The notes beneath the pieces were generated by a model. It ran no database searches. It had not been told where the DNA came from and worked only from the letters and a program-made list of their open reading frames with translations. Positions 1-64,000 of a DNA stretch of 64,000 bases are shown here, one piece after another. This DNA is from Lepidostoma basale (Eukaryota; Arthropoda; Insecta; Trichoptera; Lepidostomatidae). A program made the translations under genes and the position numbers. How positions within the stretch are numbered: position 1 is the stretch's first letter; each line of letters opens with the position of its first letter. The stretch covers positions 248,001-312,000 of the forward strand of contig JAHDVF020000527.1 in assembly GCA_022606425.2 (NCBI GenBank), given 5' to 3'.

Positions 1-359
1 CAGAACCACTATGAAGAGCAGGGGTGATAGTAGACATCCCTGTCGCACTCCCGCACTCAGTTTGATGGCCTCGGAGAGTTTGCCCTGGTGCACTACACGA
101 TAAGAACAACCGTCATACATTGCCCTGATGATATTCACAATCCTCTGTGGGACACCTCTGCGAATGAGAGTTGACCAGATTGAAGTCCACGATAATGTAT
201 CGAAGGCCTTTTCAAAGTCGACGAACGTTAGGTACATGCTGTACTGCCATTCAGAGGCCTCTTCAATTATGATGCGGAGTGTATTTATGTGCTCAACGCA
301 AGACCGGCCACTTCGGAAGCCAGCCTGTTCCTCTCGCATACCTCCTTCGAGTGCACAGT
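1..359 (-). mobile_element. LINE reverse transcriptase fragment (CR1/RTE-like)
   Basis: The minus strand reads without a stop through the reverse transcriptase fingers and palm: EEQAGFRSGRSC near 350-300, then FVDFEKAFDTL (motif A, catalytic D) near 215-190, and GVRQGCLLSPLLF (motif B) near 60-10. The element would make and insert cDNA by target-primed reverse transcription. It runs off the left edge of the window. At 359 it stops abruptly in AT-rich DNA, so it is a fragment. Family assignment is from motif wording only; the frame looks unusually clean for a dead copy. Confidence 0.85.
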
Positions 360-364
360 TTTAA

Positions 365-1040
365 ATATAATAAAACATATATTAATATTTCATTAGCTTT
401 TTTAATTAATCAGTATATTTAAGATTTAATATTTTTTAATTATTGCCAAAATATACGATACGTATAAAAATGTGTTTGAAAACGAATGTCATTTGGAAAT
501 TTATACATTATCTGTTATTTTACTAGGGGTCTAACCAAAATTGCTCGTTGCTTCGGGTTAAATGATCATTCATCCGTAAGACTTCACCCCAAAGATTTAA
601 CAATATTTTGCAACCCCGAACAAATTTGAATGCACTTCGAATTGTGTCATTTAATTTGGACCCCCGCTGTAAAAAAAAAAATAAGCTAAATTTAATAAAA
701 AAATAACTAGTAAGGTTGTTGATATTTCACCCATTAAAAAATATTATACTCACACACGTTATTTCAGTAGTTTTATTCAAATTATTTATAACATATTCGA
801 CTACATAAGTTATCTTGCATAGCTTTAACAACGGCCTAACGTATCGAACACGAAAAAACATTTATTGTTTTTTTAACATTGGTATAAAACTTTATATTGA
901 GTTTATTGTTTCTTAAATGTTGCTTTAAAAATCGATATTAAATCATTAATATAATAGGCAAAAACTGGGATGTCATCAATTATCATTAATGGGTATCATT
1001 AATGGGTCCGAGAATTTTTATTTCAAAGCATATCATCTTT
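365..1040. other. AT-rich stretch, no gene seen
   Basis: Very AT-rich with scattered homopolymers. A weak inverted pair (ggggtctaaccaaaatt near 525, aatttggacccccg near 652) might mark a decayed small transposon, but the match is imperfect and no target duplication is visible. Confidence 0.5.
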
Positions 1041-1359
1041 ACTTCATCACGTTTCGTGAGTGTTTAGACTTATCAGGGGATTCATTGAAAATTCCGTCAT
1101 CTTGGAGGTTATTCAACTTTATGTTCCGGATGGTTATATTCGGCAGCGTCAGCACAGACTGTTTTATCTCCCAGCATGCAGAAACAACCTGCCTCTGGTG
1201 ATGCCGTTGGGAAGAGCAATCAAACTGCTGAACATGATCGCTTCGGAGATCGACGTTTTTCATATTCGTGAAAGTACGTTCAGAAGACAAATACTCCTGA
1301 CTTTGGAGAGTATATTGTATTCCTAATGTCGAACCATCTCTCATGCGTTCCTGGTATTA

Positions 1360-1666
1360 CAAACAAACCATCACGCCGTTTCCCCGCAGGGGTAGGCAGA
1401 GAGAATGAACCACCACACTACTCTATCCTGGAAAATCTCTCTACCTTCCTCCACATTCATACAACGAGTCATACACTTACGTCGATTCCTCCGACTTCTA
1501 ACATGACCAACCTTTAAAATTTGATTAATTTAGTCATGCCATGTTTTCCTTGGTCTGCCTCGACTCAGTACTCCATTTACATCATTAACGTATATTTTCT
1601 TAACCATTCTTTCTCCATCCATGCGTTCCATATGTCCGAACCATCGCAGCGATCCTTTCAAAAATT
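1360..1666 (-). mobile_element. GTTA-LINE 3' fragment nested in Jockey-like LINE
   Basis: Reads on the minus strand into the common GTTA-LINE C-terminal segment (WFxHMERM...GRPRKTWHxQINQ...SAYPxGET); the left end shows the family terminus (caaaccatcacgccgtttccccg). It is flanked by a 12-bp target-site duplication, ttcctggtatta, at 1348-1359 and 1667-1678. 5' truncated. The (GTTA)n tail has decayed to a few bases. Confidence 0.85.
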
Positions 1667-1717
1667 TTCCTGGTATTATAAATTTATTATATTTTACCTG
1701 TTCTCAATATATGTGTT

Positions 1718-2291
1718 CTTTATCTTCTTCTGCTTCCTCAGCCTATTCCCGTCCACTCCTGGACAAAGGCCTCCTCCATTCGCTTCCATGTCACTCTGTC
1801 CTGTGCAGACTGCATCCAGGTTATTCCGACGTGTCTGTTCAGATCATCCTTCCACCTTAGGTGCGGTCGCCCTGCACTTCTCTTTACCGTTCACGGTCTC
1901 CAAGTCAGCAGTCTTCTTGTCCATTTTTCATCTGAGCTTCTGGTTATGTGACCTGCTCATTGCCATTTTAGAGTCGCCACCTGGTGGACGATGTCAGTGA
2001 CCTTTGTTTTTTCTCTCACCGTATCGTTTCTGACTCTGTCTCTAAAGCTTATTCCTAACATGGCTCTTTCCATGACTTTTTGGGTCACTCGTAGTTTCTC
2101 GGCACTTTGTTTGGACAATGTAACAGTTTCAAGACCATAAGTACCAATTGGCAGAACGCAGGCTTCGTAGACTTTTTGTTTCAGGTTGATCGGTATTTTT
2201 CGGTTTTTAGGGATTGAACTCATGTTTCCGAAAGCTGCCCAGCTTAGTCCAATTCTTTTTTTTAGCTCTGCGGTTTGGTTATCTCGGCCAA
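1718..2291 (-). mobile_element. KWQW-LINE 3' fragment nested in Jockey-like LINE
   Basis: Minus-strand RT C-terminus of the KWQW family: KNRKIPINLKQKVYEACVLP, TYGLETVTLSKQSAEKLRVT, AMLGISFRDRVRNDTVREK, then VATLKWQ. The (CTT)n at 1720-1730 is the complement of its (GAA)n tail. A 7-bp duplication, atgtgtt, lies at 1711-1717 and 2292-2298. Closely related copies are at 14599-15309 (minus) and 48745-49257 (plus). Confidence 0.85.
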
Positions 2292-2359
2292 ATGTGTTAA
2301 ACTATTATATATCAATTGTTTGTAATATCTTTTGAGAAAATAAACTGATTTGATTTTAA

Positions 2360-2880
2360 GTCTCCGAGGCATAAGTTAGAACTGGTGTGTTAGAAAGAAG
2401 GTACTATTAGTTTATTTTTATACCTTTTCGTGGGATCCCTCGTGGGATAACAAGATAAATAACACACCTATACACATTGATTGGTATACGCGCAGTACGT
2501 ACGTCTATCCAAAGTTTAATTCCATCGCAGCAGTATGAAACGGCTCAAGTGCGCGCAGATGGCGTTTACACTTGGCTGAGCCCCCGAAAAGGAGGTGTTA
2601 AGATATAGAATAGTCTAAGGTTAAGGAGGCACGGGTGCGGAAGGGACGGTCTCACAATAAGCCGCAGATCTTAAATCTCGTCTTAAGATGGCGGCTGCGC
2701 GCTAAACAAGGGAAAAGGAGGGAATCAGACTATTGTGTTCTCAGACCTTTCTATTATTAATTTTAGAGTACAGGAGAAGATAGAGGAATGGCGATTGTAC
2801 AATATCATACTGTGATTAGATATATTTTTACTTTTAAAGTGCATCTGTTGTCGTAAATAAAGGAATTTATATATACAAAT
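2360..2880 (+). mobile_element. possible solo LTR or unclassified element
   Basis: A block of higher GC content sits between LINE fragments. It starts near tgtgttagaaag (about 2382) and ends near an AATAAA signal (about 2857) followed by tatatataca. TG...CA-like limits with a late polyadenylation signal are LTR-like, but I cannot define a target duplication or a second LTR, and no internal coding region follows. Treat as a guess. Confidence 0.25.
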
Positions 2881-2894
2881 GAGAATTAGAAGCT

Positions 2895-3295
2895 AGAATG
2901 ACAGTGCACAATGGTGTTCTGTTCGAATAAAAGTATAAGAAGTGAATGCGGTGCGAATGATGTTTTTATGAACAAAATAATGAAAGGATCATTAAGATGG
3001 TTTGGACATATAGAAAGAATTAATGAAGAAAGAATGGTAAAAAATATATATGTTAACGATGTATATGGAACCAGAAATACCTAGAGGATGACCGAGGAAA
3101 ACGTGGCACCATCAAATAAATCAAATATTGAATGTCGGCCATGTGAGGAGTCAGAGATCGACGCGCGTACATGGCACGATGTATGAATGTTGGGGGAGAG
3201 AAAGAAATATGTCAGGAAAGTAAAGTGTGGCAGTCCATTATTTTTGCCTATCCCTTCGGGGAGACGGCGTGATGGTTAGTTAGTTAGTTAGTTCG
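2895..3295 (+). mobile_element. GTTA-LINE 3' end
   Basis: Plus-strand copy: tgcacaatggtgttct, then an internal deletion, then RSECGANDVF-like and RWFGHIERINEERMVKN-like coding, GRPRKTWHHQINQ, and the terminus ending in (GTTA)n at 3277-3293. Contains stops and frameshifts, so dead. Confidence 0.85.
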
Positions 3296-3331
3296 AATTA
3301 GAAAAAAACTTATGCCTGAGCTAAAGCCTGC

Positions 3332-3368
3332 CTGATGAAGCTTAGGTAAAAGCGAAACTAGTTGGTAT
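3332..3368 (+). ncRNA. hammerhead-like core, family HF-F
   Basis: CTGATGA at 3332-3338, one extra A, stem II GCTT/AAGC (3340-3343 with 3350-3353), GAAA at 3354-3357, then the palindrome ACTAGT and cleavage-site-type T at 3363. Stem I is not convincing: the flanks pair only if about three bases are bulged. Core conserved, folding uncertain. It lies just upstream of the composite element at 3497-4047, and the sequence between them (3370-3490) is shared with the copy near 22600. Confidence 0.4.
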
Positions 3369-3496
3369 AATTTAATTCTTGTACAAACTGCTTATTTATA
3401 TTATTTTATGTAATAATTTCTGTTTGTACCGTTTTGATGTTAAAATTATACAAGTTTATTCGTATATATTATATAAAAAAAAATTACCGTTGTTCC

Positions 3497-4047
3497 AATG
3501 ACTAACTAACTAACTAACCATCACGCCGTTTCACCGAAGGGATAGGCAGAAATAATGGACTGCCACACTTTAACCGATGCAGCATTCTATCCTTCTCTTT
3601 TCGCCCCCGCGGGGAACGAAATTTTGAGTAATTTCTTCAATAATACTTTAAAGTTCTTGCTGGTGTTAAATTGTTTTAAGTGCCTAATTACAGTTATTTA
3701 AAAGTACGGTGGATACGTGGAATATAAATTAAATTAACACAAAATTCCGGATTATCCAGCTGACAACATGTGCACTTATCTAAAATAACATTATGTGTTA
3801 TATGATATTTATTTTGTTATTTTATTTTATATCTTTGTATTTTATATTATTTGTTTTAGTTGTATTTTGTGGACGTTGGACGATCGAAGAGTGCGTGGGA
3901 GATGAATATTGGTGGCGATGAGGTTTTCAACCCATCACACCGCGTCTCCCGCGGGGGCGAAAAGAGAAGGATGGAGTGGCTCATCGGTTAAAGTGTGGCA
4001 GTCCATTCTTTCTGCTTACTCTTCGGAAAAACGGCGTGATGGTTATT
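3497..4047. mobile_element. composite non-autonomous element with GTTA-LINE terminus
   Basis: The right part (about 3620-4047, plus strand) ends with the last ~60 bp of the GTTA-LINE, but its body is unrelated to LINE coding: a run from ggacgttggacgatcgaag to cgcgggggcgaaaagagaagg. Sister copies on the minus strand are at 10147-10430 and 22195-22560. The left part (3497-3616) is an inverted partial copy beginning (CTAA)n, so the pair is a fold-back around about 330 bp. I infer a SINE-like parasite of the GTTA-LINE machinery. Box GGTTCGCAACCC in the 10-kb copy resembles a B box; no clear A box. Confidence 0.6.
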
Positions 4048-4101
4048 TTTTTTTAAATAATTTAATAAATTAGTTCTAAAAAGGCAAAAAATATATAGGT
4101 T

Positions 4102-4174
4102 TGGAGGCGCCGGGTATCGATCCCGGTACCTCTCACATGCTAAGCGAGCGCTCTACCATCTGAGCTACGCCCCC
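4102..4174 (-). tRNA. tRNA-Ala (AGC)
   Basis: The minus strand folds as a full cloverleaf: acceptor GGGGGCG/CGCCTCC with one G-T pair, D arm with GCTCAGATGGTAGAGC, anticodon stem CTCGC/GTGAG around loop TTAGCAT (anticodon AGC), T arm CCGGG-ATCGATA-CCCGG, discriminator A. CCA is not encoded, as expected for a nuclear gene. An oligo-T run (complement of 4086-4091) downstream would serve as Pol III terminator. Identical over all 73 nt to copies at 13153-13225 and 36657-36729. Confidence 0.95.
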
Positions 4175-4549
4175 GGTTGAAAGTGTCCTGTTTAAAAACG
4201 GTTTTATAGCGATTGAATAACCTTGTTCTGGTTTACGTGACGTAATTTGAAACAATACCCATACCAACCGCTTGTTATTGAATGCCAATCGCGTATTACG
4301 AGTACCTACTTTCTCTTACTTGTATTGGAATCAATCGACCATTCGCTTGGGATCAAACTTAAGACTAATGTACTCATCAAACATCGCAATTATAACTTAT
4401 TCAAAGAAAATATAAATAAGACAGTCTATTGTTTTGGCAGAAACGATATGGTACTTCAACATTATTGCGAGGTGTTCTAATTTTTAAACTCTCTTATTAT
4501 AGGAATCACAATTTATTTTTCTAAGATTTTTGCGACAGATACTCCTGAG

Positions 4550-4995
4550 TTGTTTGCAAAAATTAACACAGAGTACCGCAGTCTCGAAGCAAAAAGAAAA
4601 GGTACATTGATGATCTTAGGATTTAAAATACTCCGTAACCTCATTGATAGCCCATACCTCTTAGAGTGTCATGGCCTCAATGCACCGGACAGGTATGCTC
4701 GCGCTAGAAGACACGATCTGTTGTGCATACCGCATAGCAGGACAAATGTCTTGGCGCAGCATACAATGACCCGGGGTATGGTGCTCTTGAATGAGGTGTC
4801 AGTCGATGTGGACATTCTCCAAATGACCTATACGTCCTTTAAGGAAAATATAGGTACATACAACAATTGCTAATATTGTTTTATTTTATTTTAATTGTTT
4901 TATTTTAACATATATTTTGTGTGTATATATGTAAAATGTATGTAAAATGTATATAGTAATAGGGTTCTAAAGACCTGTCGTCTACAAAAAAAAAA
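4550..4995 (+). mobile_element. Jockey-like LINE 3' end, second subfamily
   Basis: Reads as an RT C-terminus: SLEAKRKGTLMILGFKIL, then RARRHDLLCIPHSRTN and GMVLLNEVSVDVDILQM, the RTN...LLN...DVD pattern of the Jockey-like 3' ends in this window but clearly diverged from them. The 3' UTR ends agtaatagggttctaaagac then cctgtcgtctac and poly(A) at 4986-4995. That terminus closely matches the 3' end of the SINE at 6385-6611. 5' truncated. Confidence 0.7.
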
Positions 4996-5139
4996 CACCT
5001 GATGATGCCAATATTCATTGGAGAAACAGCTGTCACAACAATGTTATAAAAATGTTGTACATTTTCATACCAATAATAACTGTAAAGAAAAATGTGGCGA
5101 AATTGTTACGAGTGTCAGATTGGAGGGTCGAAGCGAAGG

Positions 5140-5205
5140 ACTGGAGGAGTCCATTCTTTCTACCTACCCCTCCCGGGGAGACGGCGCGATGGTTAGTTAA
5201 TTAGT
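5140..5205 (+). mobile_element. GTTA-LINE terminal stub
   Basis: Only the last ~65 bp of the family: gtccattctttctacctacc, gggagacggcgcgatgg and ttagttaattagtt. Upstream sequence (5000-5130) has an HF-A-like half arm (gatgatgccaatattcattggagaaacagctgtcac). Confidence 0.7.
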
Positions 5206-5327
5206 TTTGTTTTAAATATAAAATATCATAAAAGCTGTAGCGTATATAACTTATATGTGGCAAAGCAAAATCGTGTTATTTATTAACCTTTCTTTATGAA
5301 AATACTTTATGAATGACATAAATACAA

Positions 5328-5690
5328 GACGCGGGCTGACACTGTGCGAACCAAGGGACTACTAAGAACATCGGAGATGAAGGTCCTAAGATCAATTACT
5401 GGAAAAACCCTCCGAGATCGTGTCCGCAACGCAAACATAAGAAAAACCTGCGAAATAGAGGTTACCGTTCAGTGGAGTAGATCCAGAAGAAGATATTGGA
5501 GGGACCATGTAGCCCGAATGGATGGTGACAGACTCGCATATACAGCCGCTAATGAAATCCCTTCCAGACACCGCCCACCTGGAAGACCGCCTAAGAGATG
5601 GAGGGACAGCTGCATCTCATCATCCGACGAGATATGATTTCTGTGTCACAGATCGTCAGATCTATCAAAAGAAGAAGAAGAATAAGAAGA
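5328..5690 (+). mobile_element. SRRRY-LINE 3' end with 10-bp TSD
   Basis: Encodes ADTVRTKGLLRTSEMKVLRS, TLRDRVRNANIRKTCEIE, RSRRRYWRDHVARMDGDRL, then PPGRPPKRWRDSCISSSDE, followed by the 3' UTR and (GAA)n. This is the C-terminal tail beyond the RT palm. A direct repeat ataaatacaa at 5318-5327 and 5691-5700 is the target-site duplication. 5' truncated by reverse transcription. Frameshift between the two halves. Confidence 0.9.
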
Positions 5691-5700
5691 ATAAATACAA

Positions 5701-6384
5701 TGTATTTATGTCATAGAAGAGGAGGTGGAACCGTAATACACTAATATCTTCAACATCCATGCGACGTGTCATACTCACTCGTCGATTTTCACGTGGTGCG
5801 ATGATTGCGTAAAGTGTCCAGAGAACTTTTAGTCTGCAAGGTGACCGATAGAATGTATTATAATAATAAAAAAAAACAGGTATTCTTAGTAAGGTTACAA
5901 TTCTTAGTAAGGTTATAAAAACAATTAAGTATGAAATCATGAGTGAAGCAATAATACATCTCTAGACTCTAGTCTGCACATGAAATCACATCTTCACAGA
6001 ATTACCCCTTTTTGCATCCCTTTTGGCGCGGCAGACAACCCCTTCCCCTGCGCATCCTTCACGATGTGAAGAGGCCCAACTTGTGCTGTTTTGTGCTTTT
6101 ATTTCGCCATGTTTTCTGAGTGCTCTTCTCACAACTGCAAAAGGAATGACGAACCCTAGTTTCAAAAGGCAAGGCGCATCATACGTGTTAGTGGTATGTT
6201 TGGTTATGATATAATTTCATCCAAAGATTCCTTGTTTAAAAAAAACATTGTAGTTTATATAAGTAATATTATTAAAAATATGTTAAACGATAGTGCATTT
6301 TTATAATTTATTTATTATAGAAAAAAAAATTCTGTGAGTTTTTTCATATGGAAGAGTATAATTAAATGAAGCATTTGATAATCT
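5701..6384. other. no gene; degenerate LINE scrap
   Basis: About 5745-5815 resembles a decayed minus-strand GTTA-LINE piece (catgcgacgtgtcatactc). The rest, including the GC-richer 5990-6180, shows no feature I can assign. Confidence 0.4.
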
Positions 6385-6611
6385 TCGACGACCTTCATGG
6401 CAGAGTGGTAAGAGCTCTGATTTCCATACCAAAGGTCACGGGTTCGATTCTCGGCGATGACAGTGTGATTGTCACACTCTCTTTGGTCTGGTGTAGAATT
6501 CACGCGACAGTAAAATGGCGATAGATCAGCTACCTATCACATGTCACGAGAATCAATATAATAGCTATACAGTAATAGGTTCAAACGACCTGTTGTATAC
6601 ATAAAAAAAAA
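6385..6611 (+). mobile_element. tRNA-derived SINE, subfamily with LINE-like tail
   Basis: The head has Pol III boxes: A box around tggcagagtgg (6398-6408) and B box ggttcgattc (6441-6450). The body gtgtgattgtcacactctct then ttggtctggtgtagaattcacg is shared with five other copies in this window. Unlike them, this copy ends agtaataggttcaaacgacc, tgttgtatacat and poly(A), closely matching the 3' terminus of the LINE ending at 4995. SINEs borrow LINE machinery through such shared tails, so that LINE is the likely partner. Confidence 0.85.
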
Positions 6612-6639
6612 TCACATATTTAAGTCGAACAAACAACTT

Positions 6640-7530
6640 GAACAAGAAATGAACAATGTTAAACTCAATTATTGATGAAAATGTCAGTTTTCTAGAAGTT
6701 TTTTTACATGTTATCAAATTATACTGCCCTAGCAAGTCGAAACACGACTCACCATAAAATATGATAAAAATTCTAGAGAACGGGCGTTTACATCAATATT
6801 GAATACTAAATATGGCTCTATAATATTTAGTTTGTTATAAAATATAAATAATTTATTGTTTCTTGAACAATCATGTAAAACTCCCTATTAAATAATTAAT
6901 ACGAATGGAAACGTCTCTTTTCTAGATTATTTATATAGTTTATAGGGTTGACATGTTTTGCCTTTCTAATGCATTATTAACTGACATTGATAATGCCTTA
7001 GATAAACTTCAATAAAACTTTTAGAAAACAGACGTTTTTTTCTTCTTCTTCCTCTTAGTTTAGGTCGTATGACCTGTTTGTGACGGGGGGCTGTCCTGGG
7101 ATGATGATGTCCAACCATCTCTCCATCTCTTCGGCGGCCTTCCTGGTGATCTCTTGCTTCTTGGGTTTTCATCTTTAACAATTTTTGTAATTCTCGTATT
7201 CTCCATGCGGTCCACGTGGTCTCTCCAAAAGCTCTTCTGCTTCTTCCCTATCTCACTATGTCCTCAATACCACAGACAGACCTTATCGTTTCATTTCTGA
7301 TCCGATCTCTGAGGGTTTTGCTTGCGATGGAGCGTAGGGTTTGCGTTTCTGCTACTCTAAGAAGGTTCTTAGTTCTATTGGTATCGGCTCTGACCTCTAT
7401 TCCGTAAGTCATGATGGGGCGAACGAATGCCTTGTATATCTTGGCTGTACTTTTGGTTAGCATGTATTTGTTCCGACGTTTTCATTCGTATTAATTATTA
7501 ATATGACTTATTTTTTACTCTTTAAAAACC
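6640..7530. mobile_element. HF-B fold-back repeats, interrupted by a LINE
   Basis: Pieces of at least two HF-B copies: 6640-6890 and 6895-7038, resuming at 7475. Hallmarks are gacatgttttgcctttctaa, cattgataatgcctta and aacagacgttttcattcgta. The SRRRY-LINE at 7039-7474 splits the second copy. Hammerhead-like core is too decayed to score here. Confidence 0.6.
7039..7474 (-). mobile_element. SRRRY-LINE 3' end nested in HF-B, 8-bp TSD
   Basis: The minus strand encodes KSTAKIYKAFVRPIMTYGIE, VRADTNRTKNLLRVAETQTL and TLRDRIRNETIRSVCGIEDI, with the complement of (GAA)n at the left end. Target-site duplication gacgtttt at 7031-7038 and 7475-7482, within the HF-B consensus aacagacgttttcattcg. This dates the LINE as younger than the HF-B copy. 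Confidence 0.9.
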
Positions 7531-7612
7531 TTTTTAGTATTATAAAGCAAACCAATCCATTTAATTCAATACTAATCATCAATGATCAAGTAATAATACT
7601 AATCATCAATGA

Positions 7613-7872
7613 CGTAGACATAAGAAAAACCTGCGAAATAGAGGATATCGTTCAGTGGAGTAGATCCAGAACAAGATACTGGAGGGACCATGTAGCCCGA
7701 ATGGATCGTGACAGACTCGCATATACAGCCGCTTATGAAATCCCCTCCGGACACCGCCCACCTGGAAGACCGCCTAAGAGATGGAGGGATAGCTGGATCT
7801 CATCATCCGACGAGATGTGATTTCTGTGTCACAGATCGTCAGATCTATTAAAAGAAGAAGAAGAAGAAGAAG
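7613..7872 (+). mobile_element. SRRRY-LINE 3' end with 8-bp TSD
   Basis: Encodes DIRKTCEIEDIVQWSRSRTR, YWRDHVARMDRDRLAYTAAY and PPGRPPKRWRDSWISSSDEM, then UTR and (GAA)n. Flanked by atcaatga at 7605-7612 and 7873-7880. Short 5'-truncated insertion, one of the best-preserved of the family. Confidence 0.92.
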
Positions 7873-8210
7873 ATCAATGATCAGGTTTCTTGATTCATTT
7901 ATAAATATCGTACAAAATAACAACACCAGAAATACACATAAATACAACTTTTCTGCCATATAAGATATATTCCCAATCTCTCGTCGTTTCGTATTTGGAA
8001 TATGCTTGGAAAGTATGCTTTCAAATATTTGTACCTGTATTTGAATTGGCCCGCGACTCCTAATGACGAGTGAACATGAGTAGTACTCAAGTCTCAACTC
8101 TCGAGCAACTCTCATTCCTGTTTCTACATACCTCCATAACATAGAACCACGAAAAGAGTTGAATGATACAGACTAATGGCATGTGGTTATATCAAGCTAA
8201 CCTTACTATA

Positions 8211-8573
<363 letters not shown>

Positions 8574-8689
8574 ATTACTATGGAATTCCACAGTGTTAAT
8601 GCCTTAACATTCAATAAGTTTACTATAATCTTTAATAAAATACTTCGTTTTAAGCAGAAAATAGGCAATTTTTCTGTATAAAAAGTAAA

Positions 8690-8985
8690 TGTTAATTGAT
8701 TGTTTATTTGATAAATCCATATTTAATTGTCAATACGTAAGAAAACGTCTGTTTTATAGAAGTTTTAATACATTATAATGTACGAGAATGACATGTTTCG
8801 CCTTTCTAAGGCATTATTTAATGTCGCGGCGACGTAACATAAGAAAAGCGAAACATGGCATTCTCATTAATCATAATACAATAAAAATTCTAGAAAACAG
8901 ACGTTTTCATTCATATGAATTATTTAATGTGGAGTTCTGCAACATTGTTCAAGACACAGAAAATACCATTTATTCTATATTTAGT
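8690..8985. mobile_element. HF-B fold-back copy
   Basis: Left arm aaaacgtctgttttatagaag to gacatgtttcgcctttctaa (to about 8815); right arm gcgaaacatggcattctcat to aacagacgttttcattcata, then the tail gttctgcaacattgttcaag. Hammerhead box reduced to aaataatgcc, so inactive by sequence. Confidence 0.75.
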
Positions 8986-8999
8986 TAACATATATTCAT

Positions 9000-9125
9000 A
9001 AGACCGAGGAAATCGTGGCACGATCAAATAAATCAAATATTGAATATCGGCCACGTGAGGAGTCAGAGAAATCGACGCGCGTGCACAACACGATGTATGA
9101 ATGTTGAGGAAGCATTCAATATTTA
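9000..9125 (+). mobile_element. GTTA-LINE internal scrap
   Basis: agaccgaggaaatcgtggca to atgtatgaatgttgaggaag, matching RPRKSWHDQINQILN...MTRCMNVEE of the family. No 3' terminus. Confidence 0.75.
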
Positions 9126-9194
9126 GTACATATCATTCACATCTTTTTTTATATGTTATGTGAATGACATGCATTACATTGATAATGCCTTAGA

Positions 9195-9650
9195 AAAAAC
9201 AACTGCGCTGGGCTGGCCACTTCGTCAGAATGCCTGAAGCAAGACTCCCAAGAAAGATTATGTACTCTCAGCTTACCCAAGGGAAACGCTCACACGGTGA
9301 CCAGAGGAAGCGCTTTAGGGACTCCCTTAAATGGAACCTACAAAAGACTGGCATCGACTGTGATTGCTGGGAAAAGACTGCAGAGGACAGACCTAGGTGG
9401 AGAACAGCAGAACATAAAGGCACACAAGACTCTGAAGCACAGCGCAGAGACGACGCCGCTGAGAGAAGGAGGAGGAGAAAGGAGAGACCACTGGGAGACG
9501 GTGACGGCTCCACTACAGGCGCCTTCCCCTGCCCCAGATGCCCCAGAATATGTGGGTCCAGGATCGGGCTCTTCAGTCACATGCGGACCCACAACCGTGA
9601 AGGACAGTCTTCCTCGGACACGAGGGACAGCCGATGATGATGAATAAAAC
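9195..9650 (+). mobile_element. ZF-LINE C-terminus with C2H2 finger
   Basis: Open frame encoding LRWAGHFVRMPEARLPRKIM, QLTQGKRSHGDQRKRFRDSL, CDCWEKTAEDRPRWRTAEH, a basic RRRRRKERP stretch, and a terminal C2H2-like finger CPRCPRICGSRIGLFSHMRT then H. It ends in (GAT)n at 9635-9645. Such fingers occur at the C-terminus of some LINE ORFs and are thought to contact nucleic acid. Inserted within an HF-B copy: gataatgccttag to the left, aacagacgttttcattcgc to the right. A minus-strand relative lies at 24690-24935. Confidence 0.8.
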
Positions 9651-9699
9651 ATCCAGAAAACAGACGTTTTCATTCGCATTAATGAACGTACACTCTCTT

Positions 9700-10140
9700 C
9701 ACATTTTTTATTAGTTTTGATGTATGATTAGTATAAAATATGATCATAATATATTCCAGTATATAAGTCATCCTGAAACAAAATAAGAAAATGATAATAA
9801 GAATCGCGATTTTTTGTTTATTGTTCAATTCAGTATTCATTAAAAACACAGCTGGGTTATTTCATAGAATTTCTTTCGGCATAACCAACAGTTCAGCAAA
9901 CAATAACATTTTCTGATTTTGTAAGGAATAAGGGTATGAAATTAAAATTCGTTCTGAGGGTACGTAATCTCATAATCCACTTGAAGAGTTATCAACTCGA
10001 AAAGCGGAATTAATTTCTACTTGTATTTTCAAGCTTCTTAGTTGAGGGATGTTCAATATAAACGTTTTTTAAGGTAAAATTTAATAATTTTTATTCGTAA
10101 GAAAGGCTTTATTTACTCAAATCATAGAAACATATAAGTT
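9700..10140. other. no feature seen
   Basis: AT-rich unique-looking sequence without coding potential or recognisable repeats. Confidence 0.5.
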
Positions 10141-10146
10141 ATTCAA

Positions 10147-10430
10147 CTAACTAACTAACTAACCATCACGTCGTCTCCCCGAAAGGGTTGGCAGAAAGAA
10201 TGGACTGTCACACTTTAGCCGATGCGGCACTCCATCCTTCTCTTTTCGCTCCGCGGGAGACGCAATGTGATGGGTTGCGAACCTCATCGCCACCAATAGG
10301 AATCTCCCGCGCACACCTCGATCGTCCAACATCCACAAAAAAATCTAAAACAAATAATATAAAATACAATGATATAAAATAAAATAACATAATAAAAATA
10401 ATTTAACACAAAATGTTATTTTTAGATGGT
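10147..10430 (-). mobile_element. non-autonomous element with GTTA-LINE terminus
   Basis: Starts at (CTAA)n then aaccatcacgtcgtctcccc, the complement of the GTTA-LINE 3' end, for about 60 bp. It then switches to the same non-LINE body as 3620-4047 and 22195-22560 (aagtgtgcgcgggagattcc-type sequence on the minus strand). Contains gaggttcgcaaccc, resembling a Pol III B box. Its encoded peptide is not meaningful. Confidence 0.65.
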
Positions 10431-10572
10431 GCACATATAAGTTATTTTGTAATATTTAATGCAAAAGAAAGTTATTTTTTATTCTTTCGTATGAAACACT
10501 TAGATTGTAGTGTAGCATTATTAAAAATAAATTAAAAACACTTTTACTAGTATTTACACCGTTTGATTTATG

Positions 10573-10620
10573 TGAAAACCAACCGGATTCGCTCCCGTCG
10601 GAGCTTCGTCAGGGTTACAA
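10573..10620 (-). ncRNA. hammerhead-like ribozyme motif, family HF-F
   Basis: Minus strand: CUGACGA (10606-10612), one extra A, stem II GCUCC/GGAGC with a GACG loop, GAA then U at position 15.1 (normally A), CCGG, U, U at the cleavage position, and a 4-bp stem I AACC/GGUU, extendable with a G-U pair. An inverted partner on the plus strand (10632-10672) keeps GGGAGCGAAACTGGTT but has UUGGCGA in place of CUGANGA. The fold is plausible; the U15.1 change probably weakens it. Confidence 0.55.
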
Positions 10621-11084
10621 AATAAATTGGCGAGGTTCTGTCGGGAGCGAAACTGGTTGATTTTTACGAAAATATAGTTGTGTAAAAAATAATAAAAGTG
10701 TTTTTAACATATTTTTTGTAATTATGTATGTACATTTTAAAGGTCTTCCTTATAAAATATAAGATTTATATGATTTGACCACGTCATTCACCGAGAAGAT
10801 GACTACATCAGAAAATCTGCTCTTCGAATCACAACTGTCATGAGGGGTAGATAAATAAGTATGAAGAACAGATAATACATATTTTATTACCAAAATGTTT
10901 CAATTGATGGGAAAAAACGTTGATAGCATTTTGATGTTTTTTTACGAATTAAAAACTTTTTTCGCTTCGTAGTTTAATTTTCTTGACAAGTTTTTATAAT
11001 ATTGCACTATCATTATCGAGAGAATAATATAAAATCAGTTATTTTTATTATTAAAAGTATTATTTCAAATTTATAAAACATATT

Positions 11085-11320
11085 AACGATGATAATGGAA
11101 CCAGAAATAGAGGAAGACCGAGGAAAACGTGGCAAGATCAAATAAATCAAATATTGAATGCCTGTCGGCCTGATGAGGAGTCAGAGAAATCGACGCGCGT
11201 GCATGACACGATCTATGAATGTTGAGGAAGCGAAAGAAATATGACAGGAAAGAAAAGTGTGACAGTCCATTCTTTCTGCCTACCCCTTCGGGGAGACGGT
11301 TCGTAACGTTCATTACCTAA
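11085..11320 (+). mobile_element. GTTA-LINE 3' end
   Basis: aacgatgataatggaaccag then aaatagaggaagaccgagga, the GRPRKTWQDQINQ and MTRSMNVEEAKEI coding, and the terminus gccta then ccccttcggggagacgg ending with acctaactaac-like tail. Point mutations in the last 20 bp. Confidence 0.85.
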
Positions 11321-11324
11321 CTAA

Positions 11325-11410
11325 CATTGGATAATGCCTTAGACAGGCGAAACATGTCATACACATAAAATGAAATAAAACATATAGAAGACAGACGTTT
11401 TCTTTCGTTT
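11325..11410 (+). mobile_element. HF-B right arm only
   Basis: ggataatgccttagacaggc then gaaacatgtcatacac and gacagacgttttctttcg. The left arm is missing, replaced by the adjacent GTTA-LINE. Stem II GCCTTAGACAGGC and the ACATGT palindrome are kept. Confidence 0.7.
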
Positions 11411-12235
11411 TAAATTTCCTTACTAACACATTTTAAGACTATGATTGACTGAGGGTTGATTTATATTAAATATGTTTCTTGTGATCTAACGATATATTCT
11501 CTGGAATTTTTTGCATTCTAAATATTTGCATACTAAAATATGTTAATTAATGTATTACATATCATATTCTTATATTTTAACAAAATATGTTGAAGCGAAA
11601 TTCATTTACTTTTCGCGAGGTCGATTTTGATAAACCCTCTATAAAATATTTTAAAGACTGTAGGCGCCATCTTTGCGGCAGATGTTGTGTTAATTTTAAA
11701 CAAACCCCTTTATAAATAATAATATCGAAAGTACCTCTTATACCATATACAAGTACATTTTGGTAGTAAGTCGATACAGTTATAAATCTTATAAAAATTT
11801 TGAGATCTTATTTCCAAGTCCAATAGAGAAAAAATTATTAGTTAGTACAAAAAAATGGTCCTACTCTAAGCATGGTCTATGTCTAATTGTCTTTGTGCAA
11901 CGTGCACAATTTTTATACATTTTAAACGCATATAAAAAGGATAAAACATTGTATATAGAAGCAGTCTTACCAGAACGTCCCTGATTCTAATAGAAAAGAG
12001 ATGGTTGGTGTGGCATTTTTAACACTGAAAAACATCTTCTTAATTCTTTCTAGTCTCTTCGAATTTTATAAATATTTTGCGCCAGGTATTTAGATGAAAG
12101 GAGGAAGACCTCAGGACATATGTTAGCGAGATGGTTTGGGGTCTTCCTCACCCTCTCTTAGTAGCCACGGAAGGGCACATTTTCACGACATGGTCGAGGA
12201 GTCTTTTCATTACGCGACCGCACCATCGGAGCCTT
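11410..12235. other. no gene seen
   Basis: AT-rich, with several short ORFs lacking any recognisable domain. Nothing I can name. Confidence 0.45.
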
Positions 12236-12502
12236 ATTATTATTATTATTAATTTGTTGAATCGCTCTTTACATCATGACAGCATGAGCCAAATCGATGT
12301 AAAGGGTATTATTATAGCTATCATAGTGATTCCCGTAACATGTGATAGGTAGCTAAACTGTCGCCATTCTATTGTCACGTACGCCACGTCTACACCAAAC
12401 CAAAGACAGTGTGATAATCACACTGCCCTCGCCGGGAATCGAACCCGGAACCTTCGGGGTGGCAGTCAATGTCACTTACCACTCGGTCACGAAGGTCGTC
12501 GT
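12236..12502 (-). mobile_element. tRNA-derived SINE, full-length-looking
   Basis: Minus strand: head cgacgaccttcgtgaccgag then tggtaagtg (A box), B box gggttcgattccc (complement of 12434-12446), body with gtgtgattatcacactgtct, the conserved end ctttacatcgatttggctca, tgctgtcatgatgtaaagag and cgattcaac, and (AAT)n tail at 12236-12250. This is the reference copy of the (AAT)n-tailed subfamily. Confidence 0.9.
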
Positions 12503-12559
12503 GAGTCCTATCAACCAAAAAATATCGTCTTTTTCATATTTCATACCCAAATTGAAACC

Positions 12560-12720
12560 CAATTCGCCATATTGTTCGCCATACTTTGTGTTGTAGATGT
12601 ATTATATTTTTTTATATACAACACTCACTTTTTAAACAAATAAATATTTAATATCAAACATGTTTCGGACTACCCAGTCCTCCTTCTTCAGTGATATTAT
12701 GTAGATTTTAAAAATATTAT
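12560..12720 (-). mobile_element. HF-D repeat, half unit
   Basis: Begins with the family terminus ccatactttgtgttgtagat and carries the hammerhead motif on the minus strand (12649-12699). The opposite arm is absent. Confidence 0.7.
12649..12699 (-). ncRNA. hammerhead ribozyme motif, family HF-D
   Basis: Minus strand: stem I UAAUAUCA/UGAUAUUA, 8 perfect base pairs (12692-12699 with 12649-12656). CUGAAGA at 12685-12691, then A plus a 3-nt insertion GGA, stem II GGACU/AGUCC with GGGU loop, GAAA, CAUG, U, and U at the cleavage position. Stem III ACAUGU is self-complementary. The extra GGA before stem II, absent from the other HF-D copies, may impair the core. Confidence 0.6.
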
Positions 12721-13150
12721 AAAATTGTTTACAAATATGGTCAGTTTTGACAGATGTTATAAAGATTTATTATCTGTTCTGGTTCCAACTCGTATATATA
12801 TTTTTTTAGTTTTATATTATTATCAAATCAATCGCGAATATCCGTTCATATTTAGATGTTTAGATTTAAAACACGTCTTAATACCTCCTTGATGTGATTA
12901 AATCACGAAAACGGTGCTTTAGAAGTTAGCATATTATTAAAACATTGGAAGATACGTTTTCTGTTGGAAGTAAATAATCAAGAAACCCAAAAATAATAAC
13001 AATATTTAAAATTTTCATACAATAGAAGAGTTAAACATTTCAACGCATTAGTTTTACAGTTAAAATATTTAGTGACCAATTCAGTACTCGTTGCAAGAAT
13101 ATATTTTGGTCATTGTAATTTTTTAAGAATTATTGATTTAAAAAAAGAGG
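12720..13150. other. no feature seen
   Basis: AT-rich, unassigned. A related sequence (upstream of gatgcagcgttcacatatac) recurs near 53860-53960. Confidence 0.4.
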
Positions 13151-13152
13151 TT

Positions 13153-13225
13153 TGGAGGCGCCGGGTATCGATCCCGGTACCTCTCACATGCTAAGCGAGC
13201 GCTCTACCATCTGAGCTACGCCCCC
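13153..13225 (-). tRNA. tRNA-Ala (AGC)
   Basis: Identical 73-nt minus-strand tRNA to 4102-4174. Anticodon AGC in loop TTAGCAT; all stems pair. Downstream T7 run (complement of 13140-13146) is a strong Pol III terminator. Immediate flanks (agaggtttggagg on one side, ccccccggtga on the other) are shared with the third copy at 36657, so a little flanking DNA was duplicated with it. Confidence 0.95.
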
Positions 13226-13439
13226 CGGTGAATTTCACGACAATATAGTTGTTCACATTCTTATAGAATGGGGTCAGGTCGCTTTTGGACGTAAGCCAAT
13301 TAATTGCTTTACCAGAACTCGTTCACATTTGGACGGAGGTCATTCTTTACTTTCTCAAAGTAAATGTCTCATACAATTAAATCGAACATAAAAACTTTTA
13401 ATTTTGCCATTTTAAAGAACTGATATTGGTTTATATTTA

Positions 13440-13640
13440 TTTATTTATTGAACAATGATGTAAAACTACCTATTCAATAATTCATTCGAATGAAAATGTG
13501 TGTTTTCAAGAAGTTTTATTGTAGTTAATGGGAATGACATGTCATTCCCATAAACTACATTAAAACTTGTAGAAAACAGACGTTCTCATTCGTATTAATT
13601 GTTATATATGTATTTATCTGCAAATGATAGAGCGTGAATG
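13440..13640. mobile_element. HF-B fold-back fused at its stem III palindrome
   Basis: The two arms meet directly in atgggaatgac then atgtcattcccat, a perfect 24-bp palindrome centred on ACATGT. Stem II and the CUGANGA region of both arms are gone. Outer arms: gaatgaaaatgtgtgttttc and gaaaacagacgttctcattc. Confidence 0.8.
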
Positions 13641-13770
13641 AAAGTGTTTCGTACAAAATAATGAAAGCGTCATTAAGATGGTGTCGACACATTAAAATAA
13701 CGAATGAAGAAATAATGATAAATAAAGTATTTGGTAACGATATAAATGAAACAAGATATCTCTCCCTTTA
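13640..13770 (+). mobile_element. GTTA-LINE internal scrap
   Basis: gtgaatgaaagtgtttcgta then caaaataatgaaagcgtcat: decayed IMKxSLRWxxHIKxTNEEIM coding of the family, without 3' end. Confidence 0.7.
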
Positions 13771-13794
13771 AATATTATTTATTTCTCGTGATAA

Positions 13795-14590
13795 AATTAT
13801 TCATTTTTAGTAGATATTTGGAGGCGGTGAGAGGGGTTAAAAGGCAGTGTAGGTTTCGACGTTTATTGTAGATCACAAGTAATTATACATTAATAGTATT
13901 ATGTACTCGTAATGGAGCGGGATGGGTCGATAGCAGCGGGGCGGAGTCAGGGTGGCGAGCAGTCGATGACCGTGGAACGCTGGGCGGTGTTGTCGGTCAG
14001 CTGAAGCGAAGACGCGTCAAAAGCTGCATGACGTAGTCGAGTAGCATCGTAAGTCAGCGGGAGGGAGTCCGAGATCCCTCGTGACGTAGACTTAATAACG
14101 TAGACTCGTGTCTGTTAGAGGTCGCAAGAATGACGTGGCTTCGAAGGTCGGCGGGAGGGAGTCCGAGATCCCTCGTGACGTAGACTTAATAACGTAGACT
14201 CGTGTCTGTTGGAAGTTGAAATAATAACTGACGTATCGGGTGGCTGGATGTACGGCTTTTATATGTTTCGCTTCCTTTGCACACGATGCTCTGCCAGACA
14301 ACCTATAGTAACCTTTGTGTATGAACCCGCGCGCTGATCCATCACTTTTCGTTACTGGTCATCGGCTTTGTTTGGCTGAAAATCTAGTGTCAGGAGTTTT
14401 GATTGTGCATGCAATGTATTTCACTATGCAATATGCTGGTACAGCGGTCGAAGTCCATTGCCTGCACTTATGTGGTGTCATGCATTTCGTACTTTGCCTG
14501 CGAGGTACGCCATTTCGTACTTTACCTTCAGATACTCGTATGTATGTGCAAAACAGAAATTTTCCATGTTTTTTTATTAATTTTCAGAGT
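13795..14590. other. GC-richer island of unknown nature
   Basis: From ggaggcggtgagaggggtta (about 13820) to about 14300, composition differs sharply from neighbours, with many CG dinucleotides and the direct repeat at 14057-14210. No frame gives a recognisable protein. Could be an LTR or the control region of an element, or a diverged satellite; no terminal structure confirms either. Confidence 0.35.
14057..14210. repeat. 60-bp perfect direct repeat, period 94
   Basis: 14057-14116 and 14151-14210 are identical (start gcgggagggagtccgagatc, end cgtgtctgtt), separated by 34 bp. Inside each, acgtagact occurs twice around taata. Perfect identity in a mutated neighbourhood implies a recent duplication or conversion. 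Confidence 0.95.
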
Positions 14591-14598
14591 GCCATATT

Positions 14599-15309
14599 CT
14601 TCTTCTTCTTCTTCCTCAGCCTATTCCCGTCCACTCCTGGACAAAGGCCTCCTCCATTTGCTTCCATGTCATTCTGACCTGTGCAGACAGCATCGAGATT
14701 ATTCCGACGTGTCTTTTTAGACCATCCTTCCACCGTAGTTGCGGTCGCTAGCATAGCACTCTTCGCCGTCCACGGTCTCAAAGTCAGCAGTTTTCTTGTC
14801 CACTTTTTATCTGGGCTTCTGGTTACGTGACCTGCCCATTGCCATTTTAGAGTTGCCACCCGGTGGATGATGTCAGTGACTTTTGTTTTTTCTCTCACCG
14901 TATCGTTTCTGACTCTGTCTCTTAGGCTTATTCCTAACATGGCTCTTTCCTTGGCTCTTTGGGTCACTCGCAGTTTCTCGGCACTTTTTTTGGACAATGT
15001 AACAGTTTCAAGACCATAAGTACCAACTGGGAGAACGCAGGCTTCATAGGCTTTTCGTTTCAGGTTGACCGGTATTTTCCGGTTTTTAAGGATGTAGCTC
15101 CGGTTTCCGAAAGCTGCCCAGCTTAGTCCAATTATTTTTTTTAGCATTGCGGTCTGGTTATCTCGGCCCAATCGAATATTGTGTCCCAGGTATATATATT
15201 CTTGGACATTCTCGATTCTGTTCCCGTCCACGTTGATTTCAAGCCTTTCCCTCCCCATCACCTTGGTCTTTGCCAGGTTCATATTCAAACCTACATATTT
15301 GGATACATC
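14599..15309 (-). mobile_element. KWQW-LINE 3' end, longest copy, 8-bp TSD
   Basis: Minus-strand ORF: MNMNLAKTKVM (just after the RT palm), then NVQEYIYLGHNI, ACVLPVGTYGLETVTLSKKS, AMLGISLRDRVRNDTVREK, IIHRVATLKWQWAGHVTRSP, DKKWTRKLLTLRPW and a frameshifted end. The (CTT)n at 14599-14612 is its tail complement. Target-site duplication gccatatt at 14591-14598 and 15310-15317. The reverse transcriptase catalytic half is missing through 5' truncation. Confidence 0.92.
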
Positions 15310-15790
15310 GCCATATTACGTCATACTCAACCTTTTTAAAAGGACTTTAAATAAAATCTGGCAAAGGCAAAACATATCAAACCCTTAAAAAAAATTAAGG
15401 GTTAAAAAATGGAACGTTTACTTAAATATTCAATTATTAATTTAATTTGAATTCATAGATAAGTATGCCATCTCATAAAAACCTTTAAACCATGTTATTA
15501 AGCATTTTGATATTGTTAAAATAAAAAGTTTTAACTATAAGTCATAAATTGATCTTAACAGAAATGTTCTCGTTTTGTGTAAAGTAGCTTGAAAAACCTA
15601 TTTTATGTATGATTTTTTATATACCCCATCTACATAAGCATATATATATTAAGGAATATCCTTAAGGTTACAATATTTTCCCCATTTGATACATAGGTAA
15701 CGACTAGTATTCAAATTTCGGTCGTTATTCGCGTTAGCTTTTAGAAATATACAAAGTTGCCGGATACGAGACACGCAGAGACGTCCGTGA
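15310..15790. other. no feature seen
   Basis: AT-rich unassigned sequence between a LINE and a minisatellite. Confidence 0.4.
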
Positions 15791-15794
15791 CCAA

Positions 15795-15965
15795 TAATTA
15801 AAAATTGTATATAACCGACGAAAATAGTTGTATAGAACCTGGGAAATAAAATAATACCACAGGAGAAAGAGTTTTATACAACCGGAGAAAATATATACAG
15901 CCGAGGAAAAAGTTATACACGACTAGGAAAAAGTTTTATGGAACCAGGGAAAAAGAAACATGGCA
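15795..15965. repeat. imperfect ~27-bp minisatellite
   Basis: Five to six degenerate units of the form aaccaggraaaaagttttatac (variants: tagaacctgggaaataaaat, acaaccggagaaaatatat, cgactaggaaaaagttttat, ggaaccagggaaaaag). Confidence 0.75.
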
Positions 15966-15984
15966 TAACTTATACAAAATTGTT

Positions 15985-16095
15985 GAGTGGTCCAGTCTGT
16001 GGATGCCAACGAGCCTGGCGAAATCGGTCGCTGTCGAAATAAAGACAAAAGTGGAAGTAGTTAAAAAAACATCGTTTTATTTCATTATTATGTAA
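15985..16095 (+). mobile_element. HF-C right arm only
   Basis: ggtccagtctgtggatgcca then acgagcctggcgaaatcggt and cgctgtcgaaataaagac, tail aagtggaagtagttaaaaaa. Box reads CUGUGGA in place of CUGANGA. Confidence 0.75.
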
Positions 16096-16183
16096 TTAAC
16101 CGATATAATTTTAATGGATTGTTATATTTGTTTTAGATTGAACTTGTGATTCTTTATTCAAGGACTATGAGACAAATCCCACA

Positions 16184-16365
16184 AACAAATAAACCATCAC
16201 GCCATTTCCCCGCCAGGGGTAGGCAGAGAGAATGGACCGCCACACAACTCTATCCTGGCACACCTCTATCCACATTCATACAACGAGTCATACAAGCACG
16301 TCGATTCTTCCGACTTCTAACATGACCGACCTTTAAAATTTGATTAATTTGGTCATGCCATGTTG
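16184..16365 (-). mobile_element. GTTA-LINE terminal fragment with 8-bp TSD
   Basis: Complement of the 3' end (aaccatcacgccatttcccc, ggggtaggcagagagaatgg) back to the NQIKF region. Flanked by atcccaca at 16176-16183 and 16366-16373. A short, strongly 5'-truncated insertion. Confidence 0.9.
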
Positions 16366-16439
16366 ATCCCACAGAGATTTTAATCTAATAATAAGTTGTT
16401 AATTAAGTTTTTTTAATTTTATTAATATTTTATTAATTA

Positions 16440-17310
16440 ACCCAAAAATGCCTGTAAAACAAAATGGAAAAGTATACCAGACTGTTGTCAGATCTGCAAT
16501 TATGTACGGCTCCGAGTGTTGGACAACGTACAGCGGCTTCACTAGGTAACTGGAAAGGGCAAAAATGCGAATGCTTAGGTGGTCCGCTGGGGTATAGCTG
16601 AGAGACCAAATAAAAAGTTCACGCAATCGGGGTAGTCTGGGTAGTACTGATAGGGTATCAGTACTGATATAAATAGTAAACTTGAAGAAAGGCAGATGTG
16701 ATGGTACGTTCGTATAATACGGAGACCACCAGACCACACAGTAAATAGAGCTTTGTTTGTGAATCTTCCTCGTCAACCATCTAGAGGAAGACCTAGGAAC
16801 ACGTGAATGATTCAGTGCAAAAGTGTCTCGCAGAGGAATATGGCTTTAGTAAAGGCGATACTCAGGACCGTAAGAAGTACAGTCTGAGATCGAGAAGAGC
16901 CGACCCCAACAGTCAACACAATGAGTTGGGATAGCGCCAGGAATACGAAGATTGGCAGGGTTCAAAAGGGTAGTAGGGCTACAATGGGGTATGTTTTGCT
17001 GGAAAATATGCCTCTACAAAATGTCGTAAGGCGCCATGTTGCATTTACAACAGCAACACTACTATCAAGTCCAACTCTCTAGCGTCAACGAGAGGTCTTT
17101 TTAAAGATCCCGCGAACCCCGGGCAATGTGGCACATATTACTTAGTGCCATAGCAGATGCAGAGAGGACAAATGGCGAGCTACCAGCGCCATAAAACTGG
17201 ATACACCCATCTAAGGGAAGGATACCACTCTGGATATTTTTCCCCAGGTCATCACCATGAGGCTTCTCAAGGGTGATAGTCAACGTTAGGGAGACCTGAC
17301 AAGACACAGA
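16440..17310 (+). mobile_element. MLRW-LINE 3' region
   Basis: Plus-strand coding with stops: GKVYQTVVRSAIMYGSECWT, then LERAKMRMLRWSAGV, LRDQI and RGSLGS, and a late stretch ending RADP-like (agccgaccccaacagtcaac), as in RTE-type LINE C-termini. A related minus-strand copy is at 24330-24560. From about 16960 the sequence is not recognised, but it ends in (GAA)n near 17300, so it may be the 3' end of another element. Confidence 0.6.
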
Positions 17311-17730
17311 AAGAAGAAGAAGTAAATTGCCGTAAATTCGTGAAAGCATATTTTTGTAGAGTCGTATATCTTTGAGTACCGCCTCTGCAAATTCAGTATA
17401 TAAGGGATGATTCTTTCGTTTTACGACCTCATCCCTCGTTAAGTCACCCCTGTATATCCTTTACTGCCTCGTGTGGTTGTTATCTGTTACGGCAGGTTTT
17501 ATAGGCGAGACGTGCATGCAATCTTCCCGGTGTTCTTTAAAACCGCCTTTATGGTAGTAATGTAGATATAAACCTAGTTATAAAATTCTTATAGAAATAC
17601 AGATCATTTCGCATTCATTATCGTCACTGCTTTGCAACTGCAGACAGATAGTGGCTGCTTTCAAGATATCCTAACGGAAAATGCTGTATACTGCTACCGT
17701 TATGTTATTACACTATGATTGCGTGTTTTA
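17310..17730. other. no feature seen
   Basis: Mixed composition, no repeat or coding signal that I recognise. Confidence 0.4.
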
Positions 17731-17976
17731 TTTATTATTATTTTGTTGAATCGCTCCTTCCATCATTTCAGCACGTGCTAAATCGATGTAAAATAATATA
17801 GCTATCATATTGATTCTCGTGACGTGTGATAGATTGCTAATCTATCGTCATTTTATTGACATGTGAATTCTTCAGAAGCCCAAAGACAGCGTGACATCAT
17901 ACTGCTGTCACCAGATCGAACACGAGACATTCGGTGTGGCAATCAAAGCACTTACCACTCGCCAACGAAGGTATTG
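17731..17976 (-). mobile_element. tRNA-derived SINE, diverged
   Basis: Same family as 12236-12502: (AAT)n-like tail at the left, cgatgtaaaataatatagct, cattttattgacatgtgaat, and decayed B box (agatcgaacacg). More mutated than the other copies. Confidence 0.8.
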
Positions 17977-17999
17977 TTTCTTCTTCATCATTCACCATT

Positions 18000-18355
18000 A
18001 ATTTCTTCATCTTCTCATTTTAAACCCTCGTTCTGTTCCTATTGTTAGGTTGGCCTCTTTTGGGAAGTTGACTCCCAGCTATCCCTTTAACTTATTGATG
18101 GTCTTCCGGGATTACGATAACCATCATGAATCTGATGCATCAAAATGTTTGAGATTCTGGAAGGATCCATTCTCTGTGTCTTCTGCGTTGTCTGCTTCAT
18201 CTGACAATATCTCCCACCTAGCGATTTTACGGATAACCGTGTTCCTTACCTGTCTCAAAGGGTCTTGTCTGCTATTATTCTCGGAGTCCGCATCTCTGCC
18301 ACTCTTACCTTAGCCTTCGTTATTGCGGTATCCGCTCTTGTCTCAATACCATATT
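18000..18355 (-). mobile_element. SRRRY-LINE 3' end, old copy
   Basis: Minus strand: GIETRADTAITKAKVRVAEM, PRIIADKTL and RPSIS-x-RDSWESTSQ, with many stops. The tail complement (cttcttcatc) is degenerate. Confidence 0.7.
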
Positions 18356-18369
18356 AATACGAATTTTCA

Positions 18370-18475
18370 TTTGATATGCTTAATGATGCCTTTGACAGGT
18401 GAATCGTGTCATTCACCTAAATTTTTATAATACTTTGAGAAAACAGACGTTTTCATTCATATTAATTATAAAATT
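18370..18475 (+). mobile_element. HF-B right arm
   Basis: cttaatgatgcctttgacag then gtgaatcgtgtcattcacc, and aaacagacgttttcattc. Keeps AUGAUGCC, closer to CUGAUGA than other HF-B copies. Confidence 0.65.
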
Positions 18476-18479
18476 TATT

Positions 18480-18620
18480 TATTTAATTTCTATTCAACAG
18501 CTGCTTTTGTCTAACCGATTAATGCATCATTTGGTGTTACAATCAACTTGTAACCAACATCGGTTGGCGAAACAGCTTTTGCGATATTTTAATATAAATT
18601 AAATAATTTTAATAATTACG
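18480..18620. mobile_element. HF-A fold-back, partly deleted
   Basis: Left arm caacagctgcttttgtctaa then ccgattaatgcatcatttgg; right arm ttgtaaccaacatcggttgg then cgaaacagcttttgcg. CUGAUGA box lost from the right arm. Confidence 0.65.
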
Positions 18621-18624
18621 GTTT

Positions 18625-19015
18625 TAATTTGTAAACTCCAAAAAATATGTATTGTTTTTTTGAAATTTCACGGTAGAAGTTCATTATCAATAATGAAAAA
18701 AAAAATTGTAAATGGTAATTTAAAAAAAAAGATTTTTCATATTTTGTATTTATCTTCATTATTAAACTCCATTATTAAATTAAAATATAATGAAAGCGCG
18801 ACTGCATTTCGGTTTTTCATTGATTTATTTATATATGAAAATATACAAACAGTAGTGACAAATTTGTTTATACAGTATATAAATAAATAAATTGTGATAT
18901 TATAACAGTGTTCCAAATTAAACTGTTAATAATTTAATAACTAATGTTAAAGTATCACAGTGTGTACACCAACACAAAGGATTATCTAATAATAAAAATA
19001 ATAATAAGTATTATA
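18625..19015. other. very AT-rich, nothing assignable
   Basis: Homopolymer-rich sequence with an HF-A-like edge near 18890 (aaattgtgatattataacag then tgttccaaatt). Confidence 0.4.
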
Positions 19016-19019
19016 ATTT

Positions 19020-19410
19020 TCTTGTGCAATAATTTTTTTTTTATCATTATTATTGTTATTATAATTATTGAAAGTATTATTATTATTTTTGTCATAATAG
19101 CAATAATAATAATCATTATTATTATTATTATTTAGTATTCTTCTCCGGTCTCAATCTAATGATTGGTCTGCAGCAAGGCGACGCATCTCCTCTTCCACTC
19201 CGCTCAGTCCTCGGCAACTCTCTTCAACTCCGCATAAGAGGTGCAGCCCATATCTTGGCAAATCTGGTCTAGGTACTCCTGGCGAGGTAATCCTCTGCCA
19301 ATCGATCCCTCGACCTTTCCCTCCAACACATCATGCAGGAAACATTCGTGTCGCAACACATGGCCAATCCATCTTGCGCGCCTCTCCGCTATGGTGTTCA
19401 ACATGTGCCT
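19020..19410 (-). mobile_element. RWIGH-LINE 3' end with (AAT)n tail
   Basis: Minus strand: MLNTIAERRARWIGHVLRHE, VLEGKVEGSIGRGLPRQEYL, DQICQDMGCTSYAELKRVAE, then a stop and EWKRRCVALLQTNH. The long (ATT)n-rich run 19020-19135 is the complement of the tail. Relatives at 34970-35340 and 54017-54185. Confidence 0.85.
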
Positions 19411-19493
19411 ACTCTCTTCAACTTATATCAGTATTAACATTAGCTTCAGTATTAACATTACTAAAATTAAAATATCTGTCTACTTCTTATCTT

Positions 19494-19862
19494 TCTTCGA
19501 TGGCCCTACCACTCCTCCTGTCCCTCCGCTTCGACCCTCCAATCTGACACTCTTAACAATCTTGCTCCATCTCTCCCAACTTCATCCTCCCATCGCAGCC
19601 TTGGTCGTCCAATTGGTCTTCTACCACCTGGGTGCCACTTCAGCAATCTTCTTGGGGTTCGCGATGACGGCATCCTCTGCACGTGACCGGCCCATCTCAG
19701 TCTATTCAATCTGACCTGTGTGGAGAGATTGGGAGCTTTGTAAATATGGTACAGCTCATCATTATGCCGTACTCTCCAGCCTTCACTGTCATTCACAGGT
19801 CCCAGAATTCTGCGCAGCACCCTTCTCTCAAAAGTATCTAGTCGCTCTGCGGATTTCGCTGT
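19494..19862 (-). mobile_element. PVND-LINE 3' end
   Basis: Minus strand: MLRRILGPVNDSEGWRVRHN, DELYHIYKAPNLSTQVRLNR, LRWAGHVQRMPSSRTPRRLL and GRRPIGRPRLRWEDEVGRDG. Same family as the longer copy at 42079-42973. Confidence 0.88.
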
Positions 19863-19877
19863 TTAAATATTTGTAGA

Positions 19878-20000
19878 GGAACTAACTAACTAACCATCAC
19901 GCCGTTTTTTCCGGAGGGGCAGGCAAAGGGGATGAACCGCCGTCCTTAGATACCTTTCTCCATTCTTACATCGTAACATTCACGTTTCTTGTCGATTTTT
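19878..20000 (-). mobile_element. GTTA-LINE terminal fragment
   Basis: aactaactaactaaccatca tail complement, then the terminal ~110 bp with changes (ccggaggggcaggcaaaggg). Confidence 0.8.
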
Positions 20001-20950
20001 CAAAAATTTTCTAACGAAGAGAAAATACTAAGTATTACATTATTAAAAAGAAATCTGTGATTTACGACTTTATTGTTTTATTGTGAAACGTTGCCCTAAA
20101 TAAACAGAGCCCACTTCACAAGAAAGCCGCGATCTTATAAATATTTTATTTTCTCCTCATAAAATCCTAACAAAACGAATTAAATATTTACATATTGCCC
20201 AGACAATAGAAAGCGTAGTAGAAATAAAAATAAATTTAGCATTTAAAGTAAGACATTAAACTTTCCAACTTTCAGAAACCTTTCCTCCGGTCCTTCCTGT
20301 TTCCGGCGTTTCCGTTCTAAATTCAAATGTTCCCGCTTTTAAACTATTTCTAGGGGAGAGCAAGCAGAATGTAAAAAGTTTGATATCACAATATAATATG
20401 CAAATAATGGTTGTAAAATTGAACGCCTCCCTTAACTATGAAATCACAAACACTCCCAATAGCATCTCACTAAGCATCACGTTGTGTCTCCGAAGGGGTA
20501 GGCAGAGAATATGTAGAAACACATTTTTTTTTTTTTTTTTAATTTTTGAGTTAATGTTTCTCGATATGTTTCAACGGTTTTATACCTTCATCATTGGAAG
20601 AGTGCTATAATTTATATTGTTGTGTAGTACCTTTACTATAAATGGAGCAAACAGTGATTTTATTTATTAAAAAAATGTCATTGTAAAAATCCGTAGTGTT
20701 AATAGTAGATTTTTTAAACAAATGATGTTTTAATTTATAATGGTAAACACAATTGTTTAATAGTTTTACTCAAATTTAATTCATATAATTAATTATAAAA
20801 ATGGTAGTGAAAAATTTGTTTCGTCTTGCGAAGGCATTCTCAAACGGAACCTAAACGCCAAACAGTGTGTCCTTATATTGATTTTAGAAAACTTAAGGGC
20901 AGGGAAAAATTAAATAATGCAAATTGTAGGGTCGTTAAATTCAAATGAAT
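20001..20950. other. unassigned with small repeat scraps
   Basis: Contains a 45-bp GTTA-LINE terminal scrap (about 20463-20512) and a decayed HF-E core near 20545-20600 (minus strand: AUGAUGA, GGU/ACC, GAAAC, AUAUC). The remainder is AT-rich with no gene seen. Confidence 0.5.
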
Positions 20951-20954
20951 TTCT

Positions 20955-21195
20955 AGGGAAGAATGGTTAAAAGATATATACCATTAGTGTGAATGTAAAA
21001 ATAAGTCGAGGAAGGCCAAGACATGGCATGACCAAATTAATCAATTGTTTAAAAGCGACCGTGTTCGAAGTAGGAACAATCGACGAGCGTGCGTATTACG
21101 ATGTGTGAATGTAGAAGGATTTAAGAGTGTGGCGTTCCACCCGATGTGCCTACCTCTCCGAAGAAACGGGGTGATGGTTAGTTAGTTAGTTAATT
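20955..21195 (+). mobile_element. GTTA-LINE 3' end, diverged
   Basis: agtcgaggaaggccaagaca then tggcatgaccaaattaatca, then the terminus and gttagttagttagtt. Coding interrupted. Confidence 0.8.
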
Positions 21196-21284
21196 ATCAA
21201 TGAAATTCCACAGTGTTAACGCCTTAACCAATTTTTTTTTTAGATAAACTTAAGATGAATTAAAACACTGTTTTTTTTCCACTT

Positions 21285-21342
21285 TTGAGTTTATTTTTCT
21301 TGACATGTTTCGAAGGTTTACAAGTTTATGAAAGAAGGTTTA
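21285..21342 (-). mobile_element. HF-E scrap
   Basis: ttgacatgtttcgaaggttt acaagtttatgaaag: minus-strand GAAACAUGUC with partial stem II, CUGANGA box degraded to UUCAUAA. Confidence 0.5.
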
Positions 21343-21344
21343 CA

Positions 21345-21735
21345 TCACGCCATTTCCCCGGAGGGGTAGGCAGAGAGGATGGATCGCCACAATGGCCTGT
21401 CCTGGCATACCTCTCGGGCTTCCTCTACATTCATACATCGTACCATGCACGCACGTCGATTATTCCGACTTCGAATGTGGCCGCCATTTAGTAATTGATT
21501 AATTTGGTCATGCCATGTTTTCCTCGGTCGTCCTCGACTTCTTTTCCCACTCTCGCTTCTTGTGTACAACTTTATAACCATTCTGCTCTAATCCATTCGT
21601 TCCATATGTCCAAACCATCTCAGGGATACTTTTTTAATTTTATTCATGATGCAGTCATTTGCCTTACATTTCTTTCTTATTTCATCGTTCGGTATTCTAT
21701 CATACAACGTTTTCCCGCACATTCTTCTTAGTGAT
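21345..21735 (-). mobile_element. GTTA-LINE 3' fragment
   Basis: Minus strand: KRSRGRPRKTWHDQINQLLN, HIRSRNNRRACMVRCMNVEE, AREVCQDRPLWRSILSAYPS, then GEMA. Upstream part (to 21735) corresponds to RMCGKTLYDRI.. coding. No (GTTA)n remains at the end. Confidence 0.88.
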
Positions 21736-21739
21736 CTCA

Positions 21740-22190
21740 AAAATAAACTCTATAGTGGAATAAAAATTCGCCTTAATCTTCAATAAAAATAAAATTAAAC
21801 AAAATAAATAGTTTGAAGCATATATTGTTACCACATAATCAAATCATTAATAGTTGATATATTTATGTATATAATATATGGAGAGTGTAGGTAGGTACAC
21901 CAAAACGTAAAAATGGCATTGTTATCCAGACAATGGTTCCCGTACAAAGAGTCTGCAAATTTCTTCGCCGACGAAACACGCTGATTGTTTTATTAATTCA
22001 CGCCTTGGTGGTTCTGAAAAGCGGTGCCATATGGGCAGGCAATATGTTTCTTGGCTTAAGGACCCCTAAGCTCGCCCCTACAGTGTTAGGATCCTTAGAC
22101 CCAAGGATATAATTCTGTATCTTGAAGGTAAAGAACGATAAACTTCAATTCAACAATTTTGTTTTATATATTTGTATATAAATATATAAC
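21740..22190. other. no feature seen
   Basis: AT-rich except for 21890-22140, which has balanced composition but no recognised element. Confidence 0.4.
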
Positions 22191-22194
22191 CCAT

Positions 22195-22700
22195 TGTTTT
22201 GAATGTTCCCGAAAGGGAAGGCAGAAAGAATGGACTGTCACACTTTAACCGATGCGGAACTCCATCCTTCTCATTTCGATTGCGAACTTCATCGCCACCA
22301 ATATGCATCTTCCGCGCTTACTTCGATCGTCCAACATCCACATAATAAATCTAAAACAAATAATATAAAATACAATGATATAAAACAAAATAATTTAACA
22401 CAAAATATTCTTTTTAGATGGTGCACATATTGTCTATTTAATTTATGTTCCACATATCCACCGTTTTTTTTTTATTATTAGCAGTAATTAGGCACTTAAA
22501 ACAAACCAACACCGTCAAGAGCTTAAAAATAATATTGAAGGTATTATTTAAATTGTCATTGGAACAAAAGAAAAAAATATTTTTGCACCTGTCAAAATTC
22601 TTTATATAAACGAAAAAACTTTTATAATTTTAACATCAAAACAGTACAAACATATTACGTGTCACAAATAACTATTATAAAGTGCGGCAACAATATAATT
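22195..22700 (-). mobile_element. non-autonomous element with GTTA-LINE terminus, long copy
   Basis: The left end (gttcccgaaagggaaggcag, agaatggactgtcacac) is the GTTA-LINE terminus on the minus strand. From about 22260 it becomes the non-LINE body shared with 3620-4047 and 10147-10430. Homology with the 3370-3490 region continues to about 22680 (tttgatgttaaaattata-type sequence on the minus strand), so the full element is near 500-700 bp. No ORF. Confidence 0.65.
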
Positions 22701-22799
22701 GACCAAAACAATTAACTTATAAACGAAAAATCTCCAAATTTACGGGAGCACCACATGAACTAAACAAAATTTTCAAAATCAGAACCAGGATTCACTATT

Positions 22800-23020
22800 A
22801 TTTAATGTTTAAATTTGAAACGCTGTTATTGTACGTATCGAAATTTTATTTTTATGGGTTTGTCCCGACAGCCGCTTCTCCAACCCTTGTTGGCATCATC
22901 AGGTGTAATAAACGACTTTTGTTGATGATGCCAACATAGGTTGCCAAAACAGCCATGTCGTGACCAACTCGTAAAAATAAATTGTCATTTATGTACCTCG
23001 TACAATAACAGTGTTTCATA
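22800..23020. mobile_element. HF-A fold-back copy
   Basis: Minus-strand arm: CUGAUGA, U, stem II CCAAC/GUUGG, GAAGC, GGCUGUC. Plus-strand arm: UUGAUGA, U, GCCAACAUAGGUUGCC, AAAAC. Outer flanks match cgctgttattgta and tacaataacagtg. Confidence 0.75.
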
Positions 23021-23039
23021 TTTAAACATTTAGATATAT

Positions 23040-23225
23040 TTTAATAATTTATATAATAGTTTCTTGATTAATCATGCAAAATTCCATATTAAATAATTAA
23101 CACTAATTTTCTTAGAGTTTTATCAATTTTAATAATGCTTAAGCAAAGCGAAACATGTCTTTACCATAAAATATAATAAAAATTCGAGAAAATAGATGTT
23201 TTATTTCGCATTAAGTTTTTAAATA
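23040..23225 (+). mobile_element. HF-B partial copies
   Basis: gtttcttgattaatcatgca then aaattccatattaaataatt (outer left end) and aataatgcttaagcaaagcg, aaacatgtctttacc and agatgttttatttcgcatta. Confidence 0.6.
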
Positions 23226-23750
23226 ACTTTTCAAAAACGTTGTAGTTTCTTTGTCCTTATTACTTTAAAGTTAAAATTCTTGCACTTAGGAAGGGCGTTT
23301 GCGGCCCGAAAATGCTTATGGAAAGTGGAAAAAAGTATATTAAAAATACGCCTATTTTCTCAAAATTAAAATATAGTACCTATATTTTGATAAAGAAATA
23401 ATGATTACTTCGGTTCAAACATATTTTGGGGTTCACATATTTTACCCTTGATGCAAAAATAATTTCTTGGCATATAAAAAATGTACTCAAATTGTATCCA
23501 TCTTGTAAAGCTTTTCAATAAAAACTTTCCTTGTGGCTAATGATCGTAAAACATTATGTTTTTTTCATTGTTATATGTTTTACGAGTTTTTTTTTATCAA
23601 AAGAGTTTTTTTTGCACGTCGAAACATCTTCAACCCTTTTCATTATACTTCATAGCTTTAAATAACTTGTAAGAGTAGTACTTGGATTATTTATGACTTA
23701 AGATTTGCTAACCGTGAACATCCAAGATATTAAAAGCAATTTTCAACTAA
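23226..23750. other. no feature seen
   Basis: AT-rich, unassigned. Confidence 0.4.
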
Positions 23751-23751
23751 C

Positions 23752-24215
23752 TAACTAACCATCACACCGTTTCCCGAAAAGGGTAGGCAATAAGAATAGA
23801 CCGCTACACTGTTCTTACCTGACATACTTCTCTCGCTTCCTCAACATTACAACATTCAATATTTGATTTATTTTATCAAGCCACGTCTTCCTCTATTTCT
23901 TGTTCCGTTCAATCGTTTGCATCTACTTTTTTTACCATCCTTTCTTCAATCATTATTTTCATGTGTCTAAGCCGTTTTAATGATCCTTTAATTTCTCTGT
24001 TCACAAAACCGCCATTCGCACTGCATTCACTTCTTACGATATATTTATATTCGACACTTTATGATATACAGATTTCACTTCCATACATCAGGGATGGTAG
24101 AAGAACACAAATTTTCACTGGCATTTTAGTTTTGTTTTATTTGATAGGCTTTTGTTTGCGATGACAACTTTAAGTGCACCATTCACTTTTCAAGCATTTT
24201 TCAATGTATCCAAAT
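23752..24215 (-). mobile_element. GTTA-LINE 3' region, old copy
   Basis: Left end aactaactaaccatcacacc is the tail complement. Minus-strand coding is badly decayed but follows the family to beyond the RT C-terminal GSEIWISYKVS-like and NGALKVVIANKSLSNK region (complement of gcttttgtttgcgatgacaa), shared with 60050-60110. Confidence 0.75.
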
Positions 24216-24329
24216 CTCGATTACCCCTTTCATATTGATGTCAAAAATGTTTAGTTCATCGCTCCATTTGACTTTTCTCTCTCTTTGGCATTTCCATATC
24301 TTGGGTCAGCTCTCTATTGAGATTAAATT

Positions 24330-24560
24330 TCTTGGAAGTGCCCTCGACAAGTGACCTCAATGAGCCGTTGGGATTCGAAGGGCAGATTTTACAATGTAGT
24401 CTTCTTCGCGGCACGTGACGTGGTTAAACCATCTCAATCTTGCTTCTTCGATCTTATATATAATAGGGTCGGCCTTAAAACTGCCCCGGATATGCCCGTT
24501 GGGGACTTTGTTCAATGTGGTAACGCCTGCAGCTCATCTGAGAATTGCAACACAGGGTCT
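24330..24560 (-). mobile_element. MLRW-LINE fragment
   Basis: Minus strand with frame breaks: CVAILR, AAGVTTLNKVPNGHIRGSFK, ADPIIYKIEEARLRWFNHVT and CREEDYIVKSALRIPT. Confidence 0.7.
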
Positions 24561-24689
24561 GGGTCCCAGGAAAGGCTGATTAAATATGTGTTGAAGAGTT
24601 CTCATATAACGCAACGCCTTAAAGAACTATATTGGCTTAACTGTTATAGAAATTTGTATGTAATTATTATTGTTTAGTGACGTTTGTCC

Positions 24690-24935
24690 CCGAAGTGACT
24701 TTCATCATCATCACCGACTGTCTCTTGTGTTGGAGGAAGACTGTCCTTTGCGGTTATGGATCTGCATGTGGCTGAAGATCCGCAGGGAGGCAGGGGAAGG
24801 CGTTAGTAGTGGAACCGCCACCGTTTCCAGATGTTCTCTCCAATCTCCTCCTCCTACTCTCTGCGGATGCGGATGGTCTCTGAGTGACATCTGGATGATG
24901 TTACCAACTTTAAGTATCACTACTTCAGATGGTTC
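24690..24935 (-). mobile_element. ZF-LINE 3' end
   Basis: Minus strand: RVGGGDWREHLETVAVPLLT then SLRIFSHMQIHNRKGQSSSN and TRDSR; the first Cys pair of the finger seen at 9530-9590 is lost. (ATC)n near 24700 is the tail complement. Confidence 0.75.
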
Positions 24936-25251
24936 ATAATGTTTACTTTCATGGTCGAAGACTCATTTCTAGATATTATGCACTTACTAGATGAAGGATT
25001 TTTCCACCCGTTGTCAAAGTAAAACATTTAATATTTTTACTTTTAATAACTTCAGCCTTTCAGTCAAATACATGTTTAATTCAACCAACCCATGATTAGT
25101 GATTGAATCCAAAAAATATAAAAAGTGTAGTTTGAGATTACCTTTTAATAAATTGCTTTTTTTATTTCGAAAAACGTCTCTATAATAATTAATACTGTAA
25201 CTAAAGGAAATGAAACTTCATGGTCATATCATTTTATTAAGGAGACGGTAC

Positions 25252-25539
25252 CTAGCTCAGCAAAAGGTGTACTCCACCATTTTTATACCATTTTTGCGGC
25301 ATAATACATAATACGGGGATGATACAAATAATCCTACCCGCGGTAAGGGTTGCACAATGCTCCCCGCCACGATTATCCAAGATTAAAATATTCGCTCCAG
25401 TAACCTCTGCCATTATTTCTATTGTTGTTCCCCACTCGCTTTGGGCCCTGATTTTTAAACGTAGTTTTAACGATCCGACTGTTTTCTGCGGTACGAAAAT
25501 CGGACCGATGCTTTGTACTGAAACTCTGTTCAATTCCAT
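25252..25539 (-). CDS. unassigned 95-residue ORF
   Basis: Minus-strand frame open for 95 codons in a stretch of higher GC than its surroundings. Composition is protein-like: RVSVQSIGPIFVPQKTVGSL, KLRLKIRAQSEWGTTIEIM, AEVTGANILILDNRGGEHCA, TLTAGRIICIIPVLCIMPQK. I do not recognise a family. Frame upstream of the Met continues only briefly. It could be an exon, a transposon ORF remnant or chance. No splice sites or promoter were convincingly identified. Flanked by AT-rich repeats. Confidence 0.3.
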   Translation of the reverse strand: MELNRVSVQSIGPIFVPQKTVGSLKLRLKIRAQSEWGTTIEIMAEVTGANILILDNRGGEHCATLTAGRIICIIPVLCIMPQKWYKNGGVHLLLS

Positions 25540-25659
25540 TCATAGCGCAAAAAGCCTGATATTTTTTTATATATTTTAAAATATTTTTTTGCAAAAAAGA
25601 GTGATCACAAATGTAATTGCACTTTGTAACACATATTTATTTTATAACTGTTAATGCAA

Positions 25660-26060
25660 AAACATTGTTTTATATCACAATTCTATTTATTTTACGACAA
25701 CTGTTTCATCAACCAATCATCAGGTGTTACAAAAATAAATCAAATGTCAAATTTTTTCATAACTTTTCGAATATTTATGTATTTGTTCCTATGTCATATA
25801 TTAATTATTGTCATATTATAATATTATATATTATTATATCAATTTATATTAATTATGTCATATATTAGTTATTCAAATTGATATAGTAACAAATACACTA
25901 AGATTCGAAAAATTATGAAAAAAATTGACATTTGATATATTTTTGTAACACCTGATGATGTCAACATTGGTTGATGAAACAATGTTTTTGCATTAACAGT
26001 TATAAAATGTTAAAATATCATAGTGTTTCGGCCAAAACAATGGACTAAATATTTATTTGA
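25660..26060. mobile_element. HF-A fold-back copy, about 400 bp
   Basis: Left arm tatatcacaattctatttat to atcatcaggtgttacaaaaa; right arm ttgtaacacctgatgatgtc then aacattggttgatgaaacaa and the outer end aagtgttaaaatatcatagtg, cggccaaaacaatggacta. Right-arm core: CUGAUGA, U, GUCAACAUUGGUUGAU, GAAAC; stem III replaced. Confidence 0.75.
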
Positions 26061-26079
26061 TTAATGTACCAATAACTCT

Positions 26080-26180
26080 TACTGGTAATTAATACGAATT
26101 AATTACTTCTGTTTTCTAGAAGTTTTATTATATTTTATATGAATGACATGTTTTGCCTAGCTAAGGATCCTTAAGTTTCC
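26080..26180. mobile_element. HF-B left arm
   Basis: aattacttctgttttctaga agttttattatattttatat then gaatgacatgttttgcctag. Right arm absent. Confidence 0.6.
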
Positions 26181-26557
26181 GTAAAATAGAGTATATTTTA
26201 ACATTGATCAAAGAAATAAGAAATATATGATATACGTACAATAAAATTGGTTACGATTTTATTAAAATATGAATTTACCATACAAATTAAATACGAATAT
26301 CAAACAATATTTTTTTATGTGTTTATAAAAAAATGAGGAAATGACTGAGATTTTTTTTGTGAGAATATGTGCTGAGCCTCATACGAGGAGCTGAAGAGGA
26401 CTGTGGACGACAGAATAGTAGAGTGAGATTAAAATCTTAGCTGCGAACCAATCTCCAGGATTTAAATCAATGAACAATACGAATTTTCTTAGAATGCGTC
26501 AAATGTAATAAAATCACTAAACTTTAGTGAATTTAAGGGGCTTAGGGCAGTCAGAGG

Positions 26558-27064
26558 CAAGGTATATAGAATAAATATGGTAAGATATTCCGCGTTTTAT
26601 TTTTGACATCTACTGCGCAGCTACGTCACGTGGAGACCCAAGCATTAGGTTGTGTAGTATGAGTTGAGTATATATTTATACATTGGGTATGGAATTTTTC
26701 TTTGTTTATTTATTACGTCTAATTAAAAGAAGTTTTTGTAATTGTATTAAATAAATTATGACAAATCGTTTTCTTTATTTAAGTTATTGTTTTTTTTATT
26801 TTTCTTTTTTTAGAGTTAGCATCTTCAATGAGCTTTAAGTTCATTGTTCTTATTTTGAAAAACATTTTACATCGATAAAAAAGATTTTTAACTGGATATG
26901 GCAAATCAACTCCATTTGATTTAGCTTGTTTATAGTTATTTAGGTTTGTTTATAGTTTCGTTTCGATTTCGAGTTCACCACATGACGTCACTTGACAGCA
27001 AATTATTAGAAAGGGATAGCATGCTACGTGCGCAATATCTTACCATATTATTCTATATACCTTG
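26558..27064. mobile_element. 507-bp TIR element (MITE-like), 9-bp TSD
   Basis: Terminal inverted repeats of about 35 bp: caaggtatatagaataaata on the left, and the complement of tattattctatataccttg on the right, each continuing as atggtaagatatt(c/g)cgc. Flanked by agtcagagg at 26549-26557 and 27065-27073. No transposase ORF inside, so non-autonomous. An 8-9-bp duplication with CA(A)GG ends would suit hAT, Merlin or Mutator-like elements; superfamily left open. Confidence 0.88.
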
Positions 27065-27073
27065 AGTCAGAGG

Positions 27074-28055
27074 TATGAAAAAGCAAGTATTTTCAATAAC
27101 ATAATTGTCAGTAATTTAATTTATTTTATGAAACCAACAGTATTATATTACATTTTAACTTGATTTGACCTAATTTTGAAGAAGAAAAATATAAATAATA
27201 AATAACGTTATCGCCATATTTGTTGGACCCTGTTCCATAAGTAGTGCTTTGCGGTGACCATTATAACTTCTTACAGATAAGCAGCAGTTTATTTTGTTCT
27301 CCCCGTGATGAAAGTGTCTGACCTTCGTAACATGTCGATAAAACTAAACCCAGAAGTGGAACAGTGTTTTAATTCATAAAAAAAATGTCATTATGGAATT
27401 TCACTGGTTTACGCCTTTAGTTTGTCAAAAACTAAGCTTTAGTTATTGAATTTCTGGATAGTAAGTTGAATACATCTTTCAACTAGAAACATTTTTATTC
27501 ATTTTCTAAAAAGGTTACTCCACAATACCGGTGGTAGGTACCCAGACAATGGATGAAATCAGACTATGAAAAAATACGATGTGAATGCGAGGTTTTATAA
27601 AAATCCGTACCAACGTACCCCCAACAATATAGGTATAATAATGCGCAGAGCAAAATGAAAATTGATTGCGGCAGGGCGCCATTGTCAGATATACGAGATG
27701 AGAATTCCAATCCACCCCTATTGTTAAGGGAAGTTTTCAGATTAACTTCTTGGATGTATGTTTTGAAATCGCGAAAGTATATAGGCTGCTATTGGTTTTA
27801 TCAATTTTCTGAAAAGAATTCAAGGTGACTTATTTCATATTTTAGTAGCTGTCTTTTATGTATTCAAACTAGATTCTTGTTCACTTGGCATCCCTCCCAC
27901 TAAAGTAAAATCCTTCACGATGTATTATACACCGCTATTTTTAATTTGTATAATCAAATCACAAATGTTTTTTGGAAAAACATCTAATATTTCTTGAAAA
28001 AAAAAAGATAAAAATATTTTTATGTCCTAGCAAGACGAACCTAGTACTATGTATT
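27074..28055. other. unassigned; HF-E scrap
   Basis: 27310-27375 resembles HF-E (gtgatgaaagtgtctgacct then tcgtaacatgtcgataaaac). Elsewhere AT-rich sequence without a recognisable gene. Confidence 0.4.
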
Positions 28056-28071
28056 TAAAAACATAGTAGTG

Positions 28072-28299
28072 TTCATACGAATGAAAACATCACTTTTCTA
28101 GAATTTTTATTACATTTTAAGGGAATGACATGTTTCGCCCTTGTAAGGCATTATCAAATGATGAACATTTGATAATGCCTTAGAAGGGCGAAACATGTCA
28201 TTCCCATAAAATATAATAAAACTTCTAGAAAACTGACGTTTTCATTCGTATTAATTATTTAATATGGAGTTTTACATCTTTGTTCAAGAAACAATAAAT
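28072..28299. mobile_element. HF-B fold-back copy with 11-bp TSD
   Basis: Left arm gaatgaaaacatcacttttc to cattatcaaatg; right arm catttgataatgccttagaa then gggcgaaacatgtcattccc, gttttcattcgtattaatta and the single-copy right tail ttacatctttgttcaagaaa then caataaat. Direct repeat acatagtagtg at 28061-28071 and 28300-28310. Core box is UUGAUAA, then U, stem II GCC(C)UU..AAGGGC, GAAA, ACAUGU, C. The variable TSD and one-sided tail favour retrotransposition over TIR transposition. Confidence 0.85.
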
Positions 28300-28439
28300 A
28301 CATAGTAGTGTATTTTTTATTAAAATTTTAATTTCTTCCACATGTTTGAATTTATTTTTATTGTTCGTTAACTATACTAACATCAGTAAACCACTTAAAA
28401 TAATCAAATGATTTTACTGAAATCTCTTGATGGAAGTTC

Positions 28440-28640
28440 ATTTTAAATAATAATTAAATAAAACGATGTTTTTTAACTACTTCCACTTTTGTCTTTATTT
28501 AGACAGCGACCGGTTTCGCCAGGCTCGCTGGCATCAACAGACTGGTCGTCGACGCATCAGTCGATGCCAGCGAGCCTGGCGAAACCGGTCGCTGTCTAAA
28601 TAAAGACAAAAGTGGAAGTAGTTAAAAAAACACTTAAAGT
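28440..28640. mobile_element. HF-C fold-back copy
   Basis: Near-perfect arms: aactacttccacttttgtct, ttatttagacagcgaccggt, ttcgccaggctcgctggcat and their complement. Plus-arm core: GAUG, stem II GCCAG/CUGGC, GAAA, palindrome ACCGGT, C, then GCUGUC. Confidence 0.85.
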
Positions 28641-28689
28641 TTATAAACGAAGTGCATTTTGATCATCAGCATTTATATATTTTTAAACA

Positions 28690-28742
28690 ATCTATCTATT
28701 TTATTTATTTATTTATTTATTCGTTTATTTATTTATTTATTT
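28690..28742. repeat. (ATTT)n microsatellite
   Basis: About twelve tttatttattt-type units with one cg interruption. Confidence 0.9.
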
Positions 28743-29815
28743 GGGGCGAACAGCGATTACAGTACATACTAGTACATAATAAATAGTTTATAGAATTCTC
28801 TCGTAGATGATGGTGTGAAACCTTCTAAACATGTCAAAAAATAAACTTAAAAGTGGAAAAAGGAATGTTTGAATTCATAAAAAATTGCCATTATGGAATT
28901 GTAGCATTTATATGACTTTATCAAAAAATAGTTAAGTATTTTTTTTTAAATGTACCTATACAAGTAGAGAGAAATACAACTTAACATAGTAGCATATATA
29001 CATCTTTCAAAATTTGTCCGACGTGGTGGTCGTAAGAAGGGGGAATGTTGTTAACATAAAGTGATCGCTTAACCCAACCAATGAGAGGTCATAAGTTGTG
29101 TAAACGCCTCGACTACCATATTCTGTTTCCAAAAAACAATTTACATCTTTGTCTCTATTGAGATACAATTAATTCTTAAAAATAGTTAAGTAATTTTGTG
29201 TTTCATAAATTATGATTAAAATCAAAAATGGTATTAATTTATTTTGATATTCAATGTTTTCACAAAAGGTTTGCATATGTTTATACGGCTAAATAATCTG
29301 TATGTTCTGGAATCCGAAAAGCGTGTGAAAATTTTCACCTTTTCGGTAACATCTCTTATCGTCGAGGGCGGTGCGTGTCTGGCAACGAGATCAAAGTAAA
29401 CCCGCCCGAGATTATCGAGAGATCTGTGAGGCAGTCGGCACAGCACAATACCCCGGAGCTGTATGAACATTCCTTCTGATCTGACCGCAAATGCGAAGTT
29501 AGTGCACTAACAATTATATACAATACTTTACAGTACACATTCATAGCCAAAAATTGGTCTGATTATTAACCGAAAGAAAATAATTTAAAAATAATAGCAG
29601 TAAAACCGATAAAGCAATCACGTTTTCATTTTATATTTTATAAAGGAGTTTTACAAAATAAAAACCATTCAGAGAATAATCCAGCCATTTAATTGCTTAT
29701 TAATTATATAGTAAACAAAATAACCCAAATTTACATTATATGGAATCATTTAAAAGAAATTAGTCACCTTTGCTAGTGTTTTTTTAATTATATAGAAAAC
29801 AACAACACTTACAAC
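28743..29815. other. unassigned; HF-E scrap near 28805-28860
   Basis: gatgatggtgtgaaaccttc then taaacatgtcaaaaaataaa is a decayed HF-E core. 29290-29500 has higher GC (gagggcggtgcgtgtctggc) but no recognised coding or element signature. Confidence 0.4.
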
Positions 29816-29821
29816 TTAATA

Positions 29822-30372
29822 ACAGTATTGGATTATTTAAAATCAGTAAAAAAGTATTTGGGAGTAGAGATCTGTAGCCAAAATGACCTTAATACCGAAG
29901 CACGAGAACAAGTCAGTAAAGCCTCTGCCGTGTCAGGATGCCTGAAGAATCTGGTCTGGAAGAACAGGCACATGCGTATCGACAGAATTTATAAAACATG
30001 CGTGCGACCTATCATGACGGACGCTGTACGAACCAAGGGACTACTAAGAAGATCGGAGATAAAGTTCCTAAGATCAATTACTAGAAATACTCTCCGAGAT
30101 CGTGCCCGCAACGTAGACATAAGAAAAACTTGTGAAATGGAGAATATCTTTCAGTGGAGTAGATCCAGAAGAAGATACTGGAAGGACCATGTAAGCCGAA
30201 TGGATGGTGACAGACTTACATATACAGCCGCTTATGAAATCCCCTCCGGAAACCGCCCACTTGGAAGACTGCCTAAGTGATGGAAGGACAGCTGGATCTC
30301 ATCATCCGACGAGACATGATTTCTGTGTCACAGATCGTCAGATCTATTAAAAGAAGAAGAAGAAGAAGAAAA
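29822..30372 (+). mobile_element. SRRRY-LINE 3' end, longest plus copy
   Basis: Open for 150 codons: YLKSVKKYLGVEICSQNDLN, TEAREQVSKASAVSGCLKNL, VWKNRHMRIDRIYKTCVRPI, LLRRSEIKFLRSITRNTLRD, RARNVDIRKTCEMENIFQWS, RSRRRYWKDHVSRMDGDRL and PSGNRPLGRLPK, then stop, WKDSWISSSDET, UTR and (GAA)n. YLGV follows the RT palm. A small internal deletion removes the YGVEARA segment seen in the 7039-7474 copy. Confidence 0.92.
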
Positions 30373-30986
30373 ATTTGAAACCCCACCATGTTGCCACATG
30401 ATATAAACTAAATAAATTTTCACATTATTTATCTATTTGAAATTTGTTATGAACCTTCAAATATGCACTTTTCTTTAATGTTTAATGTTAAATACAAATA
30501 CGTTTCTTAACTTTCCATCATTCATCGGAGTGTAAATTTCAAACACAATCGCGACAGTCCTCACTAATGTACACTTGTATTGCAAGTGCTAAAAAAAGTC
30601 TTAAATCCCCCAACAAGGGACGCCGAAGTGTTGATCTGAATGATACAAACAGAATAATATCTATTACAAATTGCTTCGAGTAGTTTTTGCATCTTTATCT
30701 GTGCATTTAGTGTGCAATTTAAAGGTGTGCATTGCAAAGGTGACCGAATTCTATAAGATATTGACCGGGTCCGAGATTGTATGAATATGGCTGAATTGAT
30801 ACGGTTTCTTACGGTCTAATAGGCGCACAAAAGCTTTCAAGCGTTCCTTCTAAGTTACTCGTACGGTATTCCTCTGTCATATATTCAATACGATATATAA
30901 ATACATAGATATGGTGAATACATTCAGGGGCATGAGTATCTTAGAGAATTTTGTGGTTAACATGTGAGTGAGTTCCTCTTCGAAAA
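30373..30986. other. no feature seen
   Basis: Mixed composition. Short stretches such as gaccgggtccgagattgtat are unassigned. Confidence 0.4.
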
Positions 30987-31450
30987 TCTATATATAATAT
31001 TATAATATGTTATATAAAACAAAGTCGTGTTAGTTACACCATTTATAACTCAAGAACGGCTGGACCGATTTTTATGACCTTTAATTTATTGGAATTTTCT
31101 CCGCCCTGAATAGCAGATTAACTATTAAAACATCGGAAAAATCAGGAAAAAATTAATTATGAAGAAAATTCATTTTCTCATTTTGTATAAAACGTTTTTT
31201 TTGTTGATGATATGAAATGAGAGCTTGCCTCAAATAATCGACTCTGTGGCGCTTTGTGTTATTCGTTATGACAATCAACAAATCACAAGGCCAATCCTTG
31301 GGTGTTTGTGGGTCTGAATCTAGAAAATGAATGTTTCTCTCACGGTCAATTTTTCGTAGTATGTTCACGTGTCCTCAAATCATCTGATTTATTCGTTCTC
31401 GCACCTGACAACAAAACGTAAAATGTCGTATATCACAAGGTGCTTCAATG
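30987..31450 (+). mobile_element. Helitron remnant: 5' terminus plus helicase C-terminus
   Basis: Starts TCTATATATAATATTATAAT after an A, then acaaagtcgtgttagttaca and aacggctggaccgatttt, a segment I associate with arthropod Helitron 5' regions. After a large internal deletion, helicase coding appears: MTINKSQGQSL at 31268, then in the next frame VGLNLENECFSHGQFFV and CSRVLKSSDLFVLAPDNKT. These are the last motifs of the Pif1-like rolling-circle helicase. One frameshift and one stop make it dead. The hairpin-CTRR 3' end was not found. Confidence 0.75.
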
Positions 31451-31639
31451 AAGGCAATCGACTTGAGTGCAACCCATCCAGCAAATATAATAGTTTAACA
31501 GAAAGTAGTGCAACAATGCTACGCGAATCATTTCGATTAGCTTCAATAAAACAAATCCCTTGTTACCGCCACGTGAATTACGTTCTTTTCGATACGATTT
31601 TTGCACATTTATTGAACTTAATTCATTTTGTGTATTCAT

Positions 31640-31820
31640 TTTAACTTCTTATATTTTCATTCGACACTCTATCATACACAGAGTATCAACACATCCGTCC
31701 AAGAGATCTCATTTCTACTGCATTTATTCTACTTTCATCCTTCTTTTGCCAGTTCCATGCTTCGCTTCCATACATAAGGGCAGGTACAATAACATTTTTG
31801 TACACTGCCATATATTGCAC
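31640..31820 (-). mobile_element. GTTA-LINE internal fragment
   Basis: Minus strand: ALMYGSEAWNWQKKDESRIN, AVEMRSLGRMC, then YSVYDRVSNENIRS. No 3' terminus. Confidence 0.85.
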
Positions 31821-32230
31821 AGCGGTATATTGTAACTTAGAATATTTTAGTAATATTTAGCAAGCGAAATAAATTACCAATTCGCAGCCTGTCAATAAAT
31901 CTTTCATCCAAGAATAATGCAAACACCCGTGGATATTTATTCGTACATACAAATGAACCACAATTATCCACCTTCGGACATCGGCCCTCTCCGCCTCTTA
32001 CGGTCTACAATGTCCGTGTTTGACGCACATCTCACAAAGGACGGCATATTATTGTTACTCACAGCAGCACGGTCTATTGGATAATTCAGAGGCGTCCGTG
32101 AACTTCTCTATGCCATCTTGAACTTTATTAATATGTACGAAATAGTTAATTGAATTGAGGTTTTATGCGCCGTCAAAAATAAATTCTTATCATTAAGCAA
32201 TTGATTAAAATATATAGAAGGTAATACTCG
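31821..32230. other. no feature seen
   Basis: 31960-32110 has higher GC (ccaccttcggacatcggccc) with no assignable signal. Confidence 0.4.
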
Positions 32231-32234
32231 TAGT

Positions 32235-32450
32235 CCATTGTTTTGGACGATCCACTAGGATACTTTAACATTATAAACTGTTCAATTAAAAAACTTTGTT
32301 TTATGTATCATAATTGTATTTTTATTTTTCGCGACAGCTGTTTCGTCAACCTATGTTGACATCATCAGGTGTTACAATTATATATCAAATGTCAATTTTT
32401 CGTGATACATAAAACAAAGTTTTTTTAATTTAACAGTTTATATAGAAGGT
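32235..32450. mobile_element. HF-A copy with best-conserved core
   Basis: Outer end gtagtccattgttttggacg. The minus-strand arm carries the intact core at 32331-32368. The plus arm is reduced to aaatgtcaatttttcgtgat then acataaaacaaag. Confidence 0.75.
32331..32368 (-). ncRNA. hammerhead-like core, family HF-A
   Basis: Minus strand: CUGAUGA (32362-32368), extra U, stem II GUCAAC/GUUGAC with AUAG loop, GAAA, CAGCUG, U, C. The ACAGCUGU palindrome could pair between two molecules. Flanks GUAACAC and GCGAAAAA pair at only two positions, so stem I is not evident. All other core positions fit consensus. Confidence 0.45.
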
Positions 32451-32599
32451 AACACAATAAAACGTATGAAAGCATCGGTGATATCTTCTGTTATCTATAT
32501 ATTATTATATATATTTTTCTTAAGTTTATATTTGGAATGATAATTACAAGGGTATATCGTAGGTCAAACGAGGAGATAATTTAAAACAAGAAAACTCGA

Positions 32600-33430
32600 A
32601 TTTACTCTAAAAATTTATAACACTGTTATAATATCACAATTTATTTTCATTCACTGAGAGTGTCGGGACAGCTGTTTCGCCAACCGATGTTGGCATCATC
32701 AAGTGTTACAATAAAGTTTTTTTGTAACACCTGATGATGCCAACATCAGGTGGCGAAATACCTGTCGCGACACTCAGTGAATAATAATAAATTGTGATAT
32801 TATAACAGTGTTATAAATTATAACAGTAGAGGAGGGGGGGGGCAAAGTGGGATCCTTAAGGTTTGGTGACTCCTAAAATCGGTTATTGAAGATCTACATA
32901 TCCCATTTAAGCTGAAATTTATAGTTTGATATCTGATGTATAATTTTGCATATAAACTTTCATTTTAATATTGTAAATTTTGGCTCTATGAGCAATTTTA
33001 TGAAAAGTGGCATTTGTCCCGCTTTGCCCCACATACCGGGGCAAAGCGGGACAAATGCCACTTTTACTGCCATTATACCTTCGTTTATCAGCAACTCTGA
33101 AATTGAGGCGTTTAATCTGATAGAGTTTACCGAATTGACCAGTGATATTTCACCCCACTACATACATCCCAAACTGATTCCACGCTGAATTTAGACGACA
33201 CTTTTAACCAAAATGCAATTTTACAATAAATCACCGAAAACAAAAAAATCCGGCTTGCGGCAGCGTGCGACGGCAGTCTAGGGTATAAACCGACTACAGA
33301 CCAATCACCAAGCGTCATTTGAATTTAGATGCGACCGTTAATTTGTCCAATAACATGGGTATCCCTCTTTGCCCCGGGACCCCGCTTTGCCCCCCTCTCC
33401 CCTAATAATGTTGAAGTATCATAGGTGGCT
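32600..33430. mobile_element. HF-A fold-back interrupted by a TIR element
   Basis: Arms at about 32620-32720 and 32725-32826: caacatcaggtggcgaaata and its relatives; outer end resumes at 33405 (ataatgttgaagtatcatag) after the insertion at 32829-33402. Minus arm has UUGAUGA and plus arm GAAAU, so both cores are altered. Confidence 0.75.
32829..33402. mobile_element. 574-bp TIR element with TA duplication (Tc1/mariner-type MITE)
   Basis: Ends gaggagggggggggcaaag and, on the other strand, ggggagaggggggcaaagc. TA at 32827-32828 and 33403-33404. The HF-A consensus at this point (aacagtaataatg) has a single TA, so the empty site is visible. No transposase ORF. Inside is a perfect 28-bp palindrome (33003-33030 with 33038-33065, loop 7) whose centre repeats the terminal ggggcaaagcgggac motif. 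Confidence 0.88.
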
Positions 33431-33879
33431 ACATCGCCGATAGTACTGGTACCAACATGTCCAGAAAATGAATCCCATACATTAAGAGAATCCTGTAATA
33501 ACAAGTCTGCAACAAGTTAAGGAAAAATAAGAAGACACCTTATAGATAAAGATTTATAACGTTGGAAGACACCTTCAATTACATTGATAATTGAAGGTGT
33601 CCCTTGATTATAAAAACTTTAATCTGGCAAAATTCGAGTTATTTTTTAAGCTAAACATTAAATGTAATAATAACACGTGCCGCCGCTGCTGAAGACGTGT
33701 GCACTTGCCCGTACAATGATAGGAATTAAATGCGTTTTGTATTGGCTCAAGAAATGTGCCGCCGGTCGAGTGATGTGTTAGAAGCTGGACCCCACATTAC
33801 GGCCAACATTCTACACAGTATCATTTCGGGTGGAAGATAAACAGTAACCTGTATTTTTTCATATACTCCAACATTCGTA

Positions 33880-34240
33880 ATTTCTTCTCCAAAAGAAAAA
33901 GAATAACCTGTAGATGGACGCTTTCTGAGGGTAGCCTCACTTTTGTGAAACATTTTTACATCTGAAGTGATGCGGTTAAGAAGCGTTATTGCCATACCAC
34001 AGGCATTACCTTCGCAGATTGGTTCTTCACCAACCTGCCTCTCGTGACACCGGTGGGAAGAGCAATTAATCTGCTGAACGCGGTCTCCTTGGAGATCGAC
34101 GTCTTTCATATTGGTAAAAGTACGTTCAGAGAGAATCTTGTCTTGCTAGAGTCGAACCACTTTCTGATAGTTTCTGATAGTAGTCTATATACAATATATT
34201 ATTTTACCTGTTCTCAATATATGCCTTTAACTTAAATTTT
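33880..34240. mobile_element. two Jockey-like LINE fragments head to head
   Basis: Minus strand near 34020-33900: GMAITLLNRITSDVKMFHKS then EATLRK. Plus strand near 34022-34240: NLPLVTPVGRAINLLNAVSL, EIDVFHIGKSTFREN and the 3' UTR with ttttacctgttctcaatata. The two copies are from different subfamilies. The plus copy resumes at about 34800 after a LINE insertion, ending tgattttattttatttgatt. Confidence 0.7.
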
Positions 34241-34800
34241 GTGAAGTCTTCTTCTTCTGCTTTATTTAGGACTGTGTCCTGTTATTTCTGTGAGTCTGTT
34301 CCTGAGATGCAGATGTCCAACTGTTTCGCCATCTTTTAGGTAGTCTTCGTGCAGGTCGATTTCCTGTTGGTACTTTATATGCGGCTATATTTATCACTCT
34401 TTCAGAACATGCTCTTCCCACATGACCTCTCCAGTAGCGTCTTCTCAGTCTTCTCCATGGCACGACATCTTCTACGTTGCAGATCTTTCTTATTTCAGAA
34501 TTTCATATTGTGTCTTGGAGTGTCGTTCCCGCAACGGATCGGAGACTCTTCATTTCCTTGGTTCTTAGGAGACTTTTTGTTCTGATGGTGTCAGCTCTCG
34601 TTTCTATTCCATGTGTTATTATAGAACGTACGCATGTATTGTAGATTCGAATTTTGCTCTCCTTTAGCATATTTTTATTTTTCCAAACAGCATTCGTCAA
34701 GCAGCCAGCCACAACGGCGCGGCGGCCCTGTTTGTTAGTTCACTTACTTCTCCGTAGAGATCACTGCTGCTTGATACATCAACACCTAAGTTGTAATGTC
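34241..34800 (-). mobile_element. SRRRY-LINE nested in Jockey-like LINE
   Basis: Minus strand: NLGVDVSSSSDLYGEVSELT then NRAAA, VWKNKNMLKESKIRIYNTCV, RSIITHGIETRADTIRTKSL, LRTKEMKSLRSVAGTTLQD, WRRLRRRYWRGHVGRACSER and RRLPKRWRNSWTSASQEQ. (CTT)n at 34244-34258 is the tail complement. It extends upstream to the YNLGV motif after the RT palm. Confidence 0.88.
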
Positions 34801-34969
34801 TCTTGATGAAATAAGCTGATTTTATTTTATTTGATTTGATTCACAGCAGCAGGTGAAATAATTTATATTGCCGCAGTCGCAGATAATCGGATCGGAGGCA
34901 AACAAAATGCCCAAGATGTGCATTCCACCATTACTTGAAAAAAGGAGCACGTAAGTCTAATTTTCAATG

Positions 34970-35340
34970 ATTTATCTTTTTCTCTGGTTTCAATCATGGG
35001 AATTGGTTTGCAGCAAAGATCTGCATCTCATTCTCTACTCGGTTTGATCCTCTGCAGCCCTATTTAGCTCCACGTGTGAGTCGCAGCACGTGTCCTCATT
35101 TTTTTTCTTAGTATTCTCGTCGAGAGCGTCTATTGGAGTTCGTCCTCTCTAACACAGTATGGAGAAGATTTTCATGACGTATTATGTGGCCTATCCTTCT
35201 GGTACGCCTCTCTGAGATGGTCTTTTCAAGGGGTCTCCCTTCTACGACTCTATTGAGAACCTCGTCATTTGTGATGCTGTCCTTACAGGAAATTCGTAGG
35301 ATTCTTCTAAACGACCACATCTCGAAGGCCTCTAGTTTCT
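34970..35340 (-). mobile_element. RWIGH-LINE 3' region
   Basis: Minus strand: EAFEMWSFRRILRISCKDSI, TNDEVLNRVVEGRPLEKTIS, ERRTRRIGHIIRHENLLHTV and LERTNSNRRSRREY; downstream a decayed RCRSLLQTNS end (complement of aattggtttgcagcaaagat). Confidence 0.85.
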
Positions 35341-35356
35341 TTCTGTCGCCCCTTGA

Positions 35357-35625
35357 CGCCCTTCGTGGCCGAGTGGTAAGTGCAAGTGGTAAGTGCCCCG
35401 AAGGTACCGGTTTCGATTCCCGGCCAGGGCGTGATTGTCACACTGTCTTTGGTCTGGTGTAGAATTCACGTGAAAATAAAATGGAGATAGATAAGCTACC
35501 TATCACGTGTCACGAGAATCACTATGATAGCTATAATACCATTTACATCGATTTGCCTGATGCTGTCTGATGTAAACAGCGATTTAAAAAATAAAATAAA
35601 TAAAAATATTAATAATAATATTATT
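35357..35625 (+). mobile_element. tRNA-derived SINE
   Basis: cccttcgtggccgagtggta (A box) with a local duplication of aagtggtaagtg, B box tttcgattcccgg, body to gatagctataataccattta, tail (AAATA)n/(AAT)n. The A-to-B spacing is shortened, probably inactivating transcription. Confidence 0.88.
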
Positions 35626-35639
35626 TTACTCGTATATGT

Positions 35640-35900
35640 AAATCTGCACTTAAGTATTTTTCTTTCATCTGTTACCGCCAGGACACGAATTATAGTGGAA
35701 AACCTAGAGAACCCTCAACCGACACACGTTGGTAGATCTAGGGACAATATGGTGATATGAGTTATCCTTCATGAAGGTATGACGTTCTGCATTTGTGGCA
35801 TGGAGCAAACAATGCTGCACATCATTGCTGCCACTGACATGCACAAAAATGATCTGATTTATGCGTCCACCAGTTCGGTCCAGCTGGCAGACTTCTGAAC
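35640..35900 (+). mobile_element. LINE C-terminal fragment with Cys-His motif
   Basis: ARTRIIVENLENPQPTHVGR, then TFCICGMEQTMLHIIAATDM and HKNDLIYASTSSVQLADF, stop near 35898. The CxCG...QTMxHI pattern ends many I/Jockey-type LINE proteins. The downstream Cys of that motif is lost. Confidence 0.6.
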
Positions 35901-35939
35901 CAATTGAATGAGTTGCCTTTGATGTAGAAGAATACTAAA

Positions 35940-36290
35940 TATTTTTATATTGTTCTGATAAATATTTGACACACAGTCACACGAGATGACATCAAAGAGA
36001 CCATCACCACCCCGCATTACGGTGGTATTTCAATCAGGGGGTCTACGCGCTCCCGACACTCCAATAAGAGTGTCAAACTGGGGGTTGGTGGGCTGACCCT
36101 TTGTAAGCCCAAGGCCGCGGTCACGTGGCGCCCTACAACGCTAGGCGTACTAATAGAACTATATTTCCAAATTCAAATTTAAATTTAAATTGGTGTAGAT
36201 GTTTATATGTAGGGGAAATTTTGCAAACTAAACTTTAATGTCAGTATGGTGATTCAACACACAATAATTATTACTGACTACATTTTAGTG
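35940..36290. other. unassigned, partly GC-rich
   Basis: 36000-36140 is GC-rich with a local hairpin gacactccaataagagtgtc. Nothing recognised. Confidence 0.35.
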
Positions 36291-36294
36291 TTTG

Positions 36295-36380
36295 ATTGAG
36301 GAAGCGAGGCAGACCATGAGCCACCTGGTGAAGAGCCCTGCAGGACGAGGTCAAGGCAGCAGGCCTCACTTGGAAAATGC
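36295..36380 (+). mobile_element. LINE C-terminal scrap
   Basis: KRGRP, then in the next frames RALQDEVKAAGLTWKML, a pattern common at LINE C-termini (KRGRPxxTWRRxLxxExKxAGLTW). No tail. Confidence 0.5.
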
Positions 36381-36419
36381 TTTGAAAAATCACGAATATT
36401 TCATTTTAAGAGTTGATAA

Positions 36420-36560
36420 ATTATTGTAACACCTGATGATGTCAACGTAGATTGACGGAACAGCTATCGCAAAAAAATTGCGATATATGAGTTTTATAAT
36501 TTAACAGTTAATAATGTTGAAATATCATAGTGTTTTGGACAAAACCTATGGACTATTTAA
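36420..36560 (+). mobile_element. HF-A right arm
   Basis: CUGAUGA, U, GUCAACGUAGAUUGAC, GGAAC, AGCUAUC, then taatgttgaaatatcatagt and gttttggacaaaacc. GAAAC has become GGAAC. Confidence 0.7.
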
Positions 36561-36656
36561 TATTAAACATGATAGGAAATTTTAAAATACAGTTTTACAC
36601 CATTGTTCAAGAAACAGTAGATAGAAAATAATATTTTTAAATGCAAAAAAGAGGTT

Positions 36657-36729
36657 TGGAGGCGCCGGGTATCGATCCCGGTACCTCTCACATGCTAAGC
36701 GAGCGCTCTACCATCTGAGCTACGCCCCC
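36657..36729 (-). tRNA. tRNA-Ala (AGC)
   Basis: Third identical 73-nt copy on the minus strand. Downstream T6 run (complement of 36645-36650). Flanks agaggtttggagg and ccccccggtgag match those of the 13153 copy for a few bases. Immediately right of HF-A/HF-B debris. Confidence 0.95.
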
Positions 36730-37022
36730 CGGTGAGAACACTGTCTTAAAAAATAAATAAAACGCAGTATTTTGACATTGATCTTATTTAAATAGGTGTG
36801 TCCAGTGTCCACCTCTCGCATTCATGGACACTCTTCGAATCGACCATTTGGCCTCCACTTTCACTTTACAATTCGGCTTTAAATTATGGTTCCGTATAAC
36901 AACTATTTTGGTATATAGTTACGTAGTTTTGATTTCAAACATAAATTATTTATTTTATATTATATATTATATATTATTATTTTATATTATATTTCTAACT
37001 AGATTAACATCATTACTGTTAA

Positions 37023-37285
37023 AATTTAAAACATTGTTATAATATCACAATTTATTTTTATTCACTCCGAGTGTCGCGACAGCTGTTCCAAACGATGTTG
37101 GCATCATCAGGTGCTACAATAAACTTGTATTGTAACACCTGATGATGCCAACATCGGTTGGCGAAACAACTGTCACGACACTCGGAGTGAATAAAAATAA
37201 ATTGTGATATTATAACAGTGTTTTAAATTTTAACAGTAATAATGATGAAGTATCAGTGTTTCGGTCAAAAAAATAGACTATTAGA
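37023..37285. mobile_element. HF-A fold-back copy, best hairpin
   Basis: Arms of about 100 bp: cattgttataatatcacaat to gatgttggcatcatcagg, and tgtaacacctgatgatgcca to gatattataacagtgtttta. Plus core: CUGAUGA, U, GCCAAC/GUUGGC, GAAA, ACAACUGU, C. Minus core keeps CUGAUGA and ACAGCUGUC but has a 4-nt deletion removing GCGA. Neither copy shows a long stem I. Confidence 0.85.
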
Positions 37286-37354
37286 TTAACATCATGCCGT
37301 TTCATTTCACTTCATATTTTTGACTTTAACATTCTAACAAACACATATTTAACA

Positions 37355-37470
37355 CACATTTGTCTGAGAGATCTCATTTCTACTACATGCATTCTACTTT
37401 ATTCCTTCTTTTGCCAGTTCCATGTTTCTCTTCCATACATAAGAGTCGGTACAAGAACATTATTGTGCAC
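37355..37470 (-). mobile_element. GTTA-LINE internal scrap
   Basis: Minus strand: VHNNVLVPTLMYGRETWNWQ then KK, stop, SRMHVVEMRSLRQMCV. Confidence 0.8.
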
Positions 37471-37479
37471 TGTTATGTA

Positions 37480-38280
37480 TATAAAACCATGAAATTATTA
37501 CATAATACTCCACGAGTCTACGAGCTTACTATTTGTTCTGGGCACACTTCTTGCAACCCGCCAGCATCCGTCATGGACCAATGTGCTACAGTAAACGAGG
37601 CTTACGAAATCTGCGTAGCCAATTTCGGGATAATTGCAATGTATTTTACGGTTGAATTGTTCGAATCGTAAATGTAAACGCATTCAAATGAATGAAAGAA
37701 GGACGTATTAATGTTTTTCTATGAATCTTTTTTCTTGCACACTTGATTCCGTGTTATATATGTAATGTTGGTGAAGATGTCCATTTTATAGATGTTTTTT
37801 GTACCATACATAGGGTGTTTTTTTAGATACATATTCAAAATGAAAAAAAAACCACATTGAAATAATGTTAATGTCTTTGATATTGGCTTTATTTAATAAA
37901 TAATTTTATGCCATTATTGTTAAAATGTGATTTCGAGCATACGAGCGCCACGGCTAGTTCGAATGAAGCGCAATCGTGAAATCCAAATTTCGACAATTGT
38001 CGGCTTTGTGGATGCGTATTATCCATTAGAGTGTACGTGGTGCGAAAACGATCCAATGTCTTCGATTGTGTCGACCGTAAAATGGACGTAGTGCACGATA
38101 AGTTTGGCGAACCGAACCATGATTTTGAAAATATTTTTTTGCAAGCGCTGTTCTAACTTTAGTCTATTCAAGGTAAAATGGCAAAACGTATTGACCACAA
38201 ATCAACTGTCAACTGTCAAATTGATCAAATTGAAATGTACCGATGATATTGTCAAAATGGTTGAAAATCTTGGATACAAA
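37480..38280. other. unassigned; possible DNA-transposon remnant
   Basis: acatagggtgtttttttaga (37798) looks like a TIR start. 37920-38190 has higher GC with no stop-free frame of note. No matching second terminus located. Confidence 0.3.
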
Positions 38281-38282
38281 GG

Positions 38283-38370
38283 GGGCAGGATAGAGACAAG
38301 TGGAGGAAATTGGAAGAGGCCTATATCCAGCAGTGGAGGGTAGAAGGCTAGCAAAGAAGAAGAAGAAGAT
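38283..38370 (+). mobile_element. LINE 3' end scrap with (GAA)n
   Basis: RQDRDKWRKLEEAYIQQWRV then EG and stop, followed by gaagaagaagaagat. The WRxLEEAYxQQW ending recalls the minus-strand fragment at 62832-62945 (EKYVQQWTTTAV). Confidence 0.65.
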
Positions 38371-38930
38371 GTAAACATTCTTCATGTATCCCATTTCTGT
38401 TGGAGGATTTGTTCCAAGCATACTTAAATGCAACGAATATCTGTGTCGAAAATGTAACATGCCGCTAATGACAGAGCTACTTTATTGTCGCGGAGACTCA
38501 GTGAATAGCACTCCGTTCACACAGTTTGCACGGCGGGTCAGACCGCAGTCCAATATCGTCCCAGTGGGCTAAAAAACAGTTGAATCGCAAGTCACGTGGG
38601 CGGCACGTGGCCCCACGTGGCGGGGATATTAAGGCGCCTGGTGGCACACGGTCTGACAGCGCGGGCGCTTGTGCTAAACCGGGATTGGTCCATTCGCTTC
38701 GGGATAACAATGGTGAATTGGGGTGACTTGGACTTGAAAACATATATTTGTAACACGTATTTTTTCTCATGTAACGAAATAACTTATTTGGTTTTCTTTA
38801 ACAGAAACTTAATATTTCAAAAATTAATGATGTTTTTTGATAATCCATTGTTTTGGCGGAAATACTTTGAAATTTCAACATTATTAACTGCTTAAATATA
38901 AAACTTAGTTATAAATATCACAATCGATTA
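38371..38930. other. GC-rich unassigned stretch
   Basis: 38490-38720 is CG-rich (cgggtcagaccgcagtccaa, ggcacgtggccccacgtggc). Could be an element's promoter or unique DNA. No coding signal recognised. Confidence 0.35.
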
Positions 38931-38934
38931 TATT

Positions 38935-39000
38935 TTGTCGCGACAGCTGTTTCGCTAGCCGATGTTAGCATCGCCAGGTCTTACAATCAACTAAAAAATA
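38935..39000 (-). mobile_element. HF-A left arm
   Basis: cgcgacagctgtttcgctag then ccgatgttagcatcgccagg: GAAACAGCUGUC preserved on the minus strand; box reads CUGGCGA. Confidence 0.7.
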
Positions 39001-39034
39001 CTTCAGTAAGATTTATTTGATATAAAAAATTATT

Positions 39035-39490
39035 AGGAGAAGAACGAACTTGAAAGAAGAATAAATGCAGAAGAAATGAGATCTTTAAGACAAATGTGTG
39101 GTAAATCTCTATATGATAGAGTGTCAAATGCAAGTATAAGAAGTGAATGCGATGCGAATGAAAGTGTTATGATCAAAATAATGAAAGGGTCGTTAAGATG
39201 GTTTGGACACACGGAAAGAATGAGTGAAGAGAGAATGGTGTAGAAGGTATATGTAAACGACGTGAACGAAGCTAAAAATAAAGGAAGGCCGAGGAAAACG
39301 TGGCACGATCAAATAAATTAAATATTAAATGTCGGTCACGTGAGGAGTCGGAGAAATCGACGTGCGTTCATGACAAGATGTATGAATCTAGAGGAAGCGA
39401 GAGAAGTAAGTCAGGACAGAACAATGTGGCGGTCCTTTTTTCTGCCTACCCCTTCGGGGAGACGGCGTGATGGTTAGTTAGTTAGTAGTA
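39035..39490 (+). mobile_element. GTTA-LINE 3' end
   Basis: NAEEMRSLRQMCGKSLYDRV, SNASIRSECDANESVMIKIM, KGSLRWFGHTERMSEERMV then stop, GRPRKTWHDQIN and the terminus with (GTTA)n. One in-frame stop, one of the better preserved copies. Confidence 0.9.
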
Positions 39491-40010
39491 AAAAAGTTAA
39501 TAATAAAAATTGTGATATCATAAGTGCTATACATTTAACAGTTAATAATGTTTAAGTATCATAGATTAAAGATTTTTTACTTTCATATTTATAAATTACA
39601 AATGTCTAGCCACAAATTGAGTGCTGCATATGTAATTTAAAATTAAAAATTATTCAACATCTCTTACCAACAATAAAAATTATCAACAATAGGTTATATT
39701 GACGTAAAAAGAATCAACGTTCAAAATACGTATATCGAAACGAAGTCACCCTCTCCTACAGTTATGATTTTTTATTGGCGATGCAATTTCATATCACATT
39801 ACGGAGCACAATAAGTCAATGCAATTGACACATCAAATTATTATTTTAATAACGCTATTATGCTGTTAGAGGCGATATTTATATCAACAATGGCCCTTGT
39901 CGCGCTCGGTATCAATCCGGTCACGTGACCTACATCATTCAAATTTCGAATGGAACACAGATTGGGAATAAAAAATAACTTACCGAGTGATATTCTAAAT
40001 ATCAAAAATA
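39491..40010. other. no feature seen
   Basis: HF-A-like outer end near 39500-39570 (aattgtgatatcataagtgc); rest unassigned. Confidence 0.4.
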
Positions 40011-40039
40011 TTAAGAGAACATTTAGTTTCTTCTATATA

Positions 40040-40330
40040 CGCCATACTTTGTGTTGTTATGATGGTTTAATTATATTATTCTTTTTTATACACTTTGTAT
40101 ATACAACACTTTTGTTAAAAAAAAATCTATTTAATGACTTACAGTCCTTCTTCAGTAAAGATACATATATAACATCTGTCAGATCATGTAAACAACAACA
40201 ATTTTATAATATTTTTATAAACATGTATCTTTACTGAAGAAGGACTGTTAGTCCGAAACATGTCTATTCAATTCAATTTTTTAAATAAAAGTGTTGTATA
40301 TACAAAGTGTATAAAAAATCAAAATTGGAA
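40040..40330. mobile_element. HF-D fold-back copy
   Basis: Outer arms ctttgtatatacaacacttt and aagtgttgtatatacaaagt. Plus core at 40227-40270: CUGAAGA, A, GGACU/AGUCC, GAAA, ACAUGU, C; stem I only 2 bp (UA/UA). The minus arm is cut inside stem II. Confidence 0.8.
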
Positions 40331-40429
40331 AAAAAACATTTTGTTTGTTTAGATTATCTAATGTTTTGGTGGAAACACGATATTTCAATATTTTTAACGG
40401 TTTAATATGGAACATTATTATATTATAAT

Positions 40430-40590
40430 ATCATAATTTATTTATTTAGTTAATATGAAATTGTCCAGACAGTTCTTAACACCGGATGATGCCAACATCG
40501 GTTGGCGAAACAGATTTTATGACAGTTTTATACATATAAAATTAATAAATTGTGATATTAAAACAATGTTTCAAATTAAATAATTAATTT
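40430..40590 (+). mobile_element. HF-A copy, decayed
   Basis: ttcttaacaccggatgatgc then caacatcggttggcgaaaca gattttatgacag. Box CGGAUGA; stem II and GAAAC intact; stem III lost. Confidence 0.7.
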
Positions 40591-40865
40591 GTCTTTTTCT
40601 TTTTTATATACCTACTTTGTATGTACAACACTATTCAAATTACATATCAGACCTGTTTCAGACAACCAGTATTTCATATTTAAATTATTATAAAATTGTT
40701 TACGAATATTTTAAATATGTATCTTTATAATATGTATCACTGAAGAAGGACTGGTTGTCCGAAACATGTCTGATATGTAATTTTAATAATGTTGTAGATA
40801 CAAAGTATATAAAAAAGAAAAAGACAAATAAAACATCTACAACACAAAGTATGGCGAACACAGAA
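40590..40865. mobile_element. HF-D fold-back copy with intact ribozyme
   Basis: Left arm ctactttgtatgtacaacac to aaattacatatcagacctgt; right arm contains the motif 40734-40776 and ends gttgtagatacaaagtatat. Confidence 0.8.
40734..40776 (+). ncRNA. hammerhead ribozyme motif, family HF-D, complete
   Basis: Stem I GUAUCA (40734-40739) pairs with UGAUAU (40771-40776), 6 bp including one G-U. CUGAAGA at 40740-40746, extra A, stem II GGAC/GUCC with UGGUU loop, GAAA at 40761-40764, stem III ACAUGU, cleavage C at 40770. Every universally conserved position fits the hammerhead consensus. The only departure is the one unpaired A before stem II, a variation I recall being described in a viroid hammerhead. 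Stem III is too short for a stable monomer, so a dimer is expected. Confidence 0.75.
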
Positions 40866-40899
40866 TAAATAAAAAATTAATGATAATATTTATTGATTT

Positions 40900-41160
40900 A
40901 TTTAATAATGATATAATAAATAATATTTTTTTTTGTAATTATTACGAATTAAAACGTCGGTTTTCAAAAAGTTTTATTTTATTTTATGTTTTCAAAAAGT
41001 TTTATTTTATTTTATGAGAATGACATGTTTCAGTTTTTTGAGGCATTTCCTTTATCAATGCGCATATATTTTTCCTTCTTCTTCTTCTTCTTCTTCTTCT
41101 TCTTCGATGGCCCTACAGCCCATTCGTATTAATGATTTGATATGAAGTTTTACATGTTTT
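40900..41160. mobile_element. HF-B copy with (CTT)n-tailed LINE stub
   Basis: gaatgacatgtttcagtttt to tgaggcatttcc with a local duplication of gttttcaaaaagttttattt; (CTT)n at 41078-41106 then cgatggccctacagcccatt is the 3' extremity of a minus-strand PVND-LINE. Confidence 0.6.
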
Positions 41161-41164
41161 TCGA

Positions 41165-41290
41165 ATATCGTTCAACATAATTTTTTAGAAGAAGCGAGAG
41201 AAATATGTCAGGATCGAACAATGTGGCCCATTCTTTCTGCCTATAATACCCCTCCGGGAGTTGGCGTGGTGGTTAATTAGTTAGTAGTTG
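41165..41290 (+). mobile_element. GTTA-LINE terminal fragment
   Basis: aagaagcgagagaaatatgt to cccctccgggagttggcgtg and gttaattagttag. Confidence 0.8.
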
Positions 41291-41299
41291 AATTTGAAT

Positions 41300-41780
41300 T
41301 TTGCTCCATCTATTCGTTTTATATACCCCATTTTTAAAAATTGCAAAAAAAAACTAGTATTGTCCATCATAACGGAATCTTTTGTTATCCAAATATCATA
41401 CTGCTAGTTAAATTAACGTATTTTTCTGTATTTGGTTTTCAAATTTGAATGTAGAATAAAGAACAGAACGAGCAATAATTTGAATGTGTTCCACCAGTGG
41501 CGGCACGCGACCCGATTGTCAAAGGATTAAGTTGTCACACCCAATAGCGAGTGGTAGGGGGTGAGGAGACTATGGAGGGGGTAATGGACGTTTTAATTAT
41601 TATGTTAAAAAGGAGGGCAGACGACTAAAAAGGATAATCCCGTCCCCGTGCAGGACACGTGTAACAGATGATTTGCCAGATAACGAGCGATTGAGAGGAA
41701 AAATAAAAAAAAAACAAATTGCTAGGAGAATTTCAAAATAATGAAGTTGAAAGATTGGTGAAAAAACGAGCTCAAACAAT
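41300..41780. other. no feature seen
   Basis: 41490-41660 has more GC (ccagtggcggcacgcgaccc) but is unassigned. Confidence 0.35.
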
Positions 41781-41781
41781 T

Positions 41782-42067
41782 GTCTAACTAACTAATCATC
41801 ACGCTGTGTCTCCGGAGGGGTAGGTATGTGCCGCCAAACTGCTCTATATTCTCTCTTCTACATTCACACACCGTGACACGCACGCTCGTTGATTTTTCCT
41901 AATTCGAACATGGCCACCTTTCAGTAATTGGTTAATTTGGTCATCCCATGTCTTTTTTCCATTCACATTACTTAAAAGTATATATTTAGTCATTCTTCCC
42001 TTATTCATTCATTCCATAAGTCCAAACATTCTAAAGTGACACTTTTGTTTATTTAAGACGCATTTAT
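41782..42067 (-). mobile_element. GTTA-LINE 3' fragment
   Basis: aactaactaatcatcacgct tail complement through to the RWFGHMERM region (complement of gtccaaacattctaaagtga). Confidence 0.85.
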
Positions 42068-42078
42068 AAGTAATTAAT

Positions 42079-42973
42079 CTTCTTCTTCAATGGGCTGTAC
42101 AGCCCATATCGAGCCTTGGCCTCCAGTATTCTTCGCCTCCAACTCCTCCTGTCCTCCGCTTCGACCCTCCAATCTAACACTCGTAACAATTTCGCCCCAT
42201 CTCTCCCAACTTCGTCCTCCCATCGCAGCCTTGATCGTCCAATTAGTCTTCTACCACCTGGGTGCCACTCCAGTCATCTTTTTGGGGTTCGCGATGACGG
42301 CATCCTCTGCACGTGACCGGACAATCTCAGTCTATTCAGTCTGACCTGTGTGGAGAGACTGGGAGCTTTGTAAATATAGTACAGCTCGTCATTATACCAC
42401 ACTCTCCAGCCTTCACCGTCATTCACAGGTCCCAGAATTCTGCGCAGCACCCTTTTCTCGAAAGTATCCAGCTCTGCAGATTTCGCTGTCATTGTCCACG
42501 CCTCACATCCATATGTCACTACTGTTCCTATGATTGTTTTATACATGATGATTTTGGTTTTCCAGTGTACGTTTCTTGATTTGAACGGTGGTAGTAGAGA
42601 GAAGAATGTTTTGTTGCTAATTGTGATTCTTCTTTCGATTACCTTATGATCTTCGTTTTCTTTTGTTATAGACGAGCCCAGGTAAGTGAAGTCCTCCACC
42701 ATCTTAAAGTTGTATCTATCCTTGAATCTGATGGTTCGCCGTGAGTTATGGGATGCATTCCTGGTTTGTTTCATTATTTTTGTCTTTTCTTCGTTTATCT
42801 CTAAACCCATCTCCTTGGCTGCTGTCTCTAAAGGCTCAAATACTTCTTGTACGGCTGCTAGGGATCTTCCTACAATATTAAGGTCGTCTGCATATCCTGT
42901 GATCTGGCTGCTTTGAAAGTATGTGTTGGAATTCGTGTTAAGGTGATGTTTTCCATATGGCATATTCTAAGCA
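42079..42973 (-). mobile_element. PVND-LINE with RT catalytic box, 11-bp TSD
   Basis: The minus-strand ORF of 229 codons begins inside the RT palm: SSQITGYADDLNIVG (motif C, YADD), then GLEINEEKTKIMKQT (motif D), FTYLGSSITKENEDHKVIER, TVVTYGCEAWTMTAKSAELD, RVLRRILGPVNDGEGWRVWY, STQVRLNRLRLSGHVQRMPS, then a frameshift and the end. (CTT)n at 42079-42089 is the tail complement. Target duplication aagtaattaat at 42068-42078 and 42974-42984. Both catalytic aspartates of motif C are intact but motifs A and B are missing, so it is not autonomous. Confidence 0.93.
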
Positions 42974-42984
42974 AAGTAATTAAT

Positions 42985-43205
42985 ATAAATGAAAATGTCT
43001 GTCTTCTAGGAGTTTTATTAAATTTTATATGGAATGGCATGTATCGCCCTTCTAAGGCATTATCAAATGTTAAGATTTGTTAATGCCTTAGAAGGACGAA
43101 ACATGTCATTCCATATAAAATTTAATAAAACTCCTAGAAGACAGACGTTTTAATTTATATTCATTATTTAATATGGAGTTATACATCATTGTTCAAGAAA
43201 CAATA
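42985..43205. mobile_element. HF-B fold-back copy
   Basis: Arms gaaaatgtctgtcttctagg to ggcattatcaaatg and its partner ttgttaatgccttagaagga then cgaaacatgtcattccatat; right tail gttcaagaaacaataaatac. Box UUGUUAA, degenerate. Confidence 0.85.
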
Positions 43206-43286
43206 AATACGCATTCATAACCCTTAGATTCCTTTCTTACTTCTTTATTAGATATTCTTAGTGATCTCATTTCTAGGGCGTTTTCA

Positions 43287-43350
43287 ATCAATCAATCAAT
43301 CAATCAAATCAGTTTATTTCATCAAAGATATTACAAAATTAAGGTTTAAG
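43287..43350 (-). mobile_element. Jockey-like LINE 3' tip
   Basis: Complement of gatgaaataaactgatttga with (TTGA)n tail, here (AATC)n at 43287-43309. Extremely 5'-truncated insertion of about 60 bp. Confidence 0.75.
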
Positions 43351-43637
43351 GCATCTATCTTTTCCCTATTTCATCCTTCTTCTGCCAACTCCAAGCTTCA
43401 CTTCCATACATAACAATTGGCAGTTTTAATTTTATTGTGGCCGCACTCATTCATTCATTCTTTCGATGCATTCAAATCATCTTAGGTATAACCCTTAAAA
43501 TATTTTGTTAATAACAATTTGCACAGCATTCATTTAGAATATTGTCACTTGACATTCTATCATACACAAATTTATCCCACACTCGTCGAAGATATCTCAT
43601 TTCTGCTTCATTTATTCTACTTTCACCCCTATTTTAC

Positions 43638-43866
43638 ATTGACTGCCACTCCGAAGTTTCCGGGTTCGATTCCCGGCGAGGGCAGTGTGATTGTCACACT
43701 GTCTTTGGTATGGTGTAGAATTCACGTGACAATAAAATGCCAATAGATCAACTACCTATTACATGTCACGAGAATCACTATGATAGCTATAATACCCTTT
43801 ACATCGATTTGGTTCATGCTGTCATGATGTAAAGAGCGATTCAACAAAATTATAACAATAAAAAAT
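43638..43866 (+). mobile_element. tRNA-derived SINE, 5'-truncated
   Basis: Starts at the anticodon-loop-equivalent gactgccactccgaagttt, B box gggttcgattcccgg, complete body and end gagcgattcaacaaaattat. A box missing. Confidence 0.88.
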
Positions 43867-43935
43867 AATAATTTGACCAGTTCCATGTTTCACTTCCATA
43901 CATGAGAGTCTATAGGCGTGGCGACTCCAGAAACG

Positions 43936-44423
43936 CGGGTCCCATAGCACTCACTAAGTCTTTCATTCATATCACTTCATTTCTTTATTATTTTTTCTCT
44001 TTTCATCTTACTTCTGCGAGCCCCTTGCCACACTTGAATTACAACGTTATATTTTTTAAATAAGTACGTTATTATCTTATAGATCTATTTGCGTGTATAA
44101 ATACATGGCTCAGAATTCCCGCCACGACTATATAATCAGGTTATGAAACAATTTGCCGAACAAGTGATGCGCACCACGATTTTGGCGGGAACGGGGCGGC
44201 CATATTGAATTATAACGAATCGGAGAGGTTTAAATCCTGCACACGCTTTACGCGGTCCGCAAAACCAACAAAGCAATCTCGGCAAAATCCCAAAGCATCG
44301 TATTATAATTGTCATATTTTTATTTTTCGATTGAAGTGTAATACTATTGAATTTTCGATAAGTGCATACTGCCGTGCCGCGTGTGGTTTTTGGAATGATC
44401 GTTACGCAAATTCAATTACAAAT
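43936..44423. other. GC-richer stretch upstream of the possible BTB-like start
   Basis: Includes a TATA-like ctatataatc (44128-44137) and gggaacggggcggccatatt. Unassigned. Confidence 0.3.
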
Positions 44424-44486
44424 ATGGCTGATACAAATGTAACATTCGAAATTGTGGATCGGTTTTGTTTGAGATGGCAAAATTGA
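44424..44486 (+). CDS. possible first coding exon or fragment, BTB-like N-terminus
   Basis: ATG opens MADTNVTFEIVDRFCLRWQN then a stop. FCLRWNN some 10-20 residues after Met is the hallmark opening of insect BTB/POZ transcription factors (lola, tramtrack, broad types). The position fits. However, translation stops at once and no GT donor lies right after WQN; the next GT is past the stop. So either a decayed exon or coincidence. The frame extends upstream without a stop to 44205. Confidence 0.2.
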   Translation: MADTNVTFEIVDRFCLRWQN

Positions 44487-44620
44487 TAAATTTGTTGTGG
44501 GATTGGGAATTTCAACAGGGATTTAATAGAATTTATCTACTTTTGTACTTTTAATAATTTGTATTTTTCTCTATTATATTGAGCTTTGTAAAGTTTACAT
44601 AAGTTTTATTTTAACCTATC

Positions 44621-45140
44621 CAAAAAAGCTAGAATGGCAGTGCACAATGGTGTTCTTCTGCCGACCCTTATGTATGGAAGCGAAGCATGGGACTGGTAAA
44701 AGAAGGATGAAAGTAGAATAAATGCAATAGAAATGAGATCTCTTAGACGAATTTGTTGATACTCTGTGTATGATAGAGTGTCGAATGAAAATATAAGAAG
44801 TGAATGCGGTGCGAATGATGGTGTTATAAACAAAATAATGAAAGGATCATTAAGATGGTTTGGACATATGGAAAGAACGAATGAAGAAAGAATGGTAAAA
44901 AAATTATATGTTAATGATGTAAATGGAACCAGAAATAGAGGAAGACCGAGGAAAACGTGGCACTATCAAATAAATCAAATATTAAATGTCGGCCATGTGA
45001 GGAGTCAGAGAAATCGACGCGCGTGCATGACACGATGTATGAATGTTGAGGAATCGAGAGAAAAATGTCAGTAAAGAAAAGTGTAGCAGTCCATTCTTTC
45101 TGCCTACCGGCGCGGCGTGATTGTTAGTTAGTTAGTTTGT
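44621..45140 (+). mobile_element. GTTA-LINE 3' end, long copy
   Basis: MAVHNGVLLPTLMYGSEAWD, KKDESRINAIEMRSLRRIC, SVYDRVSNENIRSECGANDG, VINKIMKGSLRWFGHMERTN, GTRNRGRPRKTWHYQINQIL, NRRACMTRCMNVEESREKCQ, then the terminus missing part of ccccttcggg, and ttagttagttagtt. Two stops. Confidence 0.92.
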
Positions 45141-45169
45141 TTCAAGTAAATTATTTGAATATCGTTCAA

Positions 45170-45455
45170 GACACTACTAGATAGAAAAAGAAATTCAAAG
45201 CTAAGGGACATATGTGAGGTCAAAGATGTCCTTAGGTGGGGAAGGCAAAGGAAAAGATATTGGTATGCACACGTGAGGAGAATGGATCCATCCAGACTCC
45301 CCTTCATTGTGTTGCACGGCCAACCCCAAGGTTGACGACCCCTGGGCAGACCACCAAAGAGATGGATAGACAGCTGGGAGTCGACCTCGCAGGAGGCCAA
45401 TTCCTCTTTAGAAACAGGCCACAAACCCCTCACTAAGAAAAAGAAGAAGAAAACG
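45170..45455 (+). mobile_element. SRRRY-LINE 3' end, diverged subfamily
   Basis: RKRNSKLRDICEVKDVLRWG, RQRKRYWYAHVRRMDPSRLP, FIVLHGQPQG then stop, RPLGRPPKRWIDSWESTSQE, SLETGHKPLTKKKKK and (GAA)n. Confidence 0.85.
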
Positions 45456-46015
45456 CAGATTTAAAAAGCATTTTAATTTAAATCGTCGTTTATCAATCTA
45501 GGTGTCGAGATAAATTATGATGAGGGTCCTGATTTGTTCAATAAATAATACCCAAATACGAAAAATCGTATTAATATAATCAAGAGTGAATACGCATATT
45601 CCCAATATCAACTAAAGTTTTAAATTAATCATTAATTTTTAAAGCGACGGTTGGCGTTAGTTTTCACCTATAAAAGTTTTTCTATACATATATCTATGTG
45701 ATTTGAGCTTGTTTGTTTTTCAATATTTATGGCAAGTGTGAACACATTATTTTTCATGAAAGAATAATGTAAAACAATGATGAACTTTAGGAAATTGTTA
45801 TAAGTGGGGTTAAATTTTTAGTTCATTTATTGGCTTTTTATTGGGTGGCCACAAAAAAGGTTGAGAAACTCTGATTTTTCAATGATTTCAGTAAAAACCT
45901 AAGATTCCTACTTTATTCGTTTTCATTATGTATTTCAGGCTCAAGTTGAAAATTAAAACACTTAGTAAATACGTAAACATACATTAAAAATAATGATATC
46001 AATCAAAAGATGTTT
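45456..46015. other. no feature seen
   Basis: AT-rich unassigned. Confidence 0.4.
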
Positions 46016-46032
46016 ATTTGCTTATTTTGGAG

Positions 46033-46080
46033 AAAGAAGATGATGGCAGCGATCTGCCGAAACCGGTCGATACCATAAGC
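46033..46080 (+). ncRNA. hammerhead-like core, family HF-G
   Basis: GAUGA then U, stem II GGCAG/CUGCC (46045-46049 with 46054-46058) with CGAU loop, GAAA at 46059-46062, palindrome ACCGGT, C at 46068, then GAUACC, the 3' side of a stem I whose 5' partner GGUAUC is not present. The box reads AAGAUGA. A minus-strand relative is near 61358-61410. Confidence 0.35.
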
Positions 46081-46089
46081 CTACGTGGA

Positions 46090-46660
46090 TTTAAAAAAAC
46101 GCAAATATACAAATAACTCTTACAATAATGACAGTGTCTCAAAATTTAAACCATTTAATAATGTCGAGTTATCACTGTGTTTCGTCCAAAACAATTTTTT
46201 GAAAGACGACAAAACAAATGCTCATCATTTATTTAAAATAGTGTAACAGAAACAGTTGAAAATCTTATATTCCATCAATTTAAATTCTATCTGTTACGCA
46301 AAGCACCAAATCATAACCAAATTGCATTTTCTCAACCCCATTCGGTTGAAATATAATTGCACCCCCCCGAGTTCACCCCTCCCAGCCCCGCCGATAACTA
46401 CAGAGCTCAGATTGGAAATATAAGACCCCCAATTGAAATTCAATTTGCCAAACCACGAATGGTTTTAGGCGAGCGATTACAAGCAATTCGTTTATATTGT
46501 TCTCTTCCATTTGACGATAATGATATTACAAATTACGTCCGTAATTGGGTTTGATTTTATTCACGATACTAGAGATAGAAGGTTTTCAATTCTACGCCCA
46601 CCAAAATGATAAAATATAATTTACTTTATCATATTTATATGGAGAAAAAGATATTCCTCG
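46090..46660. other. HF-A outer end, then unassigned
   Basis: 46135-46190 matches the HF-A outer segment (taataatgtcgagttatcac, tgtgtttcgtccaaaacaat). 46340-46560 has balanced composition but no known feature. Confidence 0.4.
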
Positions 46661-46669
46661 TCGTCATGA

Positions 46670-47430
46670 TATGAACAAGAGGAACACACAAGAGGATGAA
46701 CCGCCATACTGCTCTATCCTGACGTACCTCTCTATTTTCCTCTACATTTATAGATCGTAACATAAATGCTCGTCGATTTTTCCGACTTCGAATGTGGCCG
46801 ACTTTTAGCAAGTTCGTACCATATTTGTTAATTTGGCCATGCCATGCTTTTTCCCCTCTCTTCCTCGTCTTCCACGGCTTCTCTTTCCACTTACACAGTT
46901 TGTATATAATATGTTAACTATTTTTCTCTCGACCATTCGTTCCAAACCATCTTAGGGATCCTTTTTTCATTTTACTTATGATGCAATCATCTGCCATACA
47001 TTTCTTCCTTATTTCTTCGATCGGTATTTTATCATTTATTGTTTTCTCGCAAATTCTTCTCAGTAATCTCATTTTTACGGCATTTATACTACTTTCATCT
47101 GTTTTTTTGCCAGTCCCAAGCTTTACTTCAATAGATAAGGGTTGGCACTAGAACTCCATATCTAGTTATTGTTATACTTTCTAACCGATCGCGAATATCA
47201 ATCAGATGCAACGTTCACATTTTAATGCAATATTTGGTAAACATACTACCCAAATATACAAACTCATCTACTTACTCCAGATTTTCACCAACCTACCTCA
47301 TACATACTAGTAACCAGGACATGTAGATCATGGTCGTTGTTTGCAAGTAGGACTGCGTCATCCGCATACAATAAACAGCTTACGACACTCCGCTCATTTT
47401 GGCACCTACATCCAACCTTTTCAGCTCAAG
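46670..47430 (-). mobile_element. GTTA-LINE reaching into the RT domain
   Basis: The minus strand covers the C-terminal segment (complement of gaacaagaggaacacacaag onward) up to SCLLYADDAVLLA near 47345-47385, the RT motif C, preceded in another frame by VGAKMSGVS. So the family is a YADD-type LINE. Multiple frameshifts; 3' tail missing. Confidence 0.85.
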
Positions 47431-47640
47431 TATATATTTAGCATGTATGATATATATGATAGAATCTTTGCTATTAAATTATTACAATTCAATATTGGAA
47501 TAACGCTGGAGGCATATCTTTCCCCTTATATTTTATGTGTTTATTTTCTAAGAGGGGTTTGACATTGCATTTTTAAACGATAGATGTCAGGACTATACTA
47601 TAATAGTTTCATGAATTTTAATTATAGGTATTTCGTAAAT
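47431..47640. other. no feature seen
   Basis: AT-rich unassigned spacer. Confidence 0.4.
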
Positions 47641-47644
47641 GTAT

Positions 47645-47885
47645 GTTCTACTCTATTCTTCTTCTTCTCCTTATTATAAGATCTTACGATTTGTTTATAC
47701 ATAATGTCAACTTTCTTACTGTGATGAAGATGACAAGTTCTTTCTATTCTTTCCATCTCTTCGGTGGTCGTCCTGGAAGTCGACGGCCCTCTGGAGTCTC
47801 GTGCATTACGATCTTAGGAATCCTCGCTGGATCCATCCTCTCGAACATTTCATTCATTGTGTGCGGAAATTGCACAAACATTAAT
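47645..47885 (-). mobile_element. SRRRY-LINE 3' end fragment
   Basis: Minus strand: TMNEMFERMDPARIPKIVMH, ETPEGRRLPGRPPKRWKE; (CTT)n at 47657-47670 is the tail complement. Confidence 0.8.
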
Positions 47886-48044
47886 AGCAATATATTACAT
47901 CCGTCTTTTATATTTAATTAACCCTTTATCATATACTTGTATGTATACAATAACCAATTATTTTGTCCAGTAAATTTTTTTTCAAGAAATTGCTTACTGG
48001 CAATCAATTGATCTCCACGAAGAGATACGCAGTCAAATGGACCA

Positions 48045-48165
48045 TCAAAATAATTTCATACATCGTGTCATGCACGCCCGTCGTATTCTCCGACACCTCA
48101 TGTGACCGACATTTTATATTTGATTGATCTCAAACGTGTCACGTTTTCCACATTTTTCCTCTGTT
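48045..48165 (-). mobile_element. GTTA-LINE scrap
   Basis: Complement of HVxRGVGEYDGRACMTRCMK, seen as atacatcgtgtcatgcacgc then ccgtcgtattctccgacacc. No terminus. Confidence 0.75.
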
Positions 48166-48454
48166 ACTTGTCCAGTAAATTAATTATTGAAAAAAAAAAC
48201 ACGCAATCTCCACAAGCAATACGCAATCACACTATTATTTTCAGACATACTTCTTTTTGACTTGATTAAGCTCTGTGTCGGATTCAAAAACTACTTTTAT
48301 AGTTATAGATGAATTAGTAAAAAAATCAATTTTAGGGAAGCAGGGGGTCTACACAAAATAGAAGAAATCGGCAAGGGGTCCACGTAACAAAAAAAATTGG
48401 GAACCTCTGATCTATATCATCAGTATTTGCTAGTAGCTGAATGTTATTTGATTC

Positions 48455-48610
48455 GTTAGCTTGACGGTGTTCTGAAAGACCTGCAATTGTGGGGAGTTAG
48501 ACCTTCGGAGTGGAAGTCGAGAGCTTAGATAGAGTCGGCTGGAGAATCTTTTTGGAGGCGGCTGAGGTTCACCCAAGACTGTAGAGCCAGAGAAAAGAAG
48601 AAGACTATAG
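48455..48610 (+). mobile_element. LINE C-terminal scrap with (GAA)n
   Basis: LDGVLKDLQLWGVRPSEWKS then RA, stop, and RRLRFTQDCRAREKK: the DLxxxGVxxxxWxxxARDR pattern of RTE-type C-termini. Confidence 0.55.
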
Positions 48611-48744
48611 TTATGACTGTTTTACTGTAGTTTCTGGACAGCATGCAGAAATTACTTTGCAGTAAAAATATGTTTTCAAAAATTAACGAAAGTCCCACAA
48701 TTTATTTCAGTATAATAACATATTATATTATATATAAGCTGGGC

Positions 48745-49257
48745 AGCTTTCGGTAACATGAGTTGCATCCTTAAAAACCGGAAAATACCGATCAACCTGT
48801 AACGAAAAGTCTATGAAGCCTGCGTTCTGCCAGTTGGTACTTATGGTCTTGAAACTGTTACATTATCCAAGCAAAGTGCCGAGAAACTGCGAGTGACCCA
48901 AAGAGCCATGGAAAGAGCCATGTTAGGAATAAGCCTAAGAGACAGAGTCATAAACGATACAGTGAGAGAAAGAACAAGGGTCACTGACATCATCCACCGG
49001 GTGGCGAATCTAAAATGGCAATGGGCGGGTCACGTAACCAGAAGCTCAGATGAAAAGTGGATAAGAATACTGCTGACTTGGAGACCGTGGAGAGAAGTGC
49101 AGGGCGACCGCAACTACGGTGGAAGGATGACCTGAATAGACACGTCGGAATAACCTGGATGCAGTCTGTACAGGACAGAGTGACATGGAAGCGAATGGAG
49201 GAGGCATTTTTCCAGGAGTGGACGGAAATAGGCTGAGGAAAAAGAAGAAGAAGACTT
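48745..49257 (+). mobile_element. KWQW-LINE 3' end
   Basis: SCILKNRKIPINL then stop, KVYEACVLPVGTYGLETVTL, SKQSAEKLRVTQRAMERAML, GISLRDRVINDTVRERTRVT, NLKWQWAGHVTRSSDEKWIR, then a frameshift, EWRRHFSRSGRK-like end and gaagaagaag. Plus-strand member of the family. Confidence 0.9.
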
Positions 49258-49740
49258 ATAAAATATTGAACATAAGCAGTTTCCAAACTAGCCAACTCAA
49301 ACATCCTGGAATAACACATGAATTTCGGATTAAAAATATTGCTACCGCATTTTTTTAGCTTTTGTTCCGGCTTTAATTATAAATAGCAGGGGTGGAGTAA
49401 TTCAATTTACTTGGCGGTCCTTTTTGTCCCTTTTCTGTGTTTTTTTCCCGTGTGCCTTTGTAGCTGACCACCGCTCCCATAACAGGCTTTAAGGATTTAT
49501 GTAATAAAATATGGGCGCCGTTAGTCACTAGCGGGACACATTGGAAATCGTCCCTCCCATAAACATTTTCCGCTCGGAGAAATCTAAAAAAAATGAAAAT
49601 AAAAGGGAAAGTCAAAAGACGACCCCCAGTACTCTCCTGATACATATGCCGTATATACGTAGAACTTAAATGTATGTACTCGTACATAAATACTTGTTTA
49701 TTTATTTTTTCGCCTACGATTAACATTTTACAAAATACAT
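49258..49740. other. no feature seen
   Basis: 49370-49620 has balanced composition. The minus-strand 117-codon frame there has no recognisable domain. Confidence 0.35.
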
Positions 49741-49744
49741 ATAC

Positions 49745-50003
49745 GAGTTAGGAATACAGCAATCAGAGAAATCTGCGAGGTCAGATGGGGACGTCAAAGA
49801 CGGCGATACTGGCATCAACATGTAGAAAAAATGAGCTCAAATAGGATACCATACATAGCTCTCCATGGAACGCCAAACGGACAACGCCGACCAGGAAGAC
49901 CCCCGAAACGGTGGAGAAAAAGCTGGAGTTCAGCGTCTCAAGAGGACCCGCCTGAAATAACAGACTCCTGAGCCTACCAAAAGTGAAGAAGAAGAAGATA
50001 TAT
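49745..50003 (+). mobile_element. SRRRY-LINE 3' end
   Basis: AIREICEVRWGRQRRRYWHQ, HVEKMSSNRIPYIALHGTPN, GQRRPGRPPKRWRKSWSSAS and QEDPPEITDS, stop, then gaagaagaag. Intact frame throughout. Confidence 0.88.
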
Positions 50004-50034
50004 ACATATATTGTTTTTTTAGCGTAATTACCGG

Positions 50035-50410
50035 GAGGATGCATGCCTCCCAGACACTTCATTTGAGGTTCATCAACATCAGCCGTCTGTCATCCACATC
50101 CATTCACAAAGCACGCCACCACCCCCTATCCAATATCGCTACCATCCATTCATGTCCAGCAATCCTCTTCAGATCGTCGGTCCAGCGGGCATGGGGACGT
50201 TCAACTCTGCGTAATCCTGTACGTGGTCTCCACTCCAGAACCCGCCTCCCCCATTGGCCGTCAGATCTCCGACAGACATGGCCAGCCCATCGCCACTTCA
50301 GCCCGCTCATCCTCAAAACCACCTCAGTCAGCTTGGTTTGCTGTCGAATAAATTCGTTTCGAAATCTGTCCCTCAAGGTTATTCCAAGCATAGCTTTTTC
50401 CATGGCGCAT
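50035..50410 (-). mobile_element. KWRW-type LINE 3' end, distinct subfamily
   Basis: Minus strand, open: MEKAMLGITLRDRFRNEFIR, QQTKLTEVVLRMSGLKWRWA, GHVCRRSDGQWGRRVLEWRP, RVERPHARWTDDLKRIAGHE, WMVAILDRGWWRALGECFVN. It resembles the KWQW family but is about one third different by eye, and the frame is intact to the end, so it is a younger or separate lineage. Ends cctcccggtaatta side without an A-rich tail. Confidence 0.85.
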
Positions 50411-50464
50411 TAGGAGACCTTGAATCTGAGGTTCATAGTTGTTTTATTTATTCAACCTAATTTA

Positions 50465-50770
50465 TCTACCATGTCAGGTATTGGAAAAATCGAATCACAT
50501 GCAACAGCCATACAACTCTTGAAGAGTTTTAGCCTTCTTGATGATTTTCCTCCAAGCTCCTCGTTCCTACGCCTTTTGCTCCCAAGAGTCCGATTTGCCT
50601 AACCTAGGCAGATCAGCTAGAACATTATCCATTAGGCGCTGTCTAGGACTCCCAAGAGGTCGTTGGTTTAGTACCGTAAAGGTCTTAATTGCTCTGGTCT
50701 CTTAAACTCGGCATACATGCCCAATCCATGCTAGGCGACCGGCTCTCACGGTGCTCGCAATTCTGTGAAA
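50465..50770 (-). mobile_element. LINE C-terminal fragment, separate family
   Basis: Minus strand: IASTVRAGRLAWIGHVCRV, then ETRAIKTFTVLNQRPLGSPR, QRLMDNVLADLPRLGKSDSW and ERGAWRKIIKKAKTLQELYG with two stops. The GHVxR...GRPxxRWxDxV...DRxxWRxIxxxAKT layout is common to several LINE clades. Confidence 0.75.
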
Positions 50771-51215
50771 ATTTGTGAGGGCAAAATAATGTGGCAATCA
50801 ATTCTCTATTTATAAATAAATTAAGTAATTATATGATACGTATATGAGAAATATAACTCTCCCATACTCGTATAATGATAGTGTTTGTGTAATAAAACGT
50901 CGGATACCCCAACCGATTCGACTATAAAGATTCATAAAAAACATCCCTTTCGCATAATGTATGGAGGATGGAGGAAAACATATAAAAACATAAAGGGGTT
51001 GTGGCTTCCCCGCCGGCCCTTAAATTCGCCTTATTATGTAAATTTTACGAAATTGTTTTGTTATGGCGAAAATATTGCCGAATAATAAAACTTCTCCCGA
51101 TGGCTGTGCTATTTTGGTTCCTACTTAGATATTAAAGATTTTTTATTAATCTTCGAATTATATGATATTAAAATCAGTTTTATAAACCACGAATTACCTT
51201 AAAATATTAAAAATA
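50771..51215. other. no feature seen
   Basis: AT-rich unassigned sequence; HF-A outer-end matches begin near 51215. Confidence 0.4.
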
Positions 51216-51300
51216 GTCCATTGTTTTGGCCGAAACACTATGATACTTCAATATTATAAACTGATACACTATGATACTTCAATATTAAAAAAAACTTTGT
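51215..51300 (-). mobile_element. HF-A outer end, duplicated
   Basis: atagtccattgttttggccg then aaacactatgatacttcaat, and again acactatgatacttcaatat 30 bp later. Confidence 0.6.
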
Positions 51301-51735
51301 TTTATGAAAGACGTCGATCTCCGAGGTAATCTTGTTCAGTAAACTGATTGCTCTTCCCAACGGCATTGTTAGAGGCAGGTTGGTTCTTGCGGCCGGAAGA
51401 AAGAACAATCTACGCTGGCGCTGTCGGAGATATCTGTTGGGAACAAAAATACCCACAAACACTGGAGGGCACGGCTGAGTTTTCAAAATATCCCCTAATT
51501 AATCTAAAGAAACGGGTTATGAGAAACCCATCTCTTCGAAGCTGCAGAGAATTAAACCCCAACATTCCCAAAAGAAACACTGTGGGATAGAGCCATGGAT
51601 AGCTACCATATTCCTTCATGTAGAGATACCTCAGAAATTTTTTCCGAACCCTCTCCAGCATAACGGAATATCTCGCCTCGTGCGGACTCCAAATCACAGA
51701 TCCACTTTCGAGTCTGCTCCGAACCAATGAAGAAG
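51300..51735 (-). mobile_element. Jockey-like LINE C-terminus, longest copy
   Basis: Minus strand: MVRSRLESGSVIWSPHEARY, SVMLERVRKKFLRYLYMKEY, FNSLQLRRDGFLITRFFRLI, RGYFENSAV, then a frame change, RRLFFLPAARTNLPLTMPLG and RAISLLNKITSEIDVF. The LxSxxxVWxP...R.F.RY order is the standard Jockey-clade C-terminus. 3' UTR is missing. Confidence 0.85.
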
Positions 51736-51772
51736 AAGATGTTTGTATAACGCAGCTTATTGCTTGTACTGT

Positions 51773-52501
51773 TTTAAGATAACATATACGAGTATGTACT
51801 GTATCGAGTATGTTGATTTGATTATGTTAGCTCCCATATAGGCAGATGCGTGTATTATTTAACAACAACAACAAACCATCACGCCGTTTCTCCGCAGGGG
51901 TAGGCAGAGAGAATGGACCGCCACACTACTCTATCCTGGCAAACCTCTCTAGGTTCCTCCACATTCATACAACGAGTCATACACGCGCGTCGATTCCTCC
52001 GACTTCTAACATGACCAACCTTTAAAATTTGATTAATTTGGTGATGCCATGTTTTCCTCGGTCTGCCTCGACTTCGTACCCCATTTACATCATTAACGTA
52101 TACTTTCTTAACCATTCTTTCTCCATCCATGCGTTCCATATGTCGAAACCAACGCAGCGATCCTTTCATAATTTTGTTCATAATACCTTCTTCCGCTCTA
52201 CATTCCTTTCTTATATCAGCATTTGAGATTCTGTCGTATATCGTTCTACCACACATACGTCTTAGGGACCTGATCTCTACCGCATTTATTCTACTCTCAT
52301 CCTTCTTCTGCCAGTTCCATGCTTCGCTTCCATACATTAGGGTTGGGACCAGAACTCCATTGTGAACGGCCGTTTTCGCTTTCATTAACTCATCATTTAA
52401 GATTACATATACGAGTATGTACTGTATCGAGTATGTACTGTATCGAGTATGTTGATTTGATTATGTTAGCTCCCATATAGGCAGATGCGTGTATTATTTA
52501 A
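51773..52501. repeat. ~90-bp direct repeat flanking a LINE
   Basis: 51773-51862 and 52396-52501 are the same sequence (start tttaagat, end gcgtgtattatttaa). The right copy has an extra 16-bp tandem unit (tatcgagtatgtactg), and one base differs near the start. Interpreted as an unusually long target-site duplication of the enclosed GTTA-LINE. Confidence 0.9.
51863..52395 (-). mobile_element. GTTA-LINE 3' end, open frame, flanked by a long direct repeat
   Basis: Minus-strand ORF of 168 codons: MKAKTAVHNGVLVPTLMYGS, EAWNWQKKDESRINAVEIRS, LRRMCGRTIYDRISNADIRK, ECRAEEGIMNKIMKGSLRWF, GVRSRGRPRKTWHHQINQIL, MTRCMNVEEPREVCQDRVVW, then SILSAYPCGETA and stop. This is the best-preserved GTTA-LINE coding here and a natural reference for the family. 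The tail is (TTG)n-like. It lies between two copies of a ~90-bp sequence. Confidence 0.95.
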
Positions 52502-52925
52502 TATCTTGGTTATTAGTTTTAATATTAATCTTGCCATCTTGTTAGGCGCTCGTCTCCCGCGGTATCACATGCCACCTCATGTCAGCGGAGACACGAGCAC
52601 ACATGTCACATACTTCACATGCCGCCCGCGAAATTAGTCGCTTGCTTGGCTTAATTAATTATAAAATCCCGCAGCGAGCTGCCTTTCCAATTAATCTCTT
52701 CCCCGAGTCACGTGAGATGAGAGTAATCCCGTATTAAGAATAATCTCGTTAAACGTAATAAGTCGCGTCGCTTGTGCGATAAGTCTGAAGGAAATATCCT
52801 TGTCATAACCTCAACACGCCCAACCGGAAAATCTTCGACTCAACGTCAAGTTGAACATACAAAATCCAAGATGTCGTCGCATTTACGTCTTCTTATACCA
52901 ATACTTTTACGAAATAACAAAATAA
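52502..52925. other. unassigned, partly GC-rich
   Basis: 52545-52720 shows gcgctcgtctcccgcggtat and inverted gtcagcggagacacgagc, a possible hairpin of about 12 bp. No element recognised. Confidence 0.35.
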
Positions 52926-52929
52926 CGAA

Positions 52930-53170
52930 CTTTCTTCTATGTTCGCCATACTTTGTGTTGTAGATATTTTTTTTGTCTTTTTCGTTTTTATATACTTTGT
53001 ATATACAGATATATACAACATTAACTTTAAAAAAATTAAATATGTATCTTTATTATATCACTGATGAAGGACTGTTTGTCCGAAACATGTCTGATATATA
53101 ATTTTAATATTTTTTTAAAGTTAGTGTTGTATATACAATATATAAAAACGAAAAAGACAAATAAATAAGG
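52930..53170. mobile_element. HF-D fold-back copy
   Basis: Left outer end gttcgccatactttgtgttg then tatactttgtatatacagat; right side carries the ribozyme 53054-53098 followed by tagtgttgtatatacaatat. Confidence 0.8.
53054..53098 (+). ncRNA. hammerhead ribozyme motif, family HF-D, best candidate
   Basis: Stem I UAUAUCA (53054-53060) pairs perfectly with UGAUAUA (53092-53098), 7 bp. CUGAUGA (the canonical box) at 53061-53067, extra A, stem II GGAC/GUCC (53069-53072 with 53078-53081) with UGUUU loop, GAAA at 53082-53085, self-complementary ACAUGU, cleavage C at 53091. The layout is type I (open at stem I). Stem III can be only 2-3 bp in a monomer but 6 bp in a dimer, as described for Penelope-element hammerheads. 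I predict cleavage between 53091 and 53092. Confidence 0.78.
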
Positions 53171-53207
53171 AACTGTTTATATAAAAAACTTTGTAATAAA
53201 TATAATT

Positions 53208-53640
53208 TTCTTCTTCTTCTTCTTATTCCTTGTTGTAGACCTATGTGATCTGTTCTCCAGAATGTTGCTCCTCCTGTGAGGTAGACTCCCAGCTGTCCTT
53301 CCATCTTTTAAGAGGACTTCAACGAGGACGAGTCCTATAAGGCTGATTATGAAATGCAATACAGGGGAGTCTGTTAGTGTCCATTCTTGAAACATGACCG
53401 TACCAGTCGCTTTTCGGTGTCTACTCCATCTTATAATATCCTCAACCTCACGTATCTCTCTTATTTTGGTGTTCCTCACGCGATATTTCAGTGTCTTGCC
53501 TGCTAACTTCCTCAGTGTCTTCATCTTCGAAGTCAAAACTTGTTTGGTCCTTACTGTGTCTGCCCTTGCTTCGGCGCCATATGTTATTATTCGTCTAACG
53601 CATGGTTTATAGATTCTCATCTTACTCTTAGTGGCCATAT
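53208..53640 (-). mobile_element. SRRRY-LINE 3' end
   Basis: Minus-strand ORF: MATKSKMRIYKPCVRRIITY, GAEARADTVRTKQVLTSKMK, TLRKLAGKTLKYRVRNTKIR, EIREVEDIIRWSRHRKATGT, then PSYRTRPR-type frameshift and LKDGRTAGSLPHRRSNILEN. (CTT)n at 53211-53224 is the tail complement. Confidence 0.88.
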
Positions 53641-53689
53641 AATCAATTGTGATATTTATGAAAAAGTTTTATTATTATTTAAACAGTAA

Positions 53690-54015
53690 AGTGTTTCCGC
53701 CAAAACAATGGATTATCTAAATAAGGAACTTCTACAAAAAAAAAAATTACAGTAGACTATTGTAATACAGTAGACCGATAGACTTCAGATCTAAGCTGAA
53801 AACCCATATTTTTTCATATTTCGTACCCAATTTAAAACTTGCATATTTGTCCTATTATACTTTCTAATCGATCGTGAATATCAATCAGATGCAGCGTTCA
53901 CATATACGAGTAGATTAAAAACATGTCTTGATGCGCCCTTGAGGTGATTACATCACAAACATGGCGCTTTAAAACTTAGCATATTATTATTATTTGACTA
54001 TACGAGTATATTGAC
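53690..54015. other. HF-A outer end, then unassigned
   Basis: cagtaaagtgtttccgccaa then aacaatggattatc is an HF-A outer end. 53790-53960 repeats a segment seen near 12800-12930. Confidence 0.45.
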
Positions 54016-54016
54016 T

Positions 54017-54185
54017 GGAGACATTTGAGATGTGGATATACCGCAGAATGTTCCGTATACCGTGGACCGATAGGGTCAGTAATGCAGACCTACTATAGAA
54101 AGTCAAAGCCAATAGAGAGCTGTTGTCGAGTGTGAAAGTTAGAAAGGTGTCAAATTTGGGTCATGTGCTAAGGGGAGAAAAATAA
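54017..54185 (+). mobile_element. RWIGH-LINE fragment
   Basis: LETFEMWIYRRMFRIPWTDR, VSNADLL then stop, KVKANRELLSSVKVRKVSNL and GHVLRGEK. Same family as 34970-35340. Confidence 0.8.
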
Positions 54186-54189
54186 ACTT

Positions 54190-54920
54190 CAGGAAAATAG
54201 ACGATTTATTACGTATTATCTATTTAATATAGAGTTTACATCATTATTTGAAACCAATAAGCTTAAATTTGAATATTTTTTAAAAATCTTATGAAAATAT
54301 AACCTCTAAATTTCTTCAAAACGTAGCAAACGGATAGTAATGAAATGATTAATATAATTCTAATAGTACGTATACAAACATGTACAAATTAAAATTTTCA
54401 CGGCTCTGTGTTGTTTCGTTTTCGCAAGCTTACTATTCTCAACCATGTCTTTTAAAAATCTCTTTGCTACCACGCGATAAACCTAATAGCTGTCTGTTAA
54501 GCGCTGGGGCACAACACCGGAATATAAAATTGTCTTATCCAGCAAACAGGACATCCCTTTGCGGGTTTTAATGGCCCATTAGAGGCACGCCATTGGCTGG
54601 AATCTGTGCCACGTGACCGTGTCAGTCCTGCGGCTAATGGGCCGAAACCGGTCATTAGATGTCTCCTGCGGTCACCCCTAGAGGGGCATTAGCGGGCCAG
54701 GTCTGGAGCTAACCAGACAGAACAATGTGTTCGATACAAGATTAAATCTTATTTTTAGTATAATATATTCTAGTATACCATTTAGCCGAGTATTGAAAAA
54801 TTCAATTCAAGACACTTTTATAACTTGGTTAACGCTCTCAACAGGACGCGTTCACATATCTCGCCTTTATTAGTCTGTTTCGCTTATTGCAGTATACATT
54901 TATAATTTCATATCATATTT
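54190..54920. other. unassigned
   Basis: HF-B-like scrap near 54185-54240 (caggaaaatagacgatttat). 54560-54710 is GC-rich and contains gggccgaaaccggtcattag, a GAAACCGGTC string without a recognisable hammerhead box. Confidence 0.4.
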
Positions 54921-54923
54921 CAC

Positions 54924-55232
54924 AATGGTGTTCTTGTGCCGACCCTTATGTATGAAAGTGAAGCATAGAAATGGCAAAAAGAGAATGAAAATAGAATAAA
55001 TGCAGTAGAAATGATGTATCTAAGGCGAATGTGTAGTAAATATGCATATGATAGTGTCAAATGCAAATATAAGAAGTGACTGCGGTGCGAATGGAAAGAT
55101 GAAAGAAAACGTGGCACGATCAAATCAATTAAATCAATCAATCAAAATAATTATGTCAGATCAATGTGGCGATCCATTATTTCTGCCTACCCTTCCGGAG
55201 AGACGGCGTGTTGGTTAGTTAGTTAGTTTTCT
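54924..55232 (+). mobile_element. GTTA-LINE 3' end, internally deleted
   Basis: cacaatggtgttcttgtgcc onward, RINAVEMMYLRRMCSKYAYD, internal deletion, ERKRGTIKSI-like, then terminus cctacccttccggagagacg and (GTTA)n. Confidence 0.88.
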
Positions 55233-55271
55233 AGTGTAGCAAAAAGTTCATATTTTTAGTATATTCTAGTG

Positions 55272-55710
55272 AAGTTCTTCTTCTTCTTTGATGTAGACCT
55301 ATGTTGTCTGTTCTCCAGAGGGTTGCTCCTCCTGTGAGGTAGATTCCCAGCTGTTCTTCCATCTTTAGGAGATCTTCCATGAGGACGAGTCCCGTGAGGC
55401 TGATTATGTAGTGCAATGTAAGGGAGTCTGGTGGCCCCCATTCTTTGGACATGACCGTACTTGTCCCTTCTGTTTACTCCGTCCCCAACCAATATCCTCC
55501 GATATCCCCAACCTCACATATTTCTCTAATTCTGGTGTTTCTCTCGCGATCTCTCAGCCTGCTAATGTTCTCAGTGTCTTCATCTCGGAAGTCCTCAGAA
55601 CTTATTTGATCCAGACTATGTCTGCCTTCGCCTCAACGCCATATGTTATTATTGGTCTTATGCAAGCTTTATAGATTCTCATCTTACTCTTAATGGCCAT
55701 GTCTTTGTAT
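55272..55710 (-). mobile_element. SRRRY-LINE 3' end
   Basis: Minus strand: MAIKSKMRIYKACIRPIITY, GVEAKADIVW, SEMKTLRTLAG, LPYIALHNQPHGTRPHGRSP, KDGRTAGNLPHRRSNPLENR and QHRSTSKKKK; tail complement (CTT)n at 55277-55290. Very similar to 53208-53640, with several frameshifts. Confidence 0.85.
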
Positions 55711-56180
55711 TTTCATATTGTGGCTTTTAGAGCACCTGAGATTGCAGCTGCCTTGTGTAGTTAATGACTTAATTAACCCTCTCAGTGGGACGTATACACA
55801 CGTTCATATATCGCGCATTTTTTAGTCTGTCGCGCTTACGTCAATAAACATTAATGATTTTATAGCTGTTAATGAAAAAACTTTGTTTTTGTATCGCAAT
55901 TGAATTTTATTTGCTATCTTGCTAAAAAATAATAATACTACCTTCAACTTTCACTACCTTCAACGTCACCTTTCCTATTAATGTAATCTATGTACTTTCT
56001 GTTATTGTTTATCGTTTTTAATTTATTATGTTTCATCGTTTTTGACTCTATACTATGTGTAGTTGTTCCTTCTAATTACTGTTTTATTATTGTTATTATT
56101 TTATTATTATATTTTCCACCTTTAATATTTTCTCCTATAAATAGTAACTAACCTATATTTTAATTAATATATTTAGGTAC
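55711..56180. other. no feature seen
   Basis: AT-rich; HF-A-like piece near 55860-55920 (agctgttaatgaaaaaactt). Confidence 0.4.
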
Positions 56181-56184
56181 CTAA

Positions 56185-56595
56185 CTCTTTACAGCTTCGA
56201 AGAGTTGGGCATTTCATAACCCATTTCTTTAAATTAATCAGGGGATATGTCAAGAACTCGGCCGTGCTAGAGGGTGTTGGTTTTTTTGTGCCTGACAGAG
56301 ACAGCACAGATTGTTTTACCTACCGGCCACCAGAAACAATCTGCCTCTGGTGACACCGGTGGGAAGAGCAATTAGTCTGCTGAACGCGGTCTCCTCGGAG
56401 ATCGACATCTTTCATATTAGTGAAGGACAAATACTCTTGACTTTAGAAAGTATCTTGTCTTCCTAATGTCGAACCATCTCTAATGCGTTCCTGGTATTAT
56501 GTTGTATTTTTATAATATTTTACCTGTAAACATTTTGCGGTTTGTAATGTCTTTTGATATATTATAATAAACTGATTTGATTTGATTTGAAAATT
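56185..56595 (+). mobile_element. Jockey-like LINE 3' end
   Basis: LQLRRVGHFITHFFKLIRGY, VKNSAVLEGVGFFVPDRDST, then frameshift, NNLPLVTPVGRAISLLNAVS and SEIDIFHISEG; 3' UTR with ttttacctg and gtaatgtcttttgatatatt; tail tgatttgatttgatttga. Confidence 0.9.
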
Positions 56596-56599
56596 TCAG

Positions 56600-56850
56600 C
56601 AAGAACTTCAAAATTATATTAATGAAGTTATTCAAATTGACATAGAAACAAATACATATAAAGATTTAAAAATTCATGAAAATTTTACATTAGATATATT
56701 ATTGTAACACTTGATGATGTCAACATTGGTTGATAAAACAGCTGTCGTAAAATAAAATACAATTGTGATACAAAAACAAAGTTTTTTCATTAACAGTTAT
56801 AAAATTTTAAGTATCATAGTGTTTCGGTTAAAACAATGGACTGTTGAATT
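56600..56850 (+). mobile_element. HF-A right arm and outer end
   Basis: ttgtaacacttgatgatgtc then aacattggttgataaaacag ctgtcgtaaaataaaata, outer end aagtatcatagtgtttcggt then taaaacaatggact. Box UUGAUGA, GAAAC reduced to AAAAC. Confidence 0.75.
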
Positions 56851-57435
56851 AATAATTTCATATCATTTTTTAAACCATTAACACTTTCTCCCACCCCACA
56901 TAAACGAGATTATCGAAATATTTTCTCACAATTAAAACGTTATTTAACTTTCAAACAGAGTCAACTGCTGGCTATGTTTATAATCTTATTATACGAAAAC
57001 ATTGCACACGCTTCTTTGATAGAGTCGTCACTTTAATGTCATTTTAAACATCATACTTCATAATAATATTGTCCAATAACAATATCAAACAATAGGGATA
57101 TATCGCGGGTTGCACCCCTCAGGATATTAATATTTATTAATGCAAAACTATACGATATCCGCATGGAATTAAAGTGGCAACAGTTCGACCATTGAGGGGT
57201 GCCGTTGATATAAGACCTATGCTCGTGAATGGGGGTAGGATTTCCGTTTCCTGAAATCTTAACCGTTTAATATTTTGACTTCTATTTTCGAATGAGTGGG
57301 TCTATTAATTTAAAACATAATTATTTTATTTAAAAAATTGTATAAAGCGCTCTATAATAAATAACTACTATTTTTTAAATAAAATCTATATTTAAAATAA
57401 AGTTAATATCATCGTTACCGGCTTTGGCAGAATTA
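56851..57435. other. no feature seen
   Basis: Unassigned. 57100-57240 has the inverted pair gcacccctcagg and ttgaggggtgcc about 90 bp apart. Confidence 0.4.
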
Positions 57436-57439
57436 CTGC

Positions 57440-57750
57440 TTTGCGTGGTATTTATTGTTTCTTGAACAATGATGTAAAACTCCATAATAAATAATCAAAT
57501 GATTTTACTTAAATCTCTTGATGGAAGTTCGTTTCAATTTCGGCTCGCTGGCATCGACAGACTAGACCAGTATAAATTAATACATATTAAATAATTAATA
57601 CGAATGGAAACGTCTGTTCTCTAGAAGTTTTATTATATTTTATGTGAATGGTAAGCTCATTGATAATGCCTCATACAGGCGTAACACGTCATTTACATAA
57701 AATATAATAAAACTTCTAGATAACAGACGTTTTCATTCGTATTCACCTTG
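57440..57750. mobile_element. HF-B copies around an HF-C scrap
   Basis: 57445-57485 HF-B outer end (tttcttgaacaatgatgtaa), 57530-57570 HF-C scrap (cggctcgctggcatcgacag actagacc), 57595-57750 HF-B fold-back with gcctcatacaggcgtaacac then gtcatttaca. Confidence 0.7.
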
Positions 57751-58030
57751 ACTGGTGTTTAAATATGGCATTTTTGATGTTAAATATAATGGTGTAATCA
57801 TTAACACCAACACAATCGCCACGGATCCCAATGAACAGGCGAAACACGTCATTTACATTAAATATAATAAAACTTCTAGACAACAGACGTTTTCATTTGA
57901 AATCAATGCCTTGCCTGGTGTTAAAAGATGTCATTTTTGTTGTTAAATATTATGGTATAATCATTAACAAAAATATAATCGCCACGGATCTCGGACTTTC
58001 CAATGAACAACGACCTAGGCAAAACACAAA
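57735..58030. repeat. 163-bp diverged direct repeat
   Basis: Two units in tandem, each with tgcctggtgttaaa-like start, aatcattaac, aatcgccacggatc (57814 and 57977) and aatgaac near the end. The first unit is followed by an HF-B half arm (caggcgaaacacgtcattta). Confidence 0.75.
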
Positions 58031-58297
58031 GACCAACGTTTAGAGGAAATCGGAAAAATCTGAAGAATGGAGAGGGATGGGCGGGGACAGAAGCCAGTGA
58101 AAGACTGTTATGTAGGATACCGAATTCCGAGAAGAAAGACAATCATTGCTGCCAAAATCAATTAATGAAAAAAAAATTCTCTTGGGATTTTTTCATTAAT
58201 ATAATATTACCCTGAATAACCAGTTACGGAACATTATGAGGAACATTTTGACGTTTTCATTCAAATTAATTAAATTCTTAAATTTTTTAAATCGATG

Positions 58298-58433
58298 AAT
58301 ATGCATGTCACGATGTGTGAGTGTAGAAGAGGCGCCAGAATTATGTCAGGATAGAACAGTGGGGCGATCCATCCTCTCTGCCCACCCCTCCGGGGAAACG
58401 ACGTGATGGTTATTTAGTTATTAGTTAGTTATA
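58298..58433 (+). mobile_element. GTTA-LINE terminal fragment
   Basis: atgtcacgatgtgtgagtgt onward, terminus cccacccctccggggaaacg then tggttatttagttattag. Confidence 0.82.
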
Positions 58434-58870
58434 AATTACTTAATTACTCTAGCAAAACAGATAAATTCATTAAAAGTACTTTTATTATTTAAACATTAGA
58501 AAATGCATTTTTAGCGCATTTTTTTAATCTAACATGGGTTATATAAATGTACAATGGTTTTATTTATTGCAGTTTTTACGATCCCAAACAATAAAATTTA
58601 AATACAATTTCCTCCCCGTATTTATGTTCCCGAAGGGGTGGGTGCTAAAAACTCGCACACTCCAGGATTAATGTTCCTGTAATGAAATATGATTTATAAT
58701 AATAAGGGATGAATTGCAACCCTTATTGCAAAGAGTATCAATGACATGTAACTTGTTTGGTAAACTAGTCATTAGCCTTGTTCAATATTTATTTAAGTTT
58801 ATTATTTCATATTTGAAAATGAAATAATACACTACTAATCTTTATACAATATAAATATTATAGAACTTTT
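58434..58870. other. no feature seen
   Basis: AT-rich unassigned. Confidence 0.4.
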
Positions 58871-58876
58871 TTTTTA

Positions 58877-59023
58877 TGTAGCTAACCTATCGCCATTTTA
58901 TTGTCACGTGAATTCTACACTTTACCAAAGATAGTGACCATCACACTGCTATCGCTGAGAATAAGACCCGGGACATTCGGTATGGCAGCCCTAGCTCTTA
59001 CCACACTGCCACGAATGTCGTCA
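58877..59023 (-). mobile_element. tRNA-derived SINE, 3'-truncated
   Basis: gctaacctatcgccatttta then ttgtcacgtgaattctacac, head end cgaatgtcgtc. B box decayed (gagaataagacccgg). Lacks the distal body and tail. Confidence 0.85.
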
Positions 59024-59243
59024 ATATTGGAAATCAATTAAAGTTTTTTGTAGGTTTTCGGATGAAACCGATTTTTTTAAGCATTTTCCTATTCTACTTG
59101 ACTTTTTTTCTACAGGTAAATTTTTTGTTTAATTATGTAAGTAAACAATACAATGGAGATTTTAAAAAGAGTCTTTATCTTTGGTTTTAAACTTTGAATA
59201 TGATAAAATAAGAATAAAAATTTAAATAAAATGTTAAAAAAAA

Positions 59244-59567
59244 ATCCGTAAATCAGAAGGACTATCTATTATTTTACGGTCCCACAAATCTAGTGTTAAG
59301 AACAAACCCGTGATACAGGAGGGCTACCTATTATTTTACGATCCCGTAAATCTAGTGTTTAGAACAAACCCGTGATCCAGGAGGGCTACCTATTATTTTA
59401 CGATCCCGTAAGTCTAGTGTTAAGAACAAACCCGCGATACAGGAGGGACTACCTATTATTTTAACGGTCCCATAAATCTAGTGTTAAAAACAAACCTATG
59501 ATATCGGATGGATATCAGATCTAGTGTTAAAACCCATGATACAGGAGGGCTACCTATTATTTAATTA
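59244..59567. repeat. 62-bp minisatellite, about five units
   Basis: Unit: aaatctagtgttaagaacaa, acccgtgatacaggagggct, acctattattttacgatccc, gt. The tctagtg marker recurs at 59289, 59351, 59413, 59477 and 59520; the last unit is shortened and diverged. Confidence 0.95.
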
Positions 59568-60040
59568 TTCAAGTCTGCACTACGCACAATAGTTTTGACC
59601 GTGTGTAAAATAATCTTATATAAATATCGACTTGGTTGGCTGTCATTGTATTTGTACAATACCAACATAATGTCAATATTAACATCATTGTTCAACAACG
59701 CAGGCCATAACCCCTTACAAAAATGCCCTCTCTCCGGATTCACACCCCTTAAATAAACACCGTTGAATATTGCCATGTTTTGATGAACAGTTTTAATTTG
59801 AAATGACAATATTTAAATGCGATATTTACTAACGAGATATGAATAATTGAAAAAGTGCTAATTGCATACTGCATAAAAATTATTGTAACTTTTTTTAAAT
59901 CATGAGGGTTGAAAATAATCCGGGGGGTGAAATTTTATCTAAAATAATTTATATATCACCCTGACTGTTAAAATATTAATGTTACTTTTTGAAATTTCTT
60001 CATAGTAGTTATAAATTTATAAATATTATAAATTTAGTGC
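59568..60040. other. no feature seen
   Basis: AT-rich; the minus-strand 82-codon frame has no recognised domain. Confidence 0.4.
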
Positions 60041-60049
60041 ACTGCCATA

Positions 60050-60400
60050 GTAGCTTTTTCGGATATGTTTTTGTTTGCGATGACAACTTTAAGTGCACCG
60101 TTCCAATCGCCCATCTTTTGTAAACATACTACCCAAATACACGAACTCATCTACTTGCTCTAAATTTCATATATATTGTAGACTTTCATGATTTCTTCTC
60201 ATTCAAAAATCATTACCTTGGACTTATTCACATTCATTATCAGATCATTTCGCATGCATACCTCATACAAACTATTCACCAGGAATTGTTGTTCATGCTC
60301 GTTGACTGCAAGTAGGACAACGTTATCCGCATACAAGAGACAGCTTACTGACATTTCGCTCATTTTGGCACCTACATCCGACCCTTTCAGCTCTTTCATA
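60050..60400 (-). mobile_element. GTTA-LINE RT palm fragment (YADN)
   Basis: Minus strand: MKELKGSDVGAKMSEMSVSC, LLYADNVVLLAVNEHEQQFL, VNSLYEVCMRNDLIMNVNKS, KVMIFE then stop. Motif C is YADN in place of YADD, removing one catalytic aspartate. Motif D (LIMNVNKSKVMIF) is intact. It abuts a plus-strand copy of the same family at 60405, giving a head-to-head pair. Confidence 0.88.
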
Positions 60401-60404
60401 CAAT

Positions 60405-61100
60405 GTGCACAATGGTGTCCTTATACATTTCCTTATATGTGGAAGCGAAGCATGGAACTGGCAAAAGAAGGATAAAAGTAGAATAAATCTCCTCGGTTTC
60501 CTCGGAGATCGACGTCTTTCATGTTAGTGAAAGTACGTTCAGAAAGCAAATACTCTTAATTCTGGAGAGTATCCTGTCTTCCTAATGTTGAACCATCTCT
60601 TATGCGTTTCTGGTAGTATACTATATGTAATATATTATTTTACCTGTTCTCAATAGATGCCTTAAAAATAAAATTTGTAATGCCTGTTGATGAAATAAAC
60701 TGATTTGATTTGATTTGATTGATAAATGCAGTAGAAATGAGATCTCTTAAACGAATGTGTGATACTCTGTGTATGAGAGAGTGTCGAATGAAAATATAAG
60801 TATTGAATGATGGTGTAATGGACAAAATAATGAGAGGATCATAAAGATGGTTTGGACACATGGAAAGAATCAATGAAGAAAGATTGGTAAAAAAAAGTTT
60901 ATGTTAACGATGTAAATGGAACTAGAAATAGATCAAATGAATCAAATATTGAATGTCGGATACATGAGGAAGTAGGAAAAACGACACGCGTGCAAGCCAC
61001 GATGTATGAATGTTGAGGAATCGAGAGAAATATGTCAGGAAAGAAAAGTGTGGCAGTCCATTCTTTCTGCCTACTAGACGGCGTGATGGTGAGTTAGTTT
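60405..61100 (+). mobile_element. GTTA-LINE 3' end split by a Jockey-like insertion
   Basis: 60405-60488 (tgcacaatggtgtccttata, gcgaagcatggaactggcaa) continues at 60722 (ataaatgcagtagaaatgag) through RWFGHMERINEERLV and the terminus ctactagacggcgtgatggt. Frameshifts present, tail reduced to gagttagttt. Confidence 0.88.
60489..60721 (+). mobile_element. Jockey-like LINE 3' end, 6-bp TSD
   Basis: VSSEIDVFHVSESTFRKQIL-like coding in frame fragments, 3' UTR ttttacctgttctcaataga, tail tgatttgatttgatttgatt. Flanked by ataaat at 60483-60488 and 60722-60727, inside collinear GTTA-LINE sequence. Clean insertion, so its age is less than that of the host copy. Confidence 0.92.
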
Positions 61101-61147
61101 ATTATATATATTTTTTAAATTTAGTTTCATTCTATTTGTTTTTCTAG

Positions 61148-61285
61148 TAAACCCCAGCAGCAAGGGACTACCAGGAAGACTGGCGAGGAAATAGAGGGAT
61201 GACTGGATGGCATCGTCCCAGGAAAATTCACCGTTACAAACAGGTACATTTAAAGCAAGAGATAGAAGAACATAAAGTTATTATA
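61148..61285 (+). mobile_element. SRRRY-LINE 3' scrap
   Basis: NPSSKGLPGRLARK then stop, RDDWMASSQENSPLQTGTFK; no clear (GAA)n tail. Confidence 0.6.
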
Positions 61286-61314
61286 TTAGGAATGCGCAGT
61301 AGGAATCAAATTTC

Positions 61315-61425
61315 GTCTTCTCACAGGGTATTCTTTTGATGGATCAACAATAGTATCGACCATTTTCATCAGTTCGCTGCCATCTTCTGATGGGTAGACC
61401 GACGAGGTATCAAATCCGATCGAAA
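61315..61425 (-). mobile_element. HF-G scrap
   Basis: Minus strand: AGAAGA, U, GGCAGCGA.., GAAAAUGGUC, GAUACU. Related to 46033-46080. Confidence 0.4.
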
Positions 61426-61604
61426 CTAAAAAAAATTAGTGGTTTAAAAATGTTTGCTTTTATTTCGTGAATCATAGTTTATAACTCCATATAAAATATT
61501 AAATAAATGAACTACATCAAGGGTAAACTTAAGCGGTCTATAATCGTAAGAAGAAACATCCAGAAACACTTTATGATATTGTAAAACTTCCTAAAGAAGT
61601 ACGA

Positions 61605-61820
61605 TTTTAAAAAAGAATGAAATAAAACGATGTTTTTTTTAACTACTTCCACTATTGTCTTTATTTCGATAGCGACCGGTTTCGCCAGGCTCGCTGGCAT
61701 CGACAGACATCGACATATCAGTCTGTCGATGCCAGCGAGTCTGGCGAAACCGATCGCTGTCCAAGTAAAGACAAAAGTGGAAGTAGTTAAAAAAACATCG
61801 TTTTATTTAATTATTATTTA
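61605..61820. mobile_element. HF-C fold-back copy
   Basis: Left arm aactacttccactattgtct to cgctggcatcgacagac; right arm gtctgtcgatgccagcgagt then ctggcgaaaccgatcgctgt, ending aaaaaacatcgttttattta. Plus core: CUGUCGA, U, GCCAG/CUGGC, GAAA, CCGAU, C; stem I CAGU/GCUG. Confidence 0.85.
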
Positions 61821-61824
61821 AAAT

Positions 61825-62635
61825 TAACTACCATCAAGAGATTTCAGTAAAATCATCTGATTATCTTAAGTAAGATTTTATCAATATTCGGTATAACTTT
61901 GAAACCGGTTAAAGAAAATAACATTAATTGTTATCAGGTATGTAGACAAGTAATATAATTATCATATGCCCTAATAATAACAAATGGTAAATAATTTACA
62001 TAAAACTTTATTTCACTTCAATGAAAACGTTAGTTACCCAATTCTGCAAGCGCAAGTGTTTTTTTATTCGTCCCTAAATCGCAATTAGAATGCCTCATCA
62101 TCAGAATAGTCAATTCAATAGTTAATGATGAATTGTACAACGGCTAGCCTTGTTAATCTTTGTCTCTGTGTATAAATTCACCATTGTCGCCCATTCGCCA
62201 AATACGCGTGACAAAACGTCGACAAAAAGATGTTCGCGACTCTATCGTTACTCATAATTCGTGACGTTTCCAAGGGTGTATTCGCGCTAGGGGTGCTAGG
62301 GTGCTTCCAGCAAGGAGTGCGCATCGAATCGCTGTTTTGTTCGTCTTTAACTCCCGTCACGCGGGGGTTATGACGAAGTTGCATAAAAGTGATACAATGA
62401 AAAATTGGCCCTTGAATACAAGATTGATATGCCCTTGCATTATAATGTACGTGTTAATAGGGGTATGTTTCTTTTGTGCTTTGAAGGGGTTGCAAACAAA
62501 AATACGTCATTATCAAACTATTCATAGCAAAATGTTTAACCAATGTGGTGTTTATATCGTAATAATTTACGCTTTTTTTATTATTTTTTTAATAACATAA
62601 AATTCATGAAGTTTAAAACATGACAAGTTTAATAT
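61825..62635. other. no feature recognised
   Basis: 62170-62380 is the GC-richest unique-looking part of this end (cgcgctaggggtgctagggt). A 99-codon plus frame at 62301-62600 has hydrophobic segments but matches nothing I know. Confidence 0.35.
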
Positions 62636-62639
62636 TTAA

Positions 62640-62725
62640 AAATGACTAGTAAAAACGTCTGTGTTCTAGAAAATTTATAACATTTTATGGGAATGACATG
62701 TTCAGACAGACAGACATAATATTGT
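62640..62725. mobile_element. HF-B left arm
   Basis: aaaaacgtctgtgttctaga to tgggaatgacatgttcagac, then a short (CAGA)n. Confidence 0.6.
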
Positions 62726-62831
62726 TCCTTTGTATTGTAGCGATTTTTAATTGCGTTTATTAATAGTTTTTCTTCGTTTTGATTTTATTATATATTTACA
62801 TAGTATAATTCTATGGAATTCAATGGTTTTA

Positions 62832-62945
62832 AAGCCTTCTTCTTCTTCTTTAACAGCCGTTGTCGTCCACTGCTGGACATACTTCTCCATGTATGACATG
62901 GTACTTGGGATCAGATCAATCCTCCAGCGTAGCATGCCTTACCTT
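62832..62945 (-). mobile_element. LINE 3' end scrap with (GAA)n
   Basis: Minus strand: MLRWRIDLIPSTMSYMEKYV, QQWTTTAVKEEEE; (CTT)n at 62837-62850. Confidence 0.7.
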
Positions 62946-62949
62946 TTTA

Positions 62950-63685
62950 TAAATTAATAAATTATGGCATTGTTTTTTTTCAAATGTAAATTATGATTTT
63001 TTTTTTTAATAAATCTTATTGAGGGTAACAAACAGCAAACACAGTATATAAATATAAACACGAAGAGATAACAAAACAAGGCCAATTACATTCTACTACA
63101 AATATTATACGAGAAACAGCGATCTACGCGCCCGTGGCAAACAGGAAAACCCTCGTATAACAACTGACATAAGATTAAATATATAAGAAGAATAAAGTAA
63201 TATTTTAATGAGTTAAAGAGAAAAATAGTAATACTAGTACTAGTAATAATGAATAAGTGATTTTTTATATATATATCTCTAGACAGCAACACAGGGTGTG
63301 TAAAAAATCATTATGGGAGAGGAAAGTGGGTAAGATTGGTCTCAGGATTAAGACTCGACCATGCGAAAATAAAATCCAGAATATATAGGAAGGTTTAGTT
63401 GGGTTAAGAGATACGGGAGGGGGTGTGGTACCAGAATGGATTGATAGAGTTTTGGCTGGCTGGAGATTAAAACGGGAATGCTTTTTTCTCTTCACGCTTG
63501 ATTATTCACGGTAAAAAAATAATCAGCCTGTGTTTGGTTTGAATAATTTTTTACTAACTTTTTTTGTATTTTATTAGAAAATTCAGAGATGTTAACATGT
63601 ACAAACGTATTTTTCTAATAAGCATATAATTTTGTGTCTTGATATTTTTATTATATAAAATAAAGCAAAAATTTGTTTTTATTGT
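62950..63685. other. no feature seen
   Basis: AT-rich; 63290-63480 is of balanced composition and unassigned. Confidence 0.4.
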
Positions 63686-63689
63686 GTTA

Positions 63690-64000
63690 TCCATTGTTTT
63701 CGTGGTACACCCTATATATGGTACTTACATATTTTTAACGGTTTAATTTGGTGCACTGTTATAATATCATAATCTATTTAAACTTTCATATGAAGCACTA
63801 AGTTTGTGATGTGACATTATTAAATAAAATAATAATACAGTTTTAGTAATTTGTATTACCACCACTTTATTTACCACAATAAAGTGGTGTTAATACACAT
63901 TACTAAAAGTGTATTGTTATTTTATTTAACAGTTTATTTATTTAAATGCCATAAAAATGTAGCTGTGTTGCTAACCAATATGATGCCAATACAGGTTGGC
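63690..64000. mobile_element. HF-A edges around a 110-bp hairpin repeat
   Basis: HF-A outer end at 63690-63775 (tccattgttttcgtggtaca). 63822-63932 is an inverted repeat with ~50-bp arms (taccaccactttatt and aataaagtggtgtta at the centre). Its left flank resembles 10490-10550, next to the HF-F ribozyme. A new HF-A arm begins at 63970 (tatgatgccaatacaggttg) and leaves the window. Confidence 0.65.

What the first reader, a model, noticed from the sequence alone, without database searches (positions are those of the whole stretch)
3332..64000. At least seven fold-back repeat families sharing one ribozyme-like blueprint
HF-A to HF-G differ in flanks and stem sequences but nearly all follow: CUGANGA-like box, exactly one extra nucleotide, stem II, GAAA(C), a 6-8-nt self-complementary stem III, then C or U. 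Examples are at 3332, 10573, 32331, 40734, 46033, 53054, 61720 and 8281. The single extra nucleotide after A9 is constant across families; I recall one precedent, a viroid hammerhead. Such a radiation of non-autonomous, inverted, hammerhead-bearing repeats in one 64-kb window would be notable. Inference: termini or derivatives of Penelope-like retroelements.
Basis: partly seen in the sequence, partly recalled or inferred. Interest (0 to 1): 0.9.

Follow-up and report, generated by a model that had tools for sequence, protein, structure and literature searches.

The report
Penelope retroelement ends with hammerhead motifs
These hairpin-like repeats bear the hallmarks of the ends of Penelope-type jumping genes carrying a small self-cutting-RNA motif, and their paired, lopsided structure hints at how such genes paste themselves in from both sides of a cut.

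Summary
The blueprint is real. A structured scan finds 17 motifs with exactly one extra nucleotide (7 with a perfect core) against 0.9 and 0.08 per shuffle. Across families stems I and II covary and stem III is mostly a palindrome. Six exact patterns hit 27,466 genome sites. Six window families are genome repeats; the 3332 motif is not shown to be one. The Penelope inference holds for several families: family 3 (61720) flanks 747/758-aa RT+GIY-YIG frames, motifs of families 5 (8281) and 4 (10573-like) lie just downstream of GIY-YIG matches, family 2 (40734) adjoins Penelope coding fragments; family 1, 46033 and 3332 have no coding link. Fold-backs are head-to-head pairs. In 35 of 41 scorable pairs one outer end carries the Penelope 'tail' and the other does not; 13 of 34 show shared flanks of 8 nt or more. 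I read them as products of two-ended target-primed reverse transcription. Minimal hammerheads, tails and inverted repeats of Penelope elements are known; the one-tail rule, the spread of a core variant (U6, 8,665 sites) and the scale are additions. Self-cleavage was not testable.

The parts
37006..37281 (.). Family 1 head-to-head fold-back: arm 37006-37125 (-, ends at the short site) and arm 37128-37281 (+, ends with tail); motif box 37139 (+)
   Evidence: perfect core, one extra T, stem II GCCAAC/GUUGGC
37000..37009 (+). left copy of target-site duplication TAGATTAACA
37282..37291 (+). right copy of target-site duplication TAGATTAACA
32231..32378 (-).
32602..32828 (.). Family 1 fold-back (32602-32715 - and 32718-32828 +), boxes 32702 (-) and 32731 (+); both ends short, an exception to the one-tail rule
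36421..36556 (+). Family 1 copy, box 36433; stem II GUCAA/UUGAC, one core mismatch
38840..38992 (-). Family 1 copy, box 38977 (-), compensatory stem II GCUAAC/GCUAGC
40362..40577 (.). Family 1 fold-back, degenerate; box 40483 (+)
22791..22992 (.). Family 1 fold-back, degenerate; one outer end truncated
40584..40868 (.). Family 2 fold-back (40584-40709 -, short end; 40705-40868 +, tail ATGGCGAAC...); box 40740 (+)
40028..40339 (.). Family 2 fold-back (40028-40124 -, tail; 40168-40339 +, short); box 40234 (+)
52932..53165 (.). Family 2 fold-back (52932-53040 -, tail; 53036-53165 +, short); box 53061 (+), perfect core, stem I AUAUCA/UGAUAU
12573..12771 (-). Family 2 copy, motif at 12691 (-) with a four-nt spacer
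61596..61869 (.). Family 3 fold-back (61596-61708 -, short end; 61716-61869 +, tail); boxes 61706 (-) and 61723 (+), CUGUCGA
28395..28629 (.). Family 3 fold-back (28395-28546 -, tail; 28557-28629 +, truncated, not scored); box 28540 (-)
15992..16095 (+). Family 3 copy, box 15997
10517..10722 (.). Family 4 fold-back; box 10612 (-); a decayed second motif in the right arm, by eye
8255..8534 (.).
   Evidence: same motif family downstream of GIY-YIG in L096
46031..46085 (+). 46033-family motif, box 46039 (AAGATGA), stem II GGCAG/CUGCC, palindrome ACCGGU
   Evidence: one head-to-head pair on C779
3324..3378 (+). Isolated motif at 3332: perfect core, one extra A, weak stem I; no repeat family shown

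Best explanation
The repeats are the 3' ends of several families of GIY-YIG-bearing Penelope-like retroelements and short relatives that share their end structure. Each carries one minimal type I hammerhead motif (one extra nt after A9, palindromic stem III) in its untranslated end. The fold-back form arises at insertion: the endonuclease cuts both target strands some 8-12 bp apart, each 3' end primes reverse transcription of element RNA, one at the 'tail' site and the other about 40 nt upstream at the 'short' site, and the two cDNAs are joined head to head through a chance palindrome or filler. Shown here: the motif and its covariation; the coding link for family 3 and, by proximity or fragments, for families 2, 4-like and 5; shared flanks; spacers that differ between copies; the one-tail rule. 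Inferred: membership of family 1 and 46033, the order of steps, priming of both strands on RNA, and that cleavage by the motif is not needed.
For: Motif excess; genome counts with one reversed-pattern hit in all; covariation score 0.575 against 0.150 shuffled and at most 0.168 slid, 15 rows chosen by me. Coding links: L091/L092, L096, L103, L105-L107, L040/L056. Outer ends short+tail in 29 of 34 scorable pairs of families 1-2 (46 pairs found, 12 with a truncated end dropped) and 6 of 7 of family 3 (8 found, 1 dropped): 35 of 41, one-sided p 2.4e-6 under even assortment. Shared flanking strings of 8 nt or more in 13 of 34 pairs against 4.0% of 544 swapped controls; all 13 are short+tail. Spacers of 14 complete family-1 pairs are 2-51 nt and differ by eye. 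Neighbours within 700 nt on the capped lists, by eye: 14 head-to-head, 2 direct, 0 tail-to-tail; 18, 0, 0. Literature: the Anolis element cleaves and extends both strands, its tail lies between two RT start sites, and ribozyme mutants do not affect insertion in vitro (PMC11167929, main text read).
Against: That paper saw no difference in start site between strands in vitro. 6 of 41 pairs break the rule (3 tail-tail, 3 short-short). 21 of 34 pairs share no flank string of 8 nt. No Rfam hammerhead match up to E 10 (uninformative, nothing rang anywhere). No coding link for family 1, 46033 or 3332. Of 17 loci beside GIY-YIG matches, picked by me out of 150, 12 carry the motif in sense, 1 is cut off inside it, 1 has only antisense pieces and 3 have none. 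Only 12 of 30 family-4 loci keep a motif with at most one core mismatch near the centre.
Confidence: 0.72

Rival explanations
1. Self-priming: one cDNA folds back on itself and copies a second arm, as proposed for rotifer Penelope elements (on an antisense template; PMC3846280, passages).
For: Head-to-head order; several family-2 junctions are shared by both arms over 5-18 nt (negative gaps); arms of a pair are usually of one subtype (16 of 18 pairs agree at N7 on the list, by eye).
Against: A copied arm should not end at a different, precise site in 35 of 41 pairs; spacers differ and reach 51 nt; 2 of 18 listed pairs differ at N7, one of them also in loop length.
Confidence: 0.17
2. Ordinary TIR DNA transposons or MITEs that happen to share a hairpin.
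For: Inverted repeats with shared flanks.
Against: Family 3 arms flank RT+GIY-YIG frames; 5' starts of family-2 arms are spread from 1 to 151; spacers differ. No transposase search was made.
Confidence: 0.05
3. The motif is kept as an RNA structure for recognition or dimerisation and is no longer, or not always, a working ribozyme. This is compatible with the best explanation.
For: Family 3 has U at core position 6 yet 8,665 sites, against one A6 form seen on the list; 0 of 46 family-1 and 1 of 46 family-2 arm starts lie just after the predicted cut site (site placed by me); PMC11167929 reports that cleavage is not needed for insertion in vitro.
Against: G8, A9 and G12-A14 are nearly invariant across families, as catalysis would require, though the rows were chosen by the motif; the effect of A6 to U is recalled, not tested.
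Confidence: 0.4
4. Head-to-head pairs are two separate insertions at one hot spot.
For: AT-rich targets; 51 unpaired fragments were also found (duplicates not removed).
Against: Shared flanks surround the pair as a whole in 13 of 34; no tail-to-tail pairs on the lists; one-tail rule.
Confidence: 0.06

Closest known systems
Minimal type I hammerheads of Penelope-like elements (Cervera and De la Pena 2014; Lunse et al. 2017; neither held, neither read)
   Same: Reduced stem III, thousands per animal genome, located in Penelope repeats, thought to cleave as dimers (as described in passages of PMC7761336 and PMC6155905)
   Different: I could not check whether those sets also carry one extra nucleotide; [quoted passage not shown]
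Endonuclease-containing Penelope of the rotifer Adineta vaga (PMC3846280, passages)
   Different: Very low copy number there; the tail is called optional and no one-per-pair rule is counted in the passages I saw; self-priming preferred; hammerhead does not occur in the text (0 occurrences)
PAc, Anolis Penelope element (PMC11167929, main text)
   Same: Two RT start sites bounding the tail, both target strands cleaved and extended, hammerhead dispensable for insertion in vitro
   Different: Direct tandem copies; hammerhead overlaps the ORF start; no strand difference in start site in vitro
Metazoan retrozymes (PMC7229834, start of abstract in a listing; PMC7761336, passages)
   Same: Short non-coding units of about 150-300 bp with type I hammerheads
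   Different: Direct repeats and circular RNA there; here mostly inverted pairs (one direct pair of 157-nt spacing in L027)
Viroid hammerhead with an extra nucleotide (De la Pena and Flores 2001; title seen in a reference list)
   Same: One extra nt in the core (its position is recalled)
   Different: Viroid RNA, no link to Penelope

Membership tests
Penelope-like element (EN+) | RT and GIY-YIG in one frame | tested here: met
   L091 747 aa: RVT_1 1.2e-13, GIY-YIG 4.8e-5; L092 758-aa open frame 99% identical. Shown for family 3; families 2, 4-like and 5 only by fragments or proximity
Penelope-like element (EN+) | optional 30-40-nt tail beyond the terminal repeat | tested here: met
   two 3' ends about 40-50 nt apart in families 1-3
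Penelope-like element (EN+) | terminal repeats in direct and/or inverted orientation | tested here: met
   456-nt, 99% inverted repeats in L091; inverted family-3 ends in L092; no second sense motif, so no sign of a direct pair, in either
Penelope-like element (EN+) | target-site duplication | tested here: met
   13 of 34 pairs share 8 nt or more, swapped controls 4.0% of 544
Penelope-like element (EN+), family 1, 46033 and 3332 | coding relative with the same end | tested here: inconclusive
   no coding fragment found by tblastn of 121 proteins against 94 sequences then held; longer flanks could not be fetched
Hammerhead ribozyme (type I, minimal) | three helices around the CUGANGA / GAAA core | tested here: met
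   80.8% of cells paired against 54.2% shuffled; helix 1 68%, 2 92%, 3 78%. In helix 3 only one of three pairs changes on both sides; helix 3 needs two RNAs
Hammerhead ribozyme (type I, minimal) | invariant core CUGANGA | tested here: inconclusive
   met in copies of families 1, 2, 4, 5 and at 3332; not met in family 3 (U6) and at 46039
Hammerhead ribozyme (type I, minimal) | match to an Rfam hammerhead model | tested here: not met
   no hammerhead match up to E 10 in the window or in one 86-nt motif stretch
Hammerhead ribozyme (type I, minimal) | self-cleavage | not testable with these tools
   needs in vitro RNA
Metazoan retrozyme | direct repeat units | tested here: not met
   32 head-to-head, 2 direct, 0 tail-to-tail neighbour pairs on the capped lists, by eye
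Metazoan retrozyme | circular RNA | not testable with these tools
   needs RNA data
TIR DNA transposon / MITE | transposase-bearing relative with the same ends | not tested
   no transposase search was made; family 3 ends flank RT+GIY-YIG instead

The most novel reading that the evidence does not exclude
The palindromic stem III is kept because it makes the element RNA dimerise. A dimeric RNA in a dimeric Penelope particle supplies one template to each strand of the cut target, so a complete insertion is a head-to-head pair with one tail end and one short end. Self-cleavage is secondary, which is why a family with an altered core (U6) could still reach 8,665 sites.
Probability: 0.2. Interest if true: 0.8.

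Novelty: new member of a known kind. Interest (0 to 1): 0.52.

Why it matters
The integration route of Penelope-like elements and the role of their hammerheads are described as open in PMC11167929 and PMC7761336. A genome with tens of thousands of motif copies, many of them in head-to-head pairs, is a natural record of that reaction: the one-tail rule and the neglect of the cut site are countable predictions for biochemical tests. In practice, such fold-backs give weak matches to microRNA and sRNA models and could be miscalled as these or as MITEs.

Tried and rejected
Rfam: the window scan and an 86-nt scan gave tRNAs and sub-threshold miRNA, sRNA and snoRNA matches, no hammerhead; RF00008 over the genome found nothing, but nothing rang in the controls either, so it says nothing. 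Whether arms of a pair are more alike than random arms: 0.904 against 0.880 (family 1) and 0.900 against 0.879 (family 2), too close to decide. The 3332 motif as a repeat family: not supported. tblastn did not link family 1 to coding sequence. A third family-2 locus, L045, has a Penelope fragment (E 7e-4) in the orientation opposite to its motif. Within-family covariation of family 1 stem II is modest: 3 compensatory rows among 17 distinct ones, reached by 15 of 2000 shuffles. PDB by sequence: only a weak RT match (E 0.003). Transposases were not searched for. Papers: Penelope + Lepidoptera + hammerhead returned none; hammerhead + palindromic + stem III + retrotransposon + inverted returned none; Penelope + foldback + inverted repeats + SINE returned five, of which I saw passages of one; one extra nucleotide returned three, not opened. 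I saw no statement of the one-tail rule in what I read or in the listings; papers not held could contain it.
Full report
OBSERVATION. A structured scan (box CUGANGA, spacer of 0-4 nt, stem II of at least 4 pairs, GAAA, at most one core mismatch) was run on both strands. It gave 17 hits with a one-nucleotide spacer, 7 of them with a perfect core. Twelve dinucleotide shuffles gave 0.92 and 0.08 per shuffle. Spacers of 0, 2, 3 and 4 nt gave 1, 0, 3 and 2 hits against 0.5, 1.2, 0.9 and 1.0.

HELICES. I aligned 15 copies from eight motif groups and named the hammerhead helices. 80.8% of cells pair, against 54.2% after shuffling; 45 cells change on both sides, against 16.7; the covariation score is 0.575 against 0.150, and at most 0.168 for slid versions. 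Stem II is the strongest (92% of cells). Stem I (68%) is good in families 2-6 and poor in family 1, at 46039 and at 3332. Stem III (78%) is a self-complementary string, so its pairs need two RNAs; only one of its three pairs changes on both sides. Within family 1 the evidence is thinner: 3 compensatory rows of 17. Row choice was mine.

SCALE. Exact patterns, each fixing three or four pairs of stem II, hit the 769-Mb genome 4,852, 7,317, 2,319, 4,247, 66 and 8,665 times, 27,466 in all; reversed patterns hit once. The last pattern carries U instead of A at core position 6. All 60 centre motifs of the fetched family 1 and 2 loci have one extra nucleotide. These loci were picked by the motif. The 30 family-4 loci were picked by overall similarity, and 12 of them show that motif near the centre with at most one core mismatch.

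PENELOPE LINK. GIY-YIG (PF01541) has 150 listed matches (541 candidates). L091 and L092 contain 747- and 758-aa open frames; the L091 frame has RT and GIY-YIG domains and the L092 frame is 99% identical to it. L091 has 456-nt inverted repeats, 99% complementary. Both loci carry the 61720-family motif once on each strand, pointing outwards. No ATG starts the listed frames and relatives are often 800-830 aa, so they are probably slightly 5'-truncated. L093 is a head-to-head pair of two truncated elements with the same ends. Of 17 loci beside GIY-YIG matches (L091-L107, chosen by me), 12 carry the motif in sense orientation with up to two core mismatches or an imperfect closing pair: L091-L097 and L101 (eight loci: family 3 in six, family 5 in L096, a divergent one in L094), L103 (like family 4) and L105-L107 (family 5). 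L099 is cut off inside the motif, L102 has antisense pieces only, and L098, L100 and L104 have none. For L094-L107 the stretch between GIY-YIG match and motif was not wholly read. Family 2 copies in L040 and L056 have Penelope C-terminal coding fragments on their 5' side. The closest named relative of the L091 protein is from the moth Phthorimaea operculella (43% identity). That makes a lepidopteran or other insect host likely but does not prove it.

ANATOMY OF THE FOLD-BACKS. Arms of families 1 and 2 were mapped against typed consensus strings in 90 loci and the window, family 3 in 107 loci and the window. Each family has two precise 3' ends about 40-50 nt apart. The longer one reaches an ATG and a few codons (family 2 ...ATGGCGAACATAGAAGAA; family 3 ...ATGAACTTCCATCAAGAG), which matches the Penelope tail of PMC3846280, explained in PMC11167929 as the stretch between two RT start sites. 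Of 46 pairs of families 1-2, 12 with a truncated outer end were dropped; of the other 34, 29 have the tail at one end and not at the other, 3 at both and 2 at neither. Of 8 family-3 pairs 1 was dropped; 6 of 7 follow the rule and 1 has two short ends (by eye). Together 35 of 41; with even assortment the one-sided chance is 2.4e-6. Flanks share a string of 8 nt or more in 13 of 34 pairs, against 4.0% of 544 swapped controls, and all 13 are one-tail pairs. Spacers between 14 complete family-1 pairs are 2-51 nt long and differ by eye; four of them (L013, L016, L019, L029) contain pieces of the arm's own 5' end, as a template jump might leave. No statistical test of spacer likeness was made. On the capped lists, neighbours within 700 nt are head-to-head 14 and 18 times, direct 2 and 0 times, tail-to-tail never (by eye).

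MECHANISM. Fold-backs with differing centres and shared flanks look as if each was made anew at its insertion and went in as one unit. The simplest reading is two-ended target-primed reverse transcription: a staggered cut, both 3' ends priming on element RNA, one at the tail site and one at the short site, and the two cDNAs joined at the centre. The Anolis protein cleaves and extends both strands in vitro, but without a strand difference in start site. The one-tail rule is therefore not explained by that work and may need a second step or a shared template. The rival is self-priming (PMC3846280), which explains head-to-head order and junction palindromes (several family 2 gaps of -5 to -18) but not two different precise ends.

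THE RIBOZYME. 0 of 46 family-1 and 1 of 46 family-2 arm starts fall just after the predicted cut site (site placed by me from the motif), so these copies come from RNA not cut there, in agreement with the mutants in PMC11167929. Family 3 multiplied with an altered core. In a fold-back transcript the motif would also be paired with its own complement in the other arm, so these loci themselves are probably poor self-cleavers (inference). Cleavage was not testable here.

LIMITS. Family 1 and 46033 lack a coding partner, and 3332 is an isolated motif. Transposases were not searched for. Because the two key papers on Penelope hammerheads are not held, I cannot say whether the extra nucleotide is already reported there.

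Noticed in passing
window 4102-4174, 13153-13225, 36657-36729: Three tRNA matches on the minus strand with identical aligned letters and scores (56.5 bits), as if one unit had been copied; possibly a SINE head or repeated genes.
   Followed up: no
window 3221-3292 / 3501-3572 and 3543-3618 / 3943-4018: Inverted repeats with GTTAGTTAGTTAG and CATCACGCC sequence in which I saw no hammerhead motif; similar strings appear beside some fetched loci (L005, L046, L051, by eye).
   Followed up: no
window 32637-32794, 61670-61813, 63824-63925: Hairpins give Rfam matches to miRNA and sRNA families below the curated scores (up to 52 bits): a possible source of false small-RNA annotation.
   Followed up: partly
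window 59232-59503: 62-nt tandem repeat, 4.4 copies, 87% matches.
   Followed up: no
window 42274-42966 (-) and 51879-52460 (-): Open frames that look like remnants of LINE-type reverse transcriptase polyproteins (e.g. YADDLNIVG, judged by eye, not searched).
   Followed up: no
L094 (C677:10800-11500): A further motif group, not seen in the window, beside a GIY-YIG match: TTGAAAA T GCC..GGC GAAA, 10-nt palindrome ACAAATTTGT, 4 of 4 stem I pairs.
   Followed up: partly
L027 1486-1759: Two family-1 units in direct order, 157 nt apart, beside an inverted arm: possible retrozyme-like arrangement.
   Followed up: partly
window 23285 (+): Motif CTTAGGA A GGGC..GCCC GAAA with one core mismatch, of no identified family.
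   Followed up: no
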